Shown here: in pieces, positions 1-64,000 of the stretch | Numbering within the stretch: position 1 is the stretch's first letter | Layout: each line of letters starts with the position of its first letter | Source: Daejeonella sp. | GTDB lineage: Bacteria > Bacteroidota > Bacteroidia > Sphingobacteriales > Sphingobacteriaceae | DNA: 64,000 nt | Direction of reading: 5' to 3' | Assembly: GCF_030695525.1 (NCBI RefSeq) | Contig: NZ_JAUYSS010000053.1 | Coordinates: forward strand, 1 to 64,000 | Position numbers and translations under genes: made by a program | The notes under the pieces: model-generated | The model's database searches: none | Seen by the model: the letters and a program-made list of their open reading frames with translations, nothing else | Told to the model about the DNA's origin: nothing

Positions 1-3000
1 TTCAAATCCATCGTTATCCGGAGAAAATGTTTTTGAAGCAAGTGTGAAATTCTCTTGAAATTCAGCAATCTCCGAATGCTGGGAATTCTTATAGCCCGGA
101 CTTGCAAAACCGGATGCTGATGTTGCAGATCTTAGATTTCCCGGATCACTGTTAGGCCTGTTCAGTTTGCTGCGTTCAAGGCTTACACCTTCTTTAGTTT
201 TAAGTAAAGAGAAATGCATTTTTTCAGAATAGCTTAGCTGATCAATTATTTGTCCTTTGCTGATTAAGACAGCTGTACCGGAATCATCGTTAAATGCCGG
301 GAAGGGATTGATTTTGATGAAGGAGTTAGTATCTTTTATAAAATATTCTTTTTTAATATTCCCTGGGTCTGGTGTAAGGGCGAGGTAAGTCCCGGGTTCA
401 ATTAAATTTTGCTTTTTGCTCAGTTTCTGGATTGAATTGATGCTGTCTTTGATGATTCTGGCAATCGAAAGATCTTTCAAATCAAGTGTATAATCTCTAT
501 TGTTAAAGATCTCTACAAAATCAGAGCCTCCGGCTCTTGGGTTAAAAAGTATCTCTGTAATCAGAATATCATTCTTGCCAATATCCCGGCTAATAGTAAA
601 TTCCAGGGAATTGAACTCTGCCGATAGCAATGTATTTCTGCAATCCCTGATATTATTTGCTGTGAGCCGATAGGTGAATCCTTTACTTAGGGGCTCTCTG
701 AAAGATAAAATAACCCGGGTAAAATCAGGCCCGCTTATTTGGGAATTTATTGGGTTTCCTACTCCATTGTTCAGAAAATAATTACTATTCAGGCTTGCTT
801 TAACACTATCAGCTGTTTTGTTAAACGTCAGGGCAATTTTCAAACTATCAATTATTTCTATGGCAATTAGCTTCAAAGTATCGGGCTGGTAATCAATCTG
901 GTAAACTGAATTCATTCTGCCGGGAGTGCCACCCGAACTATCCCTGCTGGCTGTCCAGTTCTGAAAACTGAGGCAGATTGATTCAGGATCAATTAATTCC
1001 AGAGAATACCCGCCTTTTCTTTTTTCAGAATCCCGGTACCATTTGGAGTCATACCTGAGTTTATTTATTTCTTTACCCTTATTATTTTTTAATATTAATA
1101 CATCGCTTTCATTATTCAGATCAGGCCAAAGAGGTAAACCCATAACTTTTCCATAGGAGCTGAATAATGAGGTATCCTTTACTGCACATATTATGAGATA
1201 GGATTTCGCTGCAATTTCACCATTAGTAAATGTGTAATTTCTGCTTTGGTCACCAAAGTTTAGGCCATTGAGGCTCACAGAACTTGATGTTGGATTAAAA
1301 AGTTCAACGAATTCTGCTTCGGGTAAACCCTGTGTGGGACTTGGGTCGGCAAAGATTTCATTTATTATCACAGGGTAAACTATTTCTGGTATAGTTGGTA
1401 TACCGAAAGAAATTTTGTGATCAGTGGCTGAACCTAATTTTCCCGAACAGGTATAGAGCGAATCAGCAATTAGGAAGTACTCGGTACCCTCAATGAATTT
1501 TTTACTGAAGATTAATTTTATTCCCATAAAATCGGCTTGGATAGCTAAACCTTTTGCTCTTCCTATTTCCCCCGGAATATTAAAATTTGAGGCCTTAAGG
1601 AAACTTGTATCGGGAATCTGGTTAAACAAAATATTAAGTGTACTATCTGACATGATAACTACAGACTTCATTTTTAGTTCATTAGCACTATTTATTAAGA
1701 CTTCCCGGCTATTTTTTCGGCCGGGTGTACCTCCTGAATGATTTGTTGATGCTGCCCAGTTGTAAAAGCCGGAGCATGAACTGGAATTAAGGTCAATTTT
1801 TTCCAGCGACCAGCCACCGGATTTTTTTACCTGATCTTTGTACCATGTGTCTGAATAGGCAATGGAATCAACAGTTCGATTTTTATGACTTTTTAAAACC
1901 AGTCGGTCGGAACTGTTTCCAAGGACTGGCCAGGGTGAGAGTCCTGCAGTTTTTCCAAAAGCTTTGTACTGTACTGTATCTGCTGCCGGGCATAGAATCA
2001 GAAATTCGCCCGGTGCAATCAGAATTTTTTTAAAGCTGCTTTTGGTTTGGGTATCACTGAAAGTCCATCGTTCAAGATTAATGGTATCCTTGCCGGGATT
2101 ATAAATCTCAACAAATTCAACCAGGGGTAATCCAACTTCAGGAGATGGATCGGCGAAGATCTCAGTCATGAAAATCAAAGCCGTATCCCGTTTTTCTGCA
2201 GGAGGCGGGACAATTGCAGGGATTGTAAAGCTGAAGTGAGATGAGGTATTCTGAATGGAATTTCCGCTGCAGTCTTTCAGCCCTGAAATACTCAGCTTAT
2301 AACTTGTTCCTGAAATAAATTTTTCACTGAATGTAATTTTTAGCTGCCGGTTTTTTGAATCTTCAGTAATTAATTTGACCTGACCGGCCGCAGGAGAAAG
2401 CACAAAGTTCTCAATGCGGATGGAGTTGATATCGGAAAATTTATTGAAAAAGACTTGTAAAGTTGTGTCAGATTTAATGCTCAGGCTATCTGCTTTAAAG
2501 GCAATCAGGTCATAATTCATGATATTCACTGAATTTTGCCTTCCGGGTGTTCCTCCCAATGAATCAATAGAAGCAGTCCAGTTTAGAATACCCAAACACT
2601 TCGAAAAAGCATCAATTCGCTCCAGACTCCAGCCTCCCTGCTTCTTTTTGGAATCATTGTACCATGTGTCCGAATAGGCAATGGAATCAACAGTTCGATT
2701 TTTATGACTTTTTAAAACCAGTCGGTCGGAACTGTTTCCAAGGACTGGCCAGGGTGAGAGTCCTGAAGTTTTTCCAAAAGCTTTGTACTGTACTGTATCT
2801 GCTGCCGGGCATAGAATCAGAAATTCGCCCGGTGCAATCAGATTTTTTTTGAGAATGCTTTTGGTCTGGGTATCACTGAAAGTCCATCGTTCAAGATTAA
2901 TGGTATCCTTGCCGTGATTATAAATCTCAACAAATTCAACCAGGGGTAATCCAACCTCTGGAGAAGGATCGGCGAAGATTTCAGTTATGTAAATCAATGC

Positions 3001-4794
3001 TGTGTCTGGTTTTTCTGCAGGCTGTGGAGCAATTGCTGGAATGGTAAAGCTCCATTGAGATGAGGTATTCTGAATAGGATTTCCGCTGCAGTCTTTTACT
3101 CCTGAAATACTTAATTTATAAATTTTTTCTGCCAGAAATTTTTCGGTAAAAGTAATCCGTACTTGTTTGAAGTCTGGGTCGGCGATTATACTTTTGATTT
3201 TTCCTGCATCAGGAAGCATAGAAAAGTTTTCTTCAAGGATTGTTGATTTATCGAGGTGCTTGCTGAAGTAAACGATAAGAGTAGTATCAGAAAGTCTGTG
3301 GATACTATCTGATCTCAATGGCAAAAGGTCATAATTAATTACATAAACAGAGTTCATTTTCCCCGGTGTCCCTCCTGTGGAATCTATTGAAGCGGCCCAG
3401 TTGAATGCTCCTTCACAAACAGATTTCGGGTCAATTCGTTCCAGACTCCATCCACCCTGCTTTTTTTCAGTGCTGCGATACCATTGATCTGAATAGCTAA
3501 GGGAATCGATTAGTTTGTTTTGTGCATTTTTTAATTTAATGATATCACTGGTATTGTTTAAGCTTGGCCAGGGTGAAATTCCCATTACGTTTCCAAATTG
3601 TTGAAATTCAGTTGTATCTGTTTTTGCGCACAGTATTAAAATGTCCCCGGGGCTTAAGCTGACATTCCCTAATGTTGTGCTACTTGAGGGATCAAGAAAT
3701 TTCCAGTTATTTACAGAAATAGTTTTTTCACTGATATTAATCAATTCTACATATTCAGCCGAGGGGAGCCCTAGTTGTGGTGTAGGATCGGGAAATATTT
3801 CATTAATTATAATGTCCATAAAATTCCCATAATATGGTTTTATATAGTTAAATGAAAAGCTATTGTTTGATTTTATCTTATTGCCATTCCTGTCCATTAC
3901 ATTTACTACAATCAGGGAATAATTCCCTGTATTCAAGGGTTCTGAGAGCCTAATCCTGAATTTCTGTGGATCTCCTTCTGAATTTATTTCAATTACGTTT
4001 CCTGGAAAATTTTGGATATTATAATTCATTATGTTTTTGACGCTAAGGCTGTCCATGGCTTCGTTGAACTGGACTTCCAAAGTATTGGAGTCTATAACGG
4101 TGACCATATTTAATATGGGGGCGATGCTATCAGTAGTCAGTGATCCAATCCTGAAATCATCAAAGAAATGTTTCTGAAAAAATGATGCAGTTGATTGCTG
4201 TATATAAATCCCAAAAGAAGTGGTATTGATGTGGCTTTTGTCAAGGAATGTGCCTTCGTTCACAACTTTTGAGTTTATGCCAATAACTTCCCGTTCAAGG
4301 GTAAAATGGCCGAGGTGGTCCCGGCTTACACGAATTTTGACTGTATTATTACTTGAGCCAACTGAGCCATTTATGCCATCGATAATACGGATACTGCTAG
4401 CCATAGAACCTGAGCGTTTGTATAAACTGATTTCGTCTTCAGTATTGCCAATCCTTACAAAATAGCCATTGATCATGGAGTTCTGTAGATCAGCTTTATC
4501 AGAGATCAGATATACATCGGCATAGTTTAAGCCCGAGGTACTGAATTGCAGATTAATCCAGAACTCCCAGTAGCAGTTTAAAGCAAGAGTATTTGCAGTA
4601 CTCAAATAAAAATTTCCGGATGCTTTATTGGATTCTGACCTCAGACGATTGTTTATGATTTTAAAATCTCCACCCGTATTGCTACCATTCCATTCAGGGT
4701 TTATACTGAAATTCCCATCAGAAAAATCATCTATTACCTGGCTAAATCCCGGAATGCTGCAAAAAACAAGAAAGATAATCAGCGCATTTTTCAT
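1..4794 (-). CDS. Large secreted lamin-tail-domain protein, C-terminus beyond window
   Basis: Open for 1598 codons from an ATG at 4794 to the window edge. The N-terminus MKNALIIFLVFCSIPGFSQ is a Sec signal peptide. Residues about 20-215 look like a LamG/concanavalin-type beta-sandwich (DDFSDGNFSINPEW). An SbsA/Big_5-like Ig module follows, then five lamin-tail-like modules starting near residues 329, 602, 875, 1142 and 1410. The first four open with NEIF or TEIF, then ADP-P-GLP--EFVE, and end with a GGWSLE/SGGTPG pattern; the fifth is a variant (LITEILFNP). Ig-like spacers with a GxxY.L....L.DC.GN pattern separate them. The last visible residues, KTFSPDNDGFE, match the start of the C-terminal module typical of Bacteroidota exoproteins (T9SS type B/FlgD-like), so surface export is likely. 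The function is unknown; such proteins are often surface or envelope-associated. It is convergent with nothing here and ends outside the window. Confidence 0.85.
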   Translation of the reverse strand, partial: MKNALIIFLVFCSIPGFSQVIDDFSDGNFSINPEWNGSNTGGDFKIINNRLRSESNKASGNFYLSTANTLALNCYWEFWINLQFSTSGLNYADVYLISDKADLQNSMINGYFVRIGNTEDEISLYKRSGSMASSIRIIDGINGSVGSSNNTVKIRVSRDHLGHFTLEREVIGINSKVVNEGTFLDKSHINTTSFGIYIQQSTASFFQKHFFDDFRIGSLTTDSIAPILNMVTVIDSNTLEVQFNEAMDSLSVKNIMNYNIQNFPGNVIEINSEGDPQKFRIRLSEPLNTGNYSLIVVNVMDRNGNKIKSNNSFSFNYIKPYYGNFMDIIINEIFPDPTPQLGLPSAEYVELINISEKTISVNNWKFLDPSSSTTLGNVSLSPGDILILCAKTDTTEFQQFGNVMGISPWPSLNNTSDIIKLKNAQNKLIDSLSYSDQWYRSTEKKQGGWSLERIDPKSVCEGAFNWAASIDSTGGTPGKMNSVYVINYDLLPLRSDSIHRLSDTTLIVYFSKHLDKSTILEENFSMLPDAGKIKSIIADPDFKQVRITFTEKFLAEKIYKLSISGVKDCSGNPIQNTSSQWSFTIPAIAPQPAEKPDTALIYITEIFADPSPEVGLPLVEFVEIYNHGKDTINLERWTFSDTQTKSILKKNLIAPGEFLILCPAADTVQYKAFGKTSGLSPWPVLGNSSDRLVLKSHKNRTVDSIAYSDTWYNDSKKKQGGWSLERIDAFSKCLGILNWTASIDSLGGTPGRQNSVNIMNYDLIAFKADSLSIKSDTTLQVFFNKFSDINSIRIENFVLSPAAGQVKLITEDSKNRQLKITFSEKFISGTSYKLSISGLKDCSGNSIQNTSSHFSFTIPAIVPPPAEKRDTALIFMTEIFADPSPEVGLPLVEFVEIYNPGKDTINLERWTFSDTQTKSSFKKILIAPGEFLILCPAADTVQYKAFGKTAGLSPWPVLGNSSDRLVLKSHKNRTVDSIAYSDTWYKDQVKKSGGWSLEKIDLNSSSCSGFYNWAASTNHSGGTPGRKNSREVLINSANELKMKSVVIMSDSTLNILFNQIPDTSFLKASNFNIPGEIGRAKGLAIQADFMGIKLIFSKKFIEGTEYFLIADSLYTCSGKLGSATDHKISFGIPTIPEIVYPVIINEIFADPSPTQGLPEAEFVELFNPTSSSVSLNGLNFGDQSRNYTFTNGEIAAKSYLIICAVKDTSLFSSYGKVMGLPLWPDLNNESDVLILKNNKGKEINKLRYDSKWYRDSEKRKGGYSLELIDPESICLSFQNWTASRDSSGGTPGRMNSVYQIDYQPDTLKLIAIEIIDSLKIALTFNKTADSVKASLNSNYFLNNGVGNPINSQISGPDFTRVILSFREPLSKGFTYRLTANNIRDCRNTLLSAEFNSLEFTISRDIGKNDILITEILFNPRAGGSDFVEIFNNRDYTLDLKDLSIARIIKDSINSIQKLSKKQNLIEPGTYLALTPDPGNIKKEYFIKDTNSFIKINPFPAFNDDSGTAVLISKGQIIDQLSYSEKMHFSLLKTKEGVSLERSKLNRPNSDPGNLRSATSASGFASPGYKNSQHSEIAEFQENFTLASKTFSPDNDGFE
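1838..2167 (-). repeat. Near-identical internal repeat, copy A
   Basis: This stretch matches 2657-2986 at an offset of exactly 819 bp (273 codons, in frame). By eye there are about a dozen mismatches in 330 bp, and only one in the core from 1853 to about 2018. It covers most of the third lamin-tail module. Sequence on either side falls to clearly lower similarity, which suggests gene conversion or a recent partial duplication. Confidence 0.9.
2657..2986 (-). repeat. Near-identical internal repeat, copy B
   Basis: Partner of 1838-2167, lying in the second lamin-tail module. The other lamin-tail modules of the same protein are much more diverged at the DNA level, so this pair has been homogenised recently compared with the array as a whole. 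Confidence 0.9.
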
Positions 4795-5020
4795 TTCTGA
4801 CAGGTATAAGCAGCATTAAGTTAAGTCCTGTTGAAATTCCTGAATAATAAAATTAGTATCCGGTATAGCTGACTAGTATTATCGGTATTTTAATAGGTCT
4901 GATCGGAATAGTAGTAACAATTGACATGAAAATTACCCCCTAAAGAAAGGAACAGGGTGAAAACCCAAACAATTTCCCATATTTGCTTAATTATTATTTA
5001 ACAACTAAAAAAATTTAAAA

Positions 5021-6010
5021 ATGAAAGTCGCAGTAGTAGGCGCTACCGGCCTTGTTGGTTCGGTGATGTTAAAGGTTTTAGCAGAGCGCAATTTCCCGGT
5101 TAGTGAGTTGATCCCAGTAGCTTCAGCAAAGAGCGCAGGTAAACAGATCGAATTTAAGGGAAAGAAGTATACTGTTGTGACCATGGATGATGCCATAGCC
5201 ATGAAACCTGATGTGGCTTTGTTTTCTGCCGGTGGGGGTACCTCTCTTGAAAATGCGCCCCGTTTTGCAGAAGCTGGAACTACAGTAATTGATAATTCTT
5301 CAGCATGGCGTATGGATCCTTCAAAAAAGCTTATTGTACCCGAAGTAAATGCAGATGAATTAAGTGCTCAGGACAAAATTATTGCCAACCCTAACTGTTC
5401 TACCATACAGATGGTAGTAGTATTAAAACCATTGCATGATAAATATAAAATCAAGCGGGTTGTGGTCTCAACTTATCAGTCTGTTACGGGTACAGGGGTA
5501 AAAGCGGTTGATCAAATGATGAATGAGCGTAAAGGAATTGAGGGGCCGATGGCTTATGCATATCCCATTGATCTTAATGTAATACCTCAGATCGATGTTT
5601 TTCAGGAGAATGGGTATACAAAGGAAGAGATGAAGATGATTCTCGAAACAAAAAAAATAATGAGTGATGATTCAATTCGTGTAACCGCAACAACAGTTCG
5701 CATACCGGTTATGGGAGGGCATTCAGAATCAGTAAATATTGAATTCGAAAATGAATTTGATCTTAAGGAGATTCGTTCAATTCTAGAAAAAGAGGAGGGG
5801 ATAATCGTTGTGGATGATCCTGCTAACCTGAAATATCCAATGCCAATGGATGCTCATGAAAAGGATGAAGTTTTTGTTGGCAGAATTCGCAGGGATGAAT
5901 CTCAGGATAAAACCCTGAACCTTTGGATAGTAGCAGATAATTTACGGAAAGGTGCAGCTACAAATGCAGTGCAGATTGCTGAATACCTGTTAGAGAAAAA
6001 ATTGATCTGA
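5021..6010 (+). CDS. asd: Aspartate-semialdehyde dehydrogenase
   Basis: Catalyses the NADPH-dependent reduction of L-aspartyl-4-phosphate to L-aspartate 4-semialdehyde in the cytosol, feeding lysine, diaminopimelate, threonine and methionine synthesis. At 329 residues it has the usual length. The dinucleotide-binding loop VVGATGLVGSVML is at residues 4-17, and the catalytic cysteine is Cys126 in NPNCSTIQ. The later GGHSESVNIEF segment carries the conserved substrate-binding His of the C-terminal domain. The ATG at 5021 follows an A-rich leader with no Shine-Dalgarno, which is normal for Bacteroidota. It stands alone, followed by a strong intrinsic terminator, and converges on the ROK gene. 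Confidence 0.97.
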   Translation: MKVAVVGATGLVGSVMLKVLAERNFPVSELIPVASAKSAGKQIEFKGKKYTVVTMDDAIAMKPDVALFSAGGGTSLENAPRFAEAGTTVIDNSSAWRMDPSKKLIVPEVNADELSAQDKIIANPNCSTIQMVVVLKPLHDKYKIKRVVVSTYQSVTGTGVKAVDQMMNERKGIEGPMAYAYPIDLNVIPQIDVFQENGYTKEEMKMILETKKIMSDDSIRVTATTVRIPVMGGHSESVNIEFENEFDLKEIRSILEKEEGIIVVDDPANLKYPMPMDAHEKDEVFVGRIRRDESQDKTLNLWIVADNLRKGAATNAVQIAEYLLEKKLI

Positions 6011-6031
6011 TCCTGATCAGAATAAATGAAG

Positions 6032-6057
6032 AGCCTGGCAAAAGCCGGGCTTTTTTT
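6032..6057 (+). terminator. Intrinsic terminator of asd
   Basis: AGCCTGGC (6032-6039) pairs with GCCGGGCT (6044-6051) across an AAAA loop, with one G-T pair, and runs into seven T residues (6051-6057). It lies 21 bp after the asd stop. Confidence 0.9.
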
Positions 6058-6073
6058 GGCTCATATGGCCGAT

Positions 6074-7330
6074 TTATTGACTTGCCAGTTCTATTTGCCT
6101 TTCAAAAGTATTTTCAATAACTATACTTGCTGAACCCAGAATGCCCGCACTTTGTCCAAGCCCTGAGAGGACAATTTTTGTCTGTTCCCTGATTCTGGTC
6201 ATGCAATAGGTATTGATTGCATGCCTCATCGGAATTGTTATGTACTGTTTTGCCCCAGCTATTTTACCCCCAAGTATAATTAGTTCAGGGTTAAACAACT
6301 GAATAAGGGTTGCGACAGCCTTACCTAAATTCTCACCTACTTGAGATAAGATGTTAATTGCATACTGGTCGCCTTTGTTAGCGGCATCAATCACAATCTG
6401 AGGTTCAATCTGGTCGATTTCCTCCTCCGATAGTGCATTCAAAAGAGAGGTCTGGCCTGACTTTATACCTTCTTTAGCCATTCTTGCCAGTGCAATTCCC
6501 GAGGCTACTGTTTCGAGGCAACCTCTTTTGCCACAATGGCAAAGTTCACCATCTTTTACAAAAGGAATATGACCAATTTCACCTGCAAAACCCGACATTC
6601 CACTTTGCAGTTGACCATCCATAATGATTCCGAGTCCAATTCCCCAATCCATCAACAATACTAATGCATTCTTTTTGTTCCGGGCAAGTCCGAACCTGCA
6701 TTCAGCCAATGCATTGGTCTTTACGTCATTCTGAACATACACAGGTTTTTTGAATTTTTCTTCCAGAATATCCCTTAAGGTTTTGGAATCACCTGAACTG
6801 CTAACCAGGTAAGTATAATTCTTGCCTGCATTGGAGTCTACCAGTCCCGGCATACCAAGTCCTATACCTACCAGTTTATCTGTATCTATTCCGGAAGATG
6901 CTATTAATTGTTCTGCAAATTCATGGAGTAGTTTGATCGCACTTTTGTCTTTTGTTAATTTGAGAGGAAAACTTTTTAATCCTGTTATATTATTGTTATT
7001 GTTGTCCAAAATTGCCATCTCGGTCTTAAACCGGTCCATTTCTATGCATAGAACGTAGAATGAATTATTGTGAAGTGAATATAGTTCGGGTTTTCTTCCT
7101 CCAATTGATTTCCCTTTCCCTTTTTTTTCTATAATACCATCGGTCAGAAGTTCATTAAGCAGAATTATTGATGTTGGCGAACTTATATTCAAAACCCTGC
7201 AGATATCCGCATTTGATTTTGAACCCTCTGCATGCAGTAATTTGACTAGTTTAACTTTTTGTAAATATTTCTTTCTTTCAATATTGGTTAGTGAGTCTAA
7301 ATAACACTTCTCAAGGAGTATAGCTTTCAT
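6074..7330 (-). CDS. ROK-family transcriptional regulator
   Basis: Residues about 20-80 form a winged helix-turn-helix (VKLLHAEGSKSNADICRVLN onward), as in NagC/Mlc/XylR. The remainder is a ROK sugar-kinase-like domain. The domain shows GIGLGMPGLVD, the DWGIGLG phosphate-loop-like motif, and the zinc site made of GEIGHIPF plus the cysteines of LCHCGKRGCLE. The protein is 418 residues, typical for ROK repressors. ROK regulators bind sugars or sugar derivatives and derepress uptake and catabolic genes. It is transcribed away from the sigma/SusCD genes, so it is a candidate local regulator of the downstream locus, but that is inference from position. The shared spacer (7331-7759) contains a palindrome close to its start codon. 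Confidence 0.9.
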   Translation of the reverse strand: MKAILLEKCYLDSLTNIERKKYLQKVKLVKLLHAEGSKSNADICRVLNISSPTSIILLNELLTDGIIEKKGKGKSIGGRKPELYSLHNNSFYVLCIEMDRFKTEMAILDNNNNNITGLKSFPLKLTKDKSAIKLLHEFAEQLIASSGIDTDKLVGIGLGMPGLVDSNAGKNYTYLVSSSGDSKTLRDILEEKFKKPVYVQNDVKTNALAECRFGLARNKKNALVLLMDWGIGLGIIMDGQLQSGMSGFAGEIGHIPFVKDGELCHCGKRGCLETVASGIALARMAKEGIKSGQTSLLNALSEEEIDQIEPQIVIDAANKGDQYAINILSQVGENLGKAVATLIQLFNPELIILGGKIAGAKQYITIPMRHAINTYCMTRIREQTKIVLSGLGQSAGILGSASIVIENTFERQIELASQ

Positions 7331-7759
7331 TCAGAAATTGATTGATTAAACATAATTACTATTAATAGTTGTAAATTCATAAAGAACCAGTTCAACAGGT
7401 AAGTTTAGTTTCCAGCGACAAATATTTTCAAAATCACGTTTTATAATTTAATAGCTCATATAGATGTTACATTACTGATTTGCAAGCCGTAATTATTAAG
7501 TTTGGGGGTAAATATGCTTTTTTTTGTATTAAATAGCGTGAAAATTGCGATTATTTTTTAAAAATAGTAGAAATCCAGGCTATCTTTTGTTTTTTTTTAT
7601 TCAAAGGTCAGTCAATTGCTTTATTTTTTTAAATTACTGTAAATTAGTTAGTTATAAACAATATATAATATTTTCAGTATCTTAGGGCCTTTAAATTCAT
7701 TAGGTAATTTAATTTTATTTAACAATATTTACTTTATATTTAGGAAGTGAACTGTACTT
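7331..7759. other. Divergent AT-rich regulatory spacer
   Basis: This 429 bp gap separates the ROK regulator (minus) from the ECF sigma gene (plus). It is very AT-rich with long T tracts (for example 7519-7526 and 7590-7598) and no credible ORF. Promoters for both genes must lie here. No convincing TAnnTTTG element was found; TATCTTAG near 7678 is a weak candidate for the sigma gene. Confidence 0.6.
7358..7369. promoter_or_regulatory. Possible operator palindrome of the ROK gene
   Basis: ACTATTAATAGT is a perfect 12 bp palindrome 28 bp upstream of the ROK start codon. ROK repressors bind AT-rich inverted repeats and often autoregulate. In such AT-rich DNA a 12 bp palindrome can arise by chance, so this is tentative. 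Confidence 0.3.
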
Positions 7760-8326
7760 ATGCAGAAAAGGGAAGCAATTTGCGATTTTGAACTTATAAC
7801 CCGCCTCAAAGAGGGTGATGAGCTTGCATTTCGTATAGTTTTTGACTCCTATTCCAGTAAACTCTATTATTTTAGTTTGAAATTCCTGAAAGAAAAGGAA
7901 CCTTGCCAGGAGGTAGTTCAGGAAGTTTTTATGAATCTATGGATTAACCGTGAGAAGCTGGATACCCAATATCCAATTGCCCCATATTTGTATACCATCA
8001 CCCGCAGGTTAACTTTAAATGTACTTCGTCAGATTGCCAATTCGCAAAGTGCAATGGAAAAAATGTGGTTAAATCTTCAAACCATTAGTAATGAAACTGA
8101 AGAACTTGTTTTTCTGGAGGACCTTGAGAGATTTACAGAACAAGTTTTAGCAAATCTACCGAAGCAGCAGCAGTTGGTATACAGAATGAGCAGGCAACAG
8201 GAACTTAGTTATGATGAAATAGCTGAAGAACTCAATATCTCCAGAAATACTGTAAAAAATCACCTGGTTTCGGCTCTTAAGACTCTCAGGACCCAATTGC
8301 AAAAAGCATTTTCTATTCTCTATTAG
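7760..8326 (+). CDS. ECF RNA polymerase sigma factor, SusCD-associated type
   Basis: At 188 residues this is a two-domain group 4 sigma factor. Region 2 spans about residues 15-85 (FRIVFDSYSSKLYYFSLKF, then QEVFMNLW). Region 4 spans about 130-180, with the helix-turn-helix YDEIAEELNISRNTVKNHL. Sigma factors of this type in Bacteroidota are released by a FecR-like anti-sigma factor when the partner TonB-dependent transporter senses substrate. The anti-sigma gene follows after 108 bp and then susC/susD, the classic arrangement. The ATG at 7760 has a short A/T-rich leader and no Shine-Dalgarno. Confidence 0.95.
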   Translation: MQKREAICDFELITRLKEGDELAFRIVFDSYSSKLYYFSLKFLKEKEPCQEVVQEVFMNLWINREKLDTQYPIAPYLYTITRRLTLNVLRQIANSQSAMEKMWLNLQTISNETEELVFLEDLERFTEQVLANLPKQQQLVYRMSRQQELSYDEIAEELNISRNTVKNHLVSALKTLRTQLQKAFSILY

Positions 8327-8434
8327 CTAGAATATCCATTTGATATTTTTTTTCAATAAATAATTCAGCAGACTAGTCCTGTTTTGTTGTTGAGGTGTAT
8401 TACAATAAATCTTCCTATGTGTTTTAAATAATCA

Positions 8435-9655
8435 ATGATGAATCAAAATAAATTAGATGATCTTTTAAGTCTATTTGCAGAAGGAAAAATCAGCAGAGAA
8501 GAATTCGAGCAATTATTTGATTATTTAAAATCAGGACATGATACTGAGAGCATCAATTTTGCAATTGATCAGGAACTTGCCAAAATGACTAAATGTGCTT
8601 CTTTGACCGATGAGGAAAGAGATACCATGTTTAAAAATATTGTCGTCACCAATAAATTCAGACAAGAATCAGGTACTGAAAGAACCGGGGTGTTTGTTTT
8701 CAGGGCGTGGTATCAGGTAGGTGTGGCAGCAAGTTTACTTGCAATACTTTCTATTGGCCTATACTTTTATACCAATAGAACAATTGAAAGTCAGGTAGCA
8801 TTTTCAGATTCCAAAACCATAATAGAAAAGGCTATAATCAAACCCGGTGGCGACAAGGCAGTATTGACACTTTCTGATGGTTCTGAAATTATTTTAGAAG
8901 ATGCAAAGAAGGGATTACTAGCGAACCAGGCCGGTGTAAGTATTCAAAAAACTGCTGATGGGGAGTTGCTTTATTCATTTGCTAAGAATGTAAGTTCCGT
9001 GTCCGAAACAATACCAAAAGAGTTGATTTACAATAAAATAGAAACTCCATTTGGAGGAAAGTATCAGATCAATTTACCTGATGGAAGTAAAGTTTGGTTG
9101 AACTCAGCTTCAACTTTGCGTTTTCCTGCTTTGTTTTCCGGAAATACAAGGGAAGTTGAACTAAATGGAGAAGCCTATTTTGATGTGGCAAAAAATCCAA
9201 ATAAACCTTTTAAGGTAATTACTAAGGATCAGATTGTAGAAGTTTTAGGTACTCAGTTTAATATTAACTCTTATTCGGATGAGGAAAGCTTCAAAACAAC
9301 GTTAATTGAAGGCTCAGTTAAAATTATTTATAAGGATAGAGTTGTATTATTAAGCCCCGGGCAGCAATTTCAGCCTAATATGAAATCTTCCAAATTGATT
9401 GAGGCTGATACAGAAGAAGTGACGGCCTGGAAAAACGGATATTTTTTATTTAAAGATGAGGATATCCAAAGTATCATGAGAAAGGTGTCAAGGTGGTATG
9501 ATGTTGAAGTGAGTTATGCCGGTGATATACCTGATGTTGGTTTTGGAGGTAACATTTCGAGATCAAAAGATATTAATGAAGTGCTAAATGTACTTCAGTT
9601 AACAAATGCTGTTCATTTTAAAGTTGAAGGAAGGAGGATTACTGTTATGCGATGA
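8435..9655 (+). CDS. FecR-family anti-sigma factor
   Basis: The 406-residue single-pass inner-membrane protein has a cytosolic N-terminal region of about 85 residues (LLSLFAEGKISREEFEQLF). One membrane segment lies near residues 90-108 (VGVAASLLAILSIGLYFYT). A periplasmic FecR domain carries the family signatures TPFGGKYQINLPDGSKVWLN, GEAYFDVAKN and KVITKDQIVEVLGTQFNI. The C-terminal DUF4974-like portion runs from about residue 330 (YFLFKDEDIQSIMRKVSRWY). It should sequester the upstream sigma factor and contact the STN domain of the downstream SusC protein. The start is either of two consecutive ATGs (8435 or 8438). Confidence 0.95.
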   Translation: MMNQNKLDDLLSLFAEGKISREEFEQLFDYLKSGHDTESINFAIDQELAKMTKCASLTDEERDTMFKNIVVTNKFRQESGTERTGVFVFRAWYQVGVAASLLAILSIGLYFYTNRTIESQVAFSDSKTIIEKAIIKPGGDKAVLTLSDGSEIILEDAKKGLLANQAGVSIQKTADGELLYSFAKNVSSVSETIPKELIYNKIETPFGGKYQINLPDGSKVWLNSASTLRFPALFSGNTREVELNGEAYFDVAKNPNKPFKVITKDQIVEVLGTQFNINSYSDEESFKTTLIEGSVKIIYKDRVVLLSPGQQFQPNMKSSKLIEADTEEVTAWKNGYFLFKDEDIQSIMRKVSRWYDVEVSYAGDIPDVGFGGNISRSKDINEVLNVLQLTNAVHFKVEGRRITVMR

Positions 9656-9785
9656 AATAGACCCTGAAATGCTAACGGTAATCCTACAAAAAAAGCCAGG
9701 AGCGGTTGCAACGCCCCTGACCATATTCGGGTTACCAATTTAATTGTTGTGAACAAGTATTAACTAAACCCAAACGCGCAAAGAT

Positions 9786-12700
9786 ATGAAATCCTATTCA
9801 TTAAACATATGTAGGCCTTCTGATTACATAATAAAACTCTTGTTGATGATAAAACTAACTTTTGTTTTATTGATCACAGCCCTACTTCAAATAAGCAGTG
9901 CTGCATCATTTTCTCAAACGGTGAGCTTAAAATTTAAGAACGCCAAGCTTGAGACGGTCTTAAAGGAGATTGGAACCCAAACGGGTTACGATCTCGTGTA
10001 TATTACCCCATTGATTAACGAAGCCAAACCGGTTAGTATTAATGTAAATAATGCATCCTTAAAGGAGGTTCTTGAAAAATCTTTTTCAAACCAGTCCCTC
10101 ACTTATACAATCAGTAATAATACGATTATCGTTCAGCAAAAGTCATCCGCTTTATTTCCTGCTGCACTAATTGATATCAAAAAACTGTCAGAAAAGGCAC
10201 CTCCCACAGAAATCAGAGGTCAGGTTACCGACGCAAGCGGAGAAACTCTGATAGGTGTAAGTGTAACAGTGAAAGGCACTAATGTTGGTGTAAGTACTGA
10301 TGTCAATGGCCGTTATACCATTAATGTTCCCGATGGTTCAAGTGTTTTAGTATTTACTTATATAGGTTATACTACAAGAGAGGTCTCTATATCAGGTCGT
10401 ACAAGCCTTGATGTAACTCTGGTGCAAAGCACTGAAGCCCTTCAGGAAGTGGTGGTAGTTGGTTATGGTACTCAGAAGAAGAGTGATTTGACTGGTTCTG
10501 TCGTTTCTGTTACTGCAAAGGATATTAAGGATCAGGCATTCTCTAATATTAATCAGGCCCTGCAGGGTAAGGTTGCAGGAGTTTCTTTTACAAGTACTTC
10601 AGGCGATCCTGGTGAGAATGTAAACGTTCGTATCAGAGGCTTGAATACTTTTGGAGGCTCAGGCCCGCTTTATGTTGTAGATGGTATGCCTATGGAGGCA
10701 GCTGATATTAACAGTATTAATCCAAATGATATTGAATCCACCACTGTATTAAAGGATGGATCTGCAGCAGCAATTTATGGTGCCAGATCTGCAAATGGTG
10801 TGATTTTATTAACTACCAAAAGTGGTGGGGAACGTGCTCCATCAATCAGCTTTAATTCTTATTACGGTATTCAATCTTTCAATAAATTCATACCCTTGTT
10901 GAATTCTCAGCAAATGGCGGATGTAATTAATGAGGCGCACGTAAATGGTAACTTCTTTCCTTTACAGCCTGCGATGAACGATCCGGTGAATTTGCAGACA
11001 AATACTGACTGGCAGGATGTATCCATTAATCCTGCTCCAATTCAGGATCACTCACTGACAGTTTCCGGGGGCACTAAGGATGCTAGTTATTCTATTTCCG
11101 GGGGTGTATTTGACCAGGAAAGTGTATTGGCATTTCGTACCTACAAAAGATATTATTCAAGGGTAAAAACTGAGTTCAAGATTGGGAAGTTAACAATCGG
11201 ACAATCATTGATTGCGAGTAAGGATGAAGGTCTGAATTTGAATTTTGGAAACAACCTTGATTTAGCTTATATGATGGGTGCTGCCCCAACTATGCCAGTG
11301 TATGATCCGAATAATAATAGTGGTTATGCGGGGCCTTCACCGGCTACCACTGGTGTGAATAACAGGGACAATATCCTTGGTCGTCGTGACATGAACCGGG
11401 CCTATACCTTTAATAATAAAATAATTGGTAGTGCCTATGCCTCATTTAAAATTCTTCCTGATCTGGAGTATAAGTTAAATGGAGGTTTGAACATGGGTAT
11501 GCGAAGATTCAAAAATTATGTGCCTCAGTTTCAAATGAATAACAGGGGAAGTAACGTCAGATCTTTGAACACAAGTTTGAATGAATCATATGAGTACCTG
11601 GTTGAAAATACCCTGACATATAACAAGGTAATAAAAGAAAATTACAGGGTTAATTTATTGGGTGGTTTCACTCAGCAGAATTTTTTCGGAAATGGCATTA
11701 ATGGTACCAGAAGGGATTTCCCAAGTAATGACATTCAGGTATTGAGTGCAGGTACTGGTGTATTTACAGTGGGTGGAAATGAACAGGAGTGGGCTATAAG
11801 ATCTTTCCTGGGTAGAGCAAATATTACCATGTTCGACAGATATTTGATTACTGCGACCATCCGTCGCGATGGTTCATCACGATTTGGTGATGCCAATCGA
11901 TATGGAAATTTCCCGTCTCTAGCTGTAGGATGGAATGTGGACCAGGAGAATTTCCTGAAGGATTCCAAATTGATTAGTGGTTTAAAAGTCAGAGCAAGTT
12001 GGGGGAAGTTGGGTAATCAGGATATTGGTAACTACAGTAATCAAACAGTGGTTTCTACTAATTCGAGATATTTCTTTGGTGCAGACCAGCTTGCTCCTGC
12101 AGCAGTGGTTAACAACTTAGGTAATCCAAATCTTCGTTGGGAAACAACTACTCAAAGCAATGTTGGGGTAGATTTAAGCTTTCTTCAGAATAAAATTTAT
12201 TTTACTGCCGATTACTGGATCAAAGATACAGATGGAATTTTGGTACGTACACCAATTTCAACAGTTACCGGATTTGGCCGTGATTCCGGACCTTTCCAAA
12301 ATGCTGCTCAATTGCAGAATAAGGGTTTGGAATTCTTGTTAGGTTACAGGGGAGGCAGTGGTGAATTTAAGTACGGCGTTTCAGGAAACTTATCTAATGT
12401 GCGAAATAAAGTGATTTCACTGGGTGCCGGTACAAGTATCATCAACCTTGTTGAAAATGTGTACTACTCCGGTACATTTACCCGCACTATGCCGGGAATG
12501 CCAATGTCTCACTTCTATGGCCACATTAATGATGGAATCTTCCAAACTCAGGCAGAAATTGATGCACATGCAACACAGGTTGGTGCCAAGCCGGGTGACA
12601 GAAGGTTCAGGGATATTAATGGTGATGGTAAGGTTGATGCCAACGACAGAACCAATATTGGTGATCCTTGGCCTGATTTTGATTATGGATTTTCTGCTGA

Positions 12701-13190
12701 TGCGAGTTGGAAGGGTTTCGATGTCAACATGAGTTTTTATGGAACCAGTGGTAAGCAATTGTATGATTCTCAGGGTGTTTATCTTGAAACAATGCAGGGT
12801 GAGTGGAATAATAAAACCACTGTTTTAAATCGCTGGACAGGACCAGGTACCTCTAACACTCTTCCACGTGCAGTGCGTGGTGATACCAATCAGAATAATC
12901 GTAGTCAGTCAGACTATGTATTAAATGCAGATTTCTTAAGAATGCAGAATTTCCAGATTGGTTATACACTTCCACAAAGTGTTATCAAGAGAGTTGGTGC
13001 CAGAAATGCCAGAATTTATTTTAACGGGCAAAACTTATTTACAATTACCAAATATCCTAACTACAATGCGGATACTTTGGGAGGTGTAGGTTTCAATGAT
13101 GACTCAATGAGTCCACTAGCTTTCGGAGTAGACACAGGTTCAACTCCTATCCCTAGCGTTTATTCATTTGGAGTTAATTTAACTTTCTAA
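9786..13190 (+). CDS. SusC/RagA-type TonB-dependent transporter with STN domain
   Basis: This 1134-residue outer-membrane protein imports oligomeric or bulky substrates using TonB energy. After a signal peptide (about residues 20-42), an STN signalling domain covers about 45-118. A carboxypeptidase-D regulatory-like domain covers about 143-215 (RGQVTDASGETLIGVSV). Then come the TonB-box region EVVVVGYGTQKKSDLTGSV, the plug (NVRIRGLNTFGGSGPLYVVD) and a 22-strand-type barrel ending FGVNLTF with the terminal aromatic residue. The STN domain indicates trans-envelope signalling to the FecR/sigma pair just upstream. Together with the SusD gene it forms the outer-membrane entry point for whatever the downstream enzymes process. 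Sequence does not identify the substrate. Confidence 0.97.
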   Translation: MKSYSLNICRPSDYIIKLLLMIKLTFVLLITALLQISSAASFSQTVSLKFKNAKLETVLKEIGTQTGYDLVYITPLINEAKPVSINVNNASLKEVLEKSFSNQSLTYTISNNTIIVQQKSSALFPAALIDIKKLSEKAPPTEIRGQVTDASGETLIGVSVTVKGTNVGVSTDVNGRYTINVPDGSSVLVFTYIGYTTREVSISGRTSLDVTLVQSTEALQEVVVVGYGTQKKSDLTGSVVSVTAKDIKDQAFSNINQALQGKVAGVSFTSTSGDPGENVNVRIRGLNTFGGSGPLYVVDGMPMEAADINSINPNDIESTTVLKDGSAAAIYGARSANGVILLTTKSGGERAPSISFNSYYGIQSFNKFIPLLNSQQMADVINEAHVNGNFFPLQPAMNDPVNLQTNTDWQDVSINPAPIQDHSLTVSGGTKDASYSISGGVFDQESVLAFRTYKRYYSRVKTEFKIGKLTIGQSLIASKDEGLNLNFGNNLDLAYMMGAAPTMPVYDPNNNSGYAGPSPATTGVNNRDNILGRRDMNRAYTFNNKIIGSAYASFKILPDLEYKLNGGLNMGMRRFKNYVPQFQMNNRGSNVRSLNTSLNESYEYLVENTLTYNKVIKENYRVNLLGGFTQQNFFGNGINGTRRDFPSNDIQVLSAGTGVFTVGGNEQEWAIRSFLGRANITMFDRYLITATIRRDGSSRFGDANRYGNFPSLAVGWNVDQENFLKDSKLISGLKVRASWGKLGNQDIGNYSNQTVVSTNSRYFFGADQLAPAAVVNNLGNPNLRWETTTQSNVGVDLSFLQNKIYFTADYWIKDTDGILVRTPISTVTGFGRDSGPFQNAAQLQNKGLEFLLGYRGGSGEFKYGVSGNLSNVRNKVISLGAGTSIINLVENVYYSGTFTRTMPGMPMSHFYGHINDGIFQTQAEIDAHATQVGAKPGDRRFRDINGDGKVDANDRTNIGDPWPDFDYGFSADASWKGFDVNMSFYGTSGKQLYDSQGVYLETMQGEWNNKTTVLNRWTGPGTSNTLPRAVRGDTNQNNRSQSDYVLNADFLRMQNFQIGYTLPQSVIKRVGARNARIYFNGQNLFTITKYPNYNADTLGGVGFNDDSMSPLAFGVDTGSTPIPSVYSFGVNLTF

Positions 13191-13249
13191 GTTTTAGACA
13201 GCAGAATTACTTTTTAAACAAGTCATTAAGAAATTAAAAATTCAAGAAA

Positions 13250-14674
13250 ATGAAAAATCTAAAATTAGGTATATCAACCATGTTAATGCTGTTGTTGTTT
13301 GCAGGTTGTAAAAAGGAGTTTTTAGAAAAGTCACCACCGGATGCATTGACTGAAGCCGGTTTTTATGACTCCGCTGAACGAGCTCAATTAGGAGTAAATG
13401 CAATATATGTTTCCCTTCAAAGTGCCTGGAGTATCAATCTTCAGCGTATTTATGATGTGCCATCCGGTGAGGTTTTACTTTCCAATACAGTTCCTTTGGA
13501 GTACAATAATTTCACCTACTTTCCGGCACTGAATCAGATTCATGATACCTGGAGAGGTTTGTATGAAGGAGTATACCGGTCAAATCTTGCCATTGCGAAT
13601 ATTCCCGCGATTAATATGGCAGATGCATTAAAGAATCAGTATGTAGGAGAAGCTAAATTTCTAAGAGCACTATTTTATTTTGATCTCGTTAATTTATTCG
13701 GTGCTGTTCCGTTAATTACAGAGCCCTTGCCAAATACAGATGCAGCTCTGGTAGCAAGAACTCCGGCTGCCGATGTATATAAGGTTATAATTGCCGATTT
13801 ATTGGCAGCAGAAGCAGGTCTGCCGGTTTCTCACAGTGGGAATAATCTGGGAAGAGTAACAAAGGGGGCGGCTCAGGCCTTGCTTGGTAAAGTTTATCTT
13901 TATAATAAAGATTATGCCAATGCTGAGAAATACTTCTTATTGGTAATTAATTCGGGAAGATATGGTTTGATGGATAATTTCCAGGAAGTATGGCACCGCA
14001 GTTTTGAGAACAATAAAGAATCGATTTTTGAGGTTCAGTTTGCCGATATTGGTGGTAGTGGTACCAATGGCCGAAACGGAAGTTATCTTCCTGCGGTGAA
14101 TGGAGCTACCGGTTCAGGTTTGGCTACTAAACGCGCATTTGATGCATTTGATCCTGCAGATCCCCGTCGTGGTATGTCAATCTTCAAACCAGGTGATACA
14201 TTCGCACCGAACATAAGTGCAGCGCTTTCTACATTTAGTGCCGTTTGGTCAGCAACTGGATATGCAGTAAAAAAAGGTATGTGGCCAATCATGTACGTGA
14301 ATGCCAGTGGCATAAATTACCCGATCATTCGTTATGCAGATGTGTTGCTGATGTATGCAGAAGCTGCCAATGAGCTGAATAAGCTTACTGAGGCAAGAGC
14401 TGCCGTAAATCAGGTTCGTGCCAGACCATCGGTTAATATGCCGGCATTAACTGCTGCAAATACAGGAACAAAAGCGACCATGTTCAATGCCATCAATAAG
14501 GAAAGACAAGTTGAATTGATGTTTGAATTTATCCGGTTTAATGATTTGAGAAGATGGGGTTTGGCGGTGCAGGAGTTAGGACCAATAGGATATACAGCAA
14601 AACATGCTTTATTCCCTATCCCTCAGCTTGAATTGGATATCAATCCTAAACTGACACAAAATCCAAGCTGGTAG
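13250..14674 (+). CDS. SusD/RagB-family substrate-binding lipoprotein
   Basis: A 474-residue surface lipoprotein with lipobox LFAGC and Cys20 as the lipidated residue. It has the SusD architecture: an N-terminal part with LEKSPPDALTEAGFYDSAE, helical TPR-like repeats (KNQYVGEAKFLRALFYFDLV) and the C-terminal RagB/SusD segment ending in NKERQVELMFEFIRFNDLRRWG. SusD proteins cap the SusC barrel and capture ligand. The gene lies 59 bp after susC and is followed by a strong terminator, so the sigma, anti-sigma and SusCD genes form one regulatory and uptake unit. Confidence 0.96.
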   Translation: MKNLKLGISTMLMLLLFAGCKKEFLEKSPPDALTEAGFYDSAERAQLGVNAIYVSLQSAWSINLQRIYDVPSGEVLLSNTVPLEYNNFTYFPALNQIHDTWRGLYEGVYRSNLAIANIPAINMADALKNQYVGEAKFLRALFYFDLVNLFGAVPLITEPLPNTDAALVARTPAADVYKVIIADLLAAEAGLPVSHSGNNLGRVTKGAAQALLGKVYLYNKDYANAEKYFLLVINSGRYGLMDNFQEVWHRSFENNKESIFEVQFADIGGSGTNGRNGSYLPAVNGATGSGLATKRAFDAFDPADPRRGMSIFKPGDTFAPNISAALSTFSAVWSATGYAVKKGMWPIMYVNASGINYPIIRYADVLLMYAEAANELNKLTEARAAVNQVRARPSVNMPALTAANTGTKATMFNAINKERQVELMFEFIRFNDLRRWGLAVQELGPIGYTAKHALFPIPQLELDINPKLTQNPSW

Positions 14675-14719
14675 TCATACCTTTTAATGCGATATTTTAA
14701 GTATTAAAAGGATAAATAG

Positions 14720-14756
14720 GGATACTGTGAATCTGATTCACAGTATCCTTTATTTT
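14720..14756 (+). terminator. Intrinsic terminator after susD
   Basis: GGATACTGTGAAT (14720-14732) pairs perfectly with ATTCACAGTATCC (14736-14748) around a CTG loop and is followed by the T-rich TTTATTTT. It closes the SusCD transcription unit 45 bp after the susD stop. Confidence 0.85.
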
Positions 14757-14796
14757 AAGAATATATAAGCTGGTTTCTAAAATGGAACTCGGCCGG

Positions 14797-14819
14797 ATCA
14801 TGAAGCTTTTTTTCATGAT
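14797..14819. other. Second hairpin in the susD-dipeptidase spacer
   Basis: ATCATGAA (14797-14804) and TTCATGAT (14812-14819) form an 8 bp perfect stem with a GCTTTTT loop. Because the T run sits in the loop, this is not a standard terminator. It could be an operator or leader structure for the catabolic operon that starts at 14972. The rest of 14757-14971 is AT-rich with no ORF; TATATTGA near 14852-14859 weakly resembles a -7 element. Confidence 0.4.
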
Positions 14820-14971
14820 TCATATAATTACCGAACTTAATTGTTTTTTTCTATATTGAAAATGGAAAATAAACAAACTCATTTAATCGTATCCAGAGCA
14901 TATTTGAAGGGTTGTTGCTTAGGTAGAAGCTCGCTTTTTAAACAGAAGGTAATTAATTTGGAACAAGATAT

Positions 14972-16228
14972 ATGAAACGCAGGGATATCATCAAGTGCTT
15001 AACGATTCTGCCGATAGCTGAATTTTCTACTTTTAACCTATTTGGAAATTCAATTATTGATGAATACGCGCCTTTGTTGAATTCTGCTTCATGCAAATCT
15101 TTTCTATCTGACCTCCATAAAAACGCCTTTGTTATGGATGGTCATATTCATATGATGACCAGGCAGTTATTACAGGGACTTGATATCGGAGATCGTTATC
15201 CGGATGGTCATGTTGATCTTCCCAGAGCTATTGAGGGGGGATTGGATGCAATGTTTTTCTCCTGTTATACTCCTGAGCCTTATTATCCCGACCGTCATGA
15301 ATTAAAAAATACATTCCGTGTAGTAGAACTGGCTCTTGCACAGATAGAGAAGAACAATCACCTTATTGAACTTGCACATACTGCTTCAGATATTGTCAGA
15401 ATAAACCGCAAGGGAAAGATGGCAGCTTTTCTGGATCTTGAAGGAGGTTTTGACCTGGATGGTGATCTGAATATATTAAGGGCACTTTATCGTTTAGGGC
15501 TTAGGTCCGTTCAGCTCACTGCTCATAATGAAACAAATGCGTTCATTGATTCCTGTTATGGAGAGAAGCGCTGGGGTGGGATAAATGCCCATGGGCGCAC
15601 TGTTGTTACTGAGATGAACAAGTTAGGGATGCTTATTAATGTTGCCCATGCATCAGATGATGCAATCCTTCAGACAGTTGAAGCGAGCAGCCAACCTGTG
15701 ATTTATAGCCACGGAGGTTTCCGTGGTATTGTAAACAGTTTACGGTGTATTACCGATGAATGCGCAAAAGCATTAGCAGCAAAGGGTGGGGTAATTGGAA
15801 TACAATTCGGTAGCAGTTTCAATAATCCAAAATATGCCCAATGGGTGGAATCAAAACGACAGGCTGGATCCGGTACAATAGCTGATCCAATAGAAAGAAA
15901 AGCTTTGTCTATAGAAGAGGTGGATCAATCCCTATCCAAAGGACTCCCCTTCGTTCATAAAGGAGTAATTCCCGATGAATACTGGATGGGAACAGATCAG
16001 CTTGCAAAAGTTATTGATTATGGCGTACGTCTTGTTGGAGAAGATCATATTGCACTGGGTTCTGATTTTGATGGGGGCCCACCGCTTCCCAGAGAAATAA
16101 AGGATGTAAGTGATTATCCTCAAATGACTTATGCAATGCAGAAGCTTGGGTATTCCGAGGAACGAATTCGTAAAATTCTCGGACTGAACTGGTTGAGAGT
16201 GATAAGGGAAGTCACTGAAAAAAAATAA
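14972..16228 (+). CDS. Exported membrane-dipeptidase (peptidase M19) family protein
   Basis: A TIM-barrel metallopeptidase of the renal dipeptidase family, 418 residues. It opens with MKRRDIIK and a hydrophobic stretch, a Tat-like signal shared with four later genes. Metal-site motifs are DGHIH (His58, His60), the bridging Glu157 in LEGG, NVAHAS, YSHGG and GSDFDG. In characterised family members the first site is HxD; here the Asp is replaced by His, as judged by alignment to DGHNDLP. M19 enzymes cleave dipeptides, tolerate a D-residue at the C-terminal side, and some act on other amides. As first gene of the locus it may take off an amino-acyl or acyl group in the periplasm. The 73 bp gap to the next gene suggests cotranscription. 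Confidence 0.85.
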   Translation: MKRRDIIKCLTILPIAEFSTFNLFGNSIIDEYAPLLNSASCKSFLSDLHKNAFVMDGHIHMMTRQLLQGLDIGDRYPDGHVDLPRAIEGGLDAMFFSCYTPEPYYPDRHELKNTFRVVELALAQIEKNNHLIELAHTASDIVRINRKGKMAAFLDLEGGFDLDGDLNILRALYRLGLRSVQLTAHNETNAFIDSCYGEKRWGGINAHGRTVVTEMNKLGMLINVAHASDDAILQTVEASSQPVIYSHGGFRGIVNSLRCITDECAKALAAKGGVIGIQFGSSFNNPKYAQWVESKRQAGSGTIADPIERKALSIEEVDQSLSKGLPFVHKGVIPDEYWMGTDQLAKVIDYGVRLVGEDHIALGSDFDGGPPLPREIKDVSDYPQMTYAMQKLGYSEERIRKILGLNWLRVIREVTEKK

Positions 16229-16301
16229 TGGAGTAATTATGTCTTGATTGTTATCAATTAGCACAATGATCCTGAAAATGAGTTAATGTTTAAATTTTAT
16301 T

Positions 16302-17582
16302 ATGATGATAAAAAAAGTTCAAAGAGTACTGTTATTGATTTTATTAGCAAGTATGAGCTTGCCATTGAGTTCATTGAATGCGCAGGAAATTGATTTATTA
16401 CTGAAAGGCGGTCATGTTATAGATCCAAAAAACAGTATTAATTCAAAAATGGATATAGGAATTAAGGATGGTAAGGTGTTTCGTGTTTCAACCAATATTC
16501 CTGCAAGCTCCTCAAAAAAGACTGTTGATGTAAGTGGTCTCTATGTTACACCGGGAATAATAGATATACACACTCATGTTTTTGCAGGTACACAAGATCC
16601 CGGATTTTCAGGGTTCGAAATTACCAACGGTTTTGGGAGTGTTGTGCCTGATGATTTTACTTTCCGCGCAGGGGTAACTACAGTAGTGGATGCGGGGTCC
16701 TCTGGCTGGAGGAATTTCCACACATTTAAAAAGCAAACCATTGATAATTCTCAAACCAGAGTCCTTGCATTCATTAGTATAGCGGGATATGGAATGCTTG
16801 GAACAGTTCATGCCCAGGATGTTACCGATATGAATCCTGTAGCAACTGCCTTTATAATGAATGAATATCCGGATCATATTGTAGGAATAAAGGCACATCA
16901 TTATCGCGGTCATGATTTTACACCTGTGGATCGTGCAGTAGCTGCAGGTAATATTACTAAAAAGCCTGTAATTGTGGATTTTGGAGGAAGTACCCCTCGT
17001 TTATCAATCGAGGAATTATTTATGAAACATTTGCGACCAGGGGATATATTCACGCATACATATGCTTATTCTTTGCCAGGCAGGGAATCAGTAGTGGATG
17101 AAAATAATAAACTAAAGCCCTTTGTTCTTGAGGCACAGAAAAGCGGAAGAATCTTTGACGTGGGACATGGTGGAGGTGCTTTCAGATGGCATGTAGCAAA
17201 TGCTTCTATCAAGCAAGGATTTCTTCCAAATACGATCAGTACTGATCTGTACCGTGCGAGCAGAAATGCCGGTATGAAGGATATGGCCAATGTCATGTCT
17301 AAATTTCTGGCTCTTGGTTTATCCATTGAAGATATTATTCTTCGATCTACCTGGAATCCTGCAAAAGTAATACAAAGAACCGAGCTGGGACATTTGAGTG
17401 TGGGTGCTGAAGCTGATCTTGCAGTTTTCAATGTCAGGGAAGGGAAATTTGGCTTCATGGATGCAAGAGGTTTAACTATGAATGGCAATAAAAAATTTGA
17501 AGCTGAATTAACTTTAAGATCAGGCAGAATTGTTTGGGATCTGAATGGTATCAGCGGCCAGCAATGGGATTCGGTTCAATAA
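16302..17582 (+). CDS. Exported COG3964 amidohydrolase/deacetylase, paralog 1
   Basis: Amidohydrolase-superfamily enzyme of 426 residues with a Sec signal ending near LNAQ. The composite N-terminal sheet starts LLLKGGHVIDPKN and the barrel carries HTH at His90/His92. Lys197 (VGIKAHH) is the expected carboxylated bridging lysine; His252 (FTHTY) and Asp315 (STDLY) complete most of a binuclear site. The beta-5 position, His in the COG3964 consensus I recall (MVHIG), is Asp226 here. DVGHGGG and the terminal WDLNG are family hallmarks. Characterised COG3964 enzymes hydrolyse acetyl esters of (R)-2-hydroxy acids and, weakly, N-acetyl-D-serine; dihydroorotase or adenine deaminase labels for the family are wrong. 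It probably deacylates the imported substrate in the periplasm. Closest local relative: 19381-20688. Confidence 0.88.
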   Translation: MMIKKVQRVLLLILLASMSLPLSSLNAQEIDLLLKGGHVIDPKNSINSKMDIGIKDGKVFRVSTNIPASSSKKTVDVSGLYVTPGIIDIHTHVFAGTQDPGFSGFEITNGFGSVVPDDFTFRAGVTTVVDAGSSGWRNFHTFKKQTIDNSQTRVLAFISIAGYGMLGTVHAQDVTDMNPVATAFIMNEYPDHIVGIKAHHYRGHDFTPVDRAVAAGNITKKPVIVDFGGSTPRLSIEELFMKHLRPGDIFTHTYAYSLPGRESVVDENNKLKPFVLEAQKSGRIFDVGHGGGAFRWHVANASIKQGFLPNTISTDLYRASRNAGMKDMANVMSKFLALGLSIEDIILRSTWNPAKVIQRTELGHLSVGAEADLAVFNVREGKFGFMDARGLTMNGNKKFEAELTLRSGRIVWDLNGISGQQWDSVQ

Positions 17583-17649
17583 TAAACATGCAGGATAGCC
17601 TCAATAAACTAGGCTTAGCACTCCTGCAATAAACTAAAATTAAGCGAAT

Positions 17650-19335
17650 ATGAAACGTAGAAATGTTTTAAAAACTCTAACCTTGCTTCCTTTTGCAGGA
17701 GGGGCAATCCAGGGAAACTCTGCATCTGCCGCTCAGGAGATAACCGGATCATTAAGGGGACCCATTAATCCGGCTACAGCCGGAGTGGAAATCACTCTTG
17801 AGTCCTTTATGTCAGATAAAAATATTTATAGAACTCATGGTATTGAACCGGTAATTAATTGCCGTGGTATCTTTACAATTATTGGTGGTTCACTCAAGCG
17901 ACCTCAGGTTAAGGCCGCCATGGAAGCAGCTTCGAAAAACTTTGCACAAATGGATGAAGTGGCCGACGGTATCGGTCAGCAACTTGCTAATCTGACCGGT
18001 GCAGAATGGGGCGTGGTTTCTGCCGGCTGTGCTGCAGGATTAAAACTGGTTACTGCAGCTGTGGTGGCCGGCGGAGATCCAGAGAAACTTGTGCGTATTC
18101 CAAATCTGGAAGGTCTTGAAAAAACAGAGGTTATCGTTCCACGGACTTCACGGAATTCTTATGATCATGCTATCAGAAATATAGGCGTAACTATGATTAA
18201 TGTAGGCTCTATGGAGGAACTTGAGAATGCCATAAATCCCAAAACGGCCATGATCTACCTTGTTAATGGAGACCGATCATGGACAGGGGCACCTATGTCT
18301 CTTGAAAATATCGTTGCGGTAGCGAAGCCGAAAAATATACCGGTACTTTTTGATGCAGCTAATGAAATATTAACCTTCCCTCCGGTTCATTTGAAACGTG
18401 GGGCAACCATTGTTGCTTATAGCGGTGGCAAAGCAATTTGTGGGCCACAGTCCTGTGGACTAATACTTGGTAATAAGGAGATTTTGACATCGGCATGGCA
18501 GGCTAGTTCTCCACACCATGGGCCTTGCAGGGATAATAAGGTAGATCGCGATGAAATGTTTGGGATGGTTGCTGCAGTCAGGGCCTGGAAGGAGATTGAC
18601 CATGATGCGATATTGAAGCAGTGGAATTCTTATCTCGATCATATTATTAAGAAAGTATCGGGAATAAACAGTGTCCAAACAATGGTTCATGTCCCTTCAA
18701 CCCAATCCGGACTTTCGAATGTGTCGCCGGAAGTTGTGATAAGCTGGGATAAGGATGTACTTAACATTACCGGACTTGAAATGGCTGATGAACTGGCCAG
18801 AACAAAACCGAGGATTGCAGTGGCTGCTGGTGGAGGAAGAGGTAAAGACCCAAATGTTAACGGAATTGCGGTTACTACGATAGGTATGCAACCCGGTGAA
18901 GAAAAAATTGCTGCAGACAAAATTTATAAAATATTGACTGCTAAAAGAGCTCCTATTTCTACAGAAATGCAAGCCCCGGCCCAAAGCCTGGCGGGAAGTT
19001 GGGACGTAGACGTGAAATTCTCAAGCAGTTCGGCAAAACATAAACTTTTTCTTGAACAGGATGGTAACTGGATTAAGGGAGGTCATCAAACAACATTTGC
19101 AGTAAGTGATTTATCCGGAAGCATTGAAGGGAATCAGATCAGGCTTCAAAGTGCTCTAAGACTTATCGGAGATCATGTTCCATATACTTTCACAGGTACT
19201 GTTTCGGGTGATCAAATGACCGGAAGTATTTTTATGGGAGAATACCGAAGTGCGCAGTTCACTGCTGTCAGAGATAAAAAGGCGGGTCCAAAACAAAAGA
19301 TTTTTGTTCCATCGGGAGCACCCCTTTCCAGTTAA
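17650..19335 (+). CDS. Tat-exported SelA/DgaE-like PLP enzyme, paralog 1
   Basis: The 561-residue fold-type I PLP protein starts MKRRNVLKTLTLLPFAGG, a twin-arginine signal. The core (about residues 55-435) resembles SelA and D-glucosaminate-6-phosphate ammonia-lyase DgaE. Lys261 in AYSGGKAICGPQS is the expected Schiff-base lysine and Asp235 in LFDAANE pairs with the PLP ring nitrogen. GAEWGVVSAGCAAG binds the phosphate end. A domain of about 95 residues follows (SLAGSWDVDVKF to FTAVR) that looks like a small beta-barrel and is absent from SelA. It is not a selenocysteine synthase: it is exported, has paralogs and lacks the tRNA-binding N-terminus. The likely reaction is alpha,beta-elimination of water and ammonia from an amino acid or amino-sugar acid. 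It sits between amidohydrolases 1 and 2. Confidence 0.85.
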   Translation: MKRRNVLKTLTLLPFAGGAIQGNSASAAQEITGSLRGPINPATAGVEITLESFMSDKNIYRTHGIEPVINCRGIFTIIGGSLKRPQVKAAMEAASKNFAQMDEVADGIGQQLANLTGAEWGVVSAGCAAGLKLVTAAVVAGGDPEKLVRIPNLEGLEKTEVIVPRTSRNSYDHAIRNIGVTMINVGSMEELENAINPKTAMIYLVNGDRSWTGAPMSLENIVAVAKPKNIPVLFDAANEILTFPPVHLKRGATIVAYSGGKAICGPQSCGLILGNKEILTSAWQASSPHHGPCRDNKVDRDEMFGMVAAVRAWKEIDHDAILKQWNSYLDHIIKKVSGINSVQTMVHVPSTQSGLSNVSPEVVISWDKDVLNITGLEMADELARTKPRIAVAAGGGRGKDPNVNGIAVTTIGMQPGEEKIAADKIYKILTAKRAPISTEMQAPAQSLAGSWDVDVKFSSSSAKHKLFLEQDGNWIKGGHQTTFAVSDLSGSIEGNQIRLQSALRLIGDHVPYTFTGTVSGDQMTGSIFMGEYRSAQFTAVRDKKAGPKQKIFVPSGAPLSS

Positions 19336-19380
19336 ATTCAAAATACTTAAATTAAATTCAAACTTCTTTAAATCAATCAA

Positions 19381-20688
19381 ATGAATAAACAATTTATCAG
19401 AAAGGCGTCTATGTATGCCGCTGCATTAATCATTACAGTTGGTCTATTCAGCAATTCAGAACTTCAGGCCCAGGAAATTGATATGCTTATAAAAGGCGGT
19501 CATGTGATCGACCCTAAGAATAAAATTGACGGCAAAATGGATATTGCGATTAAGGATGGCAAAATTTTTCGGGTTGCTTCTGATATTCCAGCTAGCAGCG
19601 CCAAAAAAACAGTAAATGCTACCGGATTGTATGTTTCTCCGGGCTTCATAGATATCCATACTCATGTTTTTGCAGGAACTCAGGATCCCGGATTTACAGG
19701 ATTTGGAATAACCGATGGTTTTGGAAGTGTCGTGCCTGATGATTTTACATTTCGTTCAGGTGTAACCACAGTAGTTGATGCAGGATCTGCAGGTTGGAGA
19801 GATTTTTATAAATTCAAAAAGCAGACTATTGACAATTCTCAGACCCGGGTGCTTGCCTTTATAAGTATCGCAGGTCATGGAATGCTGGGTACTGTACATG
19901 CGCAGGATACGACTGATATGAACCCTGTGGCTACCGCTTTTATCATGAATGAATATCCTGATATTATTGTTGGCATTAAGGCACATCACTATCGCGGGAA
20001 TGATTTCACTCCTGTCGATCGTGCTATAGCAGCCGGTAAGATTACAAATAAGCCAATCATTGTAGATTTCGGGTCAAGTACTCCTAAATTATCTATAAAA
20101 GATTTGTTTTTAAAACATTTCAGACCTGGAGATATTTTCACACATACCTATTCCGGTTCAGATATTTCTGAGAAAAATCCCGGAGGTCGTGAGTCTGTAG
20201 TTGATGAAAACAATAAAGTAAAACCCTTCATTTTTGAAGCTCAGAAGCAAGGCAGAATCTTTGACGTTGGTCATGGTGGTGGTGCTTTTGTATGGAGTAC
20301 GGCAATCAACAGCCTTAAGCAGGGTTTCCTTCCAAATACCATCAGCACCGATTTGTATAGAAACAGTAGAAATGCAGGGATGAAGGATATGGCGAATGTA
20401 ATGTCAAAATTTCTGGTAATGGGAATGTCTATTCAGGATGTGATTTTACGTTCAACCTGGAATCCCGCAAATGTAATTCAGCATCCTGAACTTGGACATC
20501 TGAGTGTGGGAGCAGAAGCCGATGTGACAGTATTCAATGTAAGGGAAGGTAATTTCGGATATATGGATGCTCGTGGTTCAGTATTTAACGGAACCAAGAA
20601 AATAGAGGCAGAATTAACCCTTCGTGCCGGTAAGGTAGCCTGGGATTTAAATGGTCTTAGCGGGCCACAGTGGAATGCAGTCAGATGA
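19381..20688 (+). CDS. Exported COG3964 amidohydrolase, paralog 2
   Basis: A 435-residue close relative of paralog 1 (16302-17582), sharing long identical runs such as AGTQDPGF and GSVVPDDFTFR. A signal peptide ends near LQAQ. HTH, VGIKAHHYRG (bridging Lys), VDFGSST (Asp at the beta-5 position), FTHTY and STDLYR are all retained, so the metal site is the same variant as in paralog 1. It differs by a short insertion, GSDISEKNPGG, after THTYS, in the loop leading to GRESVVDE. It lies 45 bp after the first PLP-enzyme gene. The pair probably arose by tandem duplication around that gene. The same deacylase role is expected, with perhaps different acyl or stereochemical preference. Confidence 0.87.
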   Translation: MNKQFIRKASMYAAALIITVGLFSNSELQAQEIDMLIKGGHVIDPKNKIDGKMDIAIKDGKIFRVASDIPASSAKKTVNATGLYVSPGFIDIHTHVFAGTQDPGFTGFGITDGFGSVVPDDFTFRSGVTTVVDAGSAGWRDFYKFKKQTIDNSQTRVLAFISIAGHGMLGTVHAQDTTDMNPVATAFIMNEYPDIIVGIKAHHYRGNDFTPVDRAIAAGKITNKPIIVDFGSSTPKLSIKDLFLKHFRPGDIFTHTYSGSDISEKNPGGRESVVDENNKVKPFIFEAQKQGRIFDVGHGGGAFVWSTAINSLKQGFLPNTISTDLYRNSRNAGMKDMANVMSKFLVMGMSIQDVILRSTWNPANVIQHPELGHLSVGAEADVTVFNVREGNFGYMDARGSVFNGTKKIEAELTLRAGKVAWDLNGLSGPQWNAVR

Positions 20689-20712
20689 TAATTAATATAA
20701 TCAGATAAAATT

Positions 20713-22041
20713 ATGCGAATTAAAACAGTAAATATTTCAAAGTTTATTCAGTGTGCAACTGTTCGGATGGTATATGGAATTGCTGCTGTTTTAGTTCCCA
20801 TCTTGATAGCATCAGGGGTTTATGCACAGGAAATAGATATTCTTCTGAAAGGCGGCCATGTTATTGATCCAAAGAATAATATCAATTCTAAAATGGATGT
20901 AGCTATTGTTGGTGATAAAATATTCCGTGTTGCGAAAGATATACCGGCTAATATGTCTAAAAAGACAGTTGATATAAGTGGCTTATATCTTACTCCCGGG
21001 ATTATTGATATGCACGCACATGTATTTCATGGGCCGGATGTCAATAGTATATCGGCTAATTCTCCCGGGGGCTTACAAGCAGATGCATTTTCATTCAGAG
21101 CAGGAGTTACCACAGTAGTGGATGCGGGTTCTTCCGGATGGAGGAATTTCCCGCTTTTTAAATCACAGGTAATAGATCGATCCCAAACCCGCATTTTAGC
21201 TTTTTTAAATGTTGTTGGCAGAGGGATGGTTACCCGATTTGATCAACAGGATGTTACGGATATGAACCCCGAAATGAATGCTTATATGATCAAAAGATTA
21301 CACCCGAATATCCTGGTGGGCATTAAATCTGCTCATTTCTGGGGTGATTTTACTTCGGTTGATAAGGCGGTTGAATCAGGAAAACTGGCAGACGTTCCGG
21401 TTATTGTAGATTTCGGAGAGCATTCCCCTCCCAATTCTATTGAATCTCTATTTATGGAGCATTTCAGACCAGGCGATATCTTTACCCATACTTTCTCTGA
21501 GCATGCAATTTCAGGGACTAACCCCGGCCGGGAATCCATTGTTGATCAAAATACCAGAAAGGTTAAACCCTTCGTGTTTGCAGCCCAGAAACGGGGTGTC
21601 ATTTTCGATGTTGGGCATGGTGCAGGAGCATTCAATTTTAATCAGGCGATACCCGCGATGAAACAGGGTTTTATGCCAAATACAATCAGTACCGACCTGT
21701 ACAATTTAAGTATGAATGCAGCGATGAAGGATATGGCAAATGTGATGTCAAAGTTTCTGGCAATGGGTATGGGACTACAGGATGTTATTTTACGATCTAC
21801 ATGGAATCCTGCTCAAGTAATTAAACGCCCTGATTTAGGCCATTTAAGTGTCGGTTCTGAGGCTGATATTGCTGTTTTTAACTTAAAAAAAGGAAATTTC
21901 GGCTATATGGATGTACGGCGTACAAAAATCAGCGGAACAGAAAAACTTGAAGCAGAATTGACTATCAGAGCAGGGCGTGTGGTTTGGGATTTAAATGGAA
22001 TTAGCGTTCCACAATGGCAAATGCCGGCAGTTACTAATTGA
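20713..22041 (+). CDS. Exported COG3964 amidohydrolase, paralog 3
   Basis: A 442-residue amidohydrolase with a long N-terminal signal segment ending GVYAQ. The barrel motifs are HAH, VGIKSAHFWG (bridging Lys), VDFGEHSPPNS (Asp at beta-5), FTHTF, DVGHGAG and STDLYN. It forms a distinct subgroup with paralog 5 (25932-27260). The two share ILAFLNV, MNPEMNAYMIK and SVDKA-ESGKLADVP, and 21 of 24 residues match in the segment starting ADAFSFR. It is the first gene of a three-gene block (20713-25014) that reappears at 25932-30229. The gap of 24 bp from paralog 2 implies cotranscription. Confidence 0.86.
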   Translation: MRIKTVNISKFIQCATVRMVYGIAAVLVPILIASGVYAQEIDILLKGGHVIDPKNNINSKMDVAIVGDKIFRVAKDIPANMSKKTVDISGLYLTPGIIDMHAHVFHGPDVNSISANSPGGLQADAFSFRAGVTTVVDAGSSGWRNFPLFKSQVIDRSQTRILAFLNVVGRGMVTRFDQQDVTDMNPEMNAYMIKRLHPNILVGIKSAHFWGDFTSVDKAVESGKLADVPVIVDFGEHSPPNSIESLFMEHFRPGDIFTHTFSEHAISGTNPGRESIVDQNTRKVKPFVFAAQKRGVIFDVGHGAGAFNFNQAIPAMKQGFMPNTISTDLYNLSMNAAMKDMANVMSKFLAMGMGLQDVILRSTWNPAQVIKRPDLGHLSVGSEADIAVFNLKKGNFGYMDVRRTKISGTEKLEAELTIRAGRVVWDLNGISVPQWQMPAVTN

Positions 22042-22075
22042 TTTTTATTTAATAAAATCATAAAATTAAAACGAT

Positions 22076-23338
22076 ATGAATAAGCTATTAAATTTGAAAT
22101 GGTCACAGTCATGGTTTTTTACAGTGCGATTAATGACAGGACTTATATTCTTTGTTTGTGCCCCTCAGGTAAAAGCCCAGGACATCGATTTATTACTAAA
22201 GGGAGGTCATGTGATCGATGCTAAAAACAATATTGATCGTAAAATGGATGTCGCGGTTAAAGCGGGAAAAATATTCCGGGTTGCAGCTGATATCCCTGCA
22301 AGCTCAGCAAAAAAGGTTTTGGATGTAAGTGGTTTAATAGTCGCTCCCGGTTTGATCAACATGCATACGCATGTATATGCAGGGTCTAATCCAGGATTTA
22401 CGGACGGTACTTCAAGTCAGTTGCCGGATGCCTTTGCTCCACGTTCAGGTATTACCACAGTTGTTGATGCGGGAACTACCGGCTGGCGTACTTTCCCTGA
22501 TTTTAAGGCTAAAATAATTGATAATTCCATGACCCGTGTACTGGCCTTTTTAAGTATTGCAGCATCAGGATATTCTGTAGATAAAGCCCAGGAAAATATT
22601 GCTGAAATGGATGTTCAAAAGACTACCGAGACCGTCAATAAGTATCCTGATATTTTGGTAGGAGTACGTATTGGACGATACGATGGGACTGAATGGACAC
22701 CCTTTGATCGGGCATCAGAAGCTGCTAAAATAGTTAATAAACCATTGTTTGTTGAGTGTCACCTTCCTATGTATTCTCTCGAGGATCAGTTGAATCGCAT
22801 GCGTGCCGGGGATATTATCACTCATGCATTCGAAAATGTATCAGAACGGATGACTGTTGTGGATGAACAGGGAAAAGTAAGGCCTTTTGTACTGGCTGCA
22901 CAAAAAAGAGGTGTACTCTTTGATGTAGGCCACGGAGGTGGTGGATTTTGGTTTAATCAGGGTATTCCTTCATTTAAACAAGGTTTATGGCCAAATTCTT
23001 TTGGCACAGACGAACATCGTACAAGCATGAATTCAGGTATGAAAACAATGTTGAACGTGATGTCTAAATATTTGAACATGGGAATGACCATGCCCGAAAT
23101 CATAGCAAGAGGAAGCTGGAATGCAGCCAAATCAATCAAACGTGAAGATCTGGGGAATTTATCGGAAGGATCAGTCGCGGATATTGCCGTACTGAGTGTC
23201 CTAAATGGAAAGTTTGGATTTGTTGATTCCGGTAATAACAGGATTGAAGGGAATAAAAAATTCGAAGCAGAACTTACAGTGAGGGCAGGTCGGATTATAT
23301 GGGACCTTAACGGTCTGGCAGCAAATCCTTACAAATAA
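22076..23338 (+). CDS. Exported COG3964-like amidohydrolase with altered metal site, paralog 4
   Basis: A 420-residue member of the second subgroup. A signal peptide (about residues 12-35) ends QVKAQ. HTH (His97, His99) and FGTDEH (Asp ligand) are kept. The bridging-lysine position is Arg198 (VGVRIGRY) and the beta-5 position is Glu227 (FVECH). An Arg cannot be carbamylated, so a standard binuclear centre is unlikely; the site may bind one metal or use Glu227 and His229 instead. The segment from VSERMTVVDE onward matches paralog 6 (27307-28578) at 76 of 83 residues. It directly precedes a PLP-enzyme gene, as paralog 6 does, which hints that this subgroup works with that enzyme. Confidence 0.85.
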   Translation: MNKLLNLKWSQSWFFTVRLMTGLIFFVCAPQVKAQDIDLLLKGGHVIDAKNNIDRKMDVAVKAGKIFRVAADIPASSAKKVLDVSGLIVAPGLINMHTHVYAGSNPGFTDGTSSQLPDAFAPRSGITTVVDAGTTGWRTFPDFKAKIIDNSMTRVLAFLSIAASGYSVDKAQENIAEMDVQKTTETVNKYPDILVGVRIGRYDGTEWTPFDRASEAAKIVNKPLFVECHLPMYSLEDQLNRMRAGDIITHAFENVSERMTVVDEQGKVRPFVLAAQKRGVLFDVGHGGGGFWFNQGIPSFKQGLWPNSFGTDEHRTSMNSGMKTMLNVMSKYLNMGMTMPEIIARGSWNAAKSIKREDLGNLSEGSVADIAVLSVLNGKFGFVDSGNNRIEGNKKFEAELTVRAGRIIWDLNGLAANPYK

Positions 23339-23364
23339 AAAGTATAGAAATTAATATTAATAAA

Positions 23365-25014
23365 ATGAAACGTAGAAACGTAATTAAAGGACTGGCGATG
23401 TTGCCTGTAGCAGGAGCGGTTCTTCCGGCGCAATCAGTCTTGGGAAATCAGCTTACAGGATCTACTGCTTTGGCAGGATCTGAAAGTGTCACAACAGCAG
23501 CCTCATTTATGGCCGATACTAATATCTTTCGCAGAATAGGTGTAGAGCCCGTGATAAACTGTATGGGAACCTACACTATTATTGGGGGATCAATTGAGCG
23601 TCAGGCGGTTCGTGAAGCAATGGAAGCTGCTGCGCATAATTTTGTACAATATGATGAACTGGCTGATGGAATTGGCCAGCGCCTTGCCGATCTTACCGGG
23701 GCAGAATGGGGTATGGTTTCGGCAGGATGTGCTGCCGGACTTAAACATATCACAGCTGCCTGCGTAACCGGGGGTAATCCGGAGAAGCTGATTCGTATCC
23801 CAGACCTGACAGGTTTTGATAAGGATGAAGTTATTATTCCACTTTACTCCCGGAATGCATATGATCACGGAATCAGGAATATCGGAGTGAAGATTGTTCA
23901 TGTTTCCACCCCTGAAGAACTTGAAAAGGCGATTAATCCTAAGACTGCTATGATTTACCTGACAGCAGGTGCTGCTTCTGAAACTGGTCAGCCGCTTTCA
24001 CTGGAGGTAGTTTCTTCCTATGCAAAACCAAAAAATATTCCGGTTTTGATTGATGTTGCAGCTCAGAATCTGACCATTCCACCTGTACACCTTAAGCGTG
24101 GAGCAACCCTGGTAGCATATAGTGGAGGTAAGGCCATCTGTGGTCCTCAATGTGCCGGATTAATGTTAGGTGATAAATCAATTTTGATGTCTGCATGGCA
24201 GGCAAGCTCACCTCACCATGGTCCGGGTCGGGACAATAAAGTTGGTCGTGAGGAGATGATTGGAATGATGGCGGCAGTTGAAGATTGGGTTAAAAGGGAT
24301 CATGCTGGTGACTGGAAAAAATGGCTAGGCTGGCTGGATACCATTTCCCGGAAAATTTCTCCAATCGAAGGGGTTAAAACAAACGTTCATGAACCTCCAG
24401 GTCTATCAAATAAATCTCCAGTATTGTTTGTTACCTGGGACACTAATAAACTCAATATTAACAGTTTTGAGCTTGCTGAAGAATTAGGCAGAAACAAACC
24501 AAGAATTGCTCTTGCCAGTCGTGGTGAAACTGATGGCATCAGTACGGTAAGTATTACCACCGGGCAAATGCAGGCAGGAGAAGAGAAAATTATAGCAGAC
24601 AGGCTTTATGAAGTTCTATCAAAAAAACGTAGTCCAAGGCCTGAAATGTCTGCCCCTTCAGCGAATCTTACCGGTTTATGGGATTTGAACATCAAATTTT
24701 TCAGTAGTAACAGCATGCACAAGCTAACTATTGAGCAGGATGGAAATTGGCTTTCAGGTACGCATAAAGCAGATTTTGATACCAGAACACTTGCAGGTAC
24801 AATTGATGGTAATAAGGTAAGGTTTGAAAGCACAATTAAAATCATCGCTGATAATATTAATTACTTGTTCCAGGGTACGGTGAATGGAGATATGATGTCG
24901 GGAGATATTCATTTAGGTGAGTACCGGACTGCAAGCTTTACTGCAAACCGCAGTGCATCCAAACCTGTAAGAAAAAGGATTCAGATTCCTGCAGGTCCGC
25001 CATTGGCAACTTAA
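23365..25014 (+). CDS. Tat-exported SelA/DgaE-like PLP enzyme, paralog 2
   Basis: A 549-residue homolog of 17650-19335, starting MKRRNVIKGLAMLPVAG (Tat-type). Lys256 in AYSGGKAICGPQC is the Schiff-base lysine and Asp230 (VLIDVAA) the ring-nitrogen partner. The C-terminal beta-rich domain (from about residue 435, NLTGLWDLNIKFFSSN to ASFTANR) is present. It is closest to paralog 3 (28580-30229), sharing LIRIPDLTGF and TGQPLSLEV. The start is 26 bp after paralog 4 amidohydrolase. A strong hairpin follows its stop. The predicted role is a periplasmic lyase acting on the deacylated amino or hydroxyamino acid. Confidence 0.85.
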   Translation: MKRRNVIKGLAMLPVAGAVLPAQSVLGNQLTGSTALAGSESVTTAASFMADTNIFRRIGVEPVINCMGTYTIIGGSIERQAVREAMEAAAHNFVQYDELADGIGQRLADLTGAEWGMVSAGCAAGLKHITAACVTGGNPEKLIRIPDLTGFDKDEVIIPLYSRNAYDHGIRNIGVKIVHVSTPEELEKAINPKTAMIYLTAGAASETGQPLSLEVVSSYAKPKNIPVLIDVAAQNLTIPPVHLKRGATLVAYSGGKAICGPQCAGLMLGDKSILMSAWQASSPHHGPGRDNKVGREEMIGMMAAVEDWVKRDHAGDWKKWLGWLDTISRKISPIEGVKTNVHEPPGLSNKSPVLFVTWDTNKLNINSFELAEELGRNKPRIALASRGETDGISTVSITTGQMQAGEEKIIADRLYEVLSKKRSPRPEMSAPSANLTGLWDLNIKFFSSNSMHKLTIEQDGNWLSGTHKADFDTRTLAGTIDGNKVRFESTIKIIADNINYLFQGTVNGDMMSGDIHLGEYRTASFTANRSASKPVRKRIQIPAGPPLAT

Positions 25015-25021
25015 GATTTTC

Positions 25022-25058
25022 CCTGCCGGTTTCTTACAGATAGCAAGAAACCGGCAGG
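25022..25058 (+). terminator. Strong hairpin inside the catabolic operon
   Basis: CCTGCCGGTTTCTT (25022-25035) pairs perfectly with AAGAAACCGGCAGG (25045-25058) over a 9-nt loop, beginning 8 bp after a stop codon. The downstream T tract is weak (AATTTT), so it may be a partial terminator or an mRNA-stabilising structure rather than a full stop. It splits the locus into two segments before the CBM9-like gene. Confidence 0.6.
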
Positions 25059-25147
25059 CTAATTTTGGTATAACTTACCTGATGTTTAATTATTAACTTT
25101 CTAAATACCTTATTGCAAGCCTAATTCATAAAATAACAATCAAATTG

Positions 25148-25891
25148 ATGAAAAAACTAAAAATCCTTCCCTTTGTCGTCCTGTTTATGTTGCTTTTTGT
25201 CAATATTGTTAGCGCTCAGCAAACTTCTGCAAGCAATTCGTCCGATTTTCTTATTTATAATGTTAAAAGATCGGCTAAAGCAGTCGATGTTAATGACAAA
25301 TGGAATAAATCAGGATGGAAAGGAGTTAAATCCATTAAAATAAGGAATTATATGGGGAAAGTTCCAGCATTTAAGCCCAAAGCTGATGTTAAAATGACTT
25401 ATGACGATAATTTTATCTATGTTATATACAGAGTAAAGGATCGTTATGTAAAAAGTATTACCGAAAAAATAAACGGACCGGTCTGGAGGGATTCTGCCGT
25501 TGAATTCTTTTTCTCTCCAGAGGCTGATAATCCCGTCAATTATTTTAATCTGGAGATTAATTGCGGAGGTACCCCCTTGCTTCATCATAAAAAGAACAGA
25601 CCTACGATAGAGGATATTCAAAAAATTGAGATCAAGGCTTCTTTACCTAAGGTTGTTGATCCGGAAATTACCGAGCCGGTAACCTGGACCATGTCTTTTA
25701 AGATACCTCTGAGTATGCTTGAAAAATATACAAACGTAGTTCGTCCTAAATCCGGTGTTTCCTGGAGGGCTAATTTCTACAAAATCGCCGAAATTAATTC
25801 AAACCCTCATTACATAACCTGGAACGAAGTTAAAAATGATAAACCTCAGTTTCATCTGCCTCAGTTCTTTGGGATTCTTAATTTTCAATAG
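25148..25891 (+). CDS. Exported CBM9-like carbohydrate-binding protein
   Basis: A 247-residue protein with signal peptide ending NIVSAQ. The mature part is a beta-sandwich with the CBM9-like pattern: a VDVNDKWNKSGW opening, ADVKMTYDDNFIYVIYRVKD, then VWRDSAVEFFFSPE and YFNLEINCGGTPL. The ATG at 25148 was chosen over an upstream TTG. There is no catalytic domain. Proteins of this type bind sugars or act as stand-alone accessory domains in Bacteroidota saccharide loci. Its place between two amidohydrolase blocks is the best hint here that the substrate has a carbohydrate part. Confidence 0.8.
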   Translation: MKKLKILPFVVLFMLLFVNIVSAQQTSASNSSDFLIYNVKRSAKAVDVNDKWNKSGWKGVKSIKIRNYMGKVPAFKPKADVKMTYDDNFIYVIYRVKDRYVKSITEKINGPVWRDSAVEFFFSPEADNPVNYFNLEINCGGTPLLHHKKNRPTIEDIQKIEIKASLPKVVDPEITEPVTWTMSFKIPLSMLEKYTNVVRPKSGVSWRANFYKIAEINSNPHYITWNEVKNDKPQFHLPQFFGILNFQ

Positions 25892-25931
25892 GCCTTATAC
25901 TCTATACCGGTCCTGATCAACGTGAAATACT

Positions 25932-27260
25932 ATGATTTGGAGTAATAATCGAATAAAATTAGCGCGAAATAGAATGCCATTCTTAAATAAACTAATTACA
26001 TACCTGTTTCACTATCAGAAAGTTGCTCTGATAGTCATTCCCATATTATCGGTTTCTCAAGCTGTGAATGCACAGGAGATTGATATTCTTCTGAAAGGCG
26101 GTCATCTGATTGATCCAAAGAATAATATCAATGCTAAAATGGATATTGCGATCCTGGATGGTAAAATATTCAGGGTAGCAGCGAACATCCCGGAATCCCT
26201 GGCTAAAAAAACAATAAATGTCAGCGGTCTCTTTGTTAGTCCTGGTATAATTGATATGCATGTGCATGTTTTTCAGGGTACCGATAAGTACAGTACTTCG
26301 GTAGCTAATTCTTCCCGCAGTCAGCAGGCTGATGCTTTTTCCTTCAGGTCCGGAGTAACTACGATGGTGGATGCGGGTACTTCTGGTTGGCGAAATTTCA
26401 GAACATTCAAAGCTCAGTCAATTGATAAATCTCAAACCCGTATTCTGGCATTTCTGAATGTGATTGGAAATGGGATGATCGGACGCTTTGAGGAACAGGA
26501 CGTCAATGATATGAATCCTGAAATGAATGCCTATATGATTAAAAAGTTATTCCCGGAGATTCTTGTGGGTATTAAATCAGCTCATTACTGGGGTGAATTT
26601 ACTTCGGTGGATAAGGCAATTGAATCGGGTAAGCTCGCAGATGTACCGATTATGGTAGATTTTGGAGAGCATGTGCCAACTAACTCCATTGAGTCACTTT
26701 TTTTAAAACATTTTCGCCCCGGAGATATTTTTACGCATACTTACTCTGAGATCAGTGCCGGCCGTGAATCCATTGTGGATGAGAAGAGTAGAAAATTAAA
26801 ACCCTTTATTCTTGAGGCTCAAAAGCGGGGTGTTATTTTTGATGTTGGTCATGGTGGGGGAGCTTTTTCCTGGGCGCAGGCAATTCCTGCATTCAAGCAG
26901 GGTTTTTTGCCCGATGTAATCAGTTCTGATCTTCACGATCAAAGTATGAATGCCGGTATGAAAGATATGACCAATGTGATGTCCAAGTTTCTGGCTTTGG
27001 GTATGCAATTAAAGGATGTGATTGAGCGCTCAACCTGGGCACCGGCTAAAGTAATCAAGCGTACAGATCTTGGACATTTAAGTGTTGGTGCAGAAGCAGA
27101 TATTGCTGTTTTCAATTTAAGGGACGGGAAATTTGGCTTTACGGATGTCCGTAAAGTTAGTGTCGAAGGATCAAAAAAGCTGGAGGCTGAACTGACTTTA
27201 AAGGCCGGGATAATCATGTGGGATTTAAATGGTATAAGTGGACAAGCCTGGCAGGACTAA
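25932..27260 (+). CDS. Exported COG3964 amidohydrolase, paralog 5
   Basis: A 442-residue partner of paralog 3. The N-terminus is long (about 47 residues) with the hydrophobic stretch VALIVIPILSVSQA and cleavage likely after NAQ; a shorter start at a later Met is possible. Barrel motifs: HVH, VGIKSAHYWG with the bridging Lys, VDFGEHVPTNS with Asp at beta-5, FTHTY, DVGHGGG, SSDLHD and the terminal WDLNG. SSDLH replaces the STDLY of the others but keeps the Asp ligand. It is the first gene of the second duplicated block (25932-30229). Confidence 0.86.
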   Translation: MIWSNNRIKLARNRMPFLNKLITYLFHYQKVALIVIPILSVSQAVNAQEIDILLKGGHLIDPKNNINAKMDIAILDGKIFRVAANIPESLAKKTINVSGLFVSPGIIDMHVHVFQGTDKYSTSVANSSRSQQADAFSFRSGVTTMVDAGTSGWRNFRTFKAQSIDKSQTRILAFLNVIGNGMIGRFEEQDVNDMNPEMNAYMIKKLFPEILVGIKSAHYWGEFTSVDKAIESGKLADVPIMVDFGEHVPTNSIESLFLKHFRPGDIFTHTYSEISAGRESIVDEKSRKLKPFILEAQKRGVIFDVGHGGGAFSWAQAIPAFKQGFLPDVISSDLHDQSMNAGMKDMTNVMSKFLALGMQLKDVIERSTWAPAKVIKRTDLGHLSVGAEADIAVFNLRDGKFGFTDVRKVSVEGSKKLEAELTLKAGIIMWDLNGISGQAWQD

Positions 27261-27306
27261 GATTATTAATAAAAAAAAATTTGAGTAAACAGAAAAATAG
27301 GAGATC

Positions 27307-28578
27307 ATGAATAATTTTTTTATAGAATTAAGGATACGGATAATGATGTCTCTTCAAAGAGTTACCCTTATGATGTTTTTGTTAATAAGTCCCTTTTTAT
27401 CTCAGGCTCAGGCTCAGGATTATGATTTATTGCTGAAGGGCGGAAGAGTTATTGATTCGAAAAATAAAATTGATGCCAAAATGGATGTGGCCGTAAAAGA
27501 CGGTAAAATATCCAGGGTGGCTGCTGATATTCCTGCTTCGGCTGCAAAGAAAATGCTTGATGTAAGCGGACTTATAGTTGCCCCCGGCCTGATTAATATC
27601 CATACTCATGTTTTCGCTGGCAGTAATCCCGGTTTTTTGGACGGACAGTCGAGCCAGTTGCCAGATGCTTTTGCGATACGCTCGGGGATTACCACAGTTG
27701 TAGACGCGGGTACCACCGGATGGAGGACCTTTCCTGAATTTAAAGCGAAAGTAATTGATCCCTCAATAACCCGGGTACTTGCATGGATCAATATTTTTGA
27801 GACAGGTTTTAGCTCGGGATCTGCTTTTGAACCTGATATGGGTACAGTAAGTGTTCAAAAAACTACTGAAGCTATTGAGAAATATAAGGATTATATCGTT
27901 GGTACCAGAGTTGGTCATTATAAAGGGAAAAGCTGGCTTCCGTTTGAGCGGGCTTCCGAAGCCGCAAGAATTGCCAATATGCCGCTTTTTGTGGAATGCC
28001 ATATGCCACAATATACACTTCAGGACCAATTGGATCATATGCGCCCCGGTGATATTATTACTCATGCATTTGAGAATGTTTCTGAGCGTATGACAGTAGT
28101 TGATGAACAGGGGAAAGTCAGGCCCTTTGTGTTGGATGCACAGAAGAGGGGCGTACTTTTCGATGTGGGCCATGGTGGGGCAGGATTCTGGTTTAATCAG
28201 GCAATTCCTGCATATAACCAGGGACTCTGGCCAAATTCATTTGGCACAGATGAGCATCGTACGAGTATGAACTCAGGGATGAAAAACATGCTGAATGTGA
28301 TGTCGAAATATCTGAATATGGGGATGAGCATTCCTGAAGTTATAGCCCGCGGAAGCTGGAATGCTGCTAAGTCAATTAAGCGTGAAGATCTCGGAAATTT
28401 ATCAGTGGGCTCAGTAGCTGATATTGCCGTGTTGAGTATAGTAAATGGCAAGTTTGGTTTTGTAGACTCCGGACAAAACAGGATCGACGGAGATCGTAAA
28501 CTGGAGGCAGAACTTACAGTACGCGCAGGAAGGATTGTTTGGGATCTTAACGGGCTGGGAGCAAATACATATAAATAG
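27307..28578 (+). CDS. Exported COG3964-like amidohydrolase with altered metal site, paralog 6
   Basis: A 423-residue close homolog of paralog 4. A signal peptide ends near SQAQAQ. HTH is at His99/His101. The lysine position is Arg201 (VGTRVGHY) and the beta-5 position is Glu230 (FVECH), exactly as in paralog 4, so these replacements are a subgroup trait and not random decay. FGTDEH supplies the Asp. Its stop codon (28576-28578) is separated by one base from the ATG of the third PLP enzyme, consistent with translational coupling and with joint function. Confidence 0.86.
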   Translation: MNNFFIELRIRIMMSLQRVTLMMFLLISPFLSQAQAQDYDLLLKGGRVIDSKNKIDAKMDVAVKDGKISRVAADIPASAAKKMLDVSGLIVAPGLINIHTHVFAGSNPGFLDGQSSQLPDAFAIRSGITTVVDAGTTGWRTFPEFKAKVIDPSITRVLAWINIFETGFSSGSAFEPDMGTVSVQKTTEAIEKYKDYIVGTRVGHYKGKSWLPFERASEAARIANMPLFVECHMPQYTLQDQLDHMRPGDIITHAFENVSERMTVVDEQGKVRPFVLDAQKRGVLFDVGHGGAGFWFNQAIPAYNQGLWPNSFGTDEHRTSMNSGMKNMLNVMSKYLNMGMSIPEVIARGSWNAAKSIKREDLGNLSVGSVADIAVLSIVNGKFGFVDSGQNRIDGDRKLEAELTVRAGRIVWDLNGLGANTYK

Positions 28579-28579
28579 A

Positions 28580-30229
28580 ATGAAGCGCAGAAGTGTAATT
28601 AAAGGCCTAGCTCTGCTTCCGGTTTCCGGAAGTGTGCTTGCTGTGGAAGCAGCAGAATCAAATGTATTGCAAGCTTCTTTTAATAATTTAACTGAAACAA
28701 CATTAAGTTCATTCCTGGATGAGAAGAATATTTATCGTTCCATGGGGGTTGAACCAATCATAAATTGCAGGGGTTCATTCACTATCATTGGAGGTTCAAT
28801 CAAACTTCCGAAAGTAAGGGAGGCACTCGAAGCAGCAAGTAATAATTTTGTTCAGCTTGATGAGCTGGCAGAAGCAGCTGGTAAACGACTTGCTGAACTT
28901 ACTAAGACAGAGTGGGGAATGGTTTCATCCGGGTGTGCAGCCGGTGTTAAACACATCACTGCAGCCTGCGTTACAGGCGGTAGTCCTGAGAGACTGATCC
29001 GTATTCCTGATCTTACCGGATTTGAGAAAACTGAGGTAATCATACCAAGATATTCCCGTCAGCATTATGATCATGCCGTGAGAAATATAGGGGTCAAAAT
29101 TATAACTGTTTCAACAGCGGCTGAACTGGAAAAATCGATCAATTCAAAAACAGCAATGATTTATCTGACCTCCGGAACTCCCGGCGCAGCATCAGATACC
29201 GGCCAGCCACTCTCACTGGAAGTAATTGCAGCAATTGCAAAACCAATGAATATTCCTATTCTTATGGATGCAGCAGCAGAAAGCCTGACAATTCCGCCTG
29301 TACATTTGAAAAGAGGGGCAGATATTGTTGCTTATAGCGGAGGTAAAACTATTCGCGGACCCCAGTCGGCAGGATTAATGCTAGGCAAAAAAAATATTTT
29401 ACTTGCAGCCTGGCAGGCAAGTGCGCCACACCATGGTCCCGGGCGTGACAATAAACTGGATCGTGATGAAATCGTGGGAATGGTCGCAGCAGTTGAGGAT
29501 TGGCTAGTTCGTGATCATGATGCAGAATGGAAGAGATGGCTTTCCTGGCTTGATGTAATTTCGAAAAAAGTATCAGGTATCAGTGGCATTACAACGAAAA
29601 TTATTGAACCGGTAAATTTGAATAATAAGTATCCGGTTCTGCATATTATCTGGGACCCCGCAAAGTATCCTGTTACGGGTTATGAGATTGCAGAGGAGGT
29701 AGGTAGGAATAAGCCGAGGATTGCATTGGGGAATCGTGACGAGGCCGATGGAACTACTTCAATACAGATTACTCCGGGGCATATGCAGCCAGGTGAAGAG
29801 AAAATAGTTGCTGAAAGGCTATTTGAGGTTTTGTCGAAGAAGAGAAGTTTCAAGCCCGAAATGGCTGCACCTGCTGCTAATCTTAGCGGGCGCTGGGATG
29901 TTGAAGTTCAGTACGCTTTAAGCACGAGTCAGCATTCCTTTGTGATTGAACAGGAAGGGAACTGGATTCAGGGAACGCATAAGGGAGATCATGACACAAA
30001 AAATATGGTGGGTACCATAGAGGGAAATGAGGTAAAGATCAGAAGTACAATCCCTATTGTTGGGAATATTATTATTTACCTCTTTTCCGGTAAGATCAAT
30101 GGAGATATCATTTCCGGCGATATCCATATGGGAGAATATCTGACTGCTAAATTTACAGCCAGACGTAATACAACTAAACTACCTAAACAAAAAGTTATGA
30201 TTCCGGGTGGTCAGCCATTGGCGACTTGA
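28580..30229 (+). CDS. Tat-exported SelA/DgaE-like PLP enzyme, paralog 3
   Basis: The start is placed at the ATG at 28580, giving 549 residues beginning MKRRSVIKGLALLPVSG (Tat-type); the frame is open further upstream but would bury the signal inside the previous gene. Lys256 in AYSGGKTIRGPQS is the Schiff-base lysine and Asp230 (ILMDAAA) the ring-nitrogen partner. The C-terminal beta-rich domain (NLSGRWDVEVQYALST to AKFTARR) is kept. Relative to paralogs 1 and 2 the residues after the catalytic Lys change from AIC to TIR, which may alter substrate choice. It ends the duplicated block. Confidence 0.85.
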   Translation: MKRRSVIKGLALLPVSGSVLAVEAAESNVLQASFNNLTETTLSSFLDEKNIYRSMGVEPIINCRGSFTIIGGSIKLPKVREALEAASNNFVQLDELAEAAGKRLAELTKTEWGMVSSGCAAGVKHITAACVTGGSPERLIRIPDLTGFEKTEVIIPRYSRQHYDHAVRNIGVKIITVSTAAELEKSINSKTAMIYLTSGTPGAASDTGQPLSLEVIAAIAKPMNIPILMDAAAESLTIPPVHLKRGADIVAYSGGKTIRGPQSAGLMLGKKNILLAAWQASAPHHGPGRDNKLDRDEIVGMVAAVEDWLVRDHDAEWKRWLSWLDVISKKVSGISGITTKIIEPVNLNNKYPVLHIIWDPAKYPVTGYEIAEEVGRNKPRIALGNRDEADGTTSIQITPGHMQPGEEKIVAERLFEVLSKKRSFKPEMAAPAANLSGRWDVEVQYALSTSQHSFVIEQEGNWIQGTHKGDHDTKNMVGTIEGNEVKIRSTIPIVGNIIIYLFSGKINGDIISGDIHMGEYLTAKFTARRNTTKLPKQKVMIPGGQPLAT

Positions 30230-30264
30230 TAAAATGATTTTTAACATATAAAAAGCATTATAAT

Positions 30265-31218
30265 ATGAAACGCAGAGACATCATTAAAGGTATGGCAGCA
30301 ATGCCCTTATTGGGCTTGATTAATCCAATTGATTCAGTTCTGGCTTCAATGCCAGAGAAATTTAAGAAAAAGCGTTTGGTCATTGACACCCATGTGGAAA
30401 CATGGAATTTTGATTCGCGGTTCCCGTTCAAACATCCAGAAAATCCAAATCTAAAAGTGTCGATTGAAGCCCCTATTGAAAACCAGATTAAGCAGATGAA
30501 GGATTTCGATATTACTTATGGGGTACTGATAAATCCGCGCTATTATGGCTGGGATAATTCTTATAAGGCTCATTGCGTTAAAACCTACCCCAATCATTTC
30601 GTGGCTCATGGCTTACTGAATCCACATGATCCTAAAATTGTCGATAATCTCAGGTATTGGGTCAATGAACATGGTTTTCAGGGGATGCGTTTCAGCCCGA
30701 TATACCATCCTAAAGAAACCTGGCTAAATTCAGCAGCTCATTATCCTTTATGGAAAGAAGCCGAAAAACTGGGACTTTGTTTCAACTATTATATCCTGCC
30801 TCATCAGATGCCAATGATTGAAGATATGGCTGAACGTTTCCCGGGTGTAAAAATAGTGATAGATCATGCCGGAAAACCGGATTTGAAGGCAGCGGATTGC
30901 TGGCCTGAGTTTAAAAAAATGTTTAAGCTTAGCCGTTTTAAAAATGTCTGGATAAGTAGTTCGGAACCTTATGAAATGTCGGAAATAAAAAAGTATCCCT
31001 ATGAAGATACACTGCCCTTCTACAAAGCTATTTATGAAGAGTTTGGACCAAAGCAGATCATTTGGGGGACAGGATATCCTTTCCCGCGATGGGAGCTTCC
31101 AATGGATAAAGAATTGGAGTTCATGTATAAGTACTGTGACTTCTATACCGAAAAGGATCTGGATTTAATAATGGGTAAGAATGCTCTTAAGATCTGGAAA
31201 TTTCCAAAGAAAGCTTAA
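30265..31218 (+). CDS. Tat-exported amidohydrolase-2 (COG3618-like) hydrolase
   Basis: A 317-residue TIM-barrel protein starting MKRRDIIKGMAAMPLLG, the same Tat-like signal as its neighbours. It resembles the COG3618 group, which includes L-fuconolactonase, rhamnonolactonase and 2-pyrone-4,6-dicarboxylate lactonase. Seen motifs are VIDTHVETW, HGLLNPHDP, GMRFSPIY, VIDHAGKP and WGTGYPFPRW. The usual HxH of the first strand is HVE here and the usual final Asp motif (GSDWP-like) reads GTGYP, so several metal ligands appear to be replaced. It may be metal-independent or use another mechanism. In this locus a lactone- or amide-opening step is plausible, but function cannot be assigned. Confidence 0.7.
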   Translation: MKRRDIIKGMAAMPLLGLINPIDSVLASMPEKFKKKRLVIDTHVETWNFDSRFPFKHPENPNLKVSIEAPIENQIKQMKDFDITYGVLINPRYYGWDNSYKAHCVKTYPNHFVAHGLLNPHDPKIVDNLRYWVNEHGFQGMRFSPIYHPKETWLNSAAHYPLWKEAEKLGLCFNYYILPHQMPMIEDMAERFPGVKIVIDHAGKPDLKAADCWPEFKKMFKLSRFKNVWISSSEPYEMSEIKKYPYEDTLPFYKAIYEEFGPKQIIWGTGYPFPRWELPMDKELEFMYKYCDFYTEKDLDLIMGKNALKIWKFPKKA

Positions 31219-31275
31219 ATTCTACAGGTTTTAAATTTATTTTTCTTATTTTTAAATAGCATCAATTTTAATTAT

Positions 31276-32208
31276 ATGTTTTCAAAAAATTATAGATTTT
31301 ATCTATCTCTTGTTTTTATTTGTTATTTAGGTTCAGTTTCTAACCTATTCGCACAGGCGATACCTAAGGAGGAATTGATATTTTTAACTTCAGCCTGGAA
31401 GGGTGAGCGATTTGCCGACGGTCGTCCAAGGATTTCGGATGACTTATTGAAACGTGCCCGTGAAATAGGTATTGAAGAAGCCTGGCAAATCCTGAATAAT
31501 GAAGGATATCTGTATCAGTATGAGCGCAATTGGAAAATACTTCACGAAGATGTTACAGTAGTAGGTCGGGCTTTGACTGCTCAGTTTATGCCAATCCGCC
31601 CGGATGTGGAAAAGAATATTGTAGAACGTGCAGCAAAGGAAGGCCGTGCGGGAAGACATTTGCATTGGCCGATCAATATGTTGACTAAGGGAGATGTATA
31701 TGTTGCCGATAATAAAGGCAGGGTGGGATCGCTTATGGGCGATAACCTTGGTAATGTGATCTATAAGAATTCAGGCAATGGGGTTGTCTTCGACGGATTT
31801 GCCCGTGATATAGATGGTTTGGCGGAAATAAAAGGCTTTAATGCTCATGTCAGGGATTTTGCTCCTCAGTTTTTACAAGGTGTAGTGTTAATGGGATTGA
31901 ATACACCAATCACTATTGGGTCGGCGATTGTTCTTCCTGGCGATCTGGTTATTGCCGGAAGGGCAGGTGTAGTTTTCATTCCGGCACATATGGCTGAGCT
32001 GGTTATTTCTACAGCAGAATTTATTGCATCTAAAGATCGTTTCGGACATGAGATGATCAGGAGTGGGACTTATAAGGCAAATGAGGTCGATACTCAGTGG
32101 ACCGATACAATTAAGGTTGAGTATCTGAAATGGCTGGATCGGAATCCGGCTGAAAAGAAGATTACCCGTGCGCAATTGGATCAGTTTATGTCGAAAAGAA
32201 CCTATTAA
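31276..32208 (+). CDS. Exported RraA/HMG-aldolase-fold protein
   Basis: A 310-residue protein with a signal peptide ending NLFAQ. The core shows the RraA-fold signature shared with 4-hydroxy-4-methyl-2-oxoglutarate/CHA aldolases: GDNLGNVIYKNSG, then GVVFDGFARDIDGL with the Arg-Asp pair, and IVLPGDLVIAGRAGVVFIP. HMG/CHA aldolases cleave 4-hydroxy-2-oxo acids to pyruvate and can decarboxylate oxaloacetate with a divalent metal. They are normally cytosolic; a signal peptide is unusual. The protein has N- and C-terminal extensions compared with the roughly 160-230 residues usual for the family. It is 8 bp upstream of the transporter gene. Confidence 0.8.
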   Translation: MFSKNYRFYLSLVFICYLGSVSNLFAQAIPKEELIFLTSAWKGERFADGRPRISDDLLKRAREIGIEEAWQILNNEGYLYQYERNWKILHEDVTVVGRALTAQFMPIRPDVEKNIVERAAKEGRAGRHLHWPINMLTKGDVYVADNKGRVGSLMGDNLGNVIYKNSGNGVVFDGFARDIDGLAEIKGFNAHVRDFAPQFLQGVVLMGLNTPITIGSAIVLPGDLVIAGRAGVVFIPAHMAELVISTAEFIASKDRFGHEMIRSGTYKANEVDTQWTDTIKVEYLKWLDRNPAEKKITRAQLDQFMSKRTY

Positions 32209-32216
32209 AAGGAAAT

Positions 32217-33335
32217 ATGAAGCCAGTATTCAAAATAGTGATGGGTTTGGGTTCAATCTGCCTCCTGGCAGCACTGATTCTTTACCTGGTCAATAATCCA
32301 AAAACAGCAGAACCCTTCTTAATTGTTGGTATCGTTTGTTTTGCACTGGGTGTCAGGGGAGTATCTGCTCTGAAGGGCTTCGCTTATCCGATCATGATTG
32401 TGGGGGTAGTTTCAACAGCCCTGATATTTCCGCAGTATTTTATAGAGATCAATGGCTATAAGCTTTCCGGACTAATAACCCCGCTGATTCAGTTAATCAT
32501 GTTCGGGATGGGTATTACTATGAGTTACAAAGACTTTCTGGGTGTATTCAAAGCACCAAAAGGAGTATTTGTAGGTATATTCAGTCATTTTACAATTATG
32601 CCCCTGCTGGGCTTTGCCCTTGCAAGCATGAGTAATTTTGAACCGGAAATTGCCGCCGGGATGATTTTGATTGGCTGTGCCCCGAATGCGGTTGCGGCCA
32701 ATGTAATTTCATATCTGGCAAAAGCAAATCTGGCCTTGTCAATCACCCTGACCTCGATTGCTACCTTATTGGCTCCATTCCTTACACCTTTATTGATGAA
32801 ATTGCTGGGGGGCTCATTTATTGAGATTAATGTACTTGATATGATGTGGGATATTATGAAAATGGTCATTCTTCCGATCACATTGGCTATCGTGCTGAAT
32901 GAACTGCTTAAAGATAAGATCAAGTGGTTGAATTCGATAATGCCAATGGTGTCAATGTTTGGGATTGCTTTCATCATTATCATTGTAACTGCAGTAGGGA
33001 GAGAAAGCCTGCTAACAGTTGGACCACTTCTGATTTTGTTGGTATTGATCCTTAACTTGTTAGGCTATACGCTGGGCTACTGGTCGGGTAGATTGTTCGG
33101 AATGAATGAAAAGGATTGCCGGACAATAGCCATAAATGTAGGTATGCAGAATGCGGGACTTTCAAAGGGTTTGGCTCATGGTATGGGCAAACTGGGTACT
33201 GTTGGATTAGCACCTATGATCTATGGCCCGATGATGAATATCACTGGTTCTATCCTAGCCTCATATTGGCAGAACAGACCACCCCTTGATCCGGGAAGTG
33301 AAAACAATGAAGCTGAAATAAATTCTTCTAAATAA
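32217..33335 (+). CDS. BASS-family (bile acid:Na+ symporter-like) transporter
   Basis: A 372-residue inner-membrane protein with about ten membrane segments. Family signatures are GCAPNAVAANVIS, LSITLTSIATLLAPFLTPLL and IAINVGMQNAGLS. BASS carriers move organic anions such as bile acids, pyruvate, pantothenate-type acids and other oxo-acids with sodium. An additional N-terminal pair of membrane segments (IVMGLGSICLLAALILYLV and the next) precedes the core. Placed between exported and cytosolic enzymes, it is the obvious route for the organic acid made in the periplasm. The exact substrate is unknown. Confidence 0.88.
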   Translation: MKPVFKIVMGLGSICLLAALILYLVNNPKTAEPFLIVGIVCFALGVRGVSALKGFAYPIMIVGVVSTALIFPQYFIEINGYKLSGLITPLIQLIMFGMGITMSYKDFLGVFKAPKGVFVGIFSHFTIMPLLGFALASMSNFEPEIAAGMILIGCAPNAVAANVISYLAKANLALSITLTSIATLLAPFLTPLLMKLLGGSFIEINVLDMMWDIMKMVILPITLAIVLNELLKDKIKWLNSIMPMVSMFGIAFIIIIVTAVGRESLLTVGPLLILLVLILNLLGYTLGYWSGRLFGMNEKDCRTIAINVGMQNAGLSKGLAHGMGKLGTVGLAPMIYGPMMNITGSILASYWQNRPPLDPGSENNEAEINSSK

Positions 33336-33338
33336 ACT

Positions 33339-33770
33339 ATGAAATTAAAATATATCTGCATTTTAATCACTTTGGCAGGGATTAGTTTTAGCTTAAATGC
33401 TCAGACAAAAAAGGAACAACGTGTTGTGCAGTTGGTGAATGATTTTAATCAGGCTATTATCAGTACCGATAGCACAGGCTTAAAAAGCCTGGTATGGGAA
33501 GATTTAAGTTACGGACATTCTTCCGGACTTGTCCAGGATAAGGCAGCATTTATTGCGGGAGTGATGAATGGCCCCAACTTTTTCAAGAAATTCGACCTGC
33601 AAAACCAAACGATTAAAGTTTCAGGAAAAAACGCAGTGGTCAGACATGTGGCTATTGCCCATGCTGTTAATCAGGGAAATCCGGTTGAAATCAGGTTTGG
33701 GAATATTCTCATCTGGCAAAAGAAACAAGGGCATTGGAAGCTGCTGGCCCGACAAGGATATAAGCTTTAA
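33339..33770 (+). CDS. Exported NTF2-like (DUF4440-type) protein
   Basis: A 143-residue protein with a signal peptide ending LNAQ and one cone-shaped NTF2-like domain. It shows the helical start RVVQLVNDFNQAIISTDS, LVWEDLSYGHSSG, then VSGKNAVVRHVAIAH and the closing WKLLARQGYKL. Such domains are small-molecule-binding or isomerase-like, and many have no known activity. It starts 3 bp after the transporter stop, so it is cotranscribed. It could bind or isomerise a pathway intermediate in the periplasm; nothing in the sequence decides this. Confidence 0.75.
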   Translation: MKLKYICILITLAGISFSLNAQTKKEQRVVQLVNDFNQAIISTDSTGLKSLVWEDLSYGHSSGLVQDKAAFIAGVMNGPNFFKKFDLQNQTIKVSGKNAVVRHVAIAHAVNQGNPVEIRFGNILIWQKKQGHWKLLARQGYKL

Positions 33771-33842
33771 CACTATCTGAATTAATTACAAACAGGATGG
33801 TATGCCCGGAAGGGCTATTCATCAGAATACAAATTTTATAAA

Positions 33843-34508
33843 ATGGATAAGAAAACAGAGCTAAAAGCTCTCATTAAGGAGCAGGGGATTGTCCCTTTGT
33901 ACTATGCTGCAGATGCCGGGGTCAGTATTGAGTTAATGCGTGCAATGTACGAGGGGGGGATTCGCACAACCGAGTATGCAAATCGTGGAGAACAGGCGAT
34001 GAAGAACTTTAAGGAAATGCGTAAGGCATGTGATGCAGAAATGCCGGGTATGCGTTTAGGTATTGGGACAATTAAAAATACAGAAGCAGCGAAAGAATAT
34101 ATCGGTGAAGGTGCTGAGTTCCTGGTCTGTCCCGGTATTTTGGAGTCTGTAATCGAGCTGTCAGATGATCATAATTTGCTCTGTGTTCCCGGCTGTATGA
34201 CCCCTAGTGAAATCATCCGTGCCGAATCCTGTGGCGTGAACATGGTGAAACTTTTTCCGGCAAATACGCTGGGCCCTTCTTATATTGAGGCAGTTCAGGC
34301 ATTGTTTACAGATATGACTTTCTTACCCACAGGTGGTATTGAACTGAATGAGGACAACCTTAGGTCTTGGTTTAAAGTTGGAGTTTGTGCTGTGGGTGGA
34401 AGTAAGATGATAACTAAAGCGGTAATCGAGAATCAGCTTTATGATGACTTGAGTAAAGAATGTCATCGTGCTTTGGATCTGATTAAAACGATTCGGGAGA
34501 GTTTATAA
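33843..34508 (+). CDS. KDPG/KHG-type (2-oxo-3-deoxy acid) aldolase
   Basis: A 221-residue class I aldolase, cytosolic (no signal). Glu44 (RTTEYANRG) and Lys136 (VNMVKLFPAN) match the catalytic Glu and Schiff-base Lys of KDPG aldolase; GIGTIKN and LPTGGIELNEDN are also conserved. The family cleaves 2-oxo-4-hydroxy acids to pyruvate plus an aldehyde or glyoxylate. In the enterobacterial dga pathway the aldolase DgaF works with the PLP enzyme DgaE, and the same pairing of families is seen here. This suggests that the PLP enzymes produce a 2-oxo-3-deoxy acid which this aldolase splits. Confidence 0.92.
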   Translation: MDKKTELKALIKEQGIVPLYYAADAGVSIELMRAMYEGGIRTTEYANRGEQAMKNFKEMRKACDAEMPGMRLGIGTIKNTEAAKEYIGEGAEFLVCPGILESVIELSDDHNLLCVPGCMTPSEIIRAESCGVNMVKLFPANTLGPSYIEAVQALFTDMTFLPTGGIELNEDNLRSWFKVGVCAVGGSKMITKAVIENQLYDDLSKECHRALDLIKTIRESL

Positions 34509-34558
34509 ATTAAGGAAATTAATTAAATAGAATACAAATTTTTAAGACAAATCATACA

Positions 34559-35470
34559 ATGAACGAGTCATTATATAAATACATGCGTGTGGGCCTGGTC
34601 CACTTTATGGCTTTTCCGGCCACGATCAAAGGTGAAGGGCCGGTGTTGGAAACAATCCGCAAAATTGCCGTTGATGATTATTTCAGTGCAATTGAAATAA
34701 CCACGATTAAGGATCCGGAAACCCGTCTGGCGGTTAAGAAAATGCTGGAAACCTCTCATATGACGGTAGCTTATGGAGCACAGCCAAGGTTGCTGACTAC
34801 CGGCTTGAACATTAACAGTTTAGTGGAAGAGGAACGACAGAAAGCACTTGATAACTTGAAACAGGGTATTGATGAGGCCTATGAAATTGGAGCAGCCAGC
34901 TTTGCTTTTCTCAGTGGAAACTATGAAGAAAGCAGAAAAGAAGAGGCCTTTCAGGCCCTGGTTAAATCAACTAATGAGATTTGTGCCTATGCAAAGAGCA
35001 AAGGTGATATGAAAATAGCGCTGGAGGTTTTTGATTATGATGTAGATAAAAGGAGCCTGATCGGTCCGGCAGATCTAGCCTTGCGTTATGCCAAAGAGAT
35101 CCGTAAAGCACATGATCATTTCGGTCTGATGGTAGACCTGAGCCATATTCCATTGATCCATGAAACGATTGAGGAATCAATACTTCCGGTAAAGGATTAT
35201 ATTGTGCATGCTCATATCGGGAATTGTGTGGTGAAAAGTCCAGATATGGCTGCATACGGAGATGTGCATCCAAGGTTTGGTTTCCCTAATGGCGAGAATG
35301 ATGTGGATGAAGTGGTTGAATACCTGAAGGTCTTACTGGATATAGGTTTCCTTAATACCCAAACCCCACCAGTAGTAAGTTTTGAGATTAAACCCTTTGG
35401 AGATGAGGATGCTGATGTAGTGATTGCCAATGCCAAACGGGTGCTGAATCTGGCATGGGCGAGGGTTTGA
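34559..35470 (+). CDS. AP-endonuclease-2-fold sugar isomerase/epimerase
   Basis: A 303-residue cytosolic TIM-barrel of the sugar phosphate isomerase/epimerase superfamily. Likely metal ligands are Glu in ALEVFDYD, Asp in MVDLSHIP, His in HAHIGN and Glu in SFEIKPFG, the usual Glu-Asp-His-Glu set. The superfamily includes hydroxypyruvate isomerase, tagatose epimerases and IolE/IolI. Given the dehydrogenase and glycerate kinase downstream, interconversion of tartronate semialdehyde and hydroxypyruvate is an attractive role, but epimerisation of a sugar acid is equally possible. Confidence 0.8.
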   Translation: MNESLYKYMRVGLVHFMAFPATIKGEGPVLETIRKIAVDDYFSAIEITTIKDPETRLAVKKMLETSHMTVAYGAQPRLLTTGLNINSLVEEERQKALDNLKQGIDEAYEIGAASFAFLSGNYEESRKEEAFQALVKSTNEICAYAKSKGDMKIALEVFDYDVDKRSLIGPADLALRYAKEIRKAHDHFGLMVDLSHIPLIHETIEESILPVKDYIVHAHIGNCVVKSPDMAAYGDVHPRFGFPNGENDVDEVVEYLKVLLDIGFLNTQTPPVVSFEIKPFGDEDADVVIANAKRVLNLAWARV

Positions 35471-35534
35471 TTATAAGCTAAAAGCAGAAAGCTAAAAGCA
35501 TAAAGTAAAAAGGATTATTAGAACTGAAATAAGC
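35471..35534. repeat. Imperfect AAAGCTAAAAGC tandem repeat
   Basis: The 64 bp spacer holds three imperfect copies of a 12-14 bp unit (TAAGCTAAAAGC, AAAGCTAAAAGC, AAAGTAAAAAG) between about 35474 and 35511. A similar word set occurs in inverse orientation at 63384-63420, so this seems to be a dispersed intergenic repeat of the genome. Confidence 0.6.
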
Positions 35535-36494
35535 ATGAAGTTAGTTGTATTAGATGGTTATACCTTAAATCCCGGGGATTTGACCTGGGAGGGAATAAAA
35601 CAATTCGGGAACCTGGAGGTGCATGATCGCACACCTGAAAGCCTGATCGTAGAGCGTTGTCAGGGAGCAGAGATCATTTTTACGAACAAGACCCCGCTCA
35701 GGGAGTCTGTACTTTCTCAGCTACCTGACCTGAAATACATCGGAGTTCTGGCAACAGGTTACAATGTAGTGGATGTAGACTATGCAAAAACCAGAGGGAT
35801 TGCAGTGGCCAATGTACCTGGTTATGGTACGGCATCTGTGGTACAAATGACCTTCGCCTTATTGCTGGAATTATGCCAGCATGTACAGAGCCATAGCGAT
35901 TCGGTTCGTCAGGGCGACTGGGCAGCATCACCCGATTTTTGTTACTGGAATTATCCATTGATTGAGTTAGAAGGAAAAACAATTGGAATCATTGGTTTCG
36001 GCAGTATCGGGCAGAAAGTGGCAGATATTGCAACGGCTTTTGGAATGAATATTCTGGGTTATTCCAGGACCAAATCAGATCAATCGCATCGAAAAAATTT
36101 CAAATGGGCTGAACTGAATCAGCTCTTGAAGGAGTCGGATGTGGTGAGTGTTCACTGTCCGCTTTTCCCTGATACACAGGGCATTATTAATAAAGACACT
36201 TTGAAACTTATGAAGCCCAGTGCTTTCTTCTTGAATACCTCCAGAGGGCCGCTGATGGTTGATCAGGATCTGGCAGACGCATTAAACAAGGGAATCATAG
36301 CAGGCGCAGGGATTGATGTGTTATCAGTAGAACCTCCATCGGCAGACAATCCTTTGTTTAAGGCGAAGAATTGCCTGATTACTCCCCATATTGCATGGGC
36401 AACTAAAGAAGCCCGTTCCAGATTGATGGGAATTGCAGAAAAAAATTTATCTTCATTCCTTAATCAAAAACCTGTTAATATTGTAAATAAATAA
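35535..36494 (+). CDS. D-2-hydroxyacid dehydrogenase, hydroxypyruvate/glycerate type
   Basis: The 319-residue NAD(P)-dependent enzyme has the Rossmann loop IGFGSIGQKVADIA. The catalytic Arg and Glu are in NTSRGPLMVDQ and AGIDVLSVEPP, and the catalytic His in TPHIAWAT. TPHIAW and ATGYNVVDVD are typical of the glycerate dehydrogenase (HprA-like) subgroup, which reduces hydroxypyruvate to D-glycerate. A glycerate kinase follows three genes later, which supports that assignment. Cytosolic, with no signal peptide. Confidence 0.88.
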   Translation: MKLVVLDGYTLNPGDLTWEGIKQFGNLEVHDRTPESLIVERCQGAEIIFTNKTPLRESVLSQLPDLKYIGVLATGYNVVDVDYAKTRGIAVANVPGYGTASVVQMTFALLLELCQHVQSHSDSVRQGDWAASPDFCYWNYPLIELEGKTIGIIGFGSIGQKVADIATAFGMNILGYSRTKSDQSHRKNFKWAELNQLLKESDVVSVHCPLFPDTQGIINKDTLKLMKPSAFFLNTSRGPLMVDQDLADALNKGIIAGAGIDVLSVEPPSADNPLFKAKNCLITPHIAWATKEARSRLMGIAEKNLSSFLNQKPVNIVNK

Positions 36495-36511
36495 ATAAAA
36501 CCAAAAATTAA

Positions 36512-37084
36512 ATGATTATGAAAAAGTACTCTCTATTATTTCTTATTTCAGCAGCCTTATTAAGTTGTAATCCTAAGCAGGAAGATGCTGCAAAACAGGA
36601 AACAACAGCTGTTGCTGATACTGTAGATATTGAAGCTCGTTTAAAGGAATTAAATATAGAGCTTACAACTCCGAAGCCACCGACAGCTAATTTCGTAAAA
36701 ACTGTACGTGTAGGTAACCTCGTGTATACTTCAGGTCACGGTCCTGACCGGGCAGAAGGTGGGCCTTTAACAGGCAGAGTTGGTGGCGATTTAAGCCTGG
36801 AGCAGGGTCAGGAAGCTGCGCGTTTAACAGGTATTTCGTTACTCTCGAGCTTAAAGGCTGAAATTGGTGACCTGAACAAAGTAAAGCGTGTGGTTAAAGT
36901 ATTAGGGATGGTTCAGTCTACTCCTGAATTTAAAGATCAGCCGAAGGTGATGAATGCATTCTCTGATATGATGGTTGATATTTTCGGAGAGAAAGGCAAG
37001 CATGCCCGCTCAGCTGTAGGTATGAACGCATTACCTGGAAACATTGCTGTAGAAATTGAAATTATTGTCGAAGTAGAGGATTAA
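36512..37084 (+). CDS. Lipoprotein RidA/YjgF-family protein, copy 1
   Basis: A 190-residue protein with a lipoprotein signal MIMKKYSLLFLISAALLSC. The RidA domain starts near residue 45 and carries VRVGNLVYTSGHGP, the conserved Arg in HARSAVGMNALPGNIAVEIE and the final Glu-rich strand. RidA proteins hydrolyse reactive enamine/imine products such as 2-aminoacrylate made by PLP-dependent eliminations. Most are cytosolic; a lipidated form is unusual and fits the exported PLP enzymes of this locus. It is 17 bp after the dehydrogenase gene and is duplicated immediately downstream. Confidence 0.88.
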   Translation: MIMKKYSLLFLISAALLSCNPKQEDAAKQETTAVADTVDIEARLKELNIELTTPKPPTANFVKTVRVGNLVYTSGHGPDRAEGGPLTGRVGGDLSLEQGQEAARLTGISLLSSLKAEIGDLNKVKRVVKVLGMVQSTPEFKDQPKVMNAFSDMMVDIFGEKGKHARSAVGMNALPGNIAVEIEIIVEVED

Positions 37085-37113
37085 TAATTCCTAAAAGACA
37101 TACACTCCTAATT

Positions 37114-37165
37114 TTAATGCTGATTTACTTTTCTTCTGGATTTGGTAGATCAGCATTAATTTTTT
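37114..37165 (+). terminator. Long-loop terminator-like hairpin between the two RidA genes
   Basis: TTAATGCTGAT (37114-37124) pairs with ATCAGCATTAA (37149-37159) across a 24-nt loop, followed by six T residues (37160-37165). It is likely to reduce read-through into the second RidA and glycerate kinase genes, or to end the main operon. Confidence 0.6.
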
Positions 37166-37210
37166 AAAGACCGTTGATTTAATTTAATGTTTTATCAGAA
37201 TTATTTCAAA

Positions 37211-37771
37211 ATGAAAAAGTATTTTCTAATATCCCTGATCGCTCTTGTTTTAACAGGCTGTAATTCTGCACCAAATGAGAGGGACAAAGAGGCTCCAAAG
37301 GCTGAACATATTGATTTCGATAAGCACCTTAAGGATCTGAACATAGTGCTTGCGGAGCCAAGTGCACCCTTAGCCAGCTACGTAAAGACTGTCCGTGTGG
37401 GAAATCTAGTGTATACAGCCGGGCATGGACCTGATAAGCCGGATGGCAGCAGGATTACCGGAAGGCTTGGTGATGATTTAACCCTGGAGCAAGGCCAGGA
37501 AGCTGCACGCTTAACCGGTATTTCATTGCTTTCGAGTTTAAAGGCAGAACTCGGTGATTTGAATAAAGTGAAGCGAATAGTTAAGGTTTTAGGGATGGTG
37601 CAATCAGCTCCGGATTTTAAAGATCAGCCTAAAGTGATGAATGCATTTTCTGATCTGATGGTAGAAGTATTTGGAGAGAAGGGTAAACATACCCGTTCAG
37701 CTGTAGGTATGTCAGCGCTTCCGGCAAATTGGGCCACAGAAATTGAAATGGTAATAGAGGTTGAAGATTAA
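37211..37771 (+). CDS. Lipoprotein RidA/YjgF-family protein, copy 2
   Basis: Start placed at the ATG at 37211, giving 186 residues with lipobox VLTGC; the frame continues upstream to 37187 but adds residues that spoil the signal. It closely resembles copy 1: TVRVGNLVYT-GHGPD, LTLEQGQEAARLTGISLLSSLKAE and RSAVGMSALPANWATEIE with the conserved Arg. The first 40 residues differ, as expected for a lipoprotein linker. Two paralogs could serve different enamine substrates, matching the multiple PLP enzymes upstream. Confidence 0.88.
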   Translation: MKKYFLISLIALVLTGCNSAPNERDKEAPKAEHIDFDKHLKDLNIVLAEPSAPLASYVKTVRVGNLVYTAGHGPDKPDGSRITGRLGDDLTLEQGQEAARLTGISLLSSLKAELGDLNKVKRIVKVLGMVQSAPDFKDQPKVMNAFSDLMVEVFGEKGKHTRSAVGMSALPANWATEIEMVIEVED

Positions 37772-37792
37772 AATAGAACTGATTCTAACATA

Positions 37793-38932
37793 ATGCATAT
37801 TCTGATTGCTCCTAATGCCTTTAAACATAGCCTTACTGCAAATGAGACTGCTGATGCTATTCAGGAGGGTTTGAAACGCAGTGGGTTAAATTTTACTTCT
37901 GAATGCTTCCCTATTGCAGACGGTGGTGATGGTACCGGACATTTAATCGTCGAGAAATGTGGTGGAATCTGGCATGAGTATGATGTTCACGATCCATTAG
38001 GGCGCCTGATAAAAGCTTCGCTGGGTATAATAGATCAGGGTAAAACCGCAGTTATTGAAATGGCTGATGCTTCGGGCATCCGTTTGTTAAATGAGGATGA
38101 AAGATCCCCTCTAATGGCTACTTCTTTTGGAACCGGGGAATTAATCAGTTTTGCTTTGGACAGGCAGGTCGAAAGGATTATCATAGGTCTTGGAGGTTCT
38201 GCCACTGTCGATGGAGGAGTTGGAATTTTAAGTGCTCTGGGTATGAAATTCAGGGATGCTGATGGGCTCGAATTGGCAGCGGTGCCGGTTAATATGGCGT
38301 GCTTCCATCATATTGATGCCTCAATGTTTGATGATCGGGTCTTGAAATGTCATATCACCGTACTTTGCGATGTAGATAATTTACTCCTCGGCGAACAAGG
38401 ATCAGCAGCAGTTTTTGGTCCTCAAAAGGGAGCAAGCCCGGAAGATGTAAAACTTCTGGATCTGGCATTGGCCAATTTGTCGGAGATTGCTTTTAAGTCG
38501 ACCGGAATCAAAATGAATGAAATTATTCATGGAGGAGCTGCAGGTGGTATCGCTGCGGCTTTACGGGCATTTTTTAAGGCAGATTTAGTGAATGGGGGAG
38601 AACATTTTTTACAAATAACCGGTTTTCATGAAAGTTTGAAGAATGCCGATTTGCTGATAACCGGAGAGGGTAGTCTTGATGAGCAGACTTTGCAGGGAAA
38701 AGGCCCTTTTGCTGTAGCCAAATATGCAAAGGAGAAAGGCATCCCGGTTATCGGGCTTGCCGGGAAAGTGCCGCTGATGGATCATCCTGAGTTGAATAAA
38801 TATTTCGACCTGCTGCTGGCTATTGGCAATCAGCCTAATGATCTGGAAACTGCGATGAAATTTACCGCTTCTAACCTGATCCGCACTTCCTTAATTGTGG
38901 GGAGGTTTCTGTCTTTAACAAAAAGTTCATAA
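37793..38932 (+). CDS. Glycerate kinase (GarK/GlxK family)
   Basis: A 379-residue cytosolic kinase that phosphorylates D-glycerate with ATP. Family signatures: LIAPNAFKHSLTANETADAI at the N-terminus, FPIADGGDGTGHL, IIGLGGSATVDGGVGILSALG, FGPQKGA and LLITGEGSLDEQTLQGKGP. It is 21 bp after the second RidA gene and ends the run of catabolic genes. It gives the pathway an exit to glycolysis at 2- or 3-phosphoglycerate; most members of this family make 2-phosphoglycerate. Confidence 0.94.
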   Translation: MHILIAPNAFKHSLTANETADAIQEGLKRSGLNFTSECFPIADGGDGTGHLIVEKCGGIWHEYDVHDPLGRLIKASLGIIDQGKTAVIEMADASGIRLLNEDERSPLMATSFGTGELISFALDRQVERIIIGLGGSATVDGGVGILSALGMKFRDADGLELAAVPVNMACFHHIDASMFDDRVLKCHITVLCDVDNLLLGEQGSAAVFGPQKGASPEDVKLLDLALANLSEIAFKSTGIKMNEIIHGGAAGGIAAALRAFFKADLVNGGEHFLQITGFHESLKNADLLITGEGSLDEQTLQGKGPFAVAKYAKEKGIPVIGLAGKVPLMDHPELNKYFDLLLAIGNQPNDLETAMKFTASNLIRTSLIVGRFLSLTKSS

Positions 38933-38989
38933 TATTTTTTTTTATTTAGATTGAATTTTTCGATTCTGAATAAGGGCTAACAAATAAAC

Positions 38990-40399
38990 ATGAAAAATTT
39001 CCTGTTAATTATTCTCGTATTTTCAATCCATCCTCTGTTCGCTCAAGGTCTGAAGCAAAAAATCGAAAATGCCTATCGATCTTTTGAATCTGATCCCCAA
39101 ATGAAATATGCCAGTAGCTCATTAAGTGTATTAAATGCAGAGACCGCTGCAGTGATTTTTTCTGAAAATGGAAATACTGGTCTGGCGAGTGCCTCTACAC
39201 TCAAAACAATTACTTCTGCCACTGCCTATCATATACTGGGGAAAGATTTTACCTGGGAAACCACACTGGGTTATTCAGGTTCAATTTCAGCTAATGGAAC
39301 CCTTAATGGGGACCTCATCATTACCGGAGGGGGTGACCCTTCCCTGGGAAGTGAGCGGTATGATCAGAGCAGGTCTGAGTTGATCCTGAAGAAATGGGCT
39401 GATGCCCTGACAAGAGCCGGGGTTAAAAACATCAGTGGCCAAATCATTGCCGATGATCGTTTGTTTGGAACAGAAACTATGCCCGGTGGCTGGACCTGGC
39501 AGGATATGGGCAATTATTATGGTGCCGGTCCCTCTTCACTGACCTGGCGCGAGAATCAGTTTGATATGCATTTTAGACCCGGCAGAGTTGGAGAACCCGC
39601 AGAGCTTTTGAGAACTGATCCCGAGATGTCATACCTTAAGATTATTAATGAAGTTAAGACCGGTGCGCCGGGTACAGGTGATATGGTTTATGCCTTTTCT
39701 GCACCATTTTCAACTGTAATTTATCTCAGGGGAACTTATGGTGTAGATCTTAAGAAAGCAATTTCAGCCTCAGTTCCTGACCCGGCTTTTGATCTGGCCT
39801 ATCGGTTCCAGAATAAGTTAAAGCAATTGGATATTCAGGTTGAAAAAGGGGTGCTTACTTCAAGGTTATTGACAGCAAATAGATTGCCTTTACTGCCTCA
39901 ATCAAAGATCATCTCGGTTCATACCTCTCCTCCGCTTTATGAAATTGTATACTGGTTTAATCAGAAAAGTATCAACCTTTTTGGGGAGCACCTGATAAAA
40001 ACAATTGCCTGGAAAGAAGGGAAAGAAATTACAATAAGTCAGGGAACTAAACTAGTGAAGGATTTCTGGAAAAATAAAATTTCCATAGACCCTGCTGCGA
40101 TGAATGTTTATGATGGAAGCGGTCTATCCCCGGCAAACCGGGTCACAAGCCTGGCTATGGCTAAGGTGCTTCAATCCCTAAAAAAAGAGGATTGGTTTGA
40201 GAGCTATTTCAATAGTTTTCCGCAGAATAATAATATGAAAATGAAAAGCGGAACAATTAGTGATGTAATCGCATATACAGGATATCATACTTCCGCTTCA
40301 GGAACCCCACTGGTATTTTCATTTATCATTAATAATTATAATGGAAGTAGCTCTGGCATCAGGCAGAAAATGTTCAGGGTACTCAATACCCTTAAATGA
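38990..40399 (+). CDS. dacB: PBP4-type D-alanyl-D-alanine carboxypeptidase/endopeptidase
   Basis: A 469-residue periplasmic serine peptidase of family S13 with signal peptide ending PLFAQ. The three active-site motifs are SxxK at Ser69-Thr-Leu-Lys72, the SGLSPAN segment and the KSGT box near the C-terminus. It trims or cleaves peptidoglycan peptides and releases D-Ala. A 57 bp T-rich gap separates it from the glycerate kinase gene. It may be an unrelated housekeeping gene. A link to the M19 dipeptidase and D-amino-acid-type deacylases upstream is possible but unproven. Confidence 0.92.
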   Translation: MKNFLLIILVFSIHPLFAQGLKQKIENAYRSFESDPQMKYASSSLSVLNAETAAVIFSENGNTGLASASTLKTITSATAYHILGKDFTWETTLGYSGSISANGTLNGDLIITGGGDPSLGSERYDQSRSELILKKWADALTRAGVKNISGQIIADDRLFGTETMPGGWTWQDMGNYYGAGPSSLTWRENQFDMHFRPGRVGEPAELLRTDPEMSYLKIINEVKTGAPGTGDMVYAFSAPFSTVIYLRGTYGVDLKKAISASVPDPAFDLAYRFQNKLKQLDIQVEKGVLTSRLLTANRLPLLPQSKIISVHTSPPLYEIVYWFNQKSINLFGEHLIKTIAWKEGKEITISQGTKLVKDFWKNKISIDPAAMNVYDGSGLSPANRVTSLAMAKVLQSLKKEDWFESYFNSFPQNNNMKMKSGTISDVIAYTGYHTSASGTPLVFSFIINNYNGSSSGIRQKMFRVLNTLK

Positions 40400-40477
40400 G
40401 CAATCCTGAAATTAATTTGCATTAGCCCTCAATTTTTTGTAGATTAATATATTCAACTCGTTAAAAAGGAGGTGTTT

Positions 40478-40927
40478 ATGAACTTAGTTCAAAAAATAGA
40501 GCACTGGGGCGATGTACATCACGCGAAGTGGCTCGATTCAATCAGGATAGTACTTGGACTTGTAATTTTAAGTAAAGGACTAGCTTTTATCAGCGATACT
40601 GAAGCGCAGAAGGACTGGATTATTCAAAACAGTGTTTTTGGATTTTCTGGCCTGATGGCACTTGCGCTGGTGCATACAGTCGCTTTTGCCCACCTGGTAG
40701 GAGGCGTTTTAATTACCCTGGGACTTGTAACCCGTTTTGCCGCTGTTATTCAGATCCCAATACTTTTGGGAGCGGTCTTTTTCGTGAACCTGACCAAGGG
40801 TTTCTCTCCACTTAATTCAGAACTTTGGTTATCGGTTCTGGTCTTGATGCTGCTTATCCTTTTCTGGATATTGGGTTCGGGACCTTATTCTGTTGATCAA
40901 TGGTTAAAAGGTTCAAGAGGCAGATAA
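40478..40927 (+). CDS. DoxX-family membrane protein
   Basis: A 149-residue protein with four predicted membrane segments, DoxX/SURF4-like, including LDSIRIVLGLVILSKGLAFI and HLVGGVLITLGLVTRFAA. The ATG at 40478 is preferred over an in-frame GTG at 40472 because AAAGGAGG (40465-40472) sits 5 nt upstream of it. That Shine-Dalgarno is rare for this phylum. DoxX proteins are small inner-membrane proteins linked to redox or quinone chemistry in some bacteria; the role here is unknown. Confidence 0.82.
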   Translation: MNLVQKIEHWGDVHHAKWLDSIRIVLGLVILSKGLAFISDTEAQKDWIIQNSVFGFSGLMALALVHTVAFAHLVGGVLITLGLVTRFAAVIQIPILLGAVFFVNLTKGFSPLNSELWLSVLVLMLLILFWILGSGPYSVDQWLKGSRGR

Positions 40928-41023
40928 CTAATTTTCGGAGGCCTTAATAGTATTCTTGAATAATATTCCTGTCATATTTTCATCCAAATCTCCTTTCGGG
41001 ATGAAATAGCGTATTTTCGTTTC

Positions 41024-42484
41024 ATGTCTAAGGCCATTATTATTGGTGCAGGTATTGCCGGAATTGCCGCTGCTATCCGTCTGGCTATAAAGGGTAAGCA
41101 GGTTGATGTTTTTGAAGCCTCTGCTCAGGCGGGAGGAAAACTCTCTGAGATCAGGCTAGGGGCTTTTCGTTTCGATGCCGGGCCAAGTTTATTTACCATG
41201 CCTCAGTATGTTGATGAGCTATTTCGTCTTGCAGGTAAAAATCCGGATGATTATTTTAAGTATGAGAAGCTGGATACCATCTGCAAATATTTTTATGAAG
41301 ACAATACCCGGATCAATGCCTTCGCTGATCCTGTCAGGTTTTCAGAAGAAATTGCAGCGAAGACCAATGATACAGCTGAGTCTGTGATCAACTATTTAAA
41401 TAAAAGCAGGGATATCTATGAGATAACAAATCCTGTTTTTCTGCAAAGATCATTACACAAACTGCGGAGTTACCTGAATATAGGAACTTTAAAATCACTT
41501 TTGCGCTTCCATCAGATTGATGCTTTCCGTTCCATGAATCGAGCCAATGAGGCCAGGTTTAAGGATAGCCGAACAATTCGCCTTTTTAACCGCTACGCTA
41601 CCTATAATGGTTCCAACCCTTATAAAGCCCCCGCGACACTTAATGTAATTCCCCATTTTGAACAGCATTTTGGTGCATATTTTCCTGTTGGAGGAATGTA
41701 TGCCATTGTCAGCTCACTGACAAAACTGGCGGTAGACCTTGGAGTGAAATTTCACTTTAATTCCTATGTTGATGAAATTGATATAAAAAATAATAGGGTA
41801 GTTGGTCTTCGCTGTGGAGGGGAGAGTCACACCGCTGATCTGATCATTTCCAATATGGATGTTTGGTATACCTATACCCGATTAATGAGGGGTATCAAGG
41901 TTCCTGAACGCTTGAAAAATCAGGAACGCAGCAGTTCTGCCCTGATCTTTTACTGGGGAATGAGTACTTCCTTTACTGATTTAGGTCTGCACAATATATT
42001 TTTTACGGAAAATTATCAGGAAGAATTCAGGCAGATATGGGAAGAGAAATGTGTAGGTTCTGATCCAACTGTGTATGTTCATATTAGTTCTAAAAGCAAT
42101 CCTCAGGATGCTCCGGAAGGATCAGAAAACTGGTTTACAATGATCAATGTGCCTTCGGATACTGGTCAGGACTGGGATGAACTGATCCGGATTTCCAGAA
42201 AAAATATTATTGAAAAACTTTCCAGGAATCTGGGTAAAGACATCAGTCAACTGATTAGCTGTGAATCTGTACTGGATCCAAGAGGGATTGACTCAAAGAC
42301 TTTTTCTTACCAGGGTTCATTGTATGGCAGCAGTTCTAATAGTCAGTTTTCGGCTTTTTTAAGGCATGCTAATTTTTCAACGGGAATTAAGGGCTTGTAT
42401 TTTGCAGGTGGCAGTGTACATCCCGGGGGCGGGATACCGCTTGCACTGCTTTCAGCAAAAATAGTTGTTAACCTGATTAAGTAA
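41024..42484 (+). CDS. CrtI/CrtD-family carotenoid desaturase
   Basis: A 486-residue FAD-dependent oxidoreductase. The dinucleotide fold is IIGAGIAGIAAAIRLA near residue 5, followed by GGKLSEIRLGAFRFDAGPS. The C-terminal FAD motif is LYFAGGSVHPGGGIPLALLS. Among the phytoene desaturase family, the co-location with a CruF-like hydratase favours CrtD, the desaturase of 1-hydroxycarotenoids at C-3,4, over the phytoene desaturase itself, but the split cannot be proven by eye. It is the first of four tightly packed genes (41024-44896). Confidence 0.88.
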   Translation: MSKAIIIGAGIAGIAAAIRLAIKGKQVDVFEASAQAGGKLSEIRLGAFRFDAGPSLFTMPQYVDELFRLAGKNPDDYFKYEKLDTICKYFYEDNTRINAFADPVRFSEEIAAKTNDTAESVINYLNKSRDIYEITNPVFLQRSLHKLRSYLNIGTLKSLLRFHQIDAFRSMNRANEARFKDSRTIRLFNRYATYNGSNPYKAPATLNVIPHFEQHFGAYFPVGGMYAIVSSLTKLAVDLGVKFHFNSYVDEIDIKNNRVVGLRCGGESHTADLIISNMDVWYTYTRLMRGIKVPERLKNQERSSSALIFYWGMSTSFTDLGLHNIFFTENYQEEFRQIWEEKCVGSDPTVYVHISSKSNPQDAPEGSENWFTMINVPSDTGQDWDELIRISRKNIIEKLSRNLGKDISQLISCESVLDPRGIDSKTFSYQGSLYGSSSNSQFSAFLRHANFSTGIKGLYFAGGSVHPGGGIPLALLSAKIVVNLIK

Positions 42485-42543
42485 TATTTTGGATGTTCTT
42501 TCTTTAAGTATTTTCAGGATTATAAAAAATTATATCTTTAAGT

Positions 42544-43167
42544 ATGCTTGAACCACGCCGGAACAAAATTATATTTCAATTCTTCTCCTGGTATATTAAT
42601 AGAATTATTAAATCAGATTTTGAAGAGCTGAAATTTAACAAAACAGAGTATGATACCGAAAGGTCAATTTTATTATTGGCCAATCACTGTTCATGGTGGG
42701 ATGGCTTTTTGATGTTTCAGATCAACCGGCTTTATTTCAAAAAAAAATTCCATGTGATGATTACCGAAGAAAACTACCGAAAGGTTTGGTTTTTAAAATA
42801 CCTGGGTAGTTTTTCGGTAAAAAAGAATTCCAGAAGTGCGATCGAAACATTGGAATATGCCGGAAATCTGTTAAATGATCCTGAAAATCTGGTACTTATT
42901 TTTCCTCAGGGTAAGCTGTATTCCGGGCATGTAGATGAGGTTCAGTTTCAAAAGGGTTTAATCAATCTGATTAACAGTTCAACCCGCAAATTCCAGTATA
43001 TTTTTGCTGCCAGCTTTGTCGATTATTTTGAGCATCGCAAGCCGGTAATGACTTGTTATCTTCAGGATTGGGAAGGAGCTGAGTTTACCAGTCTGCAGCT
43101 AATTAAAAGTGCATATAATAAACATTATGAATCATCGCGGCATAAACAATGCGCGATTCAAGTATAA
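42544..43167 (+). CDS. PlsC-type acyltransferase, probable carotenoid glycoside acylase
   Basis: A 207-residue glycerolphosphate-acyltransferase-fold protein with the catalytic HxxxxD box in LLANHCSWWDGFL and the later FPQGKLYSG motif. A usual PlsC would be in a phospholipid context. Here it lies between a carotenoid desaturase and a carotenoid glycosyltransferase, like the chlorobactene acyltransferase CruD, so acylation of a carotenoid glycoside is likely. TATCTTTA at 42533-42540, just before the start codon, resembles a -7 element, so a very short leader is possible. Confidence 0.75.
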   Translation: MLEPRRNKIIFQFFSWYINRIIKSDFEELKFNKTEYDTERSILLLANHCSWWDGFLMFQINRLYFKKKFHVMITEENYRKVWFLKYLGSFSVKKNSRSAIETLEYAGNLLNDPENLVLIFPQGKLYSGHVDEVQFQKGLINLINSSTRKFQYIFAASFVDYFEHRKPVMTCYLQDWEGAEFTSLQLIKSAYNKHYESSRHKQCAIQV

Positions 43168-44267
43168 GCATGATCCTTATTTACTTTATTTATTTTTTTC
43201 TTATCCTTAGGTTTACAGTAACGCTGTTTAACTTCATCTCTAATCCGAAACTGACCAAGACCGGAAAAAAATACAATGACCTGGTTTCAATTCTAATCCC
43301 GGCCAGGGATGAGGAACTAAATATCATAGATCTGCTCGAGTCTATCCTTGATCAGGATTATCAAAACTATGAAGTCATCGTGCTTGATGATCATTCTTCT
43401 GACCAAACCTTTAAGCTTTGTTCTGATTTCTGTGAAATGCACAAACGTTTTAAAGTCTTAAAGGGCAAGGCTCTCCCTAAAGATTGGCTGGGAAAGAATT
43501 ATGCATGTTCCCAGCTTGCTGAGATGGCAAATGGCAATTATTTAATTTTTCTTGATGCGGATGAAACGATCTCCGATGGACTGATTAATAATTCCATACA
43601 CCGGATGAAACTAAATAAGCTTAGTCTGCTCAGTATTTTTACAGATCAGGTGACACTTACATGGGGTGAACGTTTAGTGGTTCCGCTGATGCATTTCCTT
43701 TTGCTTAATCTCTTGCCGCTTCGGCTGGTCAGGTTATCAGGCAATCCATCTTTTTCGGCTGCAAGCGGACAGTTTATGATGTTTGATGCTGATAATTACA
43801 AATCGAATCTATGGCACGAGCAGGTGAAGGGAAAAGTGGTTGAGGATATTGAAATCATGAAACTGATCAAGGTTAATGGGTACAATGGAGAGACGCTACT
43901 GGCAAACGGATATATTCATTGCCGTATGTACCGGTCATTTTCAGAAGCAGTGGAAGGCTTTAGTAAGAACTTTTTTGCAGGGTTTAATTATAGTGTATTC
44001 GGCCTTTTCTTTTACCTCCTGCTTGTGGTGCTGGGGCCAATAGCAATCACTTATTTTCTTGGGATTGAGCTGGTATTGTTTGCATTATCCCTGATTGTAT
44101 TAAGCAGAATAATGATTTCCTTACTTTCAGGACAAAGTGTTTGGCGGAATGTTTTACTCCATCCATTTCAATTATTATGTATGCTATTTATTTCGGTTCA
44201 ATCTGTGAAGAAACATTTTACTAAGACCATACTCTGGAAGGGTAGGATAATAAGAAAGCGATCATGA
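43149..44267 (+). CDS. Membrane GT2 glycosyltransferase, CruC/CruG-like
   Basis: A 372-residue protein with an N-terminal membrane segment, a GT-A domain and C-terminal membrane segments. SILIPARDEELNIIDLLESI, VIVLDDHSSD (nucleotide binding), KGKALPKDWLGKNYACSQLA, FLDADETI (DxD) and the later VVEDIE-type acceptor motif are those of carotenoid glycosyltransferases such as CruC of green sulfur bacteria. The ATG at 43149 overlaps the acyltransferase gene by 19 bp; a second ATG at 43170, two bases after that stop, is an equally good start. Confidence 0.82.
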   Translation: MRDSSISMILIYFIYFFLILRFTVTLFNFISNPKLTKTGKKYNDLVSILIPARDEELNIIDLLESILDQDYQNYEVIVLDDHSSDQTFKLCSDFCEMHKRFKVLKGKALPKDWLGKNYACSQLAEMANGNYLIFLDADETISDGLINNSIHRMKLNKLSLLSIFTDQVTLTWGERLVVPLMHFLLLNLLPLRLVRLSGNPSFSAASGQFMMFDADNYKSNLWHEQVKGKVVEDIEIMKLIKVNGYNGETLLANGYIHCRMYRSFSEAVEGFSKNFFAGFNYSVFGLFFYLLLVVLGPIAITYFLGIELVLFALSLIVLSRIMISLLSGQSVWRNVLLHPFQLLCMLFISVQSVKKHFTKTILWKGRIIRKRS

Positions 44268-44896
44268 GCAGGATAATACTTTGTAGTGTAATCATAGTAC
44301 TATTTCACCTTGTTGGTCTCTATGGTTTTCTGACTCCTGCCTTTGAAGAGCTTTTCATAAAGCTGGTTCCCTTCCATTTATTGCTGATGCTGCTGCTTAT
44401 GATTCTTACAGTTAATGACAAATCTAATGATCTTATAAAATTTGCCATTGTGATTTATCTGGCCGGTTTTTTTATTGAAGTAATAGGGGTTAATACCGGT
44501 TGGATCTTTGGAAACTACACCTATGGAACCGCCCTGGGAGCTAAATTATGGGCTACTCCGCTTCTCATTGGTGTAAACTGGTTAATTCTGGTTTATTGTA
44601 CCGGGGTGTTTCTGCACTATTTTAATCTTAAAAGCAAGCTGATATTTTCTGCATTGGGTGCAGGTATATTACTGGGTATGGATTTCCTGATTGAGCCTGT
44701 GGCAATCAGATTTGATTACTGGTCCTGGTATGGAGGCATTATTCCAATACAAAACTACCTGGGATGGTATATTTTTTCTTTTATTCTATTCCTGTTTTTT
44801 TCAGGTTTAAATTTTAGAAAGAAGAATAATGCTGCAATTGTGCTTCTTTTTGCACAGTTCGGTTTTTTCCTTATCCTTAATTTATGGGCTTTCTGA
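44264..44896 (+). CDS. cruF: CruF-like carotenoid 1,2-hydratase
   Basis: A 210-residue polytopic membrane protein of the carotenoid biosynthesis (CruF/DUF422) family. Conserved residues are in FFIEVIGVNTGWIFGNYTYG, GVNWLILVYCTG and GMDFLIEPVAIRFDYWSW. CruF adds water across the C-1,2 double bond of a psi end group, giving the tertiary hydroxyl that the glycosyltransferase can use. Its ATG overlaps the previous stop by 4 bp (ATGA), showing translational coupling. Confidence 0.88.
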   Translation: MSRIILCSVIIVLFHLVGLYGFLTPAFEELFIKLVPFHLLLMLLLMILTVNDKSNDLIKFAIVIYLAGFFIEVIGVNTGWIFGNYTYGTALGAKLWATPLLIGVNWLILVYCTGVFLHYFNLKSKLIFSALGAGILLGMDFLIEPVAIRFDYWSWYGGIIPIQNYLGWYIFSFILFLFFSGLNFRKKNNAAIVLLFAQFGFFLILNLWAF

Positions 44897-44908
44897 CGAA
44901 CATTTTAG

Positions 44909-44916
44909 TATTTTTG
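44909..44916 (+). promoter_or_regulatory. Promoter -7 element (TAnnTTTG) of ispH
   Basis: TATTTTTG matches the Bacteroidota primary-sigma -7 consensus and lies 40 bp before the ispH start. No clear -33 TTG was seen upstream. Confidence 0.55.
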
Positions 44917-44955
44917 TAATTAAATCCGCTGAATTTCAGCAATTGAGAAAAAACA

Positions 44956-45804
44956 ATGGAATATAATCTGAAGGTAACGATTGATCAGGATTCGGGATTC
45001 TGTTTTGGAGTTGTCTATGCAATTGATATGGCTGAGGAAATTCTGGCCGAAGATGGTTACCTGTATTGTTTGGGCGATATCGTGCATAATGATGAAGAAG
45101 TAAATCGTTTAAAAGCTATGGGGCTTAAGATTATTTCTCATGAGGATTTGTTGAACATTAAAAATGAGAAAGTGCTGATCCGTGCACATGGTGAAGCACC
45201 AGAAACATACCGCCTGGCACTTGAGAATAACATTACCCTGATTGATGCATCCTGCCCGGTAGTGTTAAAGCTTCAGAATCGGGTTAAGAATTCTTATGAT
45301 AATAATGAAAAGGTGCTTCTGTTTGGTAAACATGGGCATGCCGAAGTTATTGGCTTGCAGGGGCAGACAAATAACGATGCGCTTGTATTTCAGGATATAT
45401 CGGAACTTGATAAGGTTGATCTCCCTCAGAAATTTACCCTGTACAGCCAGACAACTAAAAGTACCGCGAAGTTTTATGAAATAAAGGATGAATTGATCAG
45501 GCGTGGGTACGAGATTAAAGCAAACGACACGATTTGCAGGCAGGTTTCAAGCAGGGATGAAGATCTTAGAAAGTTTGTTGTTAACTATGATCATATCGTT
45601 TTTGTTTCTGGTAAAAAGTCTTCGAACGGAAAAGTTTTATATGAAGTTTGTAAGAGTATTAACCCAAATACTTACTTTATCTCAAGCGAAGAAGAATTAT
45701 CAAGAGAAATGTTCAGACCTGGCGATAAGATCGGAATTTGTGGCGCAACTTCCACCCCCTTATGGTTAATGCAAAAAGTGAAGGCCATTTTGGATGGATA
45801 TTGA
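44956..45804 (+). CDS. ispH: 4-hydroxy-3-methylbut-2-enyl diphosphate reductase
   Basis: The last enzyme of the MEP pathway: it reduces HMBPP to IPP and DMAPP with a [4Fe-4S] cluster. The 282-residue protein keeps the cluster cysteines in GFCFGVVY, DASCPVV and DTICRQVSSR, the substrate His residues in DIVHNDE and KHGHAEVIG, and the C-terminal GICGATSTPLWLM. It supplies isoprenoid units for the carotenoid genes around it. A promoter element just upstream suggests its own transcript, perhaps shared with the next gene 11 bp downstream. Confidence 0.96.
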   Translation: MEYNLKVTIDQDSGFCFGVVYAIDMAEEILAEDGYLYCLGDIVHNDEEVNRLKAMGLKIISHEDLLNIKNEKVLIRAHGEAPETYRLALENNITLIDASCPVVLKLQNRVKNSYDNNEKVLLFGKHGHAEVIGLQGQTNNDALVFQDISELDKVDLPQKFTLYSQTTKSTAKFYEIKDELIRRGYEIKANDTICRQVSSRDEDLRKFVVNYDHIVFVSGKKSSNGKVLYEVCKSINPNTYFISSEEELSREMFRPGDKIGICGATSTPLWLMQKVKAILDGY

Positions 45805-45815
45805 TAAATAAAACT

Positions 45816-46490
45816 ATGTCCGGGCATCAGTCAAATACAGGTTTAATAATTGCAATGCTTGTGATCGGATTGTGGGTTTTATGTATTATAAATCTGATGA
45901 TGTGGAATGTGAATCTGCAGAATCCGGCACTCTATCTAATGATCCTGGTCCAGATGCATTTGTATACTGGATTGTTTATCACCGCACATGATGCCATGCA
46001 TGGTACAGTATCTTCGAAGCCCGGACTGAATAAATTCATCGGTCAGCTTTGCACTGCATTATATGCTTGCTTCCCCTTCAGCAAACTTTACGAAAAACAT
46101 CATAAACATCACAAGCATGTGCATACTGAACTTGACCCAGATTATCACGAAGGAAACTTTATAACCTGGTATATCAGTTTTATCAGGGAATATTTATCCT
46201 GGTGGCAGATTGTACTTATGGCTCTGATCTATAACGTGCTTAAGCTATGGATAGCCGAAGTAAACCTCATCTTATTCTGGGTCTTGCCATCCTTACTCAG
46301 CACCTTGCAATTGTTTTATTTTGGTACCTGGCTTCCTCATCATGGGGAACATTCAAACAAACATCAGTCGGCTACCCAAAAGAAAAATCATATCATTGCT
46401 TTCTTTTCCTGTTATTTTTTTGGATATCATTATGAACATCATGATTCACCCGGAACCCCCTGGTGGAAACTCTGGAAATTGAAGAACTGA
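45816..46490 (+). CDS. crtW: CrtW-like beta-carotene ketolase (membrane desaturase family)
   Basis: A 224-residue di-iron membrane oxygenase. Histidine motifs are HDAMHG, HHKHHKHVH and YHYEHHDSPGTPWW; the last is characteristic of CrtW ketolases and related hydroxylases rather than lipid desaturases. It oxidises C-4 of a beta-ionone ring. The start at 45816 (MSGHQ) was chosen because the longer open frame overlaps ispH. With the hydratase, desaturase, glycosyltransferase and acyltransferase, a flexixanthin- or salinixanthin-like ketocarotenoid is likely. The early genes crtE, crtB and crtY are not in the window. Confidence 0.82.
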   Translation: MSGHQSNTGLIIAMLVIGLWVLCIINLMMWNVNLQNPALYLMILVQMHLYTGLFITAHDAMHGTVSSKPGLNKFIGQLCTALYACFPFSKLYEKHHKHHKHVHTELDPDYHEGNFITWYISFIREYLSWWQIVLMALIYNVLKLWIAEVNLILFWVLPSLLSTLQLFYFGTWLPHHGEHSNKHQSATQKKNHIIAFFSCYFFGYHYEHHDSPGTPWWKLWKLKN

Positions 46491-46552
46491 TTCCAAAATG
46501 TTTTTCTAACGTCAAATAGAGAGAAGCATTTTTAATAAATGATTCCTAAGAC

Positions 46553-46560
46553 TATCTTTG
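46553..46560 (+). promoter_or_regulatory. Promoter -7 element (TAnnTTTG) of hemH
   Basis: TATCTTTG matches the Bacteroidota -7 consensus exactly and lies 18 bp before the hemH ATG. The -33 region is T-rich (46529-46533) but lacks a clear TTG. Confidence 0.65.
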
Positions 46561-46578
46561 CCGCTCTTTAGTAGTCAT

Positions 46579-47595
46579 ATGAGCAAGCAAGGTATTTTAT
46601 TAGTTAATTTAGGAACTCCTGATAGTCCCTCAAATGCAAATGTTCGCAAATACCTGGATGAATTCCTGATGGATGAACGGGTAATTGATATTAATCCCGT
46701 TTCCAGAGCATTGCTTGTTAAGGGCATTATTGTTCCTTTCCGGGGCCCGAAATCTGCAAAATTATACAGGGAAATCTGGTCCGACACAACCGGATCCCCA
46801 TTAATGCATTACAGTCTGCTACAGAGGGATCTTCTGCAGCAACGCTTAGGTAATGATTACCAGGTAGAACTCGCCATGCGCTACCAAAGTCCATCAATTG
46901 AGAGTGCCTTAAATAAATTAAAGGATGCCCAGGTCAGCAGTATCAAAGTTATACCAATGTTTCCTCATTACGCTTCCGCAAGTACCGGTTCGGTTCTGGA
47001 AAAAGTAATGGAGCTGGTCAGAAAATGGCAAACAATTCCAAATATTTCTTTCATCAATTCTTTTCATGATAATGAATTGATGATAGAGGCTTTTTGTGAC
47101 AATGGCAGAAAACATAAACCTGAAACATACGATCACGTATTGTTCAGTTTTCATGGTTTGCCTGAAAGGCAACTTGTTAAATCAGACCATTCACAAAAAC
47201 ATTGCCTTAAAGTTGAGAATTGCTGTTCCACGTTGACCGACAATAATAAATTTTGCTATTCAGCACAATGTCATGACACTGCCCGTTTAATTGCTGATAA
47301 ACTTGGCCTCAGTAAGGATAAATATTCGGTTTGCTTTCAATCGCGTTTAGGTAAAGATCCTTGGGTGCAGCCTTATACAAGTGTGGTCATAGAAGAATTG
47401 GCAGAAAAGGGAGTTAAAAGCTTATTGGTATTTTGTCCCGCTTTTGTTGCAGATTGCCTTGAAACAGTCTATGAAGTAACGGTTGAATATGGTGATGAAT
47501 TTAAGACTTTGGGTGGTGAACATGTACAATTGGTTGAGAGTTTAAATGATCATCCTTTGTGGATTGAAGCATTGGAGGGAATGGTGAAGGCATAA
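46579..47595 (+). CDS. hemH: Ferrochelatase
   Basis: Inserts ferrous iron into protoporphyrin IX in the last step of haem synthesis. The 338-residue form starts at the ATG at 46579 (MSKQGILLVNLGTPDSP); the in-frame TTG further upstream is not needed. Active-site His is in FSFHGLPERQ, the iron-site Glu in CLETVYE and the conserved FQSRLGKDPWVQPYT loop is present. The SAQCHDTARLI region contains extra cysteines, but no cluster can be claimed. It is a monocistronic gene with its own promoter. Confidence 0.96.
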   Translation: MSKQGILLVNLGTPDSPSNANVRKYLDEFLMDERVIDINPVSRALLVKGIIVPFRGPKSAKLYREIWSDTTGSPLMHYSLLQRDLLQQRLGNDYQVELAMRYQSPSIESALNKLKDAQVSSIKVIPMFPHYASASTGSVLEKVMELVRKWQTIPNISFINSFHDNELMIEAFCDNGRKHKPETYDHVLFSFHGLPERQLVKSDHSQKHCLKVENCCSTLTDNNKFCYSAQCHDTARLIADKLGLSKDKYSVCFQSRLGKDPWVQPYTSVVIEELAEKGVKSLLVFCPAFVADCLETVYEVTVEYGDEFKTLGGEHVQLVESLNDHPLWIEALEGMVKA

Positions 47596-47646
47596 AAAAA
47601 TGGAAAAAATTCTTGATTGCCAAGAAAAATTTCGTAAATTGTTTAT

Positions 47647-48126
47647 GTGAAAGATAAGAACATAAAAAATACAACAGCCAAACCTTATCCAGCTTCTGAT
47701 ATTCAAGGTTCTGTAGTTTCTGAAACAATGGTTCATTACCAGTTAATGTATGCCAATGACATCGCTCTTCTTACTCATTCAAAAATAGGGTTAAACGCTA
47801 AAGCAGCCCTTGATTTTATATCCCTTTCAGGCTTTTCCTATCAGGAGTTTCAGGAAACTTTTAATACAACTGTTAAAACTATTCAGAACTATGTCTTACA
47901 AGATATGAAACTGGATGCCGCCCTCAGTGAGAAACTGCTTAAGTCTTTTGCCTTGTTTAATAAAGGAATTGAACTGTTTGGTTCCCCCAGGGCTTTTCAT
48001 GATTGGCTTAACACTTCAGCATACGGGCTTGGCAATAAAATACCCTATAATTTGATGGATACTATTACTGGCATTTCCTTAATTGAAGAAGAACTTATCC
48101 GTATAGAATACGGTGATCTTGCATAA
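47647..48126 (+). CDS. Xre/MbcA/ParS-type antitoxin of a RES toxin
   Basis: A 159-residue protein whose first part (about residues 45-95) is an Xre-like helix-turn-helix (GFSYQEFQETFNTTVKTIQNY). The last about 55 residues form the DUF2384 toxin-binding domain (ALFNKGIELFGSPRAFHDWLN, then PYNLMDTITGISLIEEELIRIEYGDLA). It neutralises the RES protein encoded next and should autoregulate the operon. The start is a GTG at 47647; an internal ATG at 47728 would leave the helix-turn-helix intact and cannot be excluded. Confidence 0.9.
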   Translation: MKDKNIKNTTAKPYPASDIQGSVVSETMVHYQLMYANDIALLTHSKIGLNAKAALDFISLSGFSYQEFQETFNTTVKTIQNYVLQDMKLDAALSEKLLKSFALFNKGIELFGSPRAFHDWLNTSAYGLGNKIPYNLMDTITGISLIEEELIRIEYGDLA

Positions 48127-48576
48127 ATGCTAGTTTACAGGATTACACTGGCTAAGTATGCTCAAGGTTTATTAGCATCAGGCAGAGCGGCGAGGTGGAA
48201 TTCCAACGACTGGGAAATGATCTACACATCTTCATCACAGTCTTTAGCTTGCCTAGAAAATGTTGTTCACCGGAGCCAGATAGGACTTTCTGATCAATTT
48301 CGTTTATTAACTATTGAAATACCCGAAAGAATTGCAATAGTTTCATTGGATTTAACACAATTACCTGGGCAGTGGTATATTTTTGAAAATATGAACATCA
48401 CTCAGCACCTTGGTGATCAATGGCTGAAACAAGCAGATAATGCTGTGCTGAGGGTTCCTTCATCCATTATTCAATCTGAATTTAACTATTTATTAAATCC
48501 CAGTCATGCTGATTTTAGATTAATCAAACTCTTAAACGTTGAGCCTTTCAAATTCGATGAAAGAATTAAACGTTGA
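48127..48576 (+). CDS. RES-domain NAD-degrading toxin
   Basis: A 149-residue RES-family protein, the toxin partner of the Xre antitoxin. RES toxins deplete NAD+ by phosphorolysis or hydrolysis and arrest growth. The namesake residues are visible: Arg in VYRITL, Glu in LACLENVVHR and Ser in VPSSIIQSEFNYLLNP. ARWNS near residue 23 is also conserved. The ATG follows the antitoxin stop directly (TAAATG), so translation is coupled. Its 3' end overlaps the convergent Kdo transferase gene by 11 bp. Confidence 0.92.
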   Translation: MLVYRITLAKYAQGLLASGRAARWNSNDWEMIYTSSSQSLACLENVVHRSQIGLSDQFRLLTIEIPERIAIVSLDLTQLPGQWYIFENMNITQHLGDQWLKQADNAVLRVPSSIIQSEFNYLLNPSHADFRLIKLLNVEPFKFDERIKR

Positions 48577-49789
48577 ACTTAATGTGTTCAATAATCTTCC
48601 GGGTAGCACCTGTATGCTCCTGAATATAATTACGTGCAATATCGCCCGATTGCTTATTGGCTATAAAATAAAGAAATGCACTTTCCAACTCACCTGCATT
48701 AGAAATGCTTATGGCTCCTTTTAATGATACCAGATCCACAGCTTCTTTAAATTTCAGGTATTCCGGTCCGAAAATAACCGGTAATCCGAAGGCTAGAGCC
48801 TCCTGAGTGTTGTGGATCCCTTTACCAAATCCGCCACCGATATAGGCCATCTTACCATACTGATAAACAGAGGAAAGTATTCCTATATTATCAATAATGA
48901 GTGTTTGCTGATTTCCGGGTTCCGAAGACCGGACACTTGCTGCTGAATAAGTAATATGATCAGTGAATAAGTCTTTAAGCTCATTAATCCGGCTATCACT
49001 AACCTCATGCGGGGCTATTATAAACTTCCAATCAGGATATTTTTTTACCAGATAATGCAATAGCTTTTCATCTTCAGGCCAGGTACTCCCTGCTATGAAA
49101 ATGCTTTTATCACCGCAAAATTCTTCAATTAAGGGTATTTTTTTTATTGTAAGGATATTTTCAGCCACTCTGTCGAAGCGCGTATCCCCGCTAACTGTAA
49201 CATTCCTGACTTGAATCTTCTCTAAAAGCTCCCGGCTACATTCATCCTGCACAAAAATATGGCTTACCCATTTTAACATCTTCCTGTGCAAACCTCCATA
49301 CCATTTAAAAAAAACCTGCTCTTTTCTGAATATTCCGGAGATCACATAGAGAGGAATATTATTTTTATGTAATTCTTCAAAGTAATGATACCAATAGTCA
49401 TATTTAGTAAAGATGGCCATCTCTGGATTTAATAGTCGGATAAACTCTTTGGCATTTGTTCTGGTATCTGCCGGAAGATAAAATACAAAATCAGCCAGGG
49501 CATAATCCTTCCTGATTTCATATCCTGAGGGAGAGAAAAAAGTAATAATAATTGGTAGTTCAGGATTCTCTGATTTTAAGCGTTCAAGTACCGGCCTTCC
49601 TTGCTCAAATTCACCCAATGAGGCAAAATGAAACCAGGTATAGCGTTTGTTTTTGTACAGTCTGCTTTCTATTAATTGTATGAGTCCTTTTCTTCCACTG
49701 ATCCATGCCGCAGCTTTTTTATTCCTCAGGGAAGCAATCCGAATGAAAAGTGTATAAAAATAAATACCTGTATTGTACAAAAAAAGCAT
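48566..49789 (-). CDS. waaA: 3-deoxy-D-manno-octulosonic acid (Kdo) transferase
   Basis: A 407-residue GT30 enzyme anchored by an N-terminal membrane segment (YNTGIYFYTLFIRIASL). It transfers Kdo from CMP-Kdo to lipid A precursor at the inner face of the inner membrane. Motifs: WFHFASLGEFEQGRPVLE with the catalytic Glu, TFFSPSGYEI, AIFTKYDYWYHY, VSGDTRFDR, GSTWPEDE, IIAPHEVS and the CMP-binding GGGFGKGIHNTQEALAFG. It is transcribed divergently from the nucleotide-sugar operon, fitting a lipopolysaccharide theme. Confidence 0.95.
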   Translation of the reverse strand: MLFLYNTGIYFYTLFIRIASLRNKKAAAWISGRKGLIQLIESRLYKNKRYTWFHFASLGEFEQGRPVLERLKSENPELPIIITFFSPSGYEIRKDYALADFVFYLPADTRTNAKEFIRLLNPEMAIFTKYDYWYHYFEELHKNNIPLYVISGIFRKEQVFFKWYGGLHRKMLKWVSHIFVQDECSRELLEKIQVRNVTVSGDTRFDRVAENILTIKKIPLIEEFCGDKSIFIAGSTWPEDEKLLHYLVKKYPDWKFIIAPHEVSDSRINELKDLFTDHITYSAASVRSSEPGNQQTLIIDNIGILSSVYQYGKMAYIGGGFGKGIHNTQEALAFGLPVIFGPEYLKFKEAVDLVSLKGAISISNAGELESAFLYFIANKQSGDIARNYIQEHTGATRKIIEHIKFNV

Positions 49790-49854
49790 TTTGAATATAA
49801 TTCTTATCTTCGTCGAAGTTAAGGTTAAATCTTTTAAATAGTCTTCGTCAATAG

Positions 49855-51165
49855 ATGAAAATAGCAGTTGTTGGTACAGGATATGTAGGCTTAGTGACCG
49901 GTACTTGCCTTGCCGAAACAGGGAATACAGTTACCTGTGTGGATATAAATGAGGAAAAAGTTAAAATGATGCAGGCATATAAATTGCCAATCTATGAGCC
50001 TGGTCTGGATATACTTTTTCATAGAAATATAGAACAAGGGAGGTTGAAATTTACTACCATTCTTGTTGAGGCAATCCAGGATGCCCAAATAATATTTCTT
50101 GCCTTGCCAACACCTCCGGCAGGTGATGGTGCAGCAGACCTGAGTTTTGTACTCGGTGCAGCTAAGGATATCGCTAAACTCATCACTGGATATAAGGTTA
50201 TAGTGACTAAATCAACAGTGCCGGTTGGTACTGCAGATAAAGTGATTAAGGTATTTATTGAAAATACATCAGTTGAAGTGGATGTGGTCTCAAATCCGGA
50301 ATTTTTACGGGAAGGGGTTGCTGTCGACGACTTCATGAAACCCGACAGGGTTGTTGTGGGTACACAAAGTCTGAGAGCCCAAAAGCTGATGGCAGAGTTA
50401 TATAGCCCTTATGTTAGACAAGGGAATCCAATCATTTTTATGGATACCCGATCTTCTGAACTGACAAAATATGCGGCTAATTCGTTCCTTGCAACAAAAA
50501 TTACCTTCATGAACGAGATAGCCAATTTATGTGAACTTGTCGGGGCAGATGTGGATGCAGTCAGGAGGGGAATAGGAGCAGATGACCGCATTGGTAAGCG
50601 TTTTTTGTTTCCGGGTGTTGGGTATGGAGGTAGTTGTTTCCCAAAGGATGTTCAGGCTCTGGCCAGATCTGCCTCTGAAAATAACTATGATTTTAAAATC
50701 CTCAACTCTGTAATGGAAATTAATGATTCTCAACGGGTAAGACTGGTTGAAAAAGTTAGAAATTACTATAAGGGGGATATCCAAGGAAAGAAAATCGCTA
50801 TCTGGGGACTGGCCTTCAAGCCTGAAACTGATGATATACGTGAAGCCCCCGCCCTTTATATTATTGAAGAATTACTCAGGGAGGGTGCTTTGATTAGGGC
50901 CTTTGACCCGGAGGCTATGGGCAATGTAAAAAAACTTCTGGGCGATAAAATTTCATACGGTGAAAACCAGTATGACACATTGAAAGATGCCGACGCCCTA
51001 TTGATTGTTACAGAATGGTCGGTATTCAGGACGCCTGATTTTGACAGAATAGCTGAATTAATGAAGACTAAAGTGATTTTTGATGGGCGTAACTTGTATG
51101 ATCTTCAAAAGATGATCGATTGCGGGTTTTATTACAATAGCATTGGGCGAAAAACTGTAGAATAA
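49855..51165 (+). CDS. ugd: UDP-glucose 6-dehydrogenase
   Basis: Oxidises UDP-glucose to UDP-glucuronate with two NAD+. The 436-residue protein has the Rossmann loop [12 protein letters not shown] at the N-terminus, the substrate-binding Lys and Asn in [17 protein letters not shown], and the catalytic Cys in [16 protein letters not shown]. It heads a run of four nucleotide-sugar genes joined by one-base overlaps (TAATG) for the first three. The product feeds the decarboxylase encoded next. Confidence 0.96.
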
Positions 51166-52151
51166 TGAATCAGCGAAAACGTATTTTAATAACAGGTGCG
51201 GCAGGTTTTCTTGGCTCTCATCTCTGCGACCGCTTTATTAAGGAGGGTTTTCATGTGATTGCGATGGATAATCTCATTACCGGAGATCTTCGCAATATAG
51301 AACATCTTTTTCCTCTTGAAAATTTCGAATTCTATCATCATGATGTTTCAAAGTTTGTTTATGTTGCCGGAGAATTGGATTATATCCTGCATTTTGCATC
51401 TCCTGCCAGCCCGATTGATTATTTAAGAATTCCTATTCAAACTTTAAAGGTCGGATCATTGGGAATTCATAATCTTCTGGGATTAGCACGATCCAAGAAA
51501 TCAAGAATTTTAATTGCTTCAACATCAGAGGTTTATGGCGACCCTGCCGTAAATCCGCAACCAGAAGAATATTGGGGGAATGTTAATCCTGTGGGTCCCA
51601 GAGGTGTTTACGACGAAGCCAAACGTTTTCAGGAAGCTATGACAATGGCCTATCATACTTTTCATGGTTTAGAAACACGTATTGTAAGGATATTTAATAC
51701 CTATGGACCAAGGATGCGCTTAAACGATGGAAGAGTATTGCCTGCATTTATCGGACAGGCTTTGCGGGGAGAAGACCTTACCGTATTTGGTGATGGTTCC
51801 CAAACGCGATCTTTTTGTTATGTAGACGATCTGGTCGAGGGCATTTACCGATTATTATTTTCTGATTATGCATTACCTGTAAATATTGGCAACCCTGATG
51901 AAATCACCATTCGTGAGTTTGGAGAAGAGATTATCAAACTTACCGGAACCAAACAAAAAATGATATTTACAGATTTGCCTACCGATGATCCTAAACAACG
52001 AAGACCGGATATTACTAAAGCCAGGGCAATTCTGGGCTGGGAACCAAAGGTCAATCGCGCAGAAGGATTGAAAATTACTTATGATTATTTTAAATCATTG
52101 CCTGAACAGGAAATAAAACATAAGGATTTCACTTATTACAACAACAAATAA
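51165..52151 (+). CDS. UDP-glucuronate decarboxylase (UDP-xylose synthase type)
   Basis: A 328-residue extended short-chain dehydrogenase. [16 protein letters not shown] binds NAD and YDEAKR is the catalytic Yxxx[41 protein letters not shown] and [10 protein letters not shown] are the signatures that separate this family from other epimerases. It converts UDP-glucuronate to UDP-xylose with CO2 release. The start codon shares one base with the ugd stop, so the pair is translationally coupled and metabolically consecutive. Confidence 0.94.
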
Positions 52152-53182
52152 TGTCAGGGAAGAAAATTTTAGTTACAGGTGGAACCGGATATATTGGCTC
52201 ACATACTGTTGTTGAATTGATCAATGCAGGTTACGAGCCCGTGGTGATTGACAACCTCTCGAATTCAAGCCCGAAGATTGTTGACCAGATAATGAAGATC
52301 ACAGGTATAAGACCTGAATTTTACAATTTCGATCTTTGTGATGAAAAGTTAACCCGCGAATTTTTAGAATCGCATAGTGATATCACCGGATTAATACATT
52401 TTGCAGCATTCAAAAGTGTTGGAGAATCAGAAAGGGAGCCCTTGAAGTATTATAAAAACAATTTATATTCCCTGATCAACCTGCTCGATGCCTGTTCTAA
52501 TCGAAAGATGAACCTCGTATTTTCATCGAGTTGTACAGTTTACGGAGAGCCTGATATTTTACCTGTCAACGAACTTGCTCCGGTAAAAAAGGCTGAGTCA
52601 ACCTATGGAAGTACGAAACAGATCGCTGAAGAAATATTGGAGGAGGTAGCGGGTGTTAGTGAAAATCTTAAAGTAATCGCCCTGCGTTATTTTAATCCGG
52701 TTGGTGCACATGCATCGTCCCTTATTGGAGAATTGCCTATCGGTGTTCCGCAAAATCTGGTACCATTTATTACCCAGGCAGCCATAGGAAAGCGTGGAAA
52801 TATCATTGTATTTGGTGATGATTATAATACCTCCGATGGAACCTGTGTCAGGGATTACATACATGTTGTAGATCTTGCAAAAGCCCATGTTGCTGCAATC
52901 AGGCAGATGGAAAATGTAAAGAATAAAAAGAAGTTTGATATTTTTAACATAGGTACCGGCAAAGGAAACTCTGTCCTGGAAGTGATTCATGCATTTGAAT
53001 CTGCAACCGGTCAGAAATTAAATTATACGATTGGAAAGCGTAGAGCCGGGGATATTGAGCAGATCTATGGCGATGTAAGCAAGGCTGAAGTTGAATTGTC
53101 ATGGAAGGCAGAATTGGGTATTCAGGATATGATGAGTTCTGCCTGGGACTGGGAAAAGTATATCAAGCAAAATCCATTGTAA
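52151..53182 (+). CDS. galE: UDP-glucose 4-epimerase
   Basis: A 343-residue short-chain dehydrogenase interconverting UDP-glucose and UDP-galactose (or the N-acetyl or pentose analogues). TGGTGYIGSHTVVEL binds NAD, SSSCTVYG and STYGSTKQIAEEIL supply Ser and the YxxxK pair, and RYFNPVGAH and GTCVRDYIHVVDLA are GalE hallmarks. The ATG shares a base with the decarboxylase stop. A 4-epimerase after a UDP-xylose synthase may also make UDP-arabinose. Confidence 0.94.
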   Translation: MSGKKILVTGGTGYIGSHTVVELINAGYEPVVIDNLSNSSPKIVDQIMKITGIRPEFYNFDLCDEKLTREFLESHSDITGLIHFAAFKSVGESEREPLKYYKNNLYSLINLLDACSNRKMNLVFSSSCTVYGEPDILPVNELAPVKKAESTYGSTKQIAEEILEEVAGVSENLKVIALRYFNPVGAHASSLIGELPIGVPQNLVPFITQAAIGKRGNIIVFGDDYNTSDGTCVRDYIHVVDLAKAHVAAIRQMENVKNKKKFDIFNIGTGKGNSVLEVIHAFESATGQKLNYTIGKRRAGDIEQIYGDVSKAEVELSWKAELGIQDMMSSAWDWEKYIKQNPL

Positions 53183-53245
53183 TCGGAACTGATTCAAACC
53201 AGCATTTCATGGCTTATAGCAATTAAGTAAAAAAATTATCAGGGA

Positions 53246-54298
53246 ATGAAGAAAATATTGATTACCGGAGGAGCAGGATTCATCGGATCACATGTGGTCA
53301 GGCGATTTGTGATCAATTATCCTGAATATCAGATCATTAATTTAGATAAGCTTACCTATGCCGGCAATCTCCTTAACCTGAAGGATATCGAGGATAAGCC
53401 TAATTATAAATTTATCAAAGGGGATATTGTTGATGCCGGATTTATCGACAAAGTATTTTCTGAAGAGCAAATCGAGGCTGTAATTCATCTTGCGGCTGAG
53501 TCGCATGTCGACCGCTCGATCAGCAGTCCGCTTGAATTTGTAATGACCAATGTTGTTGGAACTGTAAACCTGTTAAATTCTGCACGACATCAATGGAAGG
53601 ATGATTATAAGTCACGCAGGTTTTATCATGTTTCAACAGACGAAGTTTATGGGAGCCTTGGAGAGGATGGTCTTTTTACAGAGAAAACGGCTTACGATCC
53701 GCACAGCCCCTATTCTGCATCTAAAGCAAGCTCTGACCATTTTGTAAGGTCATATCATGATACTTACGGGATTGATGTAGTGATTTCAAATTGCTCCAAT
53801 AATTATGGTTCCTTTCATTTCCCTGAGAAACTGATCCCACTCTCGATCAATAATATTAAAAATAACATTGCCATCCCTGTTTATGGGAAGGGGGAAAATA
53901 TACGTGATTGGTTATGGGTTGAAGACCATGCCAGGGCAATTGATGTGATCTTTCATCAGGCTTCAGGCGGAAGTACTTATAATGTAGGCGGGCACAACGA
54001 ATGGAAGAATATAGACCTTATTCGTTTACTTTGTAAGATTATGGATAAAAAGCTGGGAAGAGAGCCCGGCTCATCTTCCAGATTGATCACATTTGTTACC
54101 GACCGTGCAGGACATGATTTAAGATATGCAATCGACTCATCGAAACTCCAGAATGATCTTGACTGGAAGCCTAGTTTACAATTTGAAGAGGGGTTGGAAA
54201 AAACGGTTGACTGGTACCTGCAAAATGAGGAATGGCTACAGAGTGTAACATCAGGTAGCTACCAGTCTTATTATAATGAGCAATACGGTAAGAGATAA
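53246..54298 (+). CDS. rfbB: dTDP-glucose 4,6-dehydratase
   Basis: A 350-residue enzyme making dTDP-4-keto-6-deoxyglucose, the precursor of rhamnose and other deoxysugars. ITGGAGFIGSHVVRRF is the NAD loop; HLAAESHVDRSI, STDEVYGSLG (Thr-Asp-Glu catalytic triad), YSASKASSDH and NCSNNYG are diagnostic. It starts 63 bp after galE and ends the operon. The other dTDP-rhamnose genes (rfbA, rfbC, rfbD) are not in the window. Confidence 0.95.
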   Translation: MKKILITGGAGFIGSHVVRRFVINYPEYQIINLDKLTYAGNLLNLKDIEDKPNYKFIKGDIVDAGFIDKVFSEEQIEAVIHLAAESHVDRSISSPLEFVMTNVVGTVNLLNSARHQWKDDYKSRRFYHVSTDEVYGSLGEDGLFTEKTAYDPHSPYSASKASSDHFVRSYHDTYGIDVVISNCSNNYGSFHFPEKLIPLSINNIKNNIAIPVYGKGENIRDWLWVEDHARAIDVIFHQASGGSTYNVGGHNEWKNIDLIRLLCKIMDKKLGREPGSSSRLITFVTDRAGHDLRYAIDSSKLQNDLDWKPSLQFEEGLEKTVDWYLQNEEWLQSVTSGSYQSYYNEQYGKR

Positions 54299-54305
54299 CA
54301 CCCCT

Positions 54306-54335
54306 TTGTCTTGGCTCTTGGCTCCTGATTCTTTT
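54306..54335. repeat. Short CTTGGCT word repeat in a convergent spacer
   Basis: The 42 bp between two convergent genes contains TTGTCTTGGCTCTTGGCTCC, with CTTGGCT repeated directly, then TGATTCTTTTTT. The T run may help terminate rfbB. Such word-like spacers recur elsewhere in the window with different words. Confidence 0.45.
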
Positions 54336-54340
54336 TTAAA

Positions 54341-55585
54341 CTATTCGTATCTCAATGACTCCACCGGATCCATTTTACTCGCCTTAACCGCAGGATAAAG
54401 TCCGGAGATCAATCCAACTCCAATACATAAAGTCAATCCTAGAATGGTCCAGCCCCATGGCATTATAAACGAACCGCCCATGACCATGGAAAGCAGGTTG
54501 CCGATCAGAATACCTAGAAAAACGCCGGTTATACCTCCCATCAGGCAAATAACGATTGCTTCAATAAGAAATTGACGCCTGATAACAATAGGAGTAGCAC
54601 CAATAGCCTTTCGTATCCCGATTTCACGAGTACGCTCGGTTACAGAAACGATCATGATATTCATTAGGGCAATTGCAGCACCAATCAAGGTGATGGCCCC
54701 TATCACGATACCTCCGATCCTGACGAATTTTAAATTGTCGACCAGGGTTTGTGCAATGGCATCACTTTTTGTGATCTCAAAATTGTTATCATCGGCAACC
54801 TTCAAATTGCGGATATTTCTGAAAAGAGAGGTTGCTTCACCAATTGCCGCTTCCATCTGATTTGGGTCATCACTCATTACCGAAATAGTGTAGGATGGGT
54901 TCTGAATAGTCATGACCTGTTTGGCTCTGTATAGCGGAATCACACAAATTTTATCACCCCCAAAACCGACACTGGATCCTTTCGCTGCCAAAATACCTAT
55001 GATACGGAATTTGTTATTTCCGATACTAATCGTTTTATTAATGGGGTCTACATTTGGGAAGAGCCGTGTTTTTATCTCATCCCCAATAATTACTACACTG
55101 GTGCCAAATTCCAGTTCTGATTGAGAGAAATTTCTTCCAGAAGCCATTTTATAACCCGCAGACTGAATATAATTTTCATCCGCTCCCAATACAGAGATAT
55201 TTGGATTGGTCTTTTCATTGCCATATTTTACGGTACCTCCGAAAGAGGCAAATACGTTTACAGATATCATTGCCGGAAAATTAAAACTGCTTTTAAATTC
55301 CGTGGCCTGTCTGTAATCAATTGACTTATAGCGCTTTGGTCTTTGGCCTCCACCTCCAATACGAATCCCGATACCCCGGTTTCTAATTGTAAATGAATTT
55401 GCCCCCATGCTTGAGAATGTATTATTCAGGGAACCTTCTATGGCATCAATGGAAGTTAAAATGCCGACAAGTGCAGTTAAACCGATGGCAATGATAATAG
55501 CGGTTAAAAATGTCCTTAGCTTGTTACCCTTAACGGATTGCATAGCCACTTTGACATTTTCCGAATAACTCATTTTTGTTGCCAT
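54341..55585 (-). CDS. MacB/FtsX-type ABC transporter permease
   Basis: A 414-residue inner-membrane protein with four membrane segments in the MacB arrangement. One N-terminal helix (LRTFLTAIIIAIGLTALVGI) is followed by a large periplasmic domain of about 210 residues and three C-terminal helices. RTREIGIRKAIGATP is the coupling-helix signature of the FtsX-like domain and the C-terminus is GLYPAVKASKMDPVESLRYE. It starts at 55585 (MATKMSYSEN); the frame stays open upstream only through a terminator. No ATPase gene is adjacent. The substrate (lipoprotein, peptide or other) is unknown. Confidence 0.9.
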   Translation of the reverse strand: MATKMSYSENVKVAMQSVKGNKLRTFLTAIIIAIGLTALVGILTSIDAIEGSLNNTFSSMGANSFTIRNRGIGIRIGGGGQRPKRYKSIDYRQATEFKSSFNFPAMISVNVFASFGGTVKYGNEKTNPNISVLGADENYIQSAGYKMASGRNFSQSELEFGTSVVIIGDEIKTRLFPNVDPINKTISIGNNKFRIIGILAAKGSSVGFGGDKICVIPLYRAKQVMTIQNPSYTISVMSDDPNQMEAAIGEATSLFRNIRNLKVADDNNFEITKSDAIAQTLVDNLKFVRIGGIVIGAITLIGAAIALMNIMIVSVTERTREIGIRKAIGATPIVIRRQFLIEAIVICLMGGITGVFLGILIGNLLSMVMGGSFIMPWGWTILGLTLCIGVGLISGLYPAVKASKMDPVESLRYE

Positions 55586-55592
55586 AGTATAA

Positions 55593-55627
55593 ATATAAAA
55601 AGTCCTGCTGTTTTGACAGCAGGACTT
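55593..55627 (-). terminator. Intrinsic terminator of the A-type Fe-S carrier gene
   Basis: A perfect 12 bp stem (55600-55611 with 55616-55627) with a 4-nt loop. Read on the minus strand it is followed by TTTTTATATTT. It separates the Fe-S carrier gene from the ABC permease gene. Confidence 0.88.
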
Positions 55628-55650
55628 CATGAAATGTTACAAATATTTTG

Positions 55651-56004
55651 TTAAACTGAAAACGATGTACCGCAACCGCAGGTACTGCTGGCATTTGGGT
55701 TGCTAAAAGTGAAGCCCCGGGCATTTAATCCATCTTTGAAATCTACCTCCATGCCTGCCAGATATAATCCATGGGCTTTATGCATAAAAACCCTGATGCC
55801 GTCAATAAAATACTCCTGATCACCATCTTTTTGCTGATCAAATCCGAGTACATAATTCATTCCGGCACATCCACCACCTTCAACACCCAAACGTAATCCG
55901 TATTCTTCACCTAACTCCTGTTGCTGAATGAGTTTTATGATTTCTTTTTTTGCACCATCAGTCAGAGTAACCGGTGCTGTAAGATTTGCAATTTCTGTAC
56001 TCAT
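55651..56004 (-). CDS. A-type iron-sulfur cluster carrier (IscA/SufA/ErpA family)
   Basis: A 117-residue cytosolic protein that carries or delivers Fe-S clusters. The three conserved cysteines are in GGGCAGMNY and SSTCGCGTSF, with the family sequence FKDGLNARGFTFSNPNA before the second motif. Its length is normal for the family. Which of IscA, SufA or ErpA it corresponds to cannot be decided without context, since no suf or isc genes are adjacent. It ends at a strong terminator. Confidence 0.93.
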   Translation of the reverse strand: MSTEIANLTAPVTLTDGAKKEIIKLIQQQELGEEYGLRLGVEGGGCAGMNYVLGFDQQKDGDQEYFIDGIRVFMHKAHGLYLAGMEVDFKDGLNARGFTFSNPNASSTCGCGTSFSV

Positions 56005-56098
56005 AATTCTTTTAAAATCTTATCACAAATATACATGAAATTGCTCACTTTTGTTTTGACCGCAGTCATTTTGACTATCTGATAACAATTGCATACCC

Positions 56099-56632
56099 AT
56101 GAACGAAACTGAATTTATACTTGATCTACTGAAATATGCTCTGGCCGGATTGATTGTGTTCTTCGCGGGATGGTTCGTAATTAAGAATTACCTTAATGAA
56201 AAGCTTAATTTCCAGCGAATGGAACTTAAAAGGGCAGCACTCAAACACACCTTGCCACTCAGGCTACAGGCATATGAACGAACCGTTTTGTTTCTTGAAA
56301 GAATTAATCCATCGAGTATGCTCATCCGTCTGCATACACCGGGAATGAGCGCACGTGAAATGCAGGGATTAATTATTTCAGATATTCGGGCAGAATATCA
56401 GCACAATATTTCGCAGCAGATATATGTCAGCAATAGAGCATGGGCAACAGTTAAACAGGTGAAGGAAGATACAATTAGTATGATTAACAGCGCTGTGCAT
56501 GCATTGCCTGAAAATGCGTCTTCTGTCGATTTAAGTAGGGCAGTCCTTAGCCATTTGGCGAATCTGGAAACAGAAAATCCATATGAACTTGCTTTAACAA
56601 TTGTTAAGGCAGATATGCAATCTTTATTTTAA
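56099..56632 (+). CDS. Conserved single-pass membrane protein of unknown function
   Basis: A 177-residue protein with one N-terminal membrane helix ([19 protein letters not shown], about residues 14-32). A cytosolic helical domain follows, rich in basic and acidic residues ([31 protein letters not shown]). I do not recognise an enzyme motif. The stop lies 4 bp before the mutase start, so the two are cotranscribed. I recall similar proteins upstream of methylmalonyl-CoA mutase in other Bacteroidota, but that is memory, not something visible here. Confidence 0.75.
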
Positions 56633-56636
56633 TGGA

Positions 56637-58181
56637 ATGAGCGAAAAGAAGATAAAAACAAGTTCTGGTATTGAAATAAAGGAAGTTTATACTGAAACTA
56701 AAAGTATTGAACTGCCGGGGGAGTTTCCTTTTACCCGTGGCATACAAAAGGATATGTACCGCGGCAGAATGTGGACGATGCGGCAATATGCCGGTTTTTC
56801 TACTGCTGCAGAATCAAACAAACGTTATCATTACCTGCTTTCGCAAGGTACTACCGGCCTTTCTGTCGCTTTTGATCTTCCTACCCAGATTGGTTACGAC
56901 TCAGATCACATGATGTCGGAAGGGGAAGTTGGCAAAGTTGGGGTTGCAATAGACTCATTAAAGGATATGGAAATACTTTTTGAGGGGATCGACCTTCAGA
57001 AGGTTACCAGTTCAATGACCATCAATGCAACTGCTCCGATTCTGCTGGCTATGTATATATGCCTGGCAAAGAAACAGGGTGCTGATCTCAAGCAGATATC
57101 CGGAACTATTCAGAATGACATTTTAAAAGAATATGCAGCCAGGGGTACCTATATATATCCTCCAAAAGCTTCCATGCGTTTGATTACGGATGTATTTGAA
57201 TATTGCAGTGCAGAACTTCCAAAATGGAATACCATTTCCATATCAGGATATCATATCAGGGAGGCGGGTTCTACAGCAGTACAGGAACTGGCATTTACAC
57301 TGGCCAATGGAAAGGCTTATCTCAAGGCAGCCATGCAGAAGGGTCTGGATATCAATGTATTTGCGAAGCGTTTATCATTCTTTTTTAATTGTCACAATAA
57401 TTTTTTCGAGGAGATTGCCAAATTCAGGGCAGCGCGCAGAATGTGGGCTAAACTGACTCAAAGTCTTGGTGCTACGGACCCGGCTGCGCAAAAACTCCGC
57501 TTTCACACGCAGACCGGTGGCTCAACTTTGACAGCCCAGCAACCTTTGAATAATGTGATCAGGGTAAGCAATCAGGCCATGGCAGCTGTTCTTGGTGGAA
57601 CCCAGTCGCTTCATACCAATGGTTATGATGAGGCTCTTTCTTTACCCACAGAAGCGGCAGCTAAGGTTGCACTCCGTACCCAGCAGATCATCGCATTTGA
57701 AAGTGGGGTCACTGATACTGTCGATCCGCTGGCAGGCTCTTACTTTGTTGAAGCACTTACTGATGAGGTTGAAGCAGCGGCATGGAAGTATATTGATATT
57801 ATTGATTCTAAAGGGGGATCAGTGGCAGCTATTGAAGAGGGGTATATCCAGAATGAAATTGCGGCATCGGCTTATCAATATCAGACCGAGATTGAAAGTG
57901 GAGAAAGTATTCTGGTAGGGGTGAACAAATATGTGGATGAAGAAGGAATCAAGCCTGAAGGTTTCAGGGTTGATGACTCCATTCGAAAAGTACAAATTGA
58001 TAAACTTATTAGTCTCAGGGCAGCACGCGATGCTTCGGCTGTTGAGACTGCTTTACTTGCATTGACTGATGCTGTGAAACAAGGATTGAATACTATGCCT
58101 TATATTATCTCGGCGGTAGAAGTTTATGCTACACTTGGCGAAATTGCCGATACCTTCAGAAAGGAATTTGGGGAATATTAG
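56637..58181 (+). CDS. Methylmalonyl-CoA mutase catalytic (large-chain) domain protein
   Basis: A 514-residue protein starting at 56637 ([11 protein letters not shown]). It holds only the catalytic TIM-barrel domain: [66 protein letters not shown]-type motifs and [15 protein letters not shown]. The cobalamin-binding domain with DxHxxG is absent, so a separate B12 subunit must be encoded elsewhere, as in split mutases. It interconverts (R)-methylmalonyl-CoA and succinyl-CoA with adenosylcobalamin, relevant to propionate metabolism. Confidence 0.9.
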
Positions 58182-58519
58182 ATTTCTGGTGGACAATAGT
58201 CTTTAAGAATCTAAGCAAAAAGGTAATTGCTGCCATTCTTTTCAAATTTAAGCACAGGTTTTACATTTAAATACCTATATTCATACTATTGATCTGCCTT
58301 TTCGATCTGAATGTGGAAATATTTTTTGAAGAAGAAATTAACCTCATTTTTGGCACTAAAACCCATAAAAATTAATGTATAGTTCTGTTTAACAGAATGT
58401 TAAAACTTATTTCAAAAATTAGTTTTTTAATCCAATTTTTTTCCGAATATTCGATACTCCAAAGAGTTACCAACATTTCTTTCGGCATCAATTGGAAATC
58501 AGATTATTAGTAAAATTAT
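58182..58519. other. dnaA upstream region
   Basis: A 338 bp AT-rich gap before dnaA without a credible ORF. It contains the inverted repeat at 58383-58397 and T-rich runs. No cluster of TTATCCACA-like DnaA boxes was found; TGTGGAAAT near 58313 is a single poor match. It should contain the dnaA promoter. Confidence 0.6.
58383..58397. promoter_or_regulatory. Inverted repeat upstream of dnaA
   Basis: TTCTGTT-T-AACAGAA is a perfect 7 bp inverted repeat around one base, 123 bp before the dnaA start. It may be a protein-binding site controlling dnaA. No known regulator consensus is claimed. Confidence 0.35.
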
Positions 58520-59947
58520 ATGGAAAAAACTTGTACACATGTATGGAATAACTGCCTTCTGATAATTAAGGATAACATACCGGCTCAGAGTTTTAAGACC
58601 TGGTTCGAGCCGATTAAAGCCTTACGTCTGGATGGCAATGTATTAACTATACAGGTTCCGAGTTTGTTTTTCTATGAGTGGCTTGAAGAGCATTATGTTG
58701 GCCTGCTCAGAAAGACCGTAAAGAAGCAGTTAGGGGAAGAGGGAAGACTTGAATATAATATCGTTGTTGAAAAGTCTTCAACAAGTATTCCTTATACAAC
58801 TAATATGCCTTCAAATGGTAATGGTGCTGAAGGGAAAAACCAGTCCATGCCAATGCCAATTTCCCTGAATAAGGACATTAAAAATCCTTTTGTAATTCCG
58901 GGATTAAAAAAATTACAGGTAGACCCTCAGTTAAATCAGAATTATACGTTTGAAAATTTTATTGAAGGGGATTGTAACAGGCTTGCCCGTTCTGCTGGCT
59001 ATGCCGTTGCCGGAAAGCCGGGCGGTACTTCTTTCAATCCGCTCATGATTTATGGCGGAGTTGGACTTGGTAAGACCCACCTCGCACAGGCTATCGGTAA
59101 TGAGATTAAGCGTACTCTGACAGATAAGCTGGTACTTTATGTTTCATGCGAAAAGTTTACCCAGCAATTTGTTGATGCGTTAAAAAACAATAACATTAAT
59201 GATTTTGTGAATTTCTACCAGGCAATGGATGTCCTCATTATGGATGATGTTCATAATTTCGCAGGTAAGGAAAAGACACAGGATATATTCTTCCATATTT
59301 TCAACCATTTGCATCAATCCGGAAAGCAACTGATTATTACTTCAGACAAGCCACCTAAAGATTTGTCCGGACTGGAAGAAAGATTATTATCCCGTTTCAA
59401 GTGGGGCTTATCAGCCGATCTTCAGATCCCTGATCTGGAAACACGTATGGCAATCCTGAACAAGAAGATGTATTCGGATGGAATTGAACTTCCTTCAGAA
59501 GTAATTGAATATGTTGCTCATAACATTGATAATAATGTTCGTGAGCTGGAGGGAGCTATGGTTTCGCTGCTCGCACAGTCAACCTTAAACAAAAAGGAAA
59601 TTGACCTGAACCTCGCTAAATCAATGCTTAAGAATTTCATCAAGAATTCCAGTAAGGAGATCTCGATGGAATATATTCAGAAGCTCGTTTGTGAGTATTT
59701 TGAAGTGCCTATTGAAATGGTTAAATCCAAAACCAGGAAACGGGAAATTGTTCAGGCCCGTCAGATATCAATGTATCTGGCAAAACTGCATACTAAAACT
59801 TCCCTTAAATCGATTGGTGCTTTCTTTGGTGGCCGCGATCACTCAACGGTGATCTATGCCTGCCAGACTGTAGACGATCTGATTGATACCGATAAAAAAT
59901 TCAAGGGTTACGTAGCCGATATTCAGAAGAAACTGAAAATGAGTTAG
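58520..59947 (+). CDS. dnaA: Chromosomal replication initiator protein DnaA
   Basis: A 475-residue AAA+ ATPase that opens the origin. Domain I (about residues 1-80) has VWNNCLLIIKDNIPAQSFKTW. Domain III has Walker A GGVGLGKTHLAQAIGN, Walker B VLIMDDVHNF and the sensor segment ERLLSRFKWGL. Domain IV carries the DNA-binding signature GGRDHSTVIYAC. The N-terminal start MEKTCTHVWNN is as usual in Bacteroidota. The neighbouring genes are not the dnaN/recF set, which is common in this phylum. Confidence 0.98.
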   Translation: MEKTCTHVWNNCLLIIKDNIPAQSFKTWFEPIKALRLDGNVLTIQVPSLFFYEWLEEHYVGLLRKTVKKQLGEEGRLEYNIVVEKSSTSIPYTTNMPSNGNGAEGKNQSMPMPISLNKDIKNPFVIPGLKKLQVDPQLNQNYTFENFIEGDCNRLARSAGYAVAGKPGGTSFNPLMIYGGVGLGKTHLAQAIGNEIKRTLTDKLVLYVSCEKFTQQFVDALKNNNINDFVNFYQAMDVLIMDDVHNFAGKEKTQDIFFHIFNHLHQSGKQLIITSDKPPKDLSGLEERLLSRFKWGLSADLQIPDLETRMAILNKKMYSDGIELPSEVIEYVAHNIDNNVRELEGAMVSLLAQSTLNKKEIDLNLAKSMLKNFIKNSSKEISMEYIQKLVCEYFEVPIEMVKSKTRKREIVQARQISMYLAKLHTKTSLKSIGAFFGGRDHSTVIYACQTVDDLIDTDKKFKGYVADIQKKLKMS

Positions 59948-60419
59948 GTGCTATAGTTTAACGATTCTTCTGTAATTTATTTATACTCATTCATTTAGAT
60001 AAATTAAGCTACAAAGCCTCCCGGGTTGATTTCAAACAACAGATTGTCATTCTGCCTGGTTGCCCGTCCCGATGAAATACAGCACAGGGTATAATAAACC
60101 TTGCCGGAGAAGGTAGCTTCCGGCGGTTGGTAATTCCCTGTGGTTGGTGTTATCACCGACCAATGATATGATCGTGCTTGGTACGGTGAGAACACCGACC
60201 AGAGGGGAACGCGATTTCTTGCCGGAAAACCCCGGAGGAAAGGGCTGAATTGTCCTATACCACACAGGTTTTGATTTCCAAAATTAAATTATTTTCGCTC
60301 AAGAACCTTATCCGACCAATTATAGCCTATTGTTCTATTTTTACAATATTTTCTATCCCTTGCTTTTGTTCACTTAAATCCTTTAATTGCTTATAGTTTA
60401 AACCTATAGCAACATTCCA
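59948..60419. other. Gene-free, structured intergenic region
   Basis: The 472 bp between dnaA and the PQQ dehydrogenase gene. About 60010-60260 is visibly richer in G and C than its surroundings and full of inverted repeats. A GCCGGA/TCCGGC hairpin is at 60103-60124. An imperfect 18-19 bp inverted repeat has arms 60146-60163 and 60178-60196. The arms themselves contain GGTGTTATCACC and CGGTGAGAACACCG. TTGCCGGA occurs twice (60101 and 60211). Short ORFs on the minus strand here look spurious. It may be a dispersed palindromic element or a structured RNA. Confidence 0.6.
60146..60196. repeat. Imperfect inverted repeat, dispersed-element candidate
   Basis: The left arm GGTGTTATCACCGACCAA (60146-60163) and right arm TTGGTACGGTGAGAACACC (60178-60196) are complementary except for one inserted and one mismatched base. 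The centre is 14 bp. No T run follows, so it is not a normal terminator. Confidence 0.6.
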
Positions 60420-62579
60420 GTGAAAGCAATCCAATCAAAATCCTTTGTTCTATTAATGCTTATTGCCCTGGTATTTAATTCCTGCTCTGATTCAGGATAT
60501 AATGATTATTCTACCTGGGCCAGCTATGGAGGAACTAAAGATGCTAACCGTTATTCTTCCATTGATCAGATCAATTTAGATAATGTGGCACAGTTAAAAG
60601 AGGCCTGGGTTTTTAATACAGGTGATAAAGACACGGCTAACCGTAGTGAGATGCAGTGCAATCCCATTGTGATCGATGGGACATTATATTTAACAAGTTC
60701 AAAATTGAAGCTTTTTGCTCTTGATCCGGCTACAGGGAAACAAAAATGGGCTTTTGATCCCAATACAAACTCTACTGAGAAAATTGGATTTGGAATAAAC
60801 CGCGGACTGATGTATTGGGAAGATGAAAAAGGCAAAGATAAGCGGATTTTTTATGGTGCCGCTTCGAGACTCTATGCGGTGAATGCAACAGATGGTAATC
60901 CGGTTAAAGAGTTTGGTACTAATGGGTCGATTGAATTGAAAGAGGGCCTCGATATCCCCGACTCACAGGATGGTTCTCTGATCCTCAAAACCCCCGGGGT
61001 AATTTTTAAAGACCTGGTCATCGTCGGGATGAGTCTTTCAGAAGATGCAGATGCATTGCCCGGGCATATCAGGGCATTTGATGTGAGAACAGGAAAACGT
61101 AAATGGATTTTTCATACCATTCCACAACCCGGTGAATTTGGATATGATAGCTGGGAAGATAAGGATGCCTGGAAAAATATTGGAGGGGCCAATAACTGGA
61201 CCGGTATGTCTCTTGATGAAGAACGCGGGGTAGTTTATGTGCCAACTGGTACGGCCTCACCTGACTTTTATGGAGGTACCCGCAAAGGTTCAAACCTTTT
61301 TGCCAATAGCATCATTGCGCTGGATGCAGCCACAGGTAAGTATATATGGCATTATCAGGTTGTACATCATGATCTTTGGGATCGTGATCTTCCTGCCGCA
61401 CCCAACCTGGTTACCCTGAATCATAATGGTAAGAAGATAGATGCACTGGCACAGATCACCAAGCAGGGTTATGTTTACCTTCTTGACAGAACCAATGGTA
61501 AGCCTGTTTTCCCGATACCTGAAGTTCCTGTACCTCAGGAAGCCCTGCCCGGAGAAAAGCCATGGCCAACACAGCCAATACCAACACTTCCGGAGTCTTT
61601 TTCAAGGCAGAAATTCGGACCTGAAGATGTAAGTGATCTCAGCCCCGAAACTCATAAAGAATTAATGGAAAGATATGTTCAGATCAAAAACAGGGCACAG
61701 TTTAACCCTCCAAGTAAAGAGGGCAACTGGATTTTTCCTGATTTTGGCGGGGGTGGTGAATGGGGGGGAGCTGCGGTTGATATGGAAACAAAGATCCTCT
61801 ATGTTAATAGTAATGAAGTTCCTTCAACCCAGGTAATGCTGGATGCCCCGCAAACTGAAGGAACTGGTATTACTCCTGGCAGGGCAGTTTATAATAAATA
61901 TTGCATTAGTTGCCATGGTGCTGAATTGAAGGGTAGTGGTACTGAATATCCTTCCTTAGAGAATCTAAATAAGAAGTATAATGTACTCCAGATTAGTCAA
62001 ATAATTCAGCAGGGCCGGAACAGAATGCCTTCCTTTGGGCATGTTCCTGAGCCGGAACGGAAAAAACTTGCTGCTTACCTAAGCGGGACTGAAGATATTT
62101 CCAAAGAGCAAAATTTTGCTGCATTGACTAAAGTTAACAGGAAGAGTCTGATACCTTATGTAATGAAAGGCTATGACCGCTTTGTGGACAAGGATGGTTA
62201 TCCAGGCATCAAACCACCCTGGGGCACTCTGAATGCCGTGGATTTAAACAGCGGAAAACTGTTGTGGAAAGTGCCATTGGGTGAATATGCAGAATTGATA
62301 AAAAGAGGATTAGGTATTACCGGTTCACGCAATTATGGCGGACCAGTAGTTACAAAGGGAGGCCTTGTATTTATAGCAGCAACCCCGGATGAAAAGATCA
62401 GGGCATTTGATAAGAATTCCGGAAAAATGGTTTGGGAATCAAAACTGCCTGCGGCTGGTTTTGCAAGCCCGGCAACTTATATGATCAATGGGAAACAATT
62501 TCTGGTAATTGCCTGTGGTGGTGGGAAACTGGGGGTAAAATCGGGTGATAGTTATGTTGCTTTTGCTTTGCCCGACTAA
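60420..62579 (+). CDS. PQQ-dependent dehydrogenase lipoprotein with inserted cytochrome c domain
   Basis: The 719-residue protein starts at a GTG; the lipobox FNSC lies near residue 22, so it is probably membrane-anchored in the periplasm. It has an eight-bladed PQQ propeller (LDPATGKQKWAFDP, FDVRTGKRKWIFHT, HYQVVHHDLWDRDLPAAPNL, FDKNSGKMVWES). A cytochrome c domain is inserted at about residues 480-560, with CISCH at Cys495-His499 and a distal Met in NRMPSFGHV. The family oxidises sugars or alcohols and passes electrons to the respiratory chain; membrane glucose dehydrogenase-like activity is likely. PQQ synthesis genes are not in the window, so PQQ may be scavenged. Confidence 0.92.
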   Translation: MKAIQSKSFVLLMLIALVFNSCSDSGYNDYSTWASYGGTKDANRYSSIDQINLDNVAQLKEAWVFNTGDKDTANRSEMQCNPIVIDGTLYLTSSKLKLFALDPATGKQKWAFDPNTNSTEKIGFGINRGLMYWEDEKGKDKRIFYGAASRLYAVNATDGNPVKEFGTNGSIELKEGLDIPDSQDGSLILKTPGVIFKDLVIVGMSLSEDADALPGHIRAFDVRTGKRKWIFHTIPQPGEFGYDSWEDKDAWKNIGGANNWTGMSLDEERGVVYVPTGTASPDFYGGTRKGSNLFANSIIALDAATGKYIWHYQVVHHDLWDRDLPAAPNLVTLNHNGKKIDALAQITKQGYVYLLDRTNGKPVFPIPEVPVPQEALPGEKPWPTQPIPTLPESFSRQKFGPEDVSDLSPETHKELMERYVQIKNRAQFNPPSKEGNWIFPDFGGGGEWGGAAVDMETKILYVNSNEVPSTQVMLDAPQTEGTGITPGRAVYNKYCISCHGAELKGSGTEYPSLENLNKKYNVLQISQIIQQGRNRMPSFGHVPEPERKKLAAYLSGTEDISKEQNFAALTKVNRKSLIPYVMKGYDRFVDKDGYPGIKPPWGTLNAVDLNSGKLLWKVPLGEYAELIKRGLGITGSRNYGGPVVTKGGLVFIAATPDEKIRAFDKNSGKMVWESKLPAAGFASPATYMINGKQFLVIACGGGKLGVKSGDSYVAFALPD

Positions 62580-62802
62580 CTTAACAAGAACTCGACATAA
62601 TATTTTAAAAACCACATACCTGCCTGCCGGTAGGCATGGAAACATAGCATTTTAAAGCTTTTACCCTAAATTTTAAACTCAGATAGCCTTGATGCTTCGC
62701 TACAATCTATATGATTTACATTCTATGTTTCCTTTAAAGCATAATTAATTCAAACTATGTGGTTAAATATTAATCTTTATATAGTTTAATATCGACCTCA
62801 CG
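62580..62802. other. Convergent spacer with TGCCTGCCGG palindrome
   Basis: A 223 bp spacer between convergent genes. TGCCTGCCGGTAGGCA (62621-62636) is a 16 bp near-perfect palindrome (one mismatched pair), a short REP-like element. The remainder is AT-rich without an ORF. Confidence 0.5.
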
Positions 62803-63354
62803 TTAAGTTATTAATCCGAGTTTAATAAGTGCATAGAAAATCCCACTGGTGTGTAGAGCCTGTCCAAAGGCGTTGCTTAAAACAAGTTCCTTTAATTTTT
62901 CAGGGCTTACGAGCTCAATGTCAATTTCTTCCCCTTTGTCCAGTTTTTGTGCGGCAACCCGTTTCCCCCCTCTGGCAATAAAACAAAAGGTTTTGTTTTT
63001 TGCTGTTGCCGGATTGGCATAAAGTTCAGAAAGAAATTCAACATCCTGAAATTCGTAACCCGTTTCTTCGAGTAATTCCCTTCTCAGAGCATGTTCAGGG
63101 CTTTCATTTTTCTCGATACAACCTCCCGGAAGTTCAAGCACCACCTCTTCAGCGGCATGCCGGTATTGCCGCAAGAGTATAACCTGATTGTCTACTGTAA
63201 GTGCAATTGCATTGACCCAGTCGGGGTACTCAAGGACATAATAGTCAGGGATAATGGTGCCATCAGGCATCCTGCAGGTATCTACCCGTAAGGTTGCCCA
63301 ATTTTCTTTAACAATATATTTACTTGAGATCTTCTCCCAATTAAGATGGCTCAT
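62803..63354 (-). CDS. Nudix hydrolase, ADP-ribose pyrophosphatase-like
   Basis: A 183-residue protein with the full Nudix box GGCIEKNESPEHALRRELLE followed by ETGYE, providing the metal-binding Glu residues. The LLRQYRHAAEEVVLELPGG segment before the box and the position of the later FIARGG point to the ADP-ribose/NDP-sugar pyrophosphatase group. It would hydrolyse ADP-ribose or NDP-sugars to limit their build-up. The substrate cannot be fixed from motifs alone. Confidence 0.9.
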   Translation of the reverse strand: MSHLNWEKISSKYIVKENWATLRVDTCRMPDGTIIPDYYVLEYPDWVNAIALTVDNQVILLRQYRHAAEEVVLELPGGCIEKNESPEHALRRELLEETGYEFQDVEFLSELYANPATAKNKTFCFIARGGKRVAAQKLDKGEEIDIELVSPEKLKELVLSNAFGQALHTSGIFYALIKLGLIT

Positions 63355-63383
63355 TATCTATATTCTAATCACATTTTATGCAT

Positions 63384-63420
63384 TTAGCCCTTAGCTTTAA
63401 GCTTTTGGCTTTCAGTTTAA
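63384..63420. repeat. AGCTTT-rich word repeat
   Basis: TTAGCTTTAAGCTTTTGGCT with following TTCAGTTTAAAGCTTTCC is the inverse-orientation counterpart of the AAAGCTAAAAGC repeat at 35471-35534. It lies between the Nudix gene and the TPM-domain gene. Confidence 0.55.
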
Positions 63421-63429
63421 AGCTTTCCG

Positions 63430-64000
63430 TTACCAGCTTCCACTTGATCCACCCCCGCCAAAGCTTCCCCCACCGAATCCACCAAAGCCGCCACCTCCGC
63501 CGCCACCAAATCCACCGCCACCACCTGAGAATCCTCCAAAACCACCGCCACCACTTCCTCTGCCTAGTTGTGAGCCCATCAATAACCACCAGAACGGACT
63601 AGCACTTCCGCGGCCACCAATCACTTCACTTCCACCACCGCCACCTTTCTTAATCGCGATTAGAATAATAATGACTATAATGATCACAAAAACAATATCG
63701 ATACCACCCTTTTTGCTTTTACGTTTGGGGCTGTCATTTTTGTATTCTCCTTTAGTATAGGCAATAATAGCATCTGTTCCGGCGACTAATCCACCGAAAT
63801 AATTGCCTTCTTTGAAGTTAGGTGTAATTTCCTGGGAGATAATCCTTTTTGTTATTGCATCGGGTAGGGCGCCTTCAACACCGTAGCCGGTTTGTATGGT
63901 AACTTTTCTGTCACCAAGTGAAACCAGCAGCAAAACTCCATTATTGTTTTTTGACCCACCTATTCCCCAGCTTTCTGCAAGCCGTACGGCATAGTCCGCC
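63430..64000 (-). CDS. TPM-domain membrane protein with glycine-rich tail, N-terminus beyond window
   Basis: The C-terminal about 190 residues of a YgcG/TPM-domain protein; the frame stays open to the window edge. Visible in order are the end of the TPM domain (ESWGIGGSKNNNGVLLLVSL, then GYGVEGALPD), one membrane segment (IDIVFVIIIVIIILIAI) and a long Gly/Ser/Phe tail ending GGGGSSGSW. TPM proteins are membrane-anchored with the domain outside the cytoplasm; some act as phosphatases or in photosystem repair in other organisms. The N-terminal signal must lie past 64000. Confidence 0.88.
   Translation of the reverse strand, partial: ADYAVRLAESWGIGGSKNNNGVLLLVSLGDRKVTIQTGYGVEGALPDAITKRIISQEITPNFKEGNYFGGLVAGTDAIIAYTKGEYKNDSPKRKSKKGGIDIVFVIIIVIIILIAIKKGGGGGSEVIGGRGSASPFWWLLMGSQLGRGSGGGGFGGFSGGGGGFGGGGGGGFGGFGGGSFGGGGSSGSW

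Follow-up and report, generated by a model that had tools for sequence, protein, structure and literature searches.

The window analysed here, a stretch of 64,000 nucleotides from a Bacteroidota bacterium (Daejeonella sp.), contains 21 genes that all lie on the plus strand at 14972-38932, with intergenic gaps of at most 130 bp. A sequence-only reading of this DNA had described a set of exported amidohydrolases, PLP proteins and accessory enzymes downstream of a SusCD unit. Family searches found all of the named genes on that strand, and the SusC and SusD genes lie immediately upstream of them. The block begins further upstream than first noted, at 7760, and takes in ECF, FecR, SusC and SusD genes; a ROK gene lies beyond the ECF end, at 6074. 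The SusCD unit, the ECF/FecR pair and, in some relatives, the ROK regulator are members of the same block, which makes an island of about 30 kb. Its features are as follows:

6074..7330, minus strand: ROK-family regulator, beside the island and not always a member (PF00480, 207.9 bits)
7760..8326, plus strand: ECF sigma factor (Sigma70_r2/r4)
8435..9655, plus strand: FecR anti-sigma factor (FecR, FecR_C)
9786..13190, plus strand: SusC-type TonB-dependent outer-membrane transporter (STN, CarbopepD_reg_2, Plug)
13250..14674, plus strand: SusD-type surface lipoprotein (SusD_RagB, 141.7 bits)
14972..16228, plus strand: M19 dipeptidase-family protein, predicted Tat export (PF01244, 279.5 bits; MKRRDIIK start)
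16302..17582, plus strand: AH1, COG3964 amidohydrolase, K type, Sec-like signal (NF006689, 431.6 bits)
17650..19335, plus strand: PLP1, DgaE-related PLP protein, export signal (TIGR01437, 144.7 bits, below cut-off; MKRRNVLK; Schiff-base Lys)
19381..20688, plus strand: AH2, COG3964 amidohydrolase, K type (NF006689, 427.4 bits)
20713..22041, plus strand: AH3, COG3964 amidohydrolase, K type (NF006689, 427.2 bits; 70% identity to AH5)
22076..23338, plus strand: AH4, COG3964 amidohydrolase, R type, with Arg for the strand-4 Lys (NF006689, 397.5 bits)
23365..25014, plus strand: PLP2, DgaE-related PLP protein, export signal (TIGR01437, 137 bits; MKRRNVIK)
25145..25891, plus strand: CBM9_2 protein, export signal (PF16011, 132 bits)
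25932..27260, plus strand: AH5, COG3964 amidohydrolase, K type (NF006689, 426.1 bits)
27307..28578, plus strand: AH6, COG3964 amidohydrolase, R type (NF006689, 410.7 bits; 76% identity to AH4)
28580..30229, plus strand: PLP3, DgaE-related PLP protein, export signal (TIGR01437, 143 bits); start probably here and not at 28535, because the profile match begins here
30265..31218, plus strand: Amidohydro_2 protein of a lactonase-containing family, export signal (PF04909, 132.5 bits)
31276..32208, plus strand: RraA-fold protein, candidate class II aldolase, export signal (PF03737, 63.3 bits)
32217..33335, plus strand: BASS/PanS-like symporter (PF01758, 130 bits, above gathering score)
33339..33770, plus strand: NTF2-like DUF4440 protein, export signal (PF14534, 58.7 bits)
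33843..34508, plus strand: KDPG/KHG-type aldolase, predicted cytosolic (PF01081, 112.1 bits)
34559..35470, plus strand: AP_endonuc_2 TIM-barrel isomerase/epimerase (PF01261, 66.3 bits)
35535..36494, plus strand: D-2-hydroxyacid dehydrogenase (PF02826, PF00389)
36512..37084, plus strand: RidA lipoprotein 1 (PF01042/PF14588; lipobox LLSC)
37187..37771, plus strand: RidA lipoprotein 2 (PF14588/PF01042/LPAM_1)
37793..38932, plus strand: glycerate kinase, right end of the island (TIGR00045, 388.8 bits, above cut-off)

The distribution of the block is that of an island, since the flanking genes, Asd and PBP4, lie together in all four same-genus genomes that lack both main families (two of the four have a single additional gene in between). 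PBP4 remains in these empty-site genomes, and was therefore rejected as a member of the system. The ROK gene was likewise rejected as a fixed left end and is listed as optional, because two genomes, G296 and G365 (L122, L130), carry the block without it. It is also missing from the Asd-PBP4 interval of the empty-site genomes, and it adjoins Asd or ECF in L011, L014, L023 and L131. The ECF gene is syntenic in L011, L012, L014 and L017, and downstream synteny is seen in L120. A reduced form of the island, in L023, retains the glycerate kinase.

Export signals and the enzyme families

PLP lyases and RidA proteins are usually regarded as cytosolic. Export features in the window were read with a simple script, not a trained predictor. 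It found twin-Arg starts on the M19 protein, the three PLP proteins and the Amidohydro_2 protein, Sec-like starts on the six COG3964, CBM9, RraA and DUF4440 proteins, and a lipobox on both RidA proteins; no signal was found on the aldolase, dehydrogenase or kinase, and the TIM-barrel protein has a short hydrophobic stretch only. A twin-Arg motif opens 134 of 138 complete PLP genes and 2 of 142 AH genes, and TatC is encoded in the genome of the window. This pattern would suit a cofactor enzyme that leaves the cytoplasm already folded; PvdN and PtaA of Pseudomonas are PLP enzymes that Tat exports in this way (PMC6206403). PvdN and PtaA perform single steps in biosynthetic tailoring, whereas the island is a candidate catabolic module in many copies.

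All six amidohydrolases score above the NF006689 cut-off of 371 (397.5-431.6 bits), and they match COG3964 relatives of solved structure (8je0, 2ogj, 8wzy and 2ics) over most of their length. The HxH motif, strand-6 His and strand-8 Asp of these relatives are each kept in 137 to 139 of 139 exported-type AH proteins. Unlike all four relatives, however, the island proteins carry signal peptides, and they also lack the strand-5 His, presumably a ligand, that is present in 2ogj, 8wzy, 8je0 and an Ensifer COG3964 protein. Its place is taken by Asp in 98/98 exported proteins of one type and by Glu in 41/41 of the other, and 23 of these 41 have Arg for the strand-4 Lys. Hydrolysis by the exported enzymes is not guaranteed because of this replacement. 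PpOngB entries match the AH proteins by an N-terminal stretch only (E 5e-6).

The three PLP proteins had been called DgaE-like, a wording that proved too strong. TIGR01437 is their best family, with scores (137-144.7 bits) far below its cut-off of 385.3; a second range of scores, 122.3-133.9 bits, likewise falls short of the DgaE cut-offs. In addition, the three window proteins have nothing that corresponds to the DGL proton donor His-163 or to the adjacent His-162, and no His occurs in that loop in the eight commonest patterns among 135 aligned PLP proteins (the profile alignment with DGL covers up to residue 293). For both reasons they are treated as distant relatives and not as DgaE. The Schiff-base Lys is present in all 135. 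In a predicted model of PLP3 (pLDDT 86.9) the nearest folds are Cap15 (8t7j, Z 37.5) and DGL (7lc0, Z 37.4 over 357 residues), while the PLP profile scores DGL at 125 bits and Cap15 at 96.3. The long PLP proteins have a C-terminal domain; in member 1 it matched no Pfam family up to an E value of 1, and the others gave single weak Pfam matches only; a PDB search gave 1jju as its best match (E 1.5e-3), with none at 0.001 or below. The "Cap15" entry 7n34 in that PDB list shares the name only and is another protein.

Among the partner enzymes, the KDPG/KHG-type aldolase contains a Lys within VKLFPA, which we take to be functional. The BASS protein falls below the specific cut-offs for PanS (220.1 bits, cut-off 400) and TIGR00841 (207.6, cut-off 326.3), and the best NCBIfam match of the Amidohydro_2 protein is 4-sulfomuconolactone hydrolase, at 72.1 bits with a cut-off of 500. 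The RraA-fold protein has Asp-x20-Arg-Asp. The essential Arg-Asp pair, whose roles are described for an RraA-fold class II pyruvate aldolase (PMC5065237), is present in 28 of 30 aligned RraA-fold proteins, including that of the window.

Conservation and neighbourhoods in relatives

In 300 genomes of the order, the PLP family occurs in 34 and the AH family in 35; all 34 PLP genomes have AH, and one genome has AH alone. A lack of co-conservation, the first of the outcomes that the sequence-only reading named as refuting it, was looked for and not found. The order was used because a wide phylum sample was too sparse, each family being found in 1/118 genomes at E 1e-60, the own genome only. The analysis shows that the gene set forms a unit, is conserved in relatives and bears export signals, and it supports the idea of a single deacylase/PLP system, exported by its predicted signals, downstream of SusCD.

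A compact operon, SusC-SusD-RidA-PLP-COG3964-RraA-BASS, occurs at five loci (L097, L100, L113, L114 and L127), and RidA is frequent beside PLP and AH genes in relatives. Neighbour counts applied length and coverage limits that kept bare cytochrome c genes out of GSDH. At L101, RidA-PLP-AH-RraA-BASS comes right after a GSDH-cytochrome c fusion (its GSDH match is weak, 28.5 bits against 25), an SGL lactonase and a cytochrome c; L112 resembles this locus but lacks the lactonase. On a Granulicella plasmid, the order RraA-PLP-RidA-PLP-COG3964 continues into a 7-bladed lactonase and a BBE/FAD oxidase. At 28 of 71 distant loci, including all 16 of Dyadobacter, the same-strand run around the PLP gene contains no member of six partner families, and one PLP gene of G358 (L125) is isolated. 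In G380 (L123) and in G367 (L126), an AH operon has no PLP gene within the 18 kb examined. On an Ensifer plasmid, COG3964 and RidA genes without signals adjoin a PLP relative. The proposed parallel with a cytosolic COG3964/DgaE/DgaF set is borne out there in part; no DgaF aldolase was seen.

A candidate extracytoplasmic pathway and its rivals

We consider it about an even chance (roughly 0.5) that the island encodes the extracytoplasmic catabolism of N-acylated 2-amino-2-deoxy-aldonates (amino-sugar acids). We infer its reactions, substrate, order of steps and locations as follows. SusCD would carry an N-acylated amino-sugar acid into the periplasm, where a Sec-exported COG3964 enzyme would deacylate it. 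Ammonia would then be eliminated from the resulting beta-hydroxy-D-amino acid by a DgaE-related PLP enzyme exported through Tat, and lipid-anchored RidA would hydrolyse the enamine/imine to a 2-keto-3-deoxy acid. Aldol cleavage would take place either outside, by RraA, or inside; BASS would move the oxo acid across the inner membrane, or pyruvate if the exported RraA cleaves first. In this genus the remainder would reach glycolysis by way of cytosolic enzymes, namely the KDPG-type aldolase, the dehydrogenase and the glycerate kinase. The multiple amidohydrolase and PLP copies would serve different acyl groups or stereoisomers. In favour of this reading are the genome co-occurrence of PLP and AH, the empty sites, the recurrent compact operon and the twin-Arg starts of the PLP proteins. 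Against it count the two missing DGL histidines, the Asp or Glu at strand 5 of the amidohydrolases, the weak GSDH match at L101, the PLP genes without partners and the AH operons with no PLP gene nearby; moreover, the cytosolic KDPG aldolase and the exported RraA are partly redundant on the amino-sugar-acid reading.

This logic resembles that of two cytosolic pathways, relocated outside. The Dga pathway of Salmonella (DgaE/DGL, DgaF) is PTS-fed, phosphorylated and cytosolic (PMC9529869). It shares with the island a SelA-like PLP ammonia-lyase fold with Schiff-base Lys, a KDPG-type aldolase and the amino-sugar acid logic; the island differs in its export signals, its added deacylases, the missing DGL histidines and, presumably, the absence of phosphorylation. 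In the Ong oxidative chitin pathway of Pseudoalteromonas, KDG is formed by two enzymes with a predicted cytoplasmic location, a deacetylase (OngB, D-aminoacylase family) and a PLP deaminase (OngC, fold type III), and RidA is needed for growth (PMC9537276, PMC12017989). Action of these enzymes on GlcNAc1A supports the amino-sugar-acid reading, and the order of deacetylase and deaminase, with a RidA partner (two in the window), is shared. In the island, export signals are found on both counterparts, which instead match COG3964 models and, in the case of the PLP3 model, a SelA/DGL-type fold; neither an OngB-type deacetylase nor a fold-type III deaminase was found in it. LPMO_10 (PF03067) occurs in 0/300 genomes of the order. 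Self-made oxidised chitin is thus an unlikely source, and a link to it through a chitin LPMO was dropped for this order. Among the matches listed from the open-licence literature (titles and abstract starts), no description of this exported set appears.

Amino-sugar acids are favoured over the other two substrate classes because lactonases and sugar dehydrogenases linked to cytochromes accompany the set in some relatives, although no GSDH-type dehydrogenase lies within the island. The neighbours at L101, L112 and in Granulicella would form a putative route from aldose through lactone to aldonate. The PLP fold is in keeping with a beta-hydroxy-alpha-amino acid substrate, since its nearest neighbours, DGL and Cap15, use such acids. 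Alternatively, the same exported route could serve N-acylated D-amino acids (acyl-D-serine or acyl-D-threonine, for example), among them cell-wall fragments set free by M19, with BASS importing the oxo acid. The M19 gene lies within the island, DGL is D-amino-acid specific according to a paper title, OngC is reported to deaminate D-serine and D-threonine too, and the Ensifer set is preceded by genes that look like those of an ABC transporter. We nevertheless think this rather improbable: it leaves unexplained the aldolase, the TIM-barrel epimerase family, the glycerate kinase and CBM9, as well as the relatives' sugar dehydrogenases and lactonases, and only window-like loci have M19 matches of high identity (other M19 matches, 23-29%).

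A different chemistry is suggested by Cap15, an O2- and PLP-dependent enzyme of antibiotic biosynthesis that acts on a beta-hydroxy-alpha-amino acid (PMC7497351). It ties with DGL as nearest fold of the PLP3 model, at 23% identity over the aligned part, the DGL histidines are missing, exported PvdN is reported to perform O2 chemistry, and cytochrome-linked enzymes lie nearby in relatives. The exported PLP proteins might then carry out O2-dependent oxidation and not beta-elimination, with RidA clearing stray imines. If the carboxylate were lost, however, no obvious substrate would remain for the 2-oxo-acid aldolase, RraA and BASS, and the profile favours DGL; we regard this as improbable. Least probable in our judgement is a division of labour in which the amidohydrolases have acylated 2-hydroxy acids, or some other ester, as their substrates and the PLP proteins of the same island serve a separate one. 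One of the nearest solved relatives, 2ogj, is, we believe, Atu3266, which reportedly acts on acetyl-(R)-mandelate. The near-perfect co-occurrence of AH and PLP in genomes, their frequent adjacency and the absence of the block as a whole from four genomes argue against such a division.

For the preferred amino-sugar-acid reading, a wider form is possible, if doubtful: in some Bacteroidota and Acidobacteriota an entire amino-sugar pathway without phosphorylation may operate outside the inner membrane, with only a small oxo acid imported via BASS. On the same doubtful footing, it might start with cytochrome-linked oxidation at C1 and opening of the lactone, go on through deacetylation and PLP ammonia elimination, and end with RidA hydrolysis and RraA aldol cleavage. 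Judged from their predicted signals, vitamin-B6 enzymes of a usually intracellular kind appear to work outside the inner membrane, with their product then imported. If true, the recurrent, multi-copy export of deacylase, PLP lyase and RidA would mean that amino groups are removed in the envelope, many so far unassigned Tat substrates of Bacteroidota would gain a function, and a defined substrate class would become directly accessible with purified enzymes.

Integrity of the island

The exported proteins most probably make up one pathway (probability about 0.9). A family search recovered every gene named by the sequence-only reading within 14972-38932, a run of 21 plus-strand genes separated by 130 bp or less in a genome of 4.2 Mb, and placed SusD, SusC, FecR, an ECF sigma factor and a divergent ROK regulator 5' of 14972. 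The order K-type amidohydrolase, R-type amidohydrolase, PLP protein is present twice in the run (AH3-AH4-PLP2 and AH5-AH6-PLP3), and since the counterparts are 70, 76 and 62.5% identical, the repeat suggests that the island grew by duplication. Proteins 94-95% identical to the PLP proteins occur in records named Daejeonella sp., Sphingobacterium thalpophilum (MAG) and a Bacteroidetes bacterium.

In the window, Asd (at 5021) and PBP4, which follows the glycerate kinase gene, are 33 kb apart. We compared the surroundings of Asd in eight same-genus genomes. The PLP and amidohydrolase families are both absent at E 1e-60 from four of the eight (G118, G164, G188, G219), and in all four PBP4 is next to Asd: in two of these genomes the matches are 82 and 17 bases apart, and in the other two a single further gene separates them. 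In G296 the downstream half keeps its gene order as far as glycerate kinase, PBP4 and DoxX (locus L120), and the upstream half, without ROK, is on a separate contig (L122). Between Asd and PBP4, a Daejeonella JGW-45 record (L023) has a smaller version of the island made up of ROK-PLP-CBM9-dehydrogenase-glycerate kinase. Asd is followed by an amidohydrolase gene in G299 and by a ROK gene in G142, both with their PLP genes on other contigs. From these neighbourhoods, everything between ECF and glycerate kinase is gained or lost largely as one block, to which the dehydrogenase and glycerate kinase belong.

The gene partnership in relatives and its exceptions

The sequence-only reading would have been refuted by a lack of co-conservation in related genomes, but the two main families are co-conserved: in 300 genomes of the order, scored for presence from at most four or five candidates per genome (E 1e-60), the PLP family is found in 34, the amidohydrolase family in 35 and both in 34, that is, in every PLP-bearing genome (Fisher p 4e-44, treating genomes as independent and ignoring kinship). 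The own genome has 18 PLP matches, two of them ending at contig ends, and, at E 1e-20, 24 amidohydrolases. The regions up to 10 kb from a PLP gene make up 5.7% of the genome, window included, and hold 18/24 amidohydrolase, 9/15 RidA and 6/16 GSDH genes, once two GSDH rows in neighbouring frames had been merged, and likewise three RidA rows from a single frame; counted by clusters, the values are 6/10, 7/12 and 5/13 (p 6e-6, 1e-6 and 5e-4).

Twenty stretches from the order, picked from matches rather than at random, include 19 with a PLP gene, whose same-strand run contains amidohydrolase in 15, SusD and RraA in 13 each, RidA in 12 and BASS in nine. L097, L100, L113, L114 and L127 share the order ECF-FecR-SusC-SusD-RidA-PLP-AH-RraA-BASS. 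A wider set of 71 loci in other genomes, drawn from the top 80 among 247 relatives and in many cases truncated by a contig edge, has at least one of amidohydrolase (34 loci), RidA (18), GSDH (16), lactonase (11), RraA (10) and BASS (9) in the PLP run in 43 loci; 13 of the 71 are near copies of the window cluster, and a partner is in the run in 30 of the remaining 58. In 28 of the 71, all six families are absent from the PLP gene's same-strand run, and this holds for every one of the 16 Dyadobacter loci, where a single PLP gene with apparent export features stands by itself (L030, L032, L033, L040, L042, L044, L045, L049, L056, L057, L060, L061, L062, L066, L068, L073). The PLP gene of L125 also stands alone, and L123 and L126 are amidohydrolase operons with no PLP gene nearby in the fetched stretch. 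The partnership is thus variable, not universal. Three consecutive COG3964 genes lie at L083:8382-12239; the stretch fetched there has no PLP gene, and the genes upstream of the three, which run in the opposite direction, look like those for a molybdenum hydroxylase.

Export and active sites

Export signals were called by our own sequence rules and not by a trained predictor, and location is a prediction. A twin-Arg motif is found within the first 70 residues of 134/138 complete PLP proteins. The other four (three Latescibacterota records, one Gemmatimonadetes) share a nearly identical start and are apparently a cytosolic form. Signal-less PLP relatives in records of these groups (L059, L065, L069, L078) adjoin an Amidohydro_2-like gene, and the genes a few places upstream are presumably pdxS and pdxT. 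Amidohydrolases have a hydrophobic start in 140/142 and twin-Arg in 2/142. Only 2/53 RidA proteins (L103, L107) have no signal, counting as signal-bearing three twin-Arg starts missed by the pattern; the others are Tat-like, Sec-like or lipoproteins. The own genome has one copy of TatC, and PvdN and PtaA are described as precedents for PLP being exported inside a folded enzyme (PMC6206403). Other loci encode a 432-aa twin-Arg protein without a Pfam match between SusD and COG3964 (L088:8460-9755), a PAP2-family lipoprotein-like protein beside PLP and GSDH genes, with cluster members in eight loci (L081:7626-8927), and a twin-Arg PIG-L deacetylase, a possible second deacylase, directly 5' of COG3964 and PLP genes (L086:1678-2709).

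The exported amidohydrolases are assigned to COG3964 by score. The strand-5 His of 2ogj, 8wzy, 8je0 and Ensifer is replaced by Asp in 98/98 K-type and by Glu in 41/41 R-type proteins, and the strand-4 Lys by Arg in 23/41 R-type; from the superfamily, we take both positions to be ligands, and we know of no published report of such replacements. The RraA Arg-Asp pair is kept in 28/30, with Asp about 20 residues earlier in 15/30, window RraA included. In HMG/CHA aldolase this Arg is described as essential and the Asp as metal-binding (PMC5065237), and an RraA-like protein of Flavobacterium is reported to convert 2-keto-3-deoxy-glucarate by dehydration and decarboxylation (PMC8563752).

Among aligned PLP proteins, the Schiff-base Lys is kept in 135/135 and an upstream Asp, presumably functional, in at least 97%; long forms carry an additional C-terminal domain of eight strands. 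The SelA/DgaE-like assignment of the sequence-only reading holds for the fold: the nearest folds to the predicted PLP3 model (mean pLDDT 86.9) are Cap15 (Z 37.5; 354 residues, 2.5 Å) and DGL (Z 37.4; 357 residues, 2.4 Å). It does not hold for DgaE itself, as scores fall far under its cut-offs and DGL His-162/163 have no counterparts in the three window proteins. Both Cap15 (PMC7497351) and DGL (PMC9529869) are described as acting on beta-hydroxy-alpha-amino acids, the DGL substrate losing its C-3 hydroxyl. The PLP proteins probably catalyse beta-elimination.

Substrate and pathway logic

Loci of three kinds suggest C1-oxidised amino sugars as candidate substrates. L101 has, in order, a GSDH-cytochrome c fusion (a weak GSDH match, 28.5 bits vs 25), SGL lactonase, cytochrome c, RidA, PLP, AH, RraA and BASS. 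L081, in the own genome, has GSDH, SGL, PLP, RidA, RraA and BASS. The stretch fetched there lacks an amidohydrolase, in keeping with an amino sugar that is free (unacylated). A Granulicella plasmid carries RraA, PLP, RidA, PLP, COG3964, lactonase, BBE/FAD oxidase and beta-galactosidase; judged by eye, most of them begin with a signal-like sequence. LPMO_10 was found in 0/300 genomes of the order. There is no GSDH-type dehydrogenase in the island, so its compound would either arrive already as an acid or depend on genes elsewhere for its oxidation.

We give the whole scheme, with N-acyl-aminoaldonates as substrate, an even chance. Its logic is known from the cytosolic amino-sugar-acid pathways Dga and Ong, the latter as described in PMC9537276; what is new in the island is the cellular place and the combination of enzymes.
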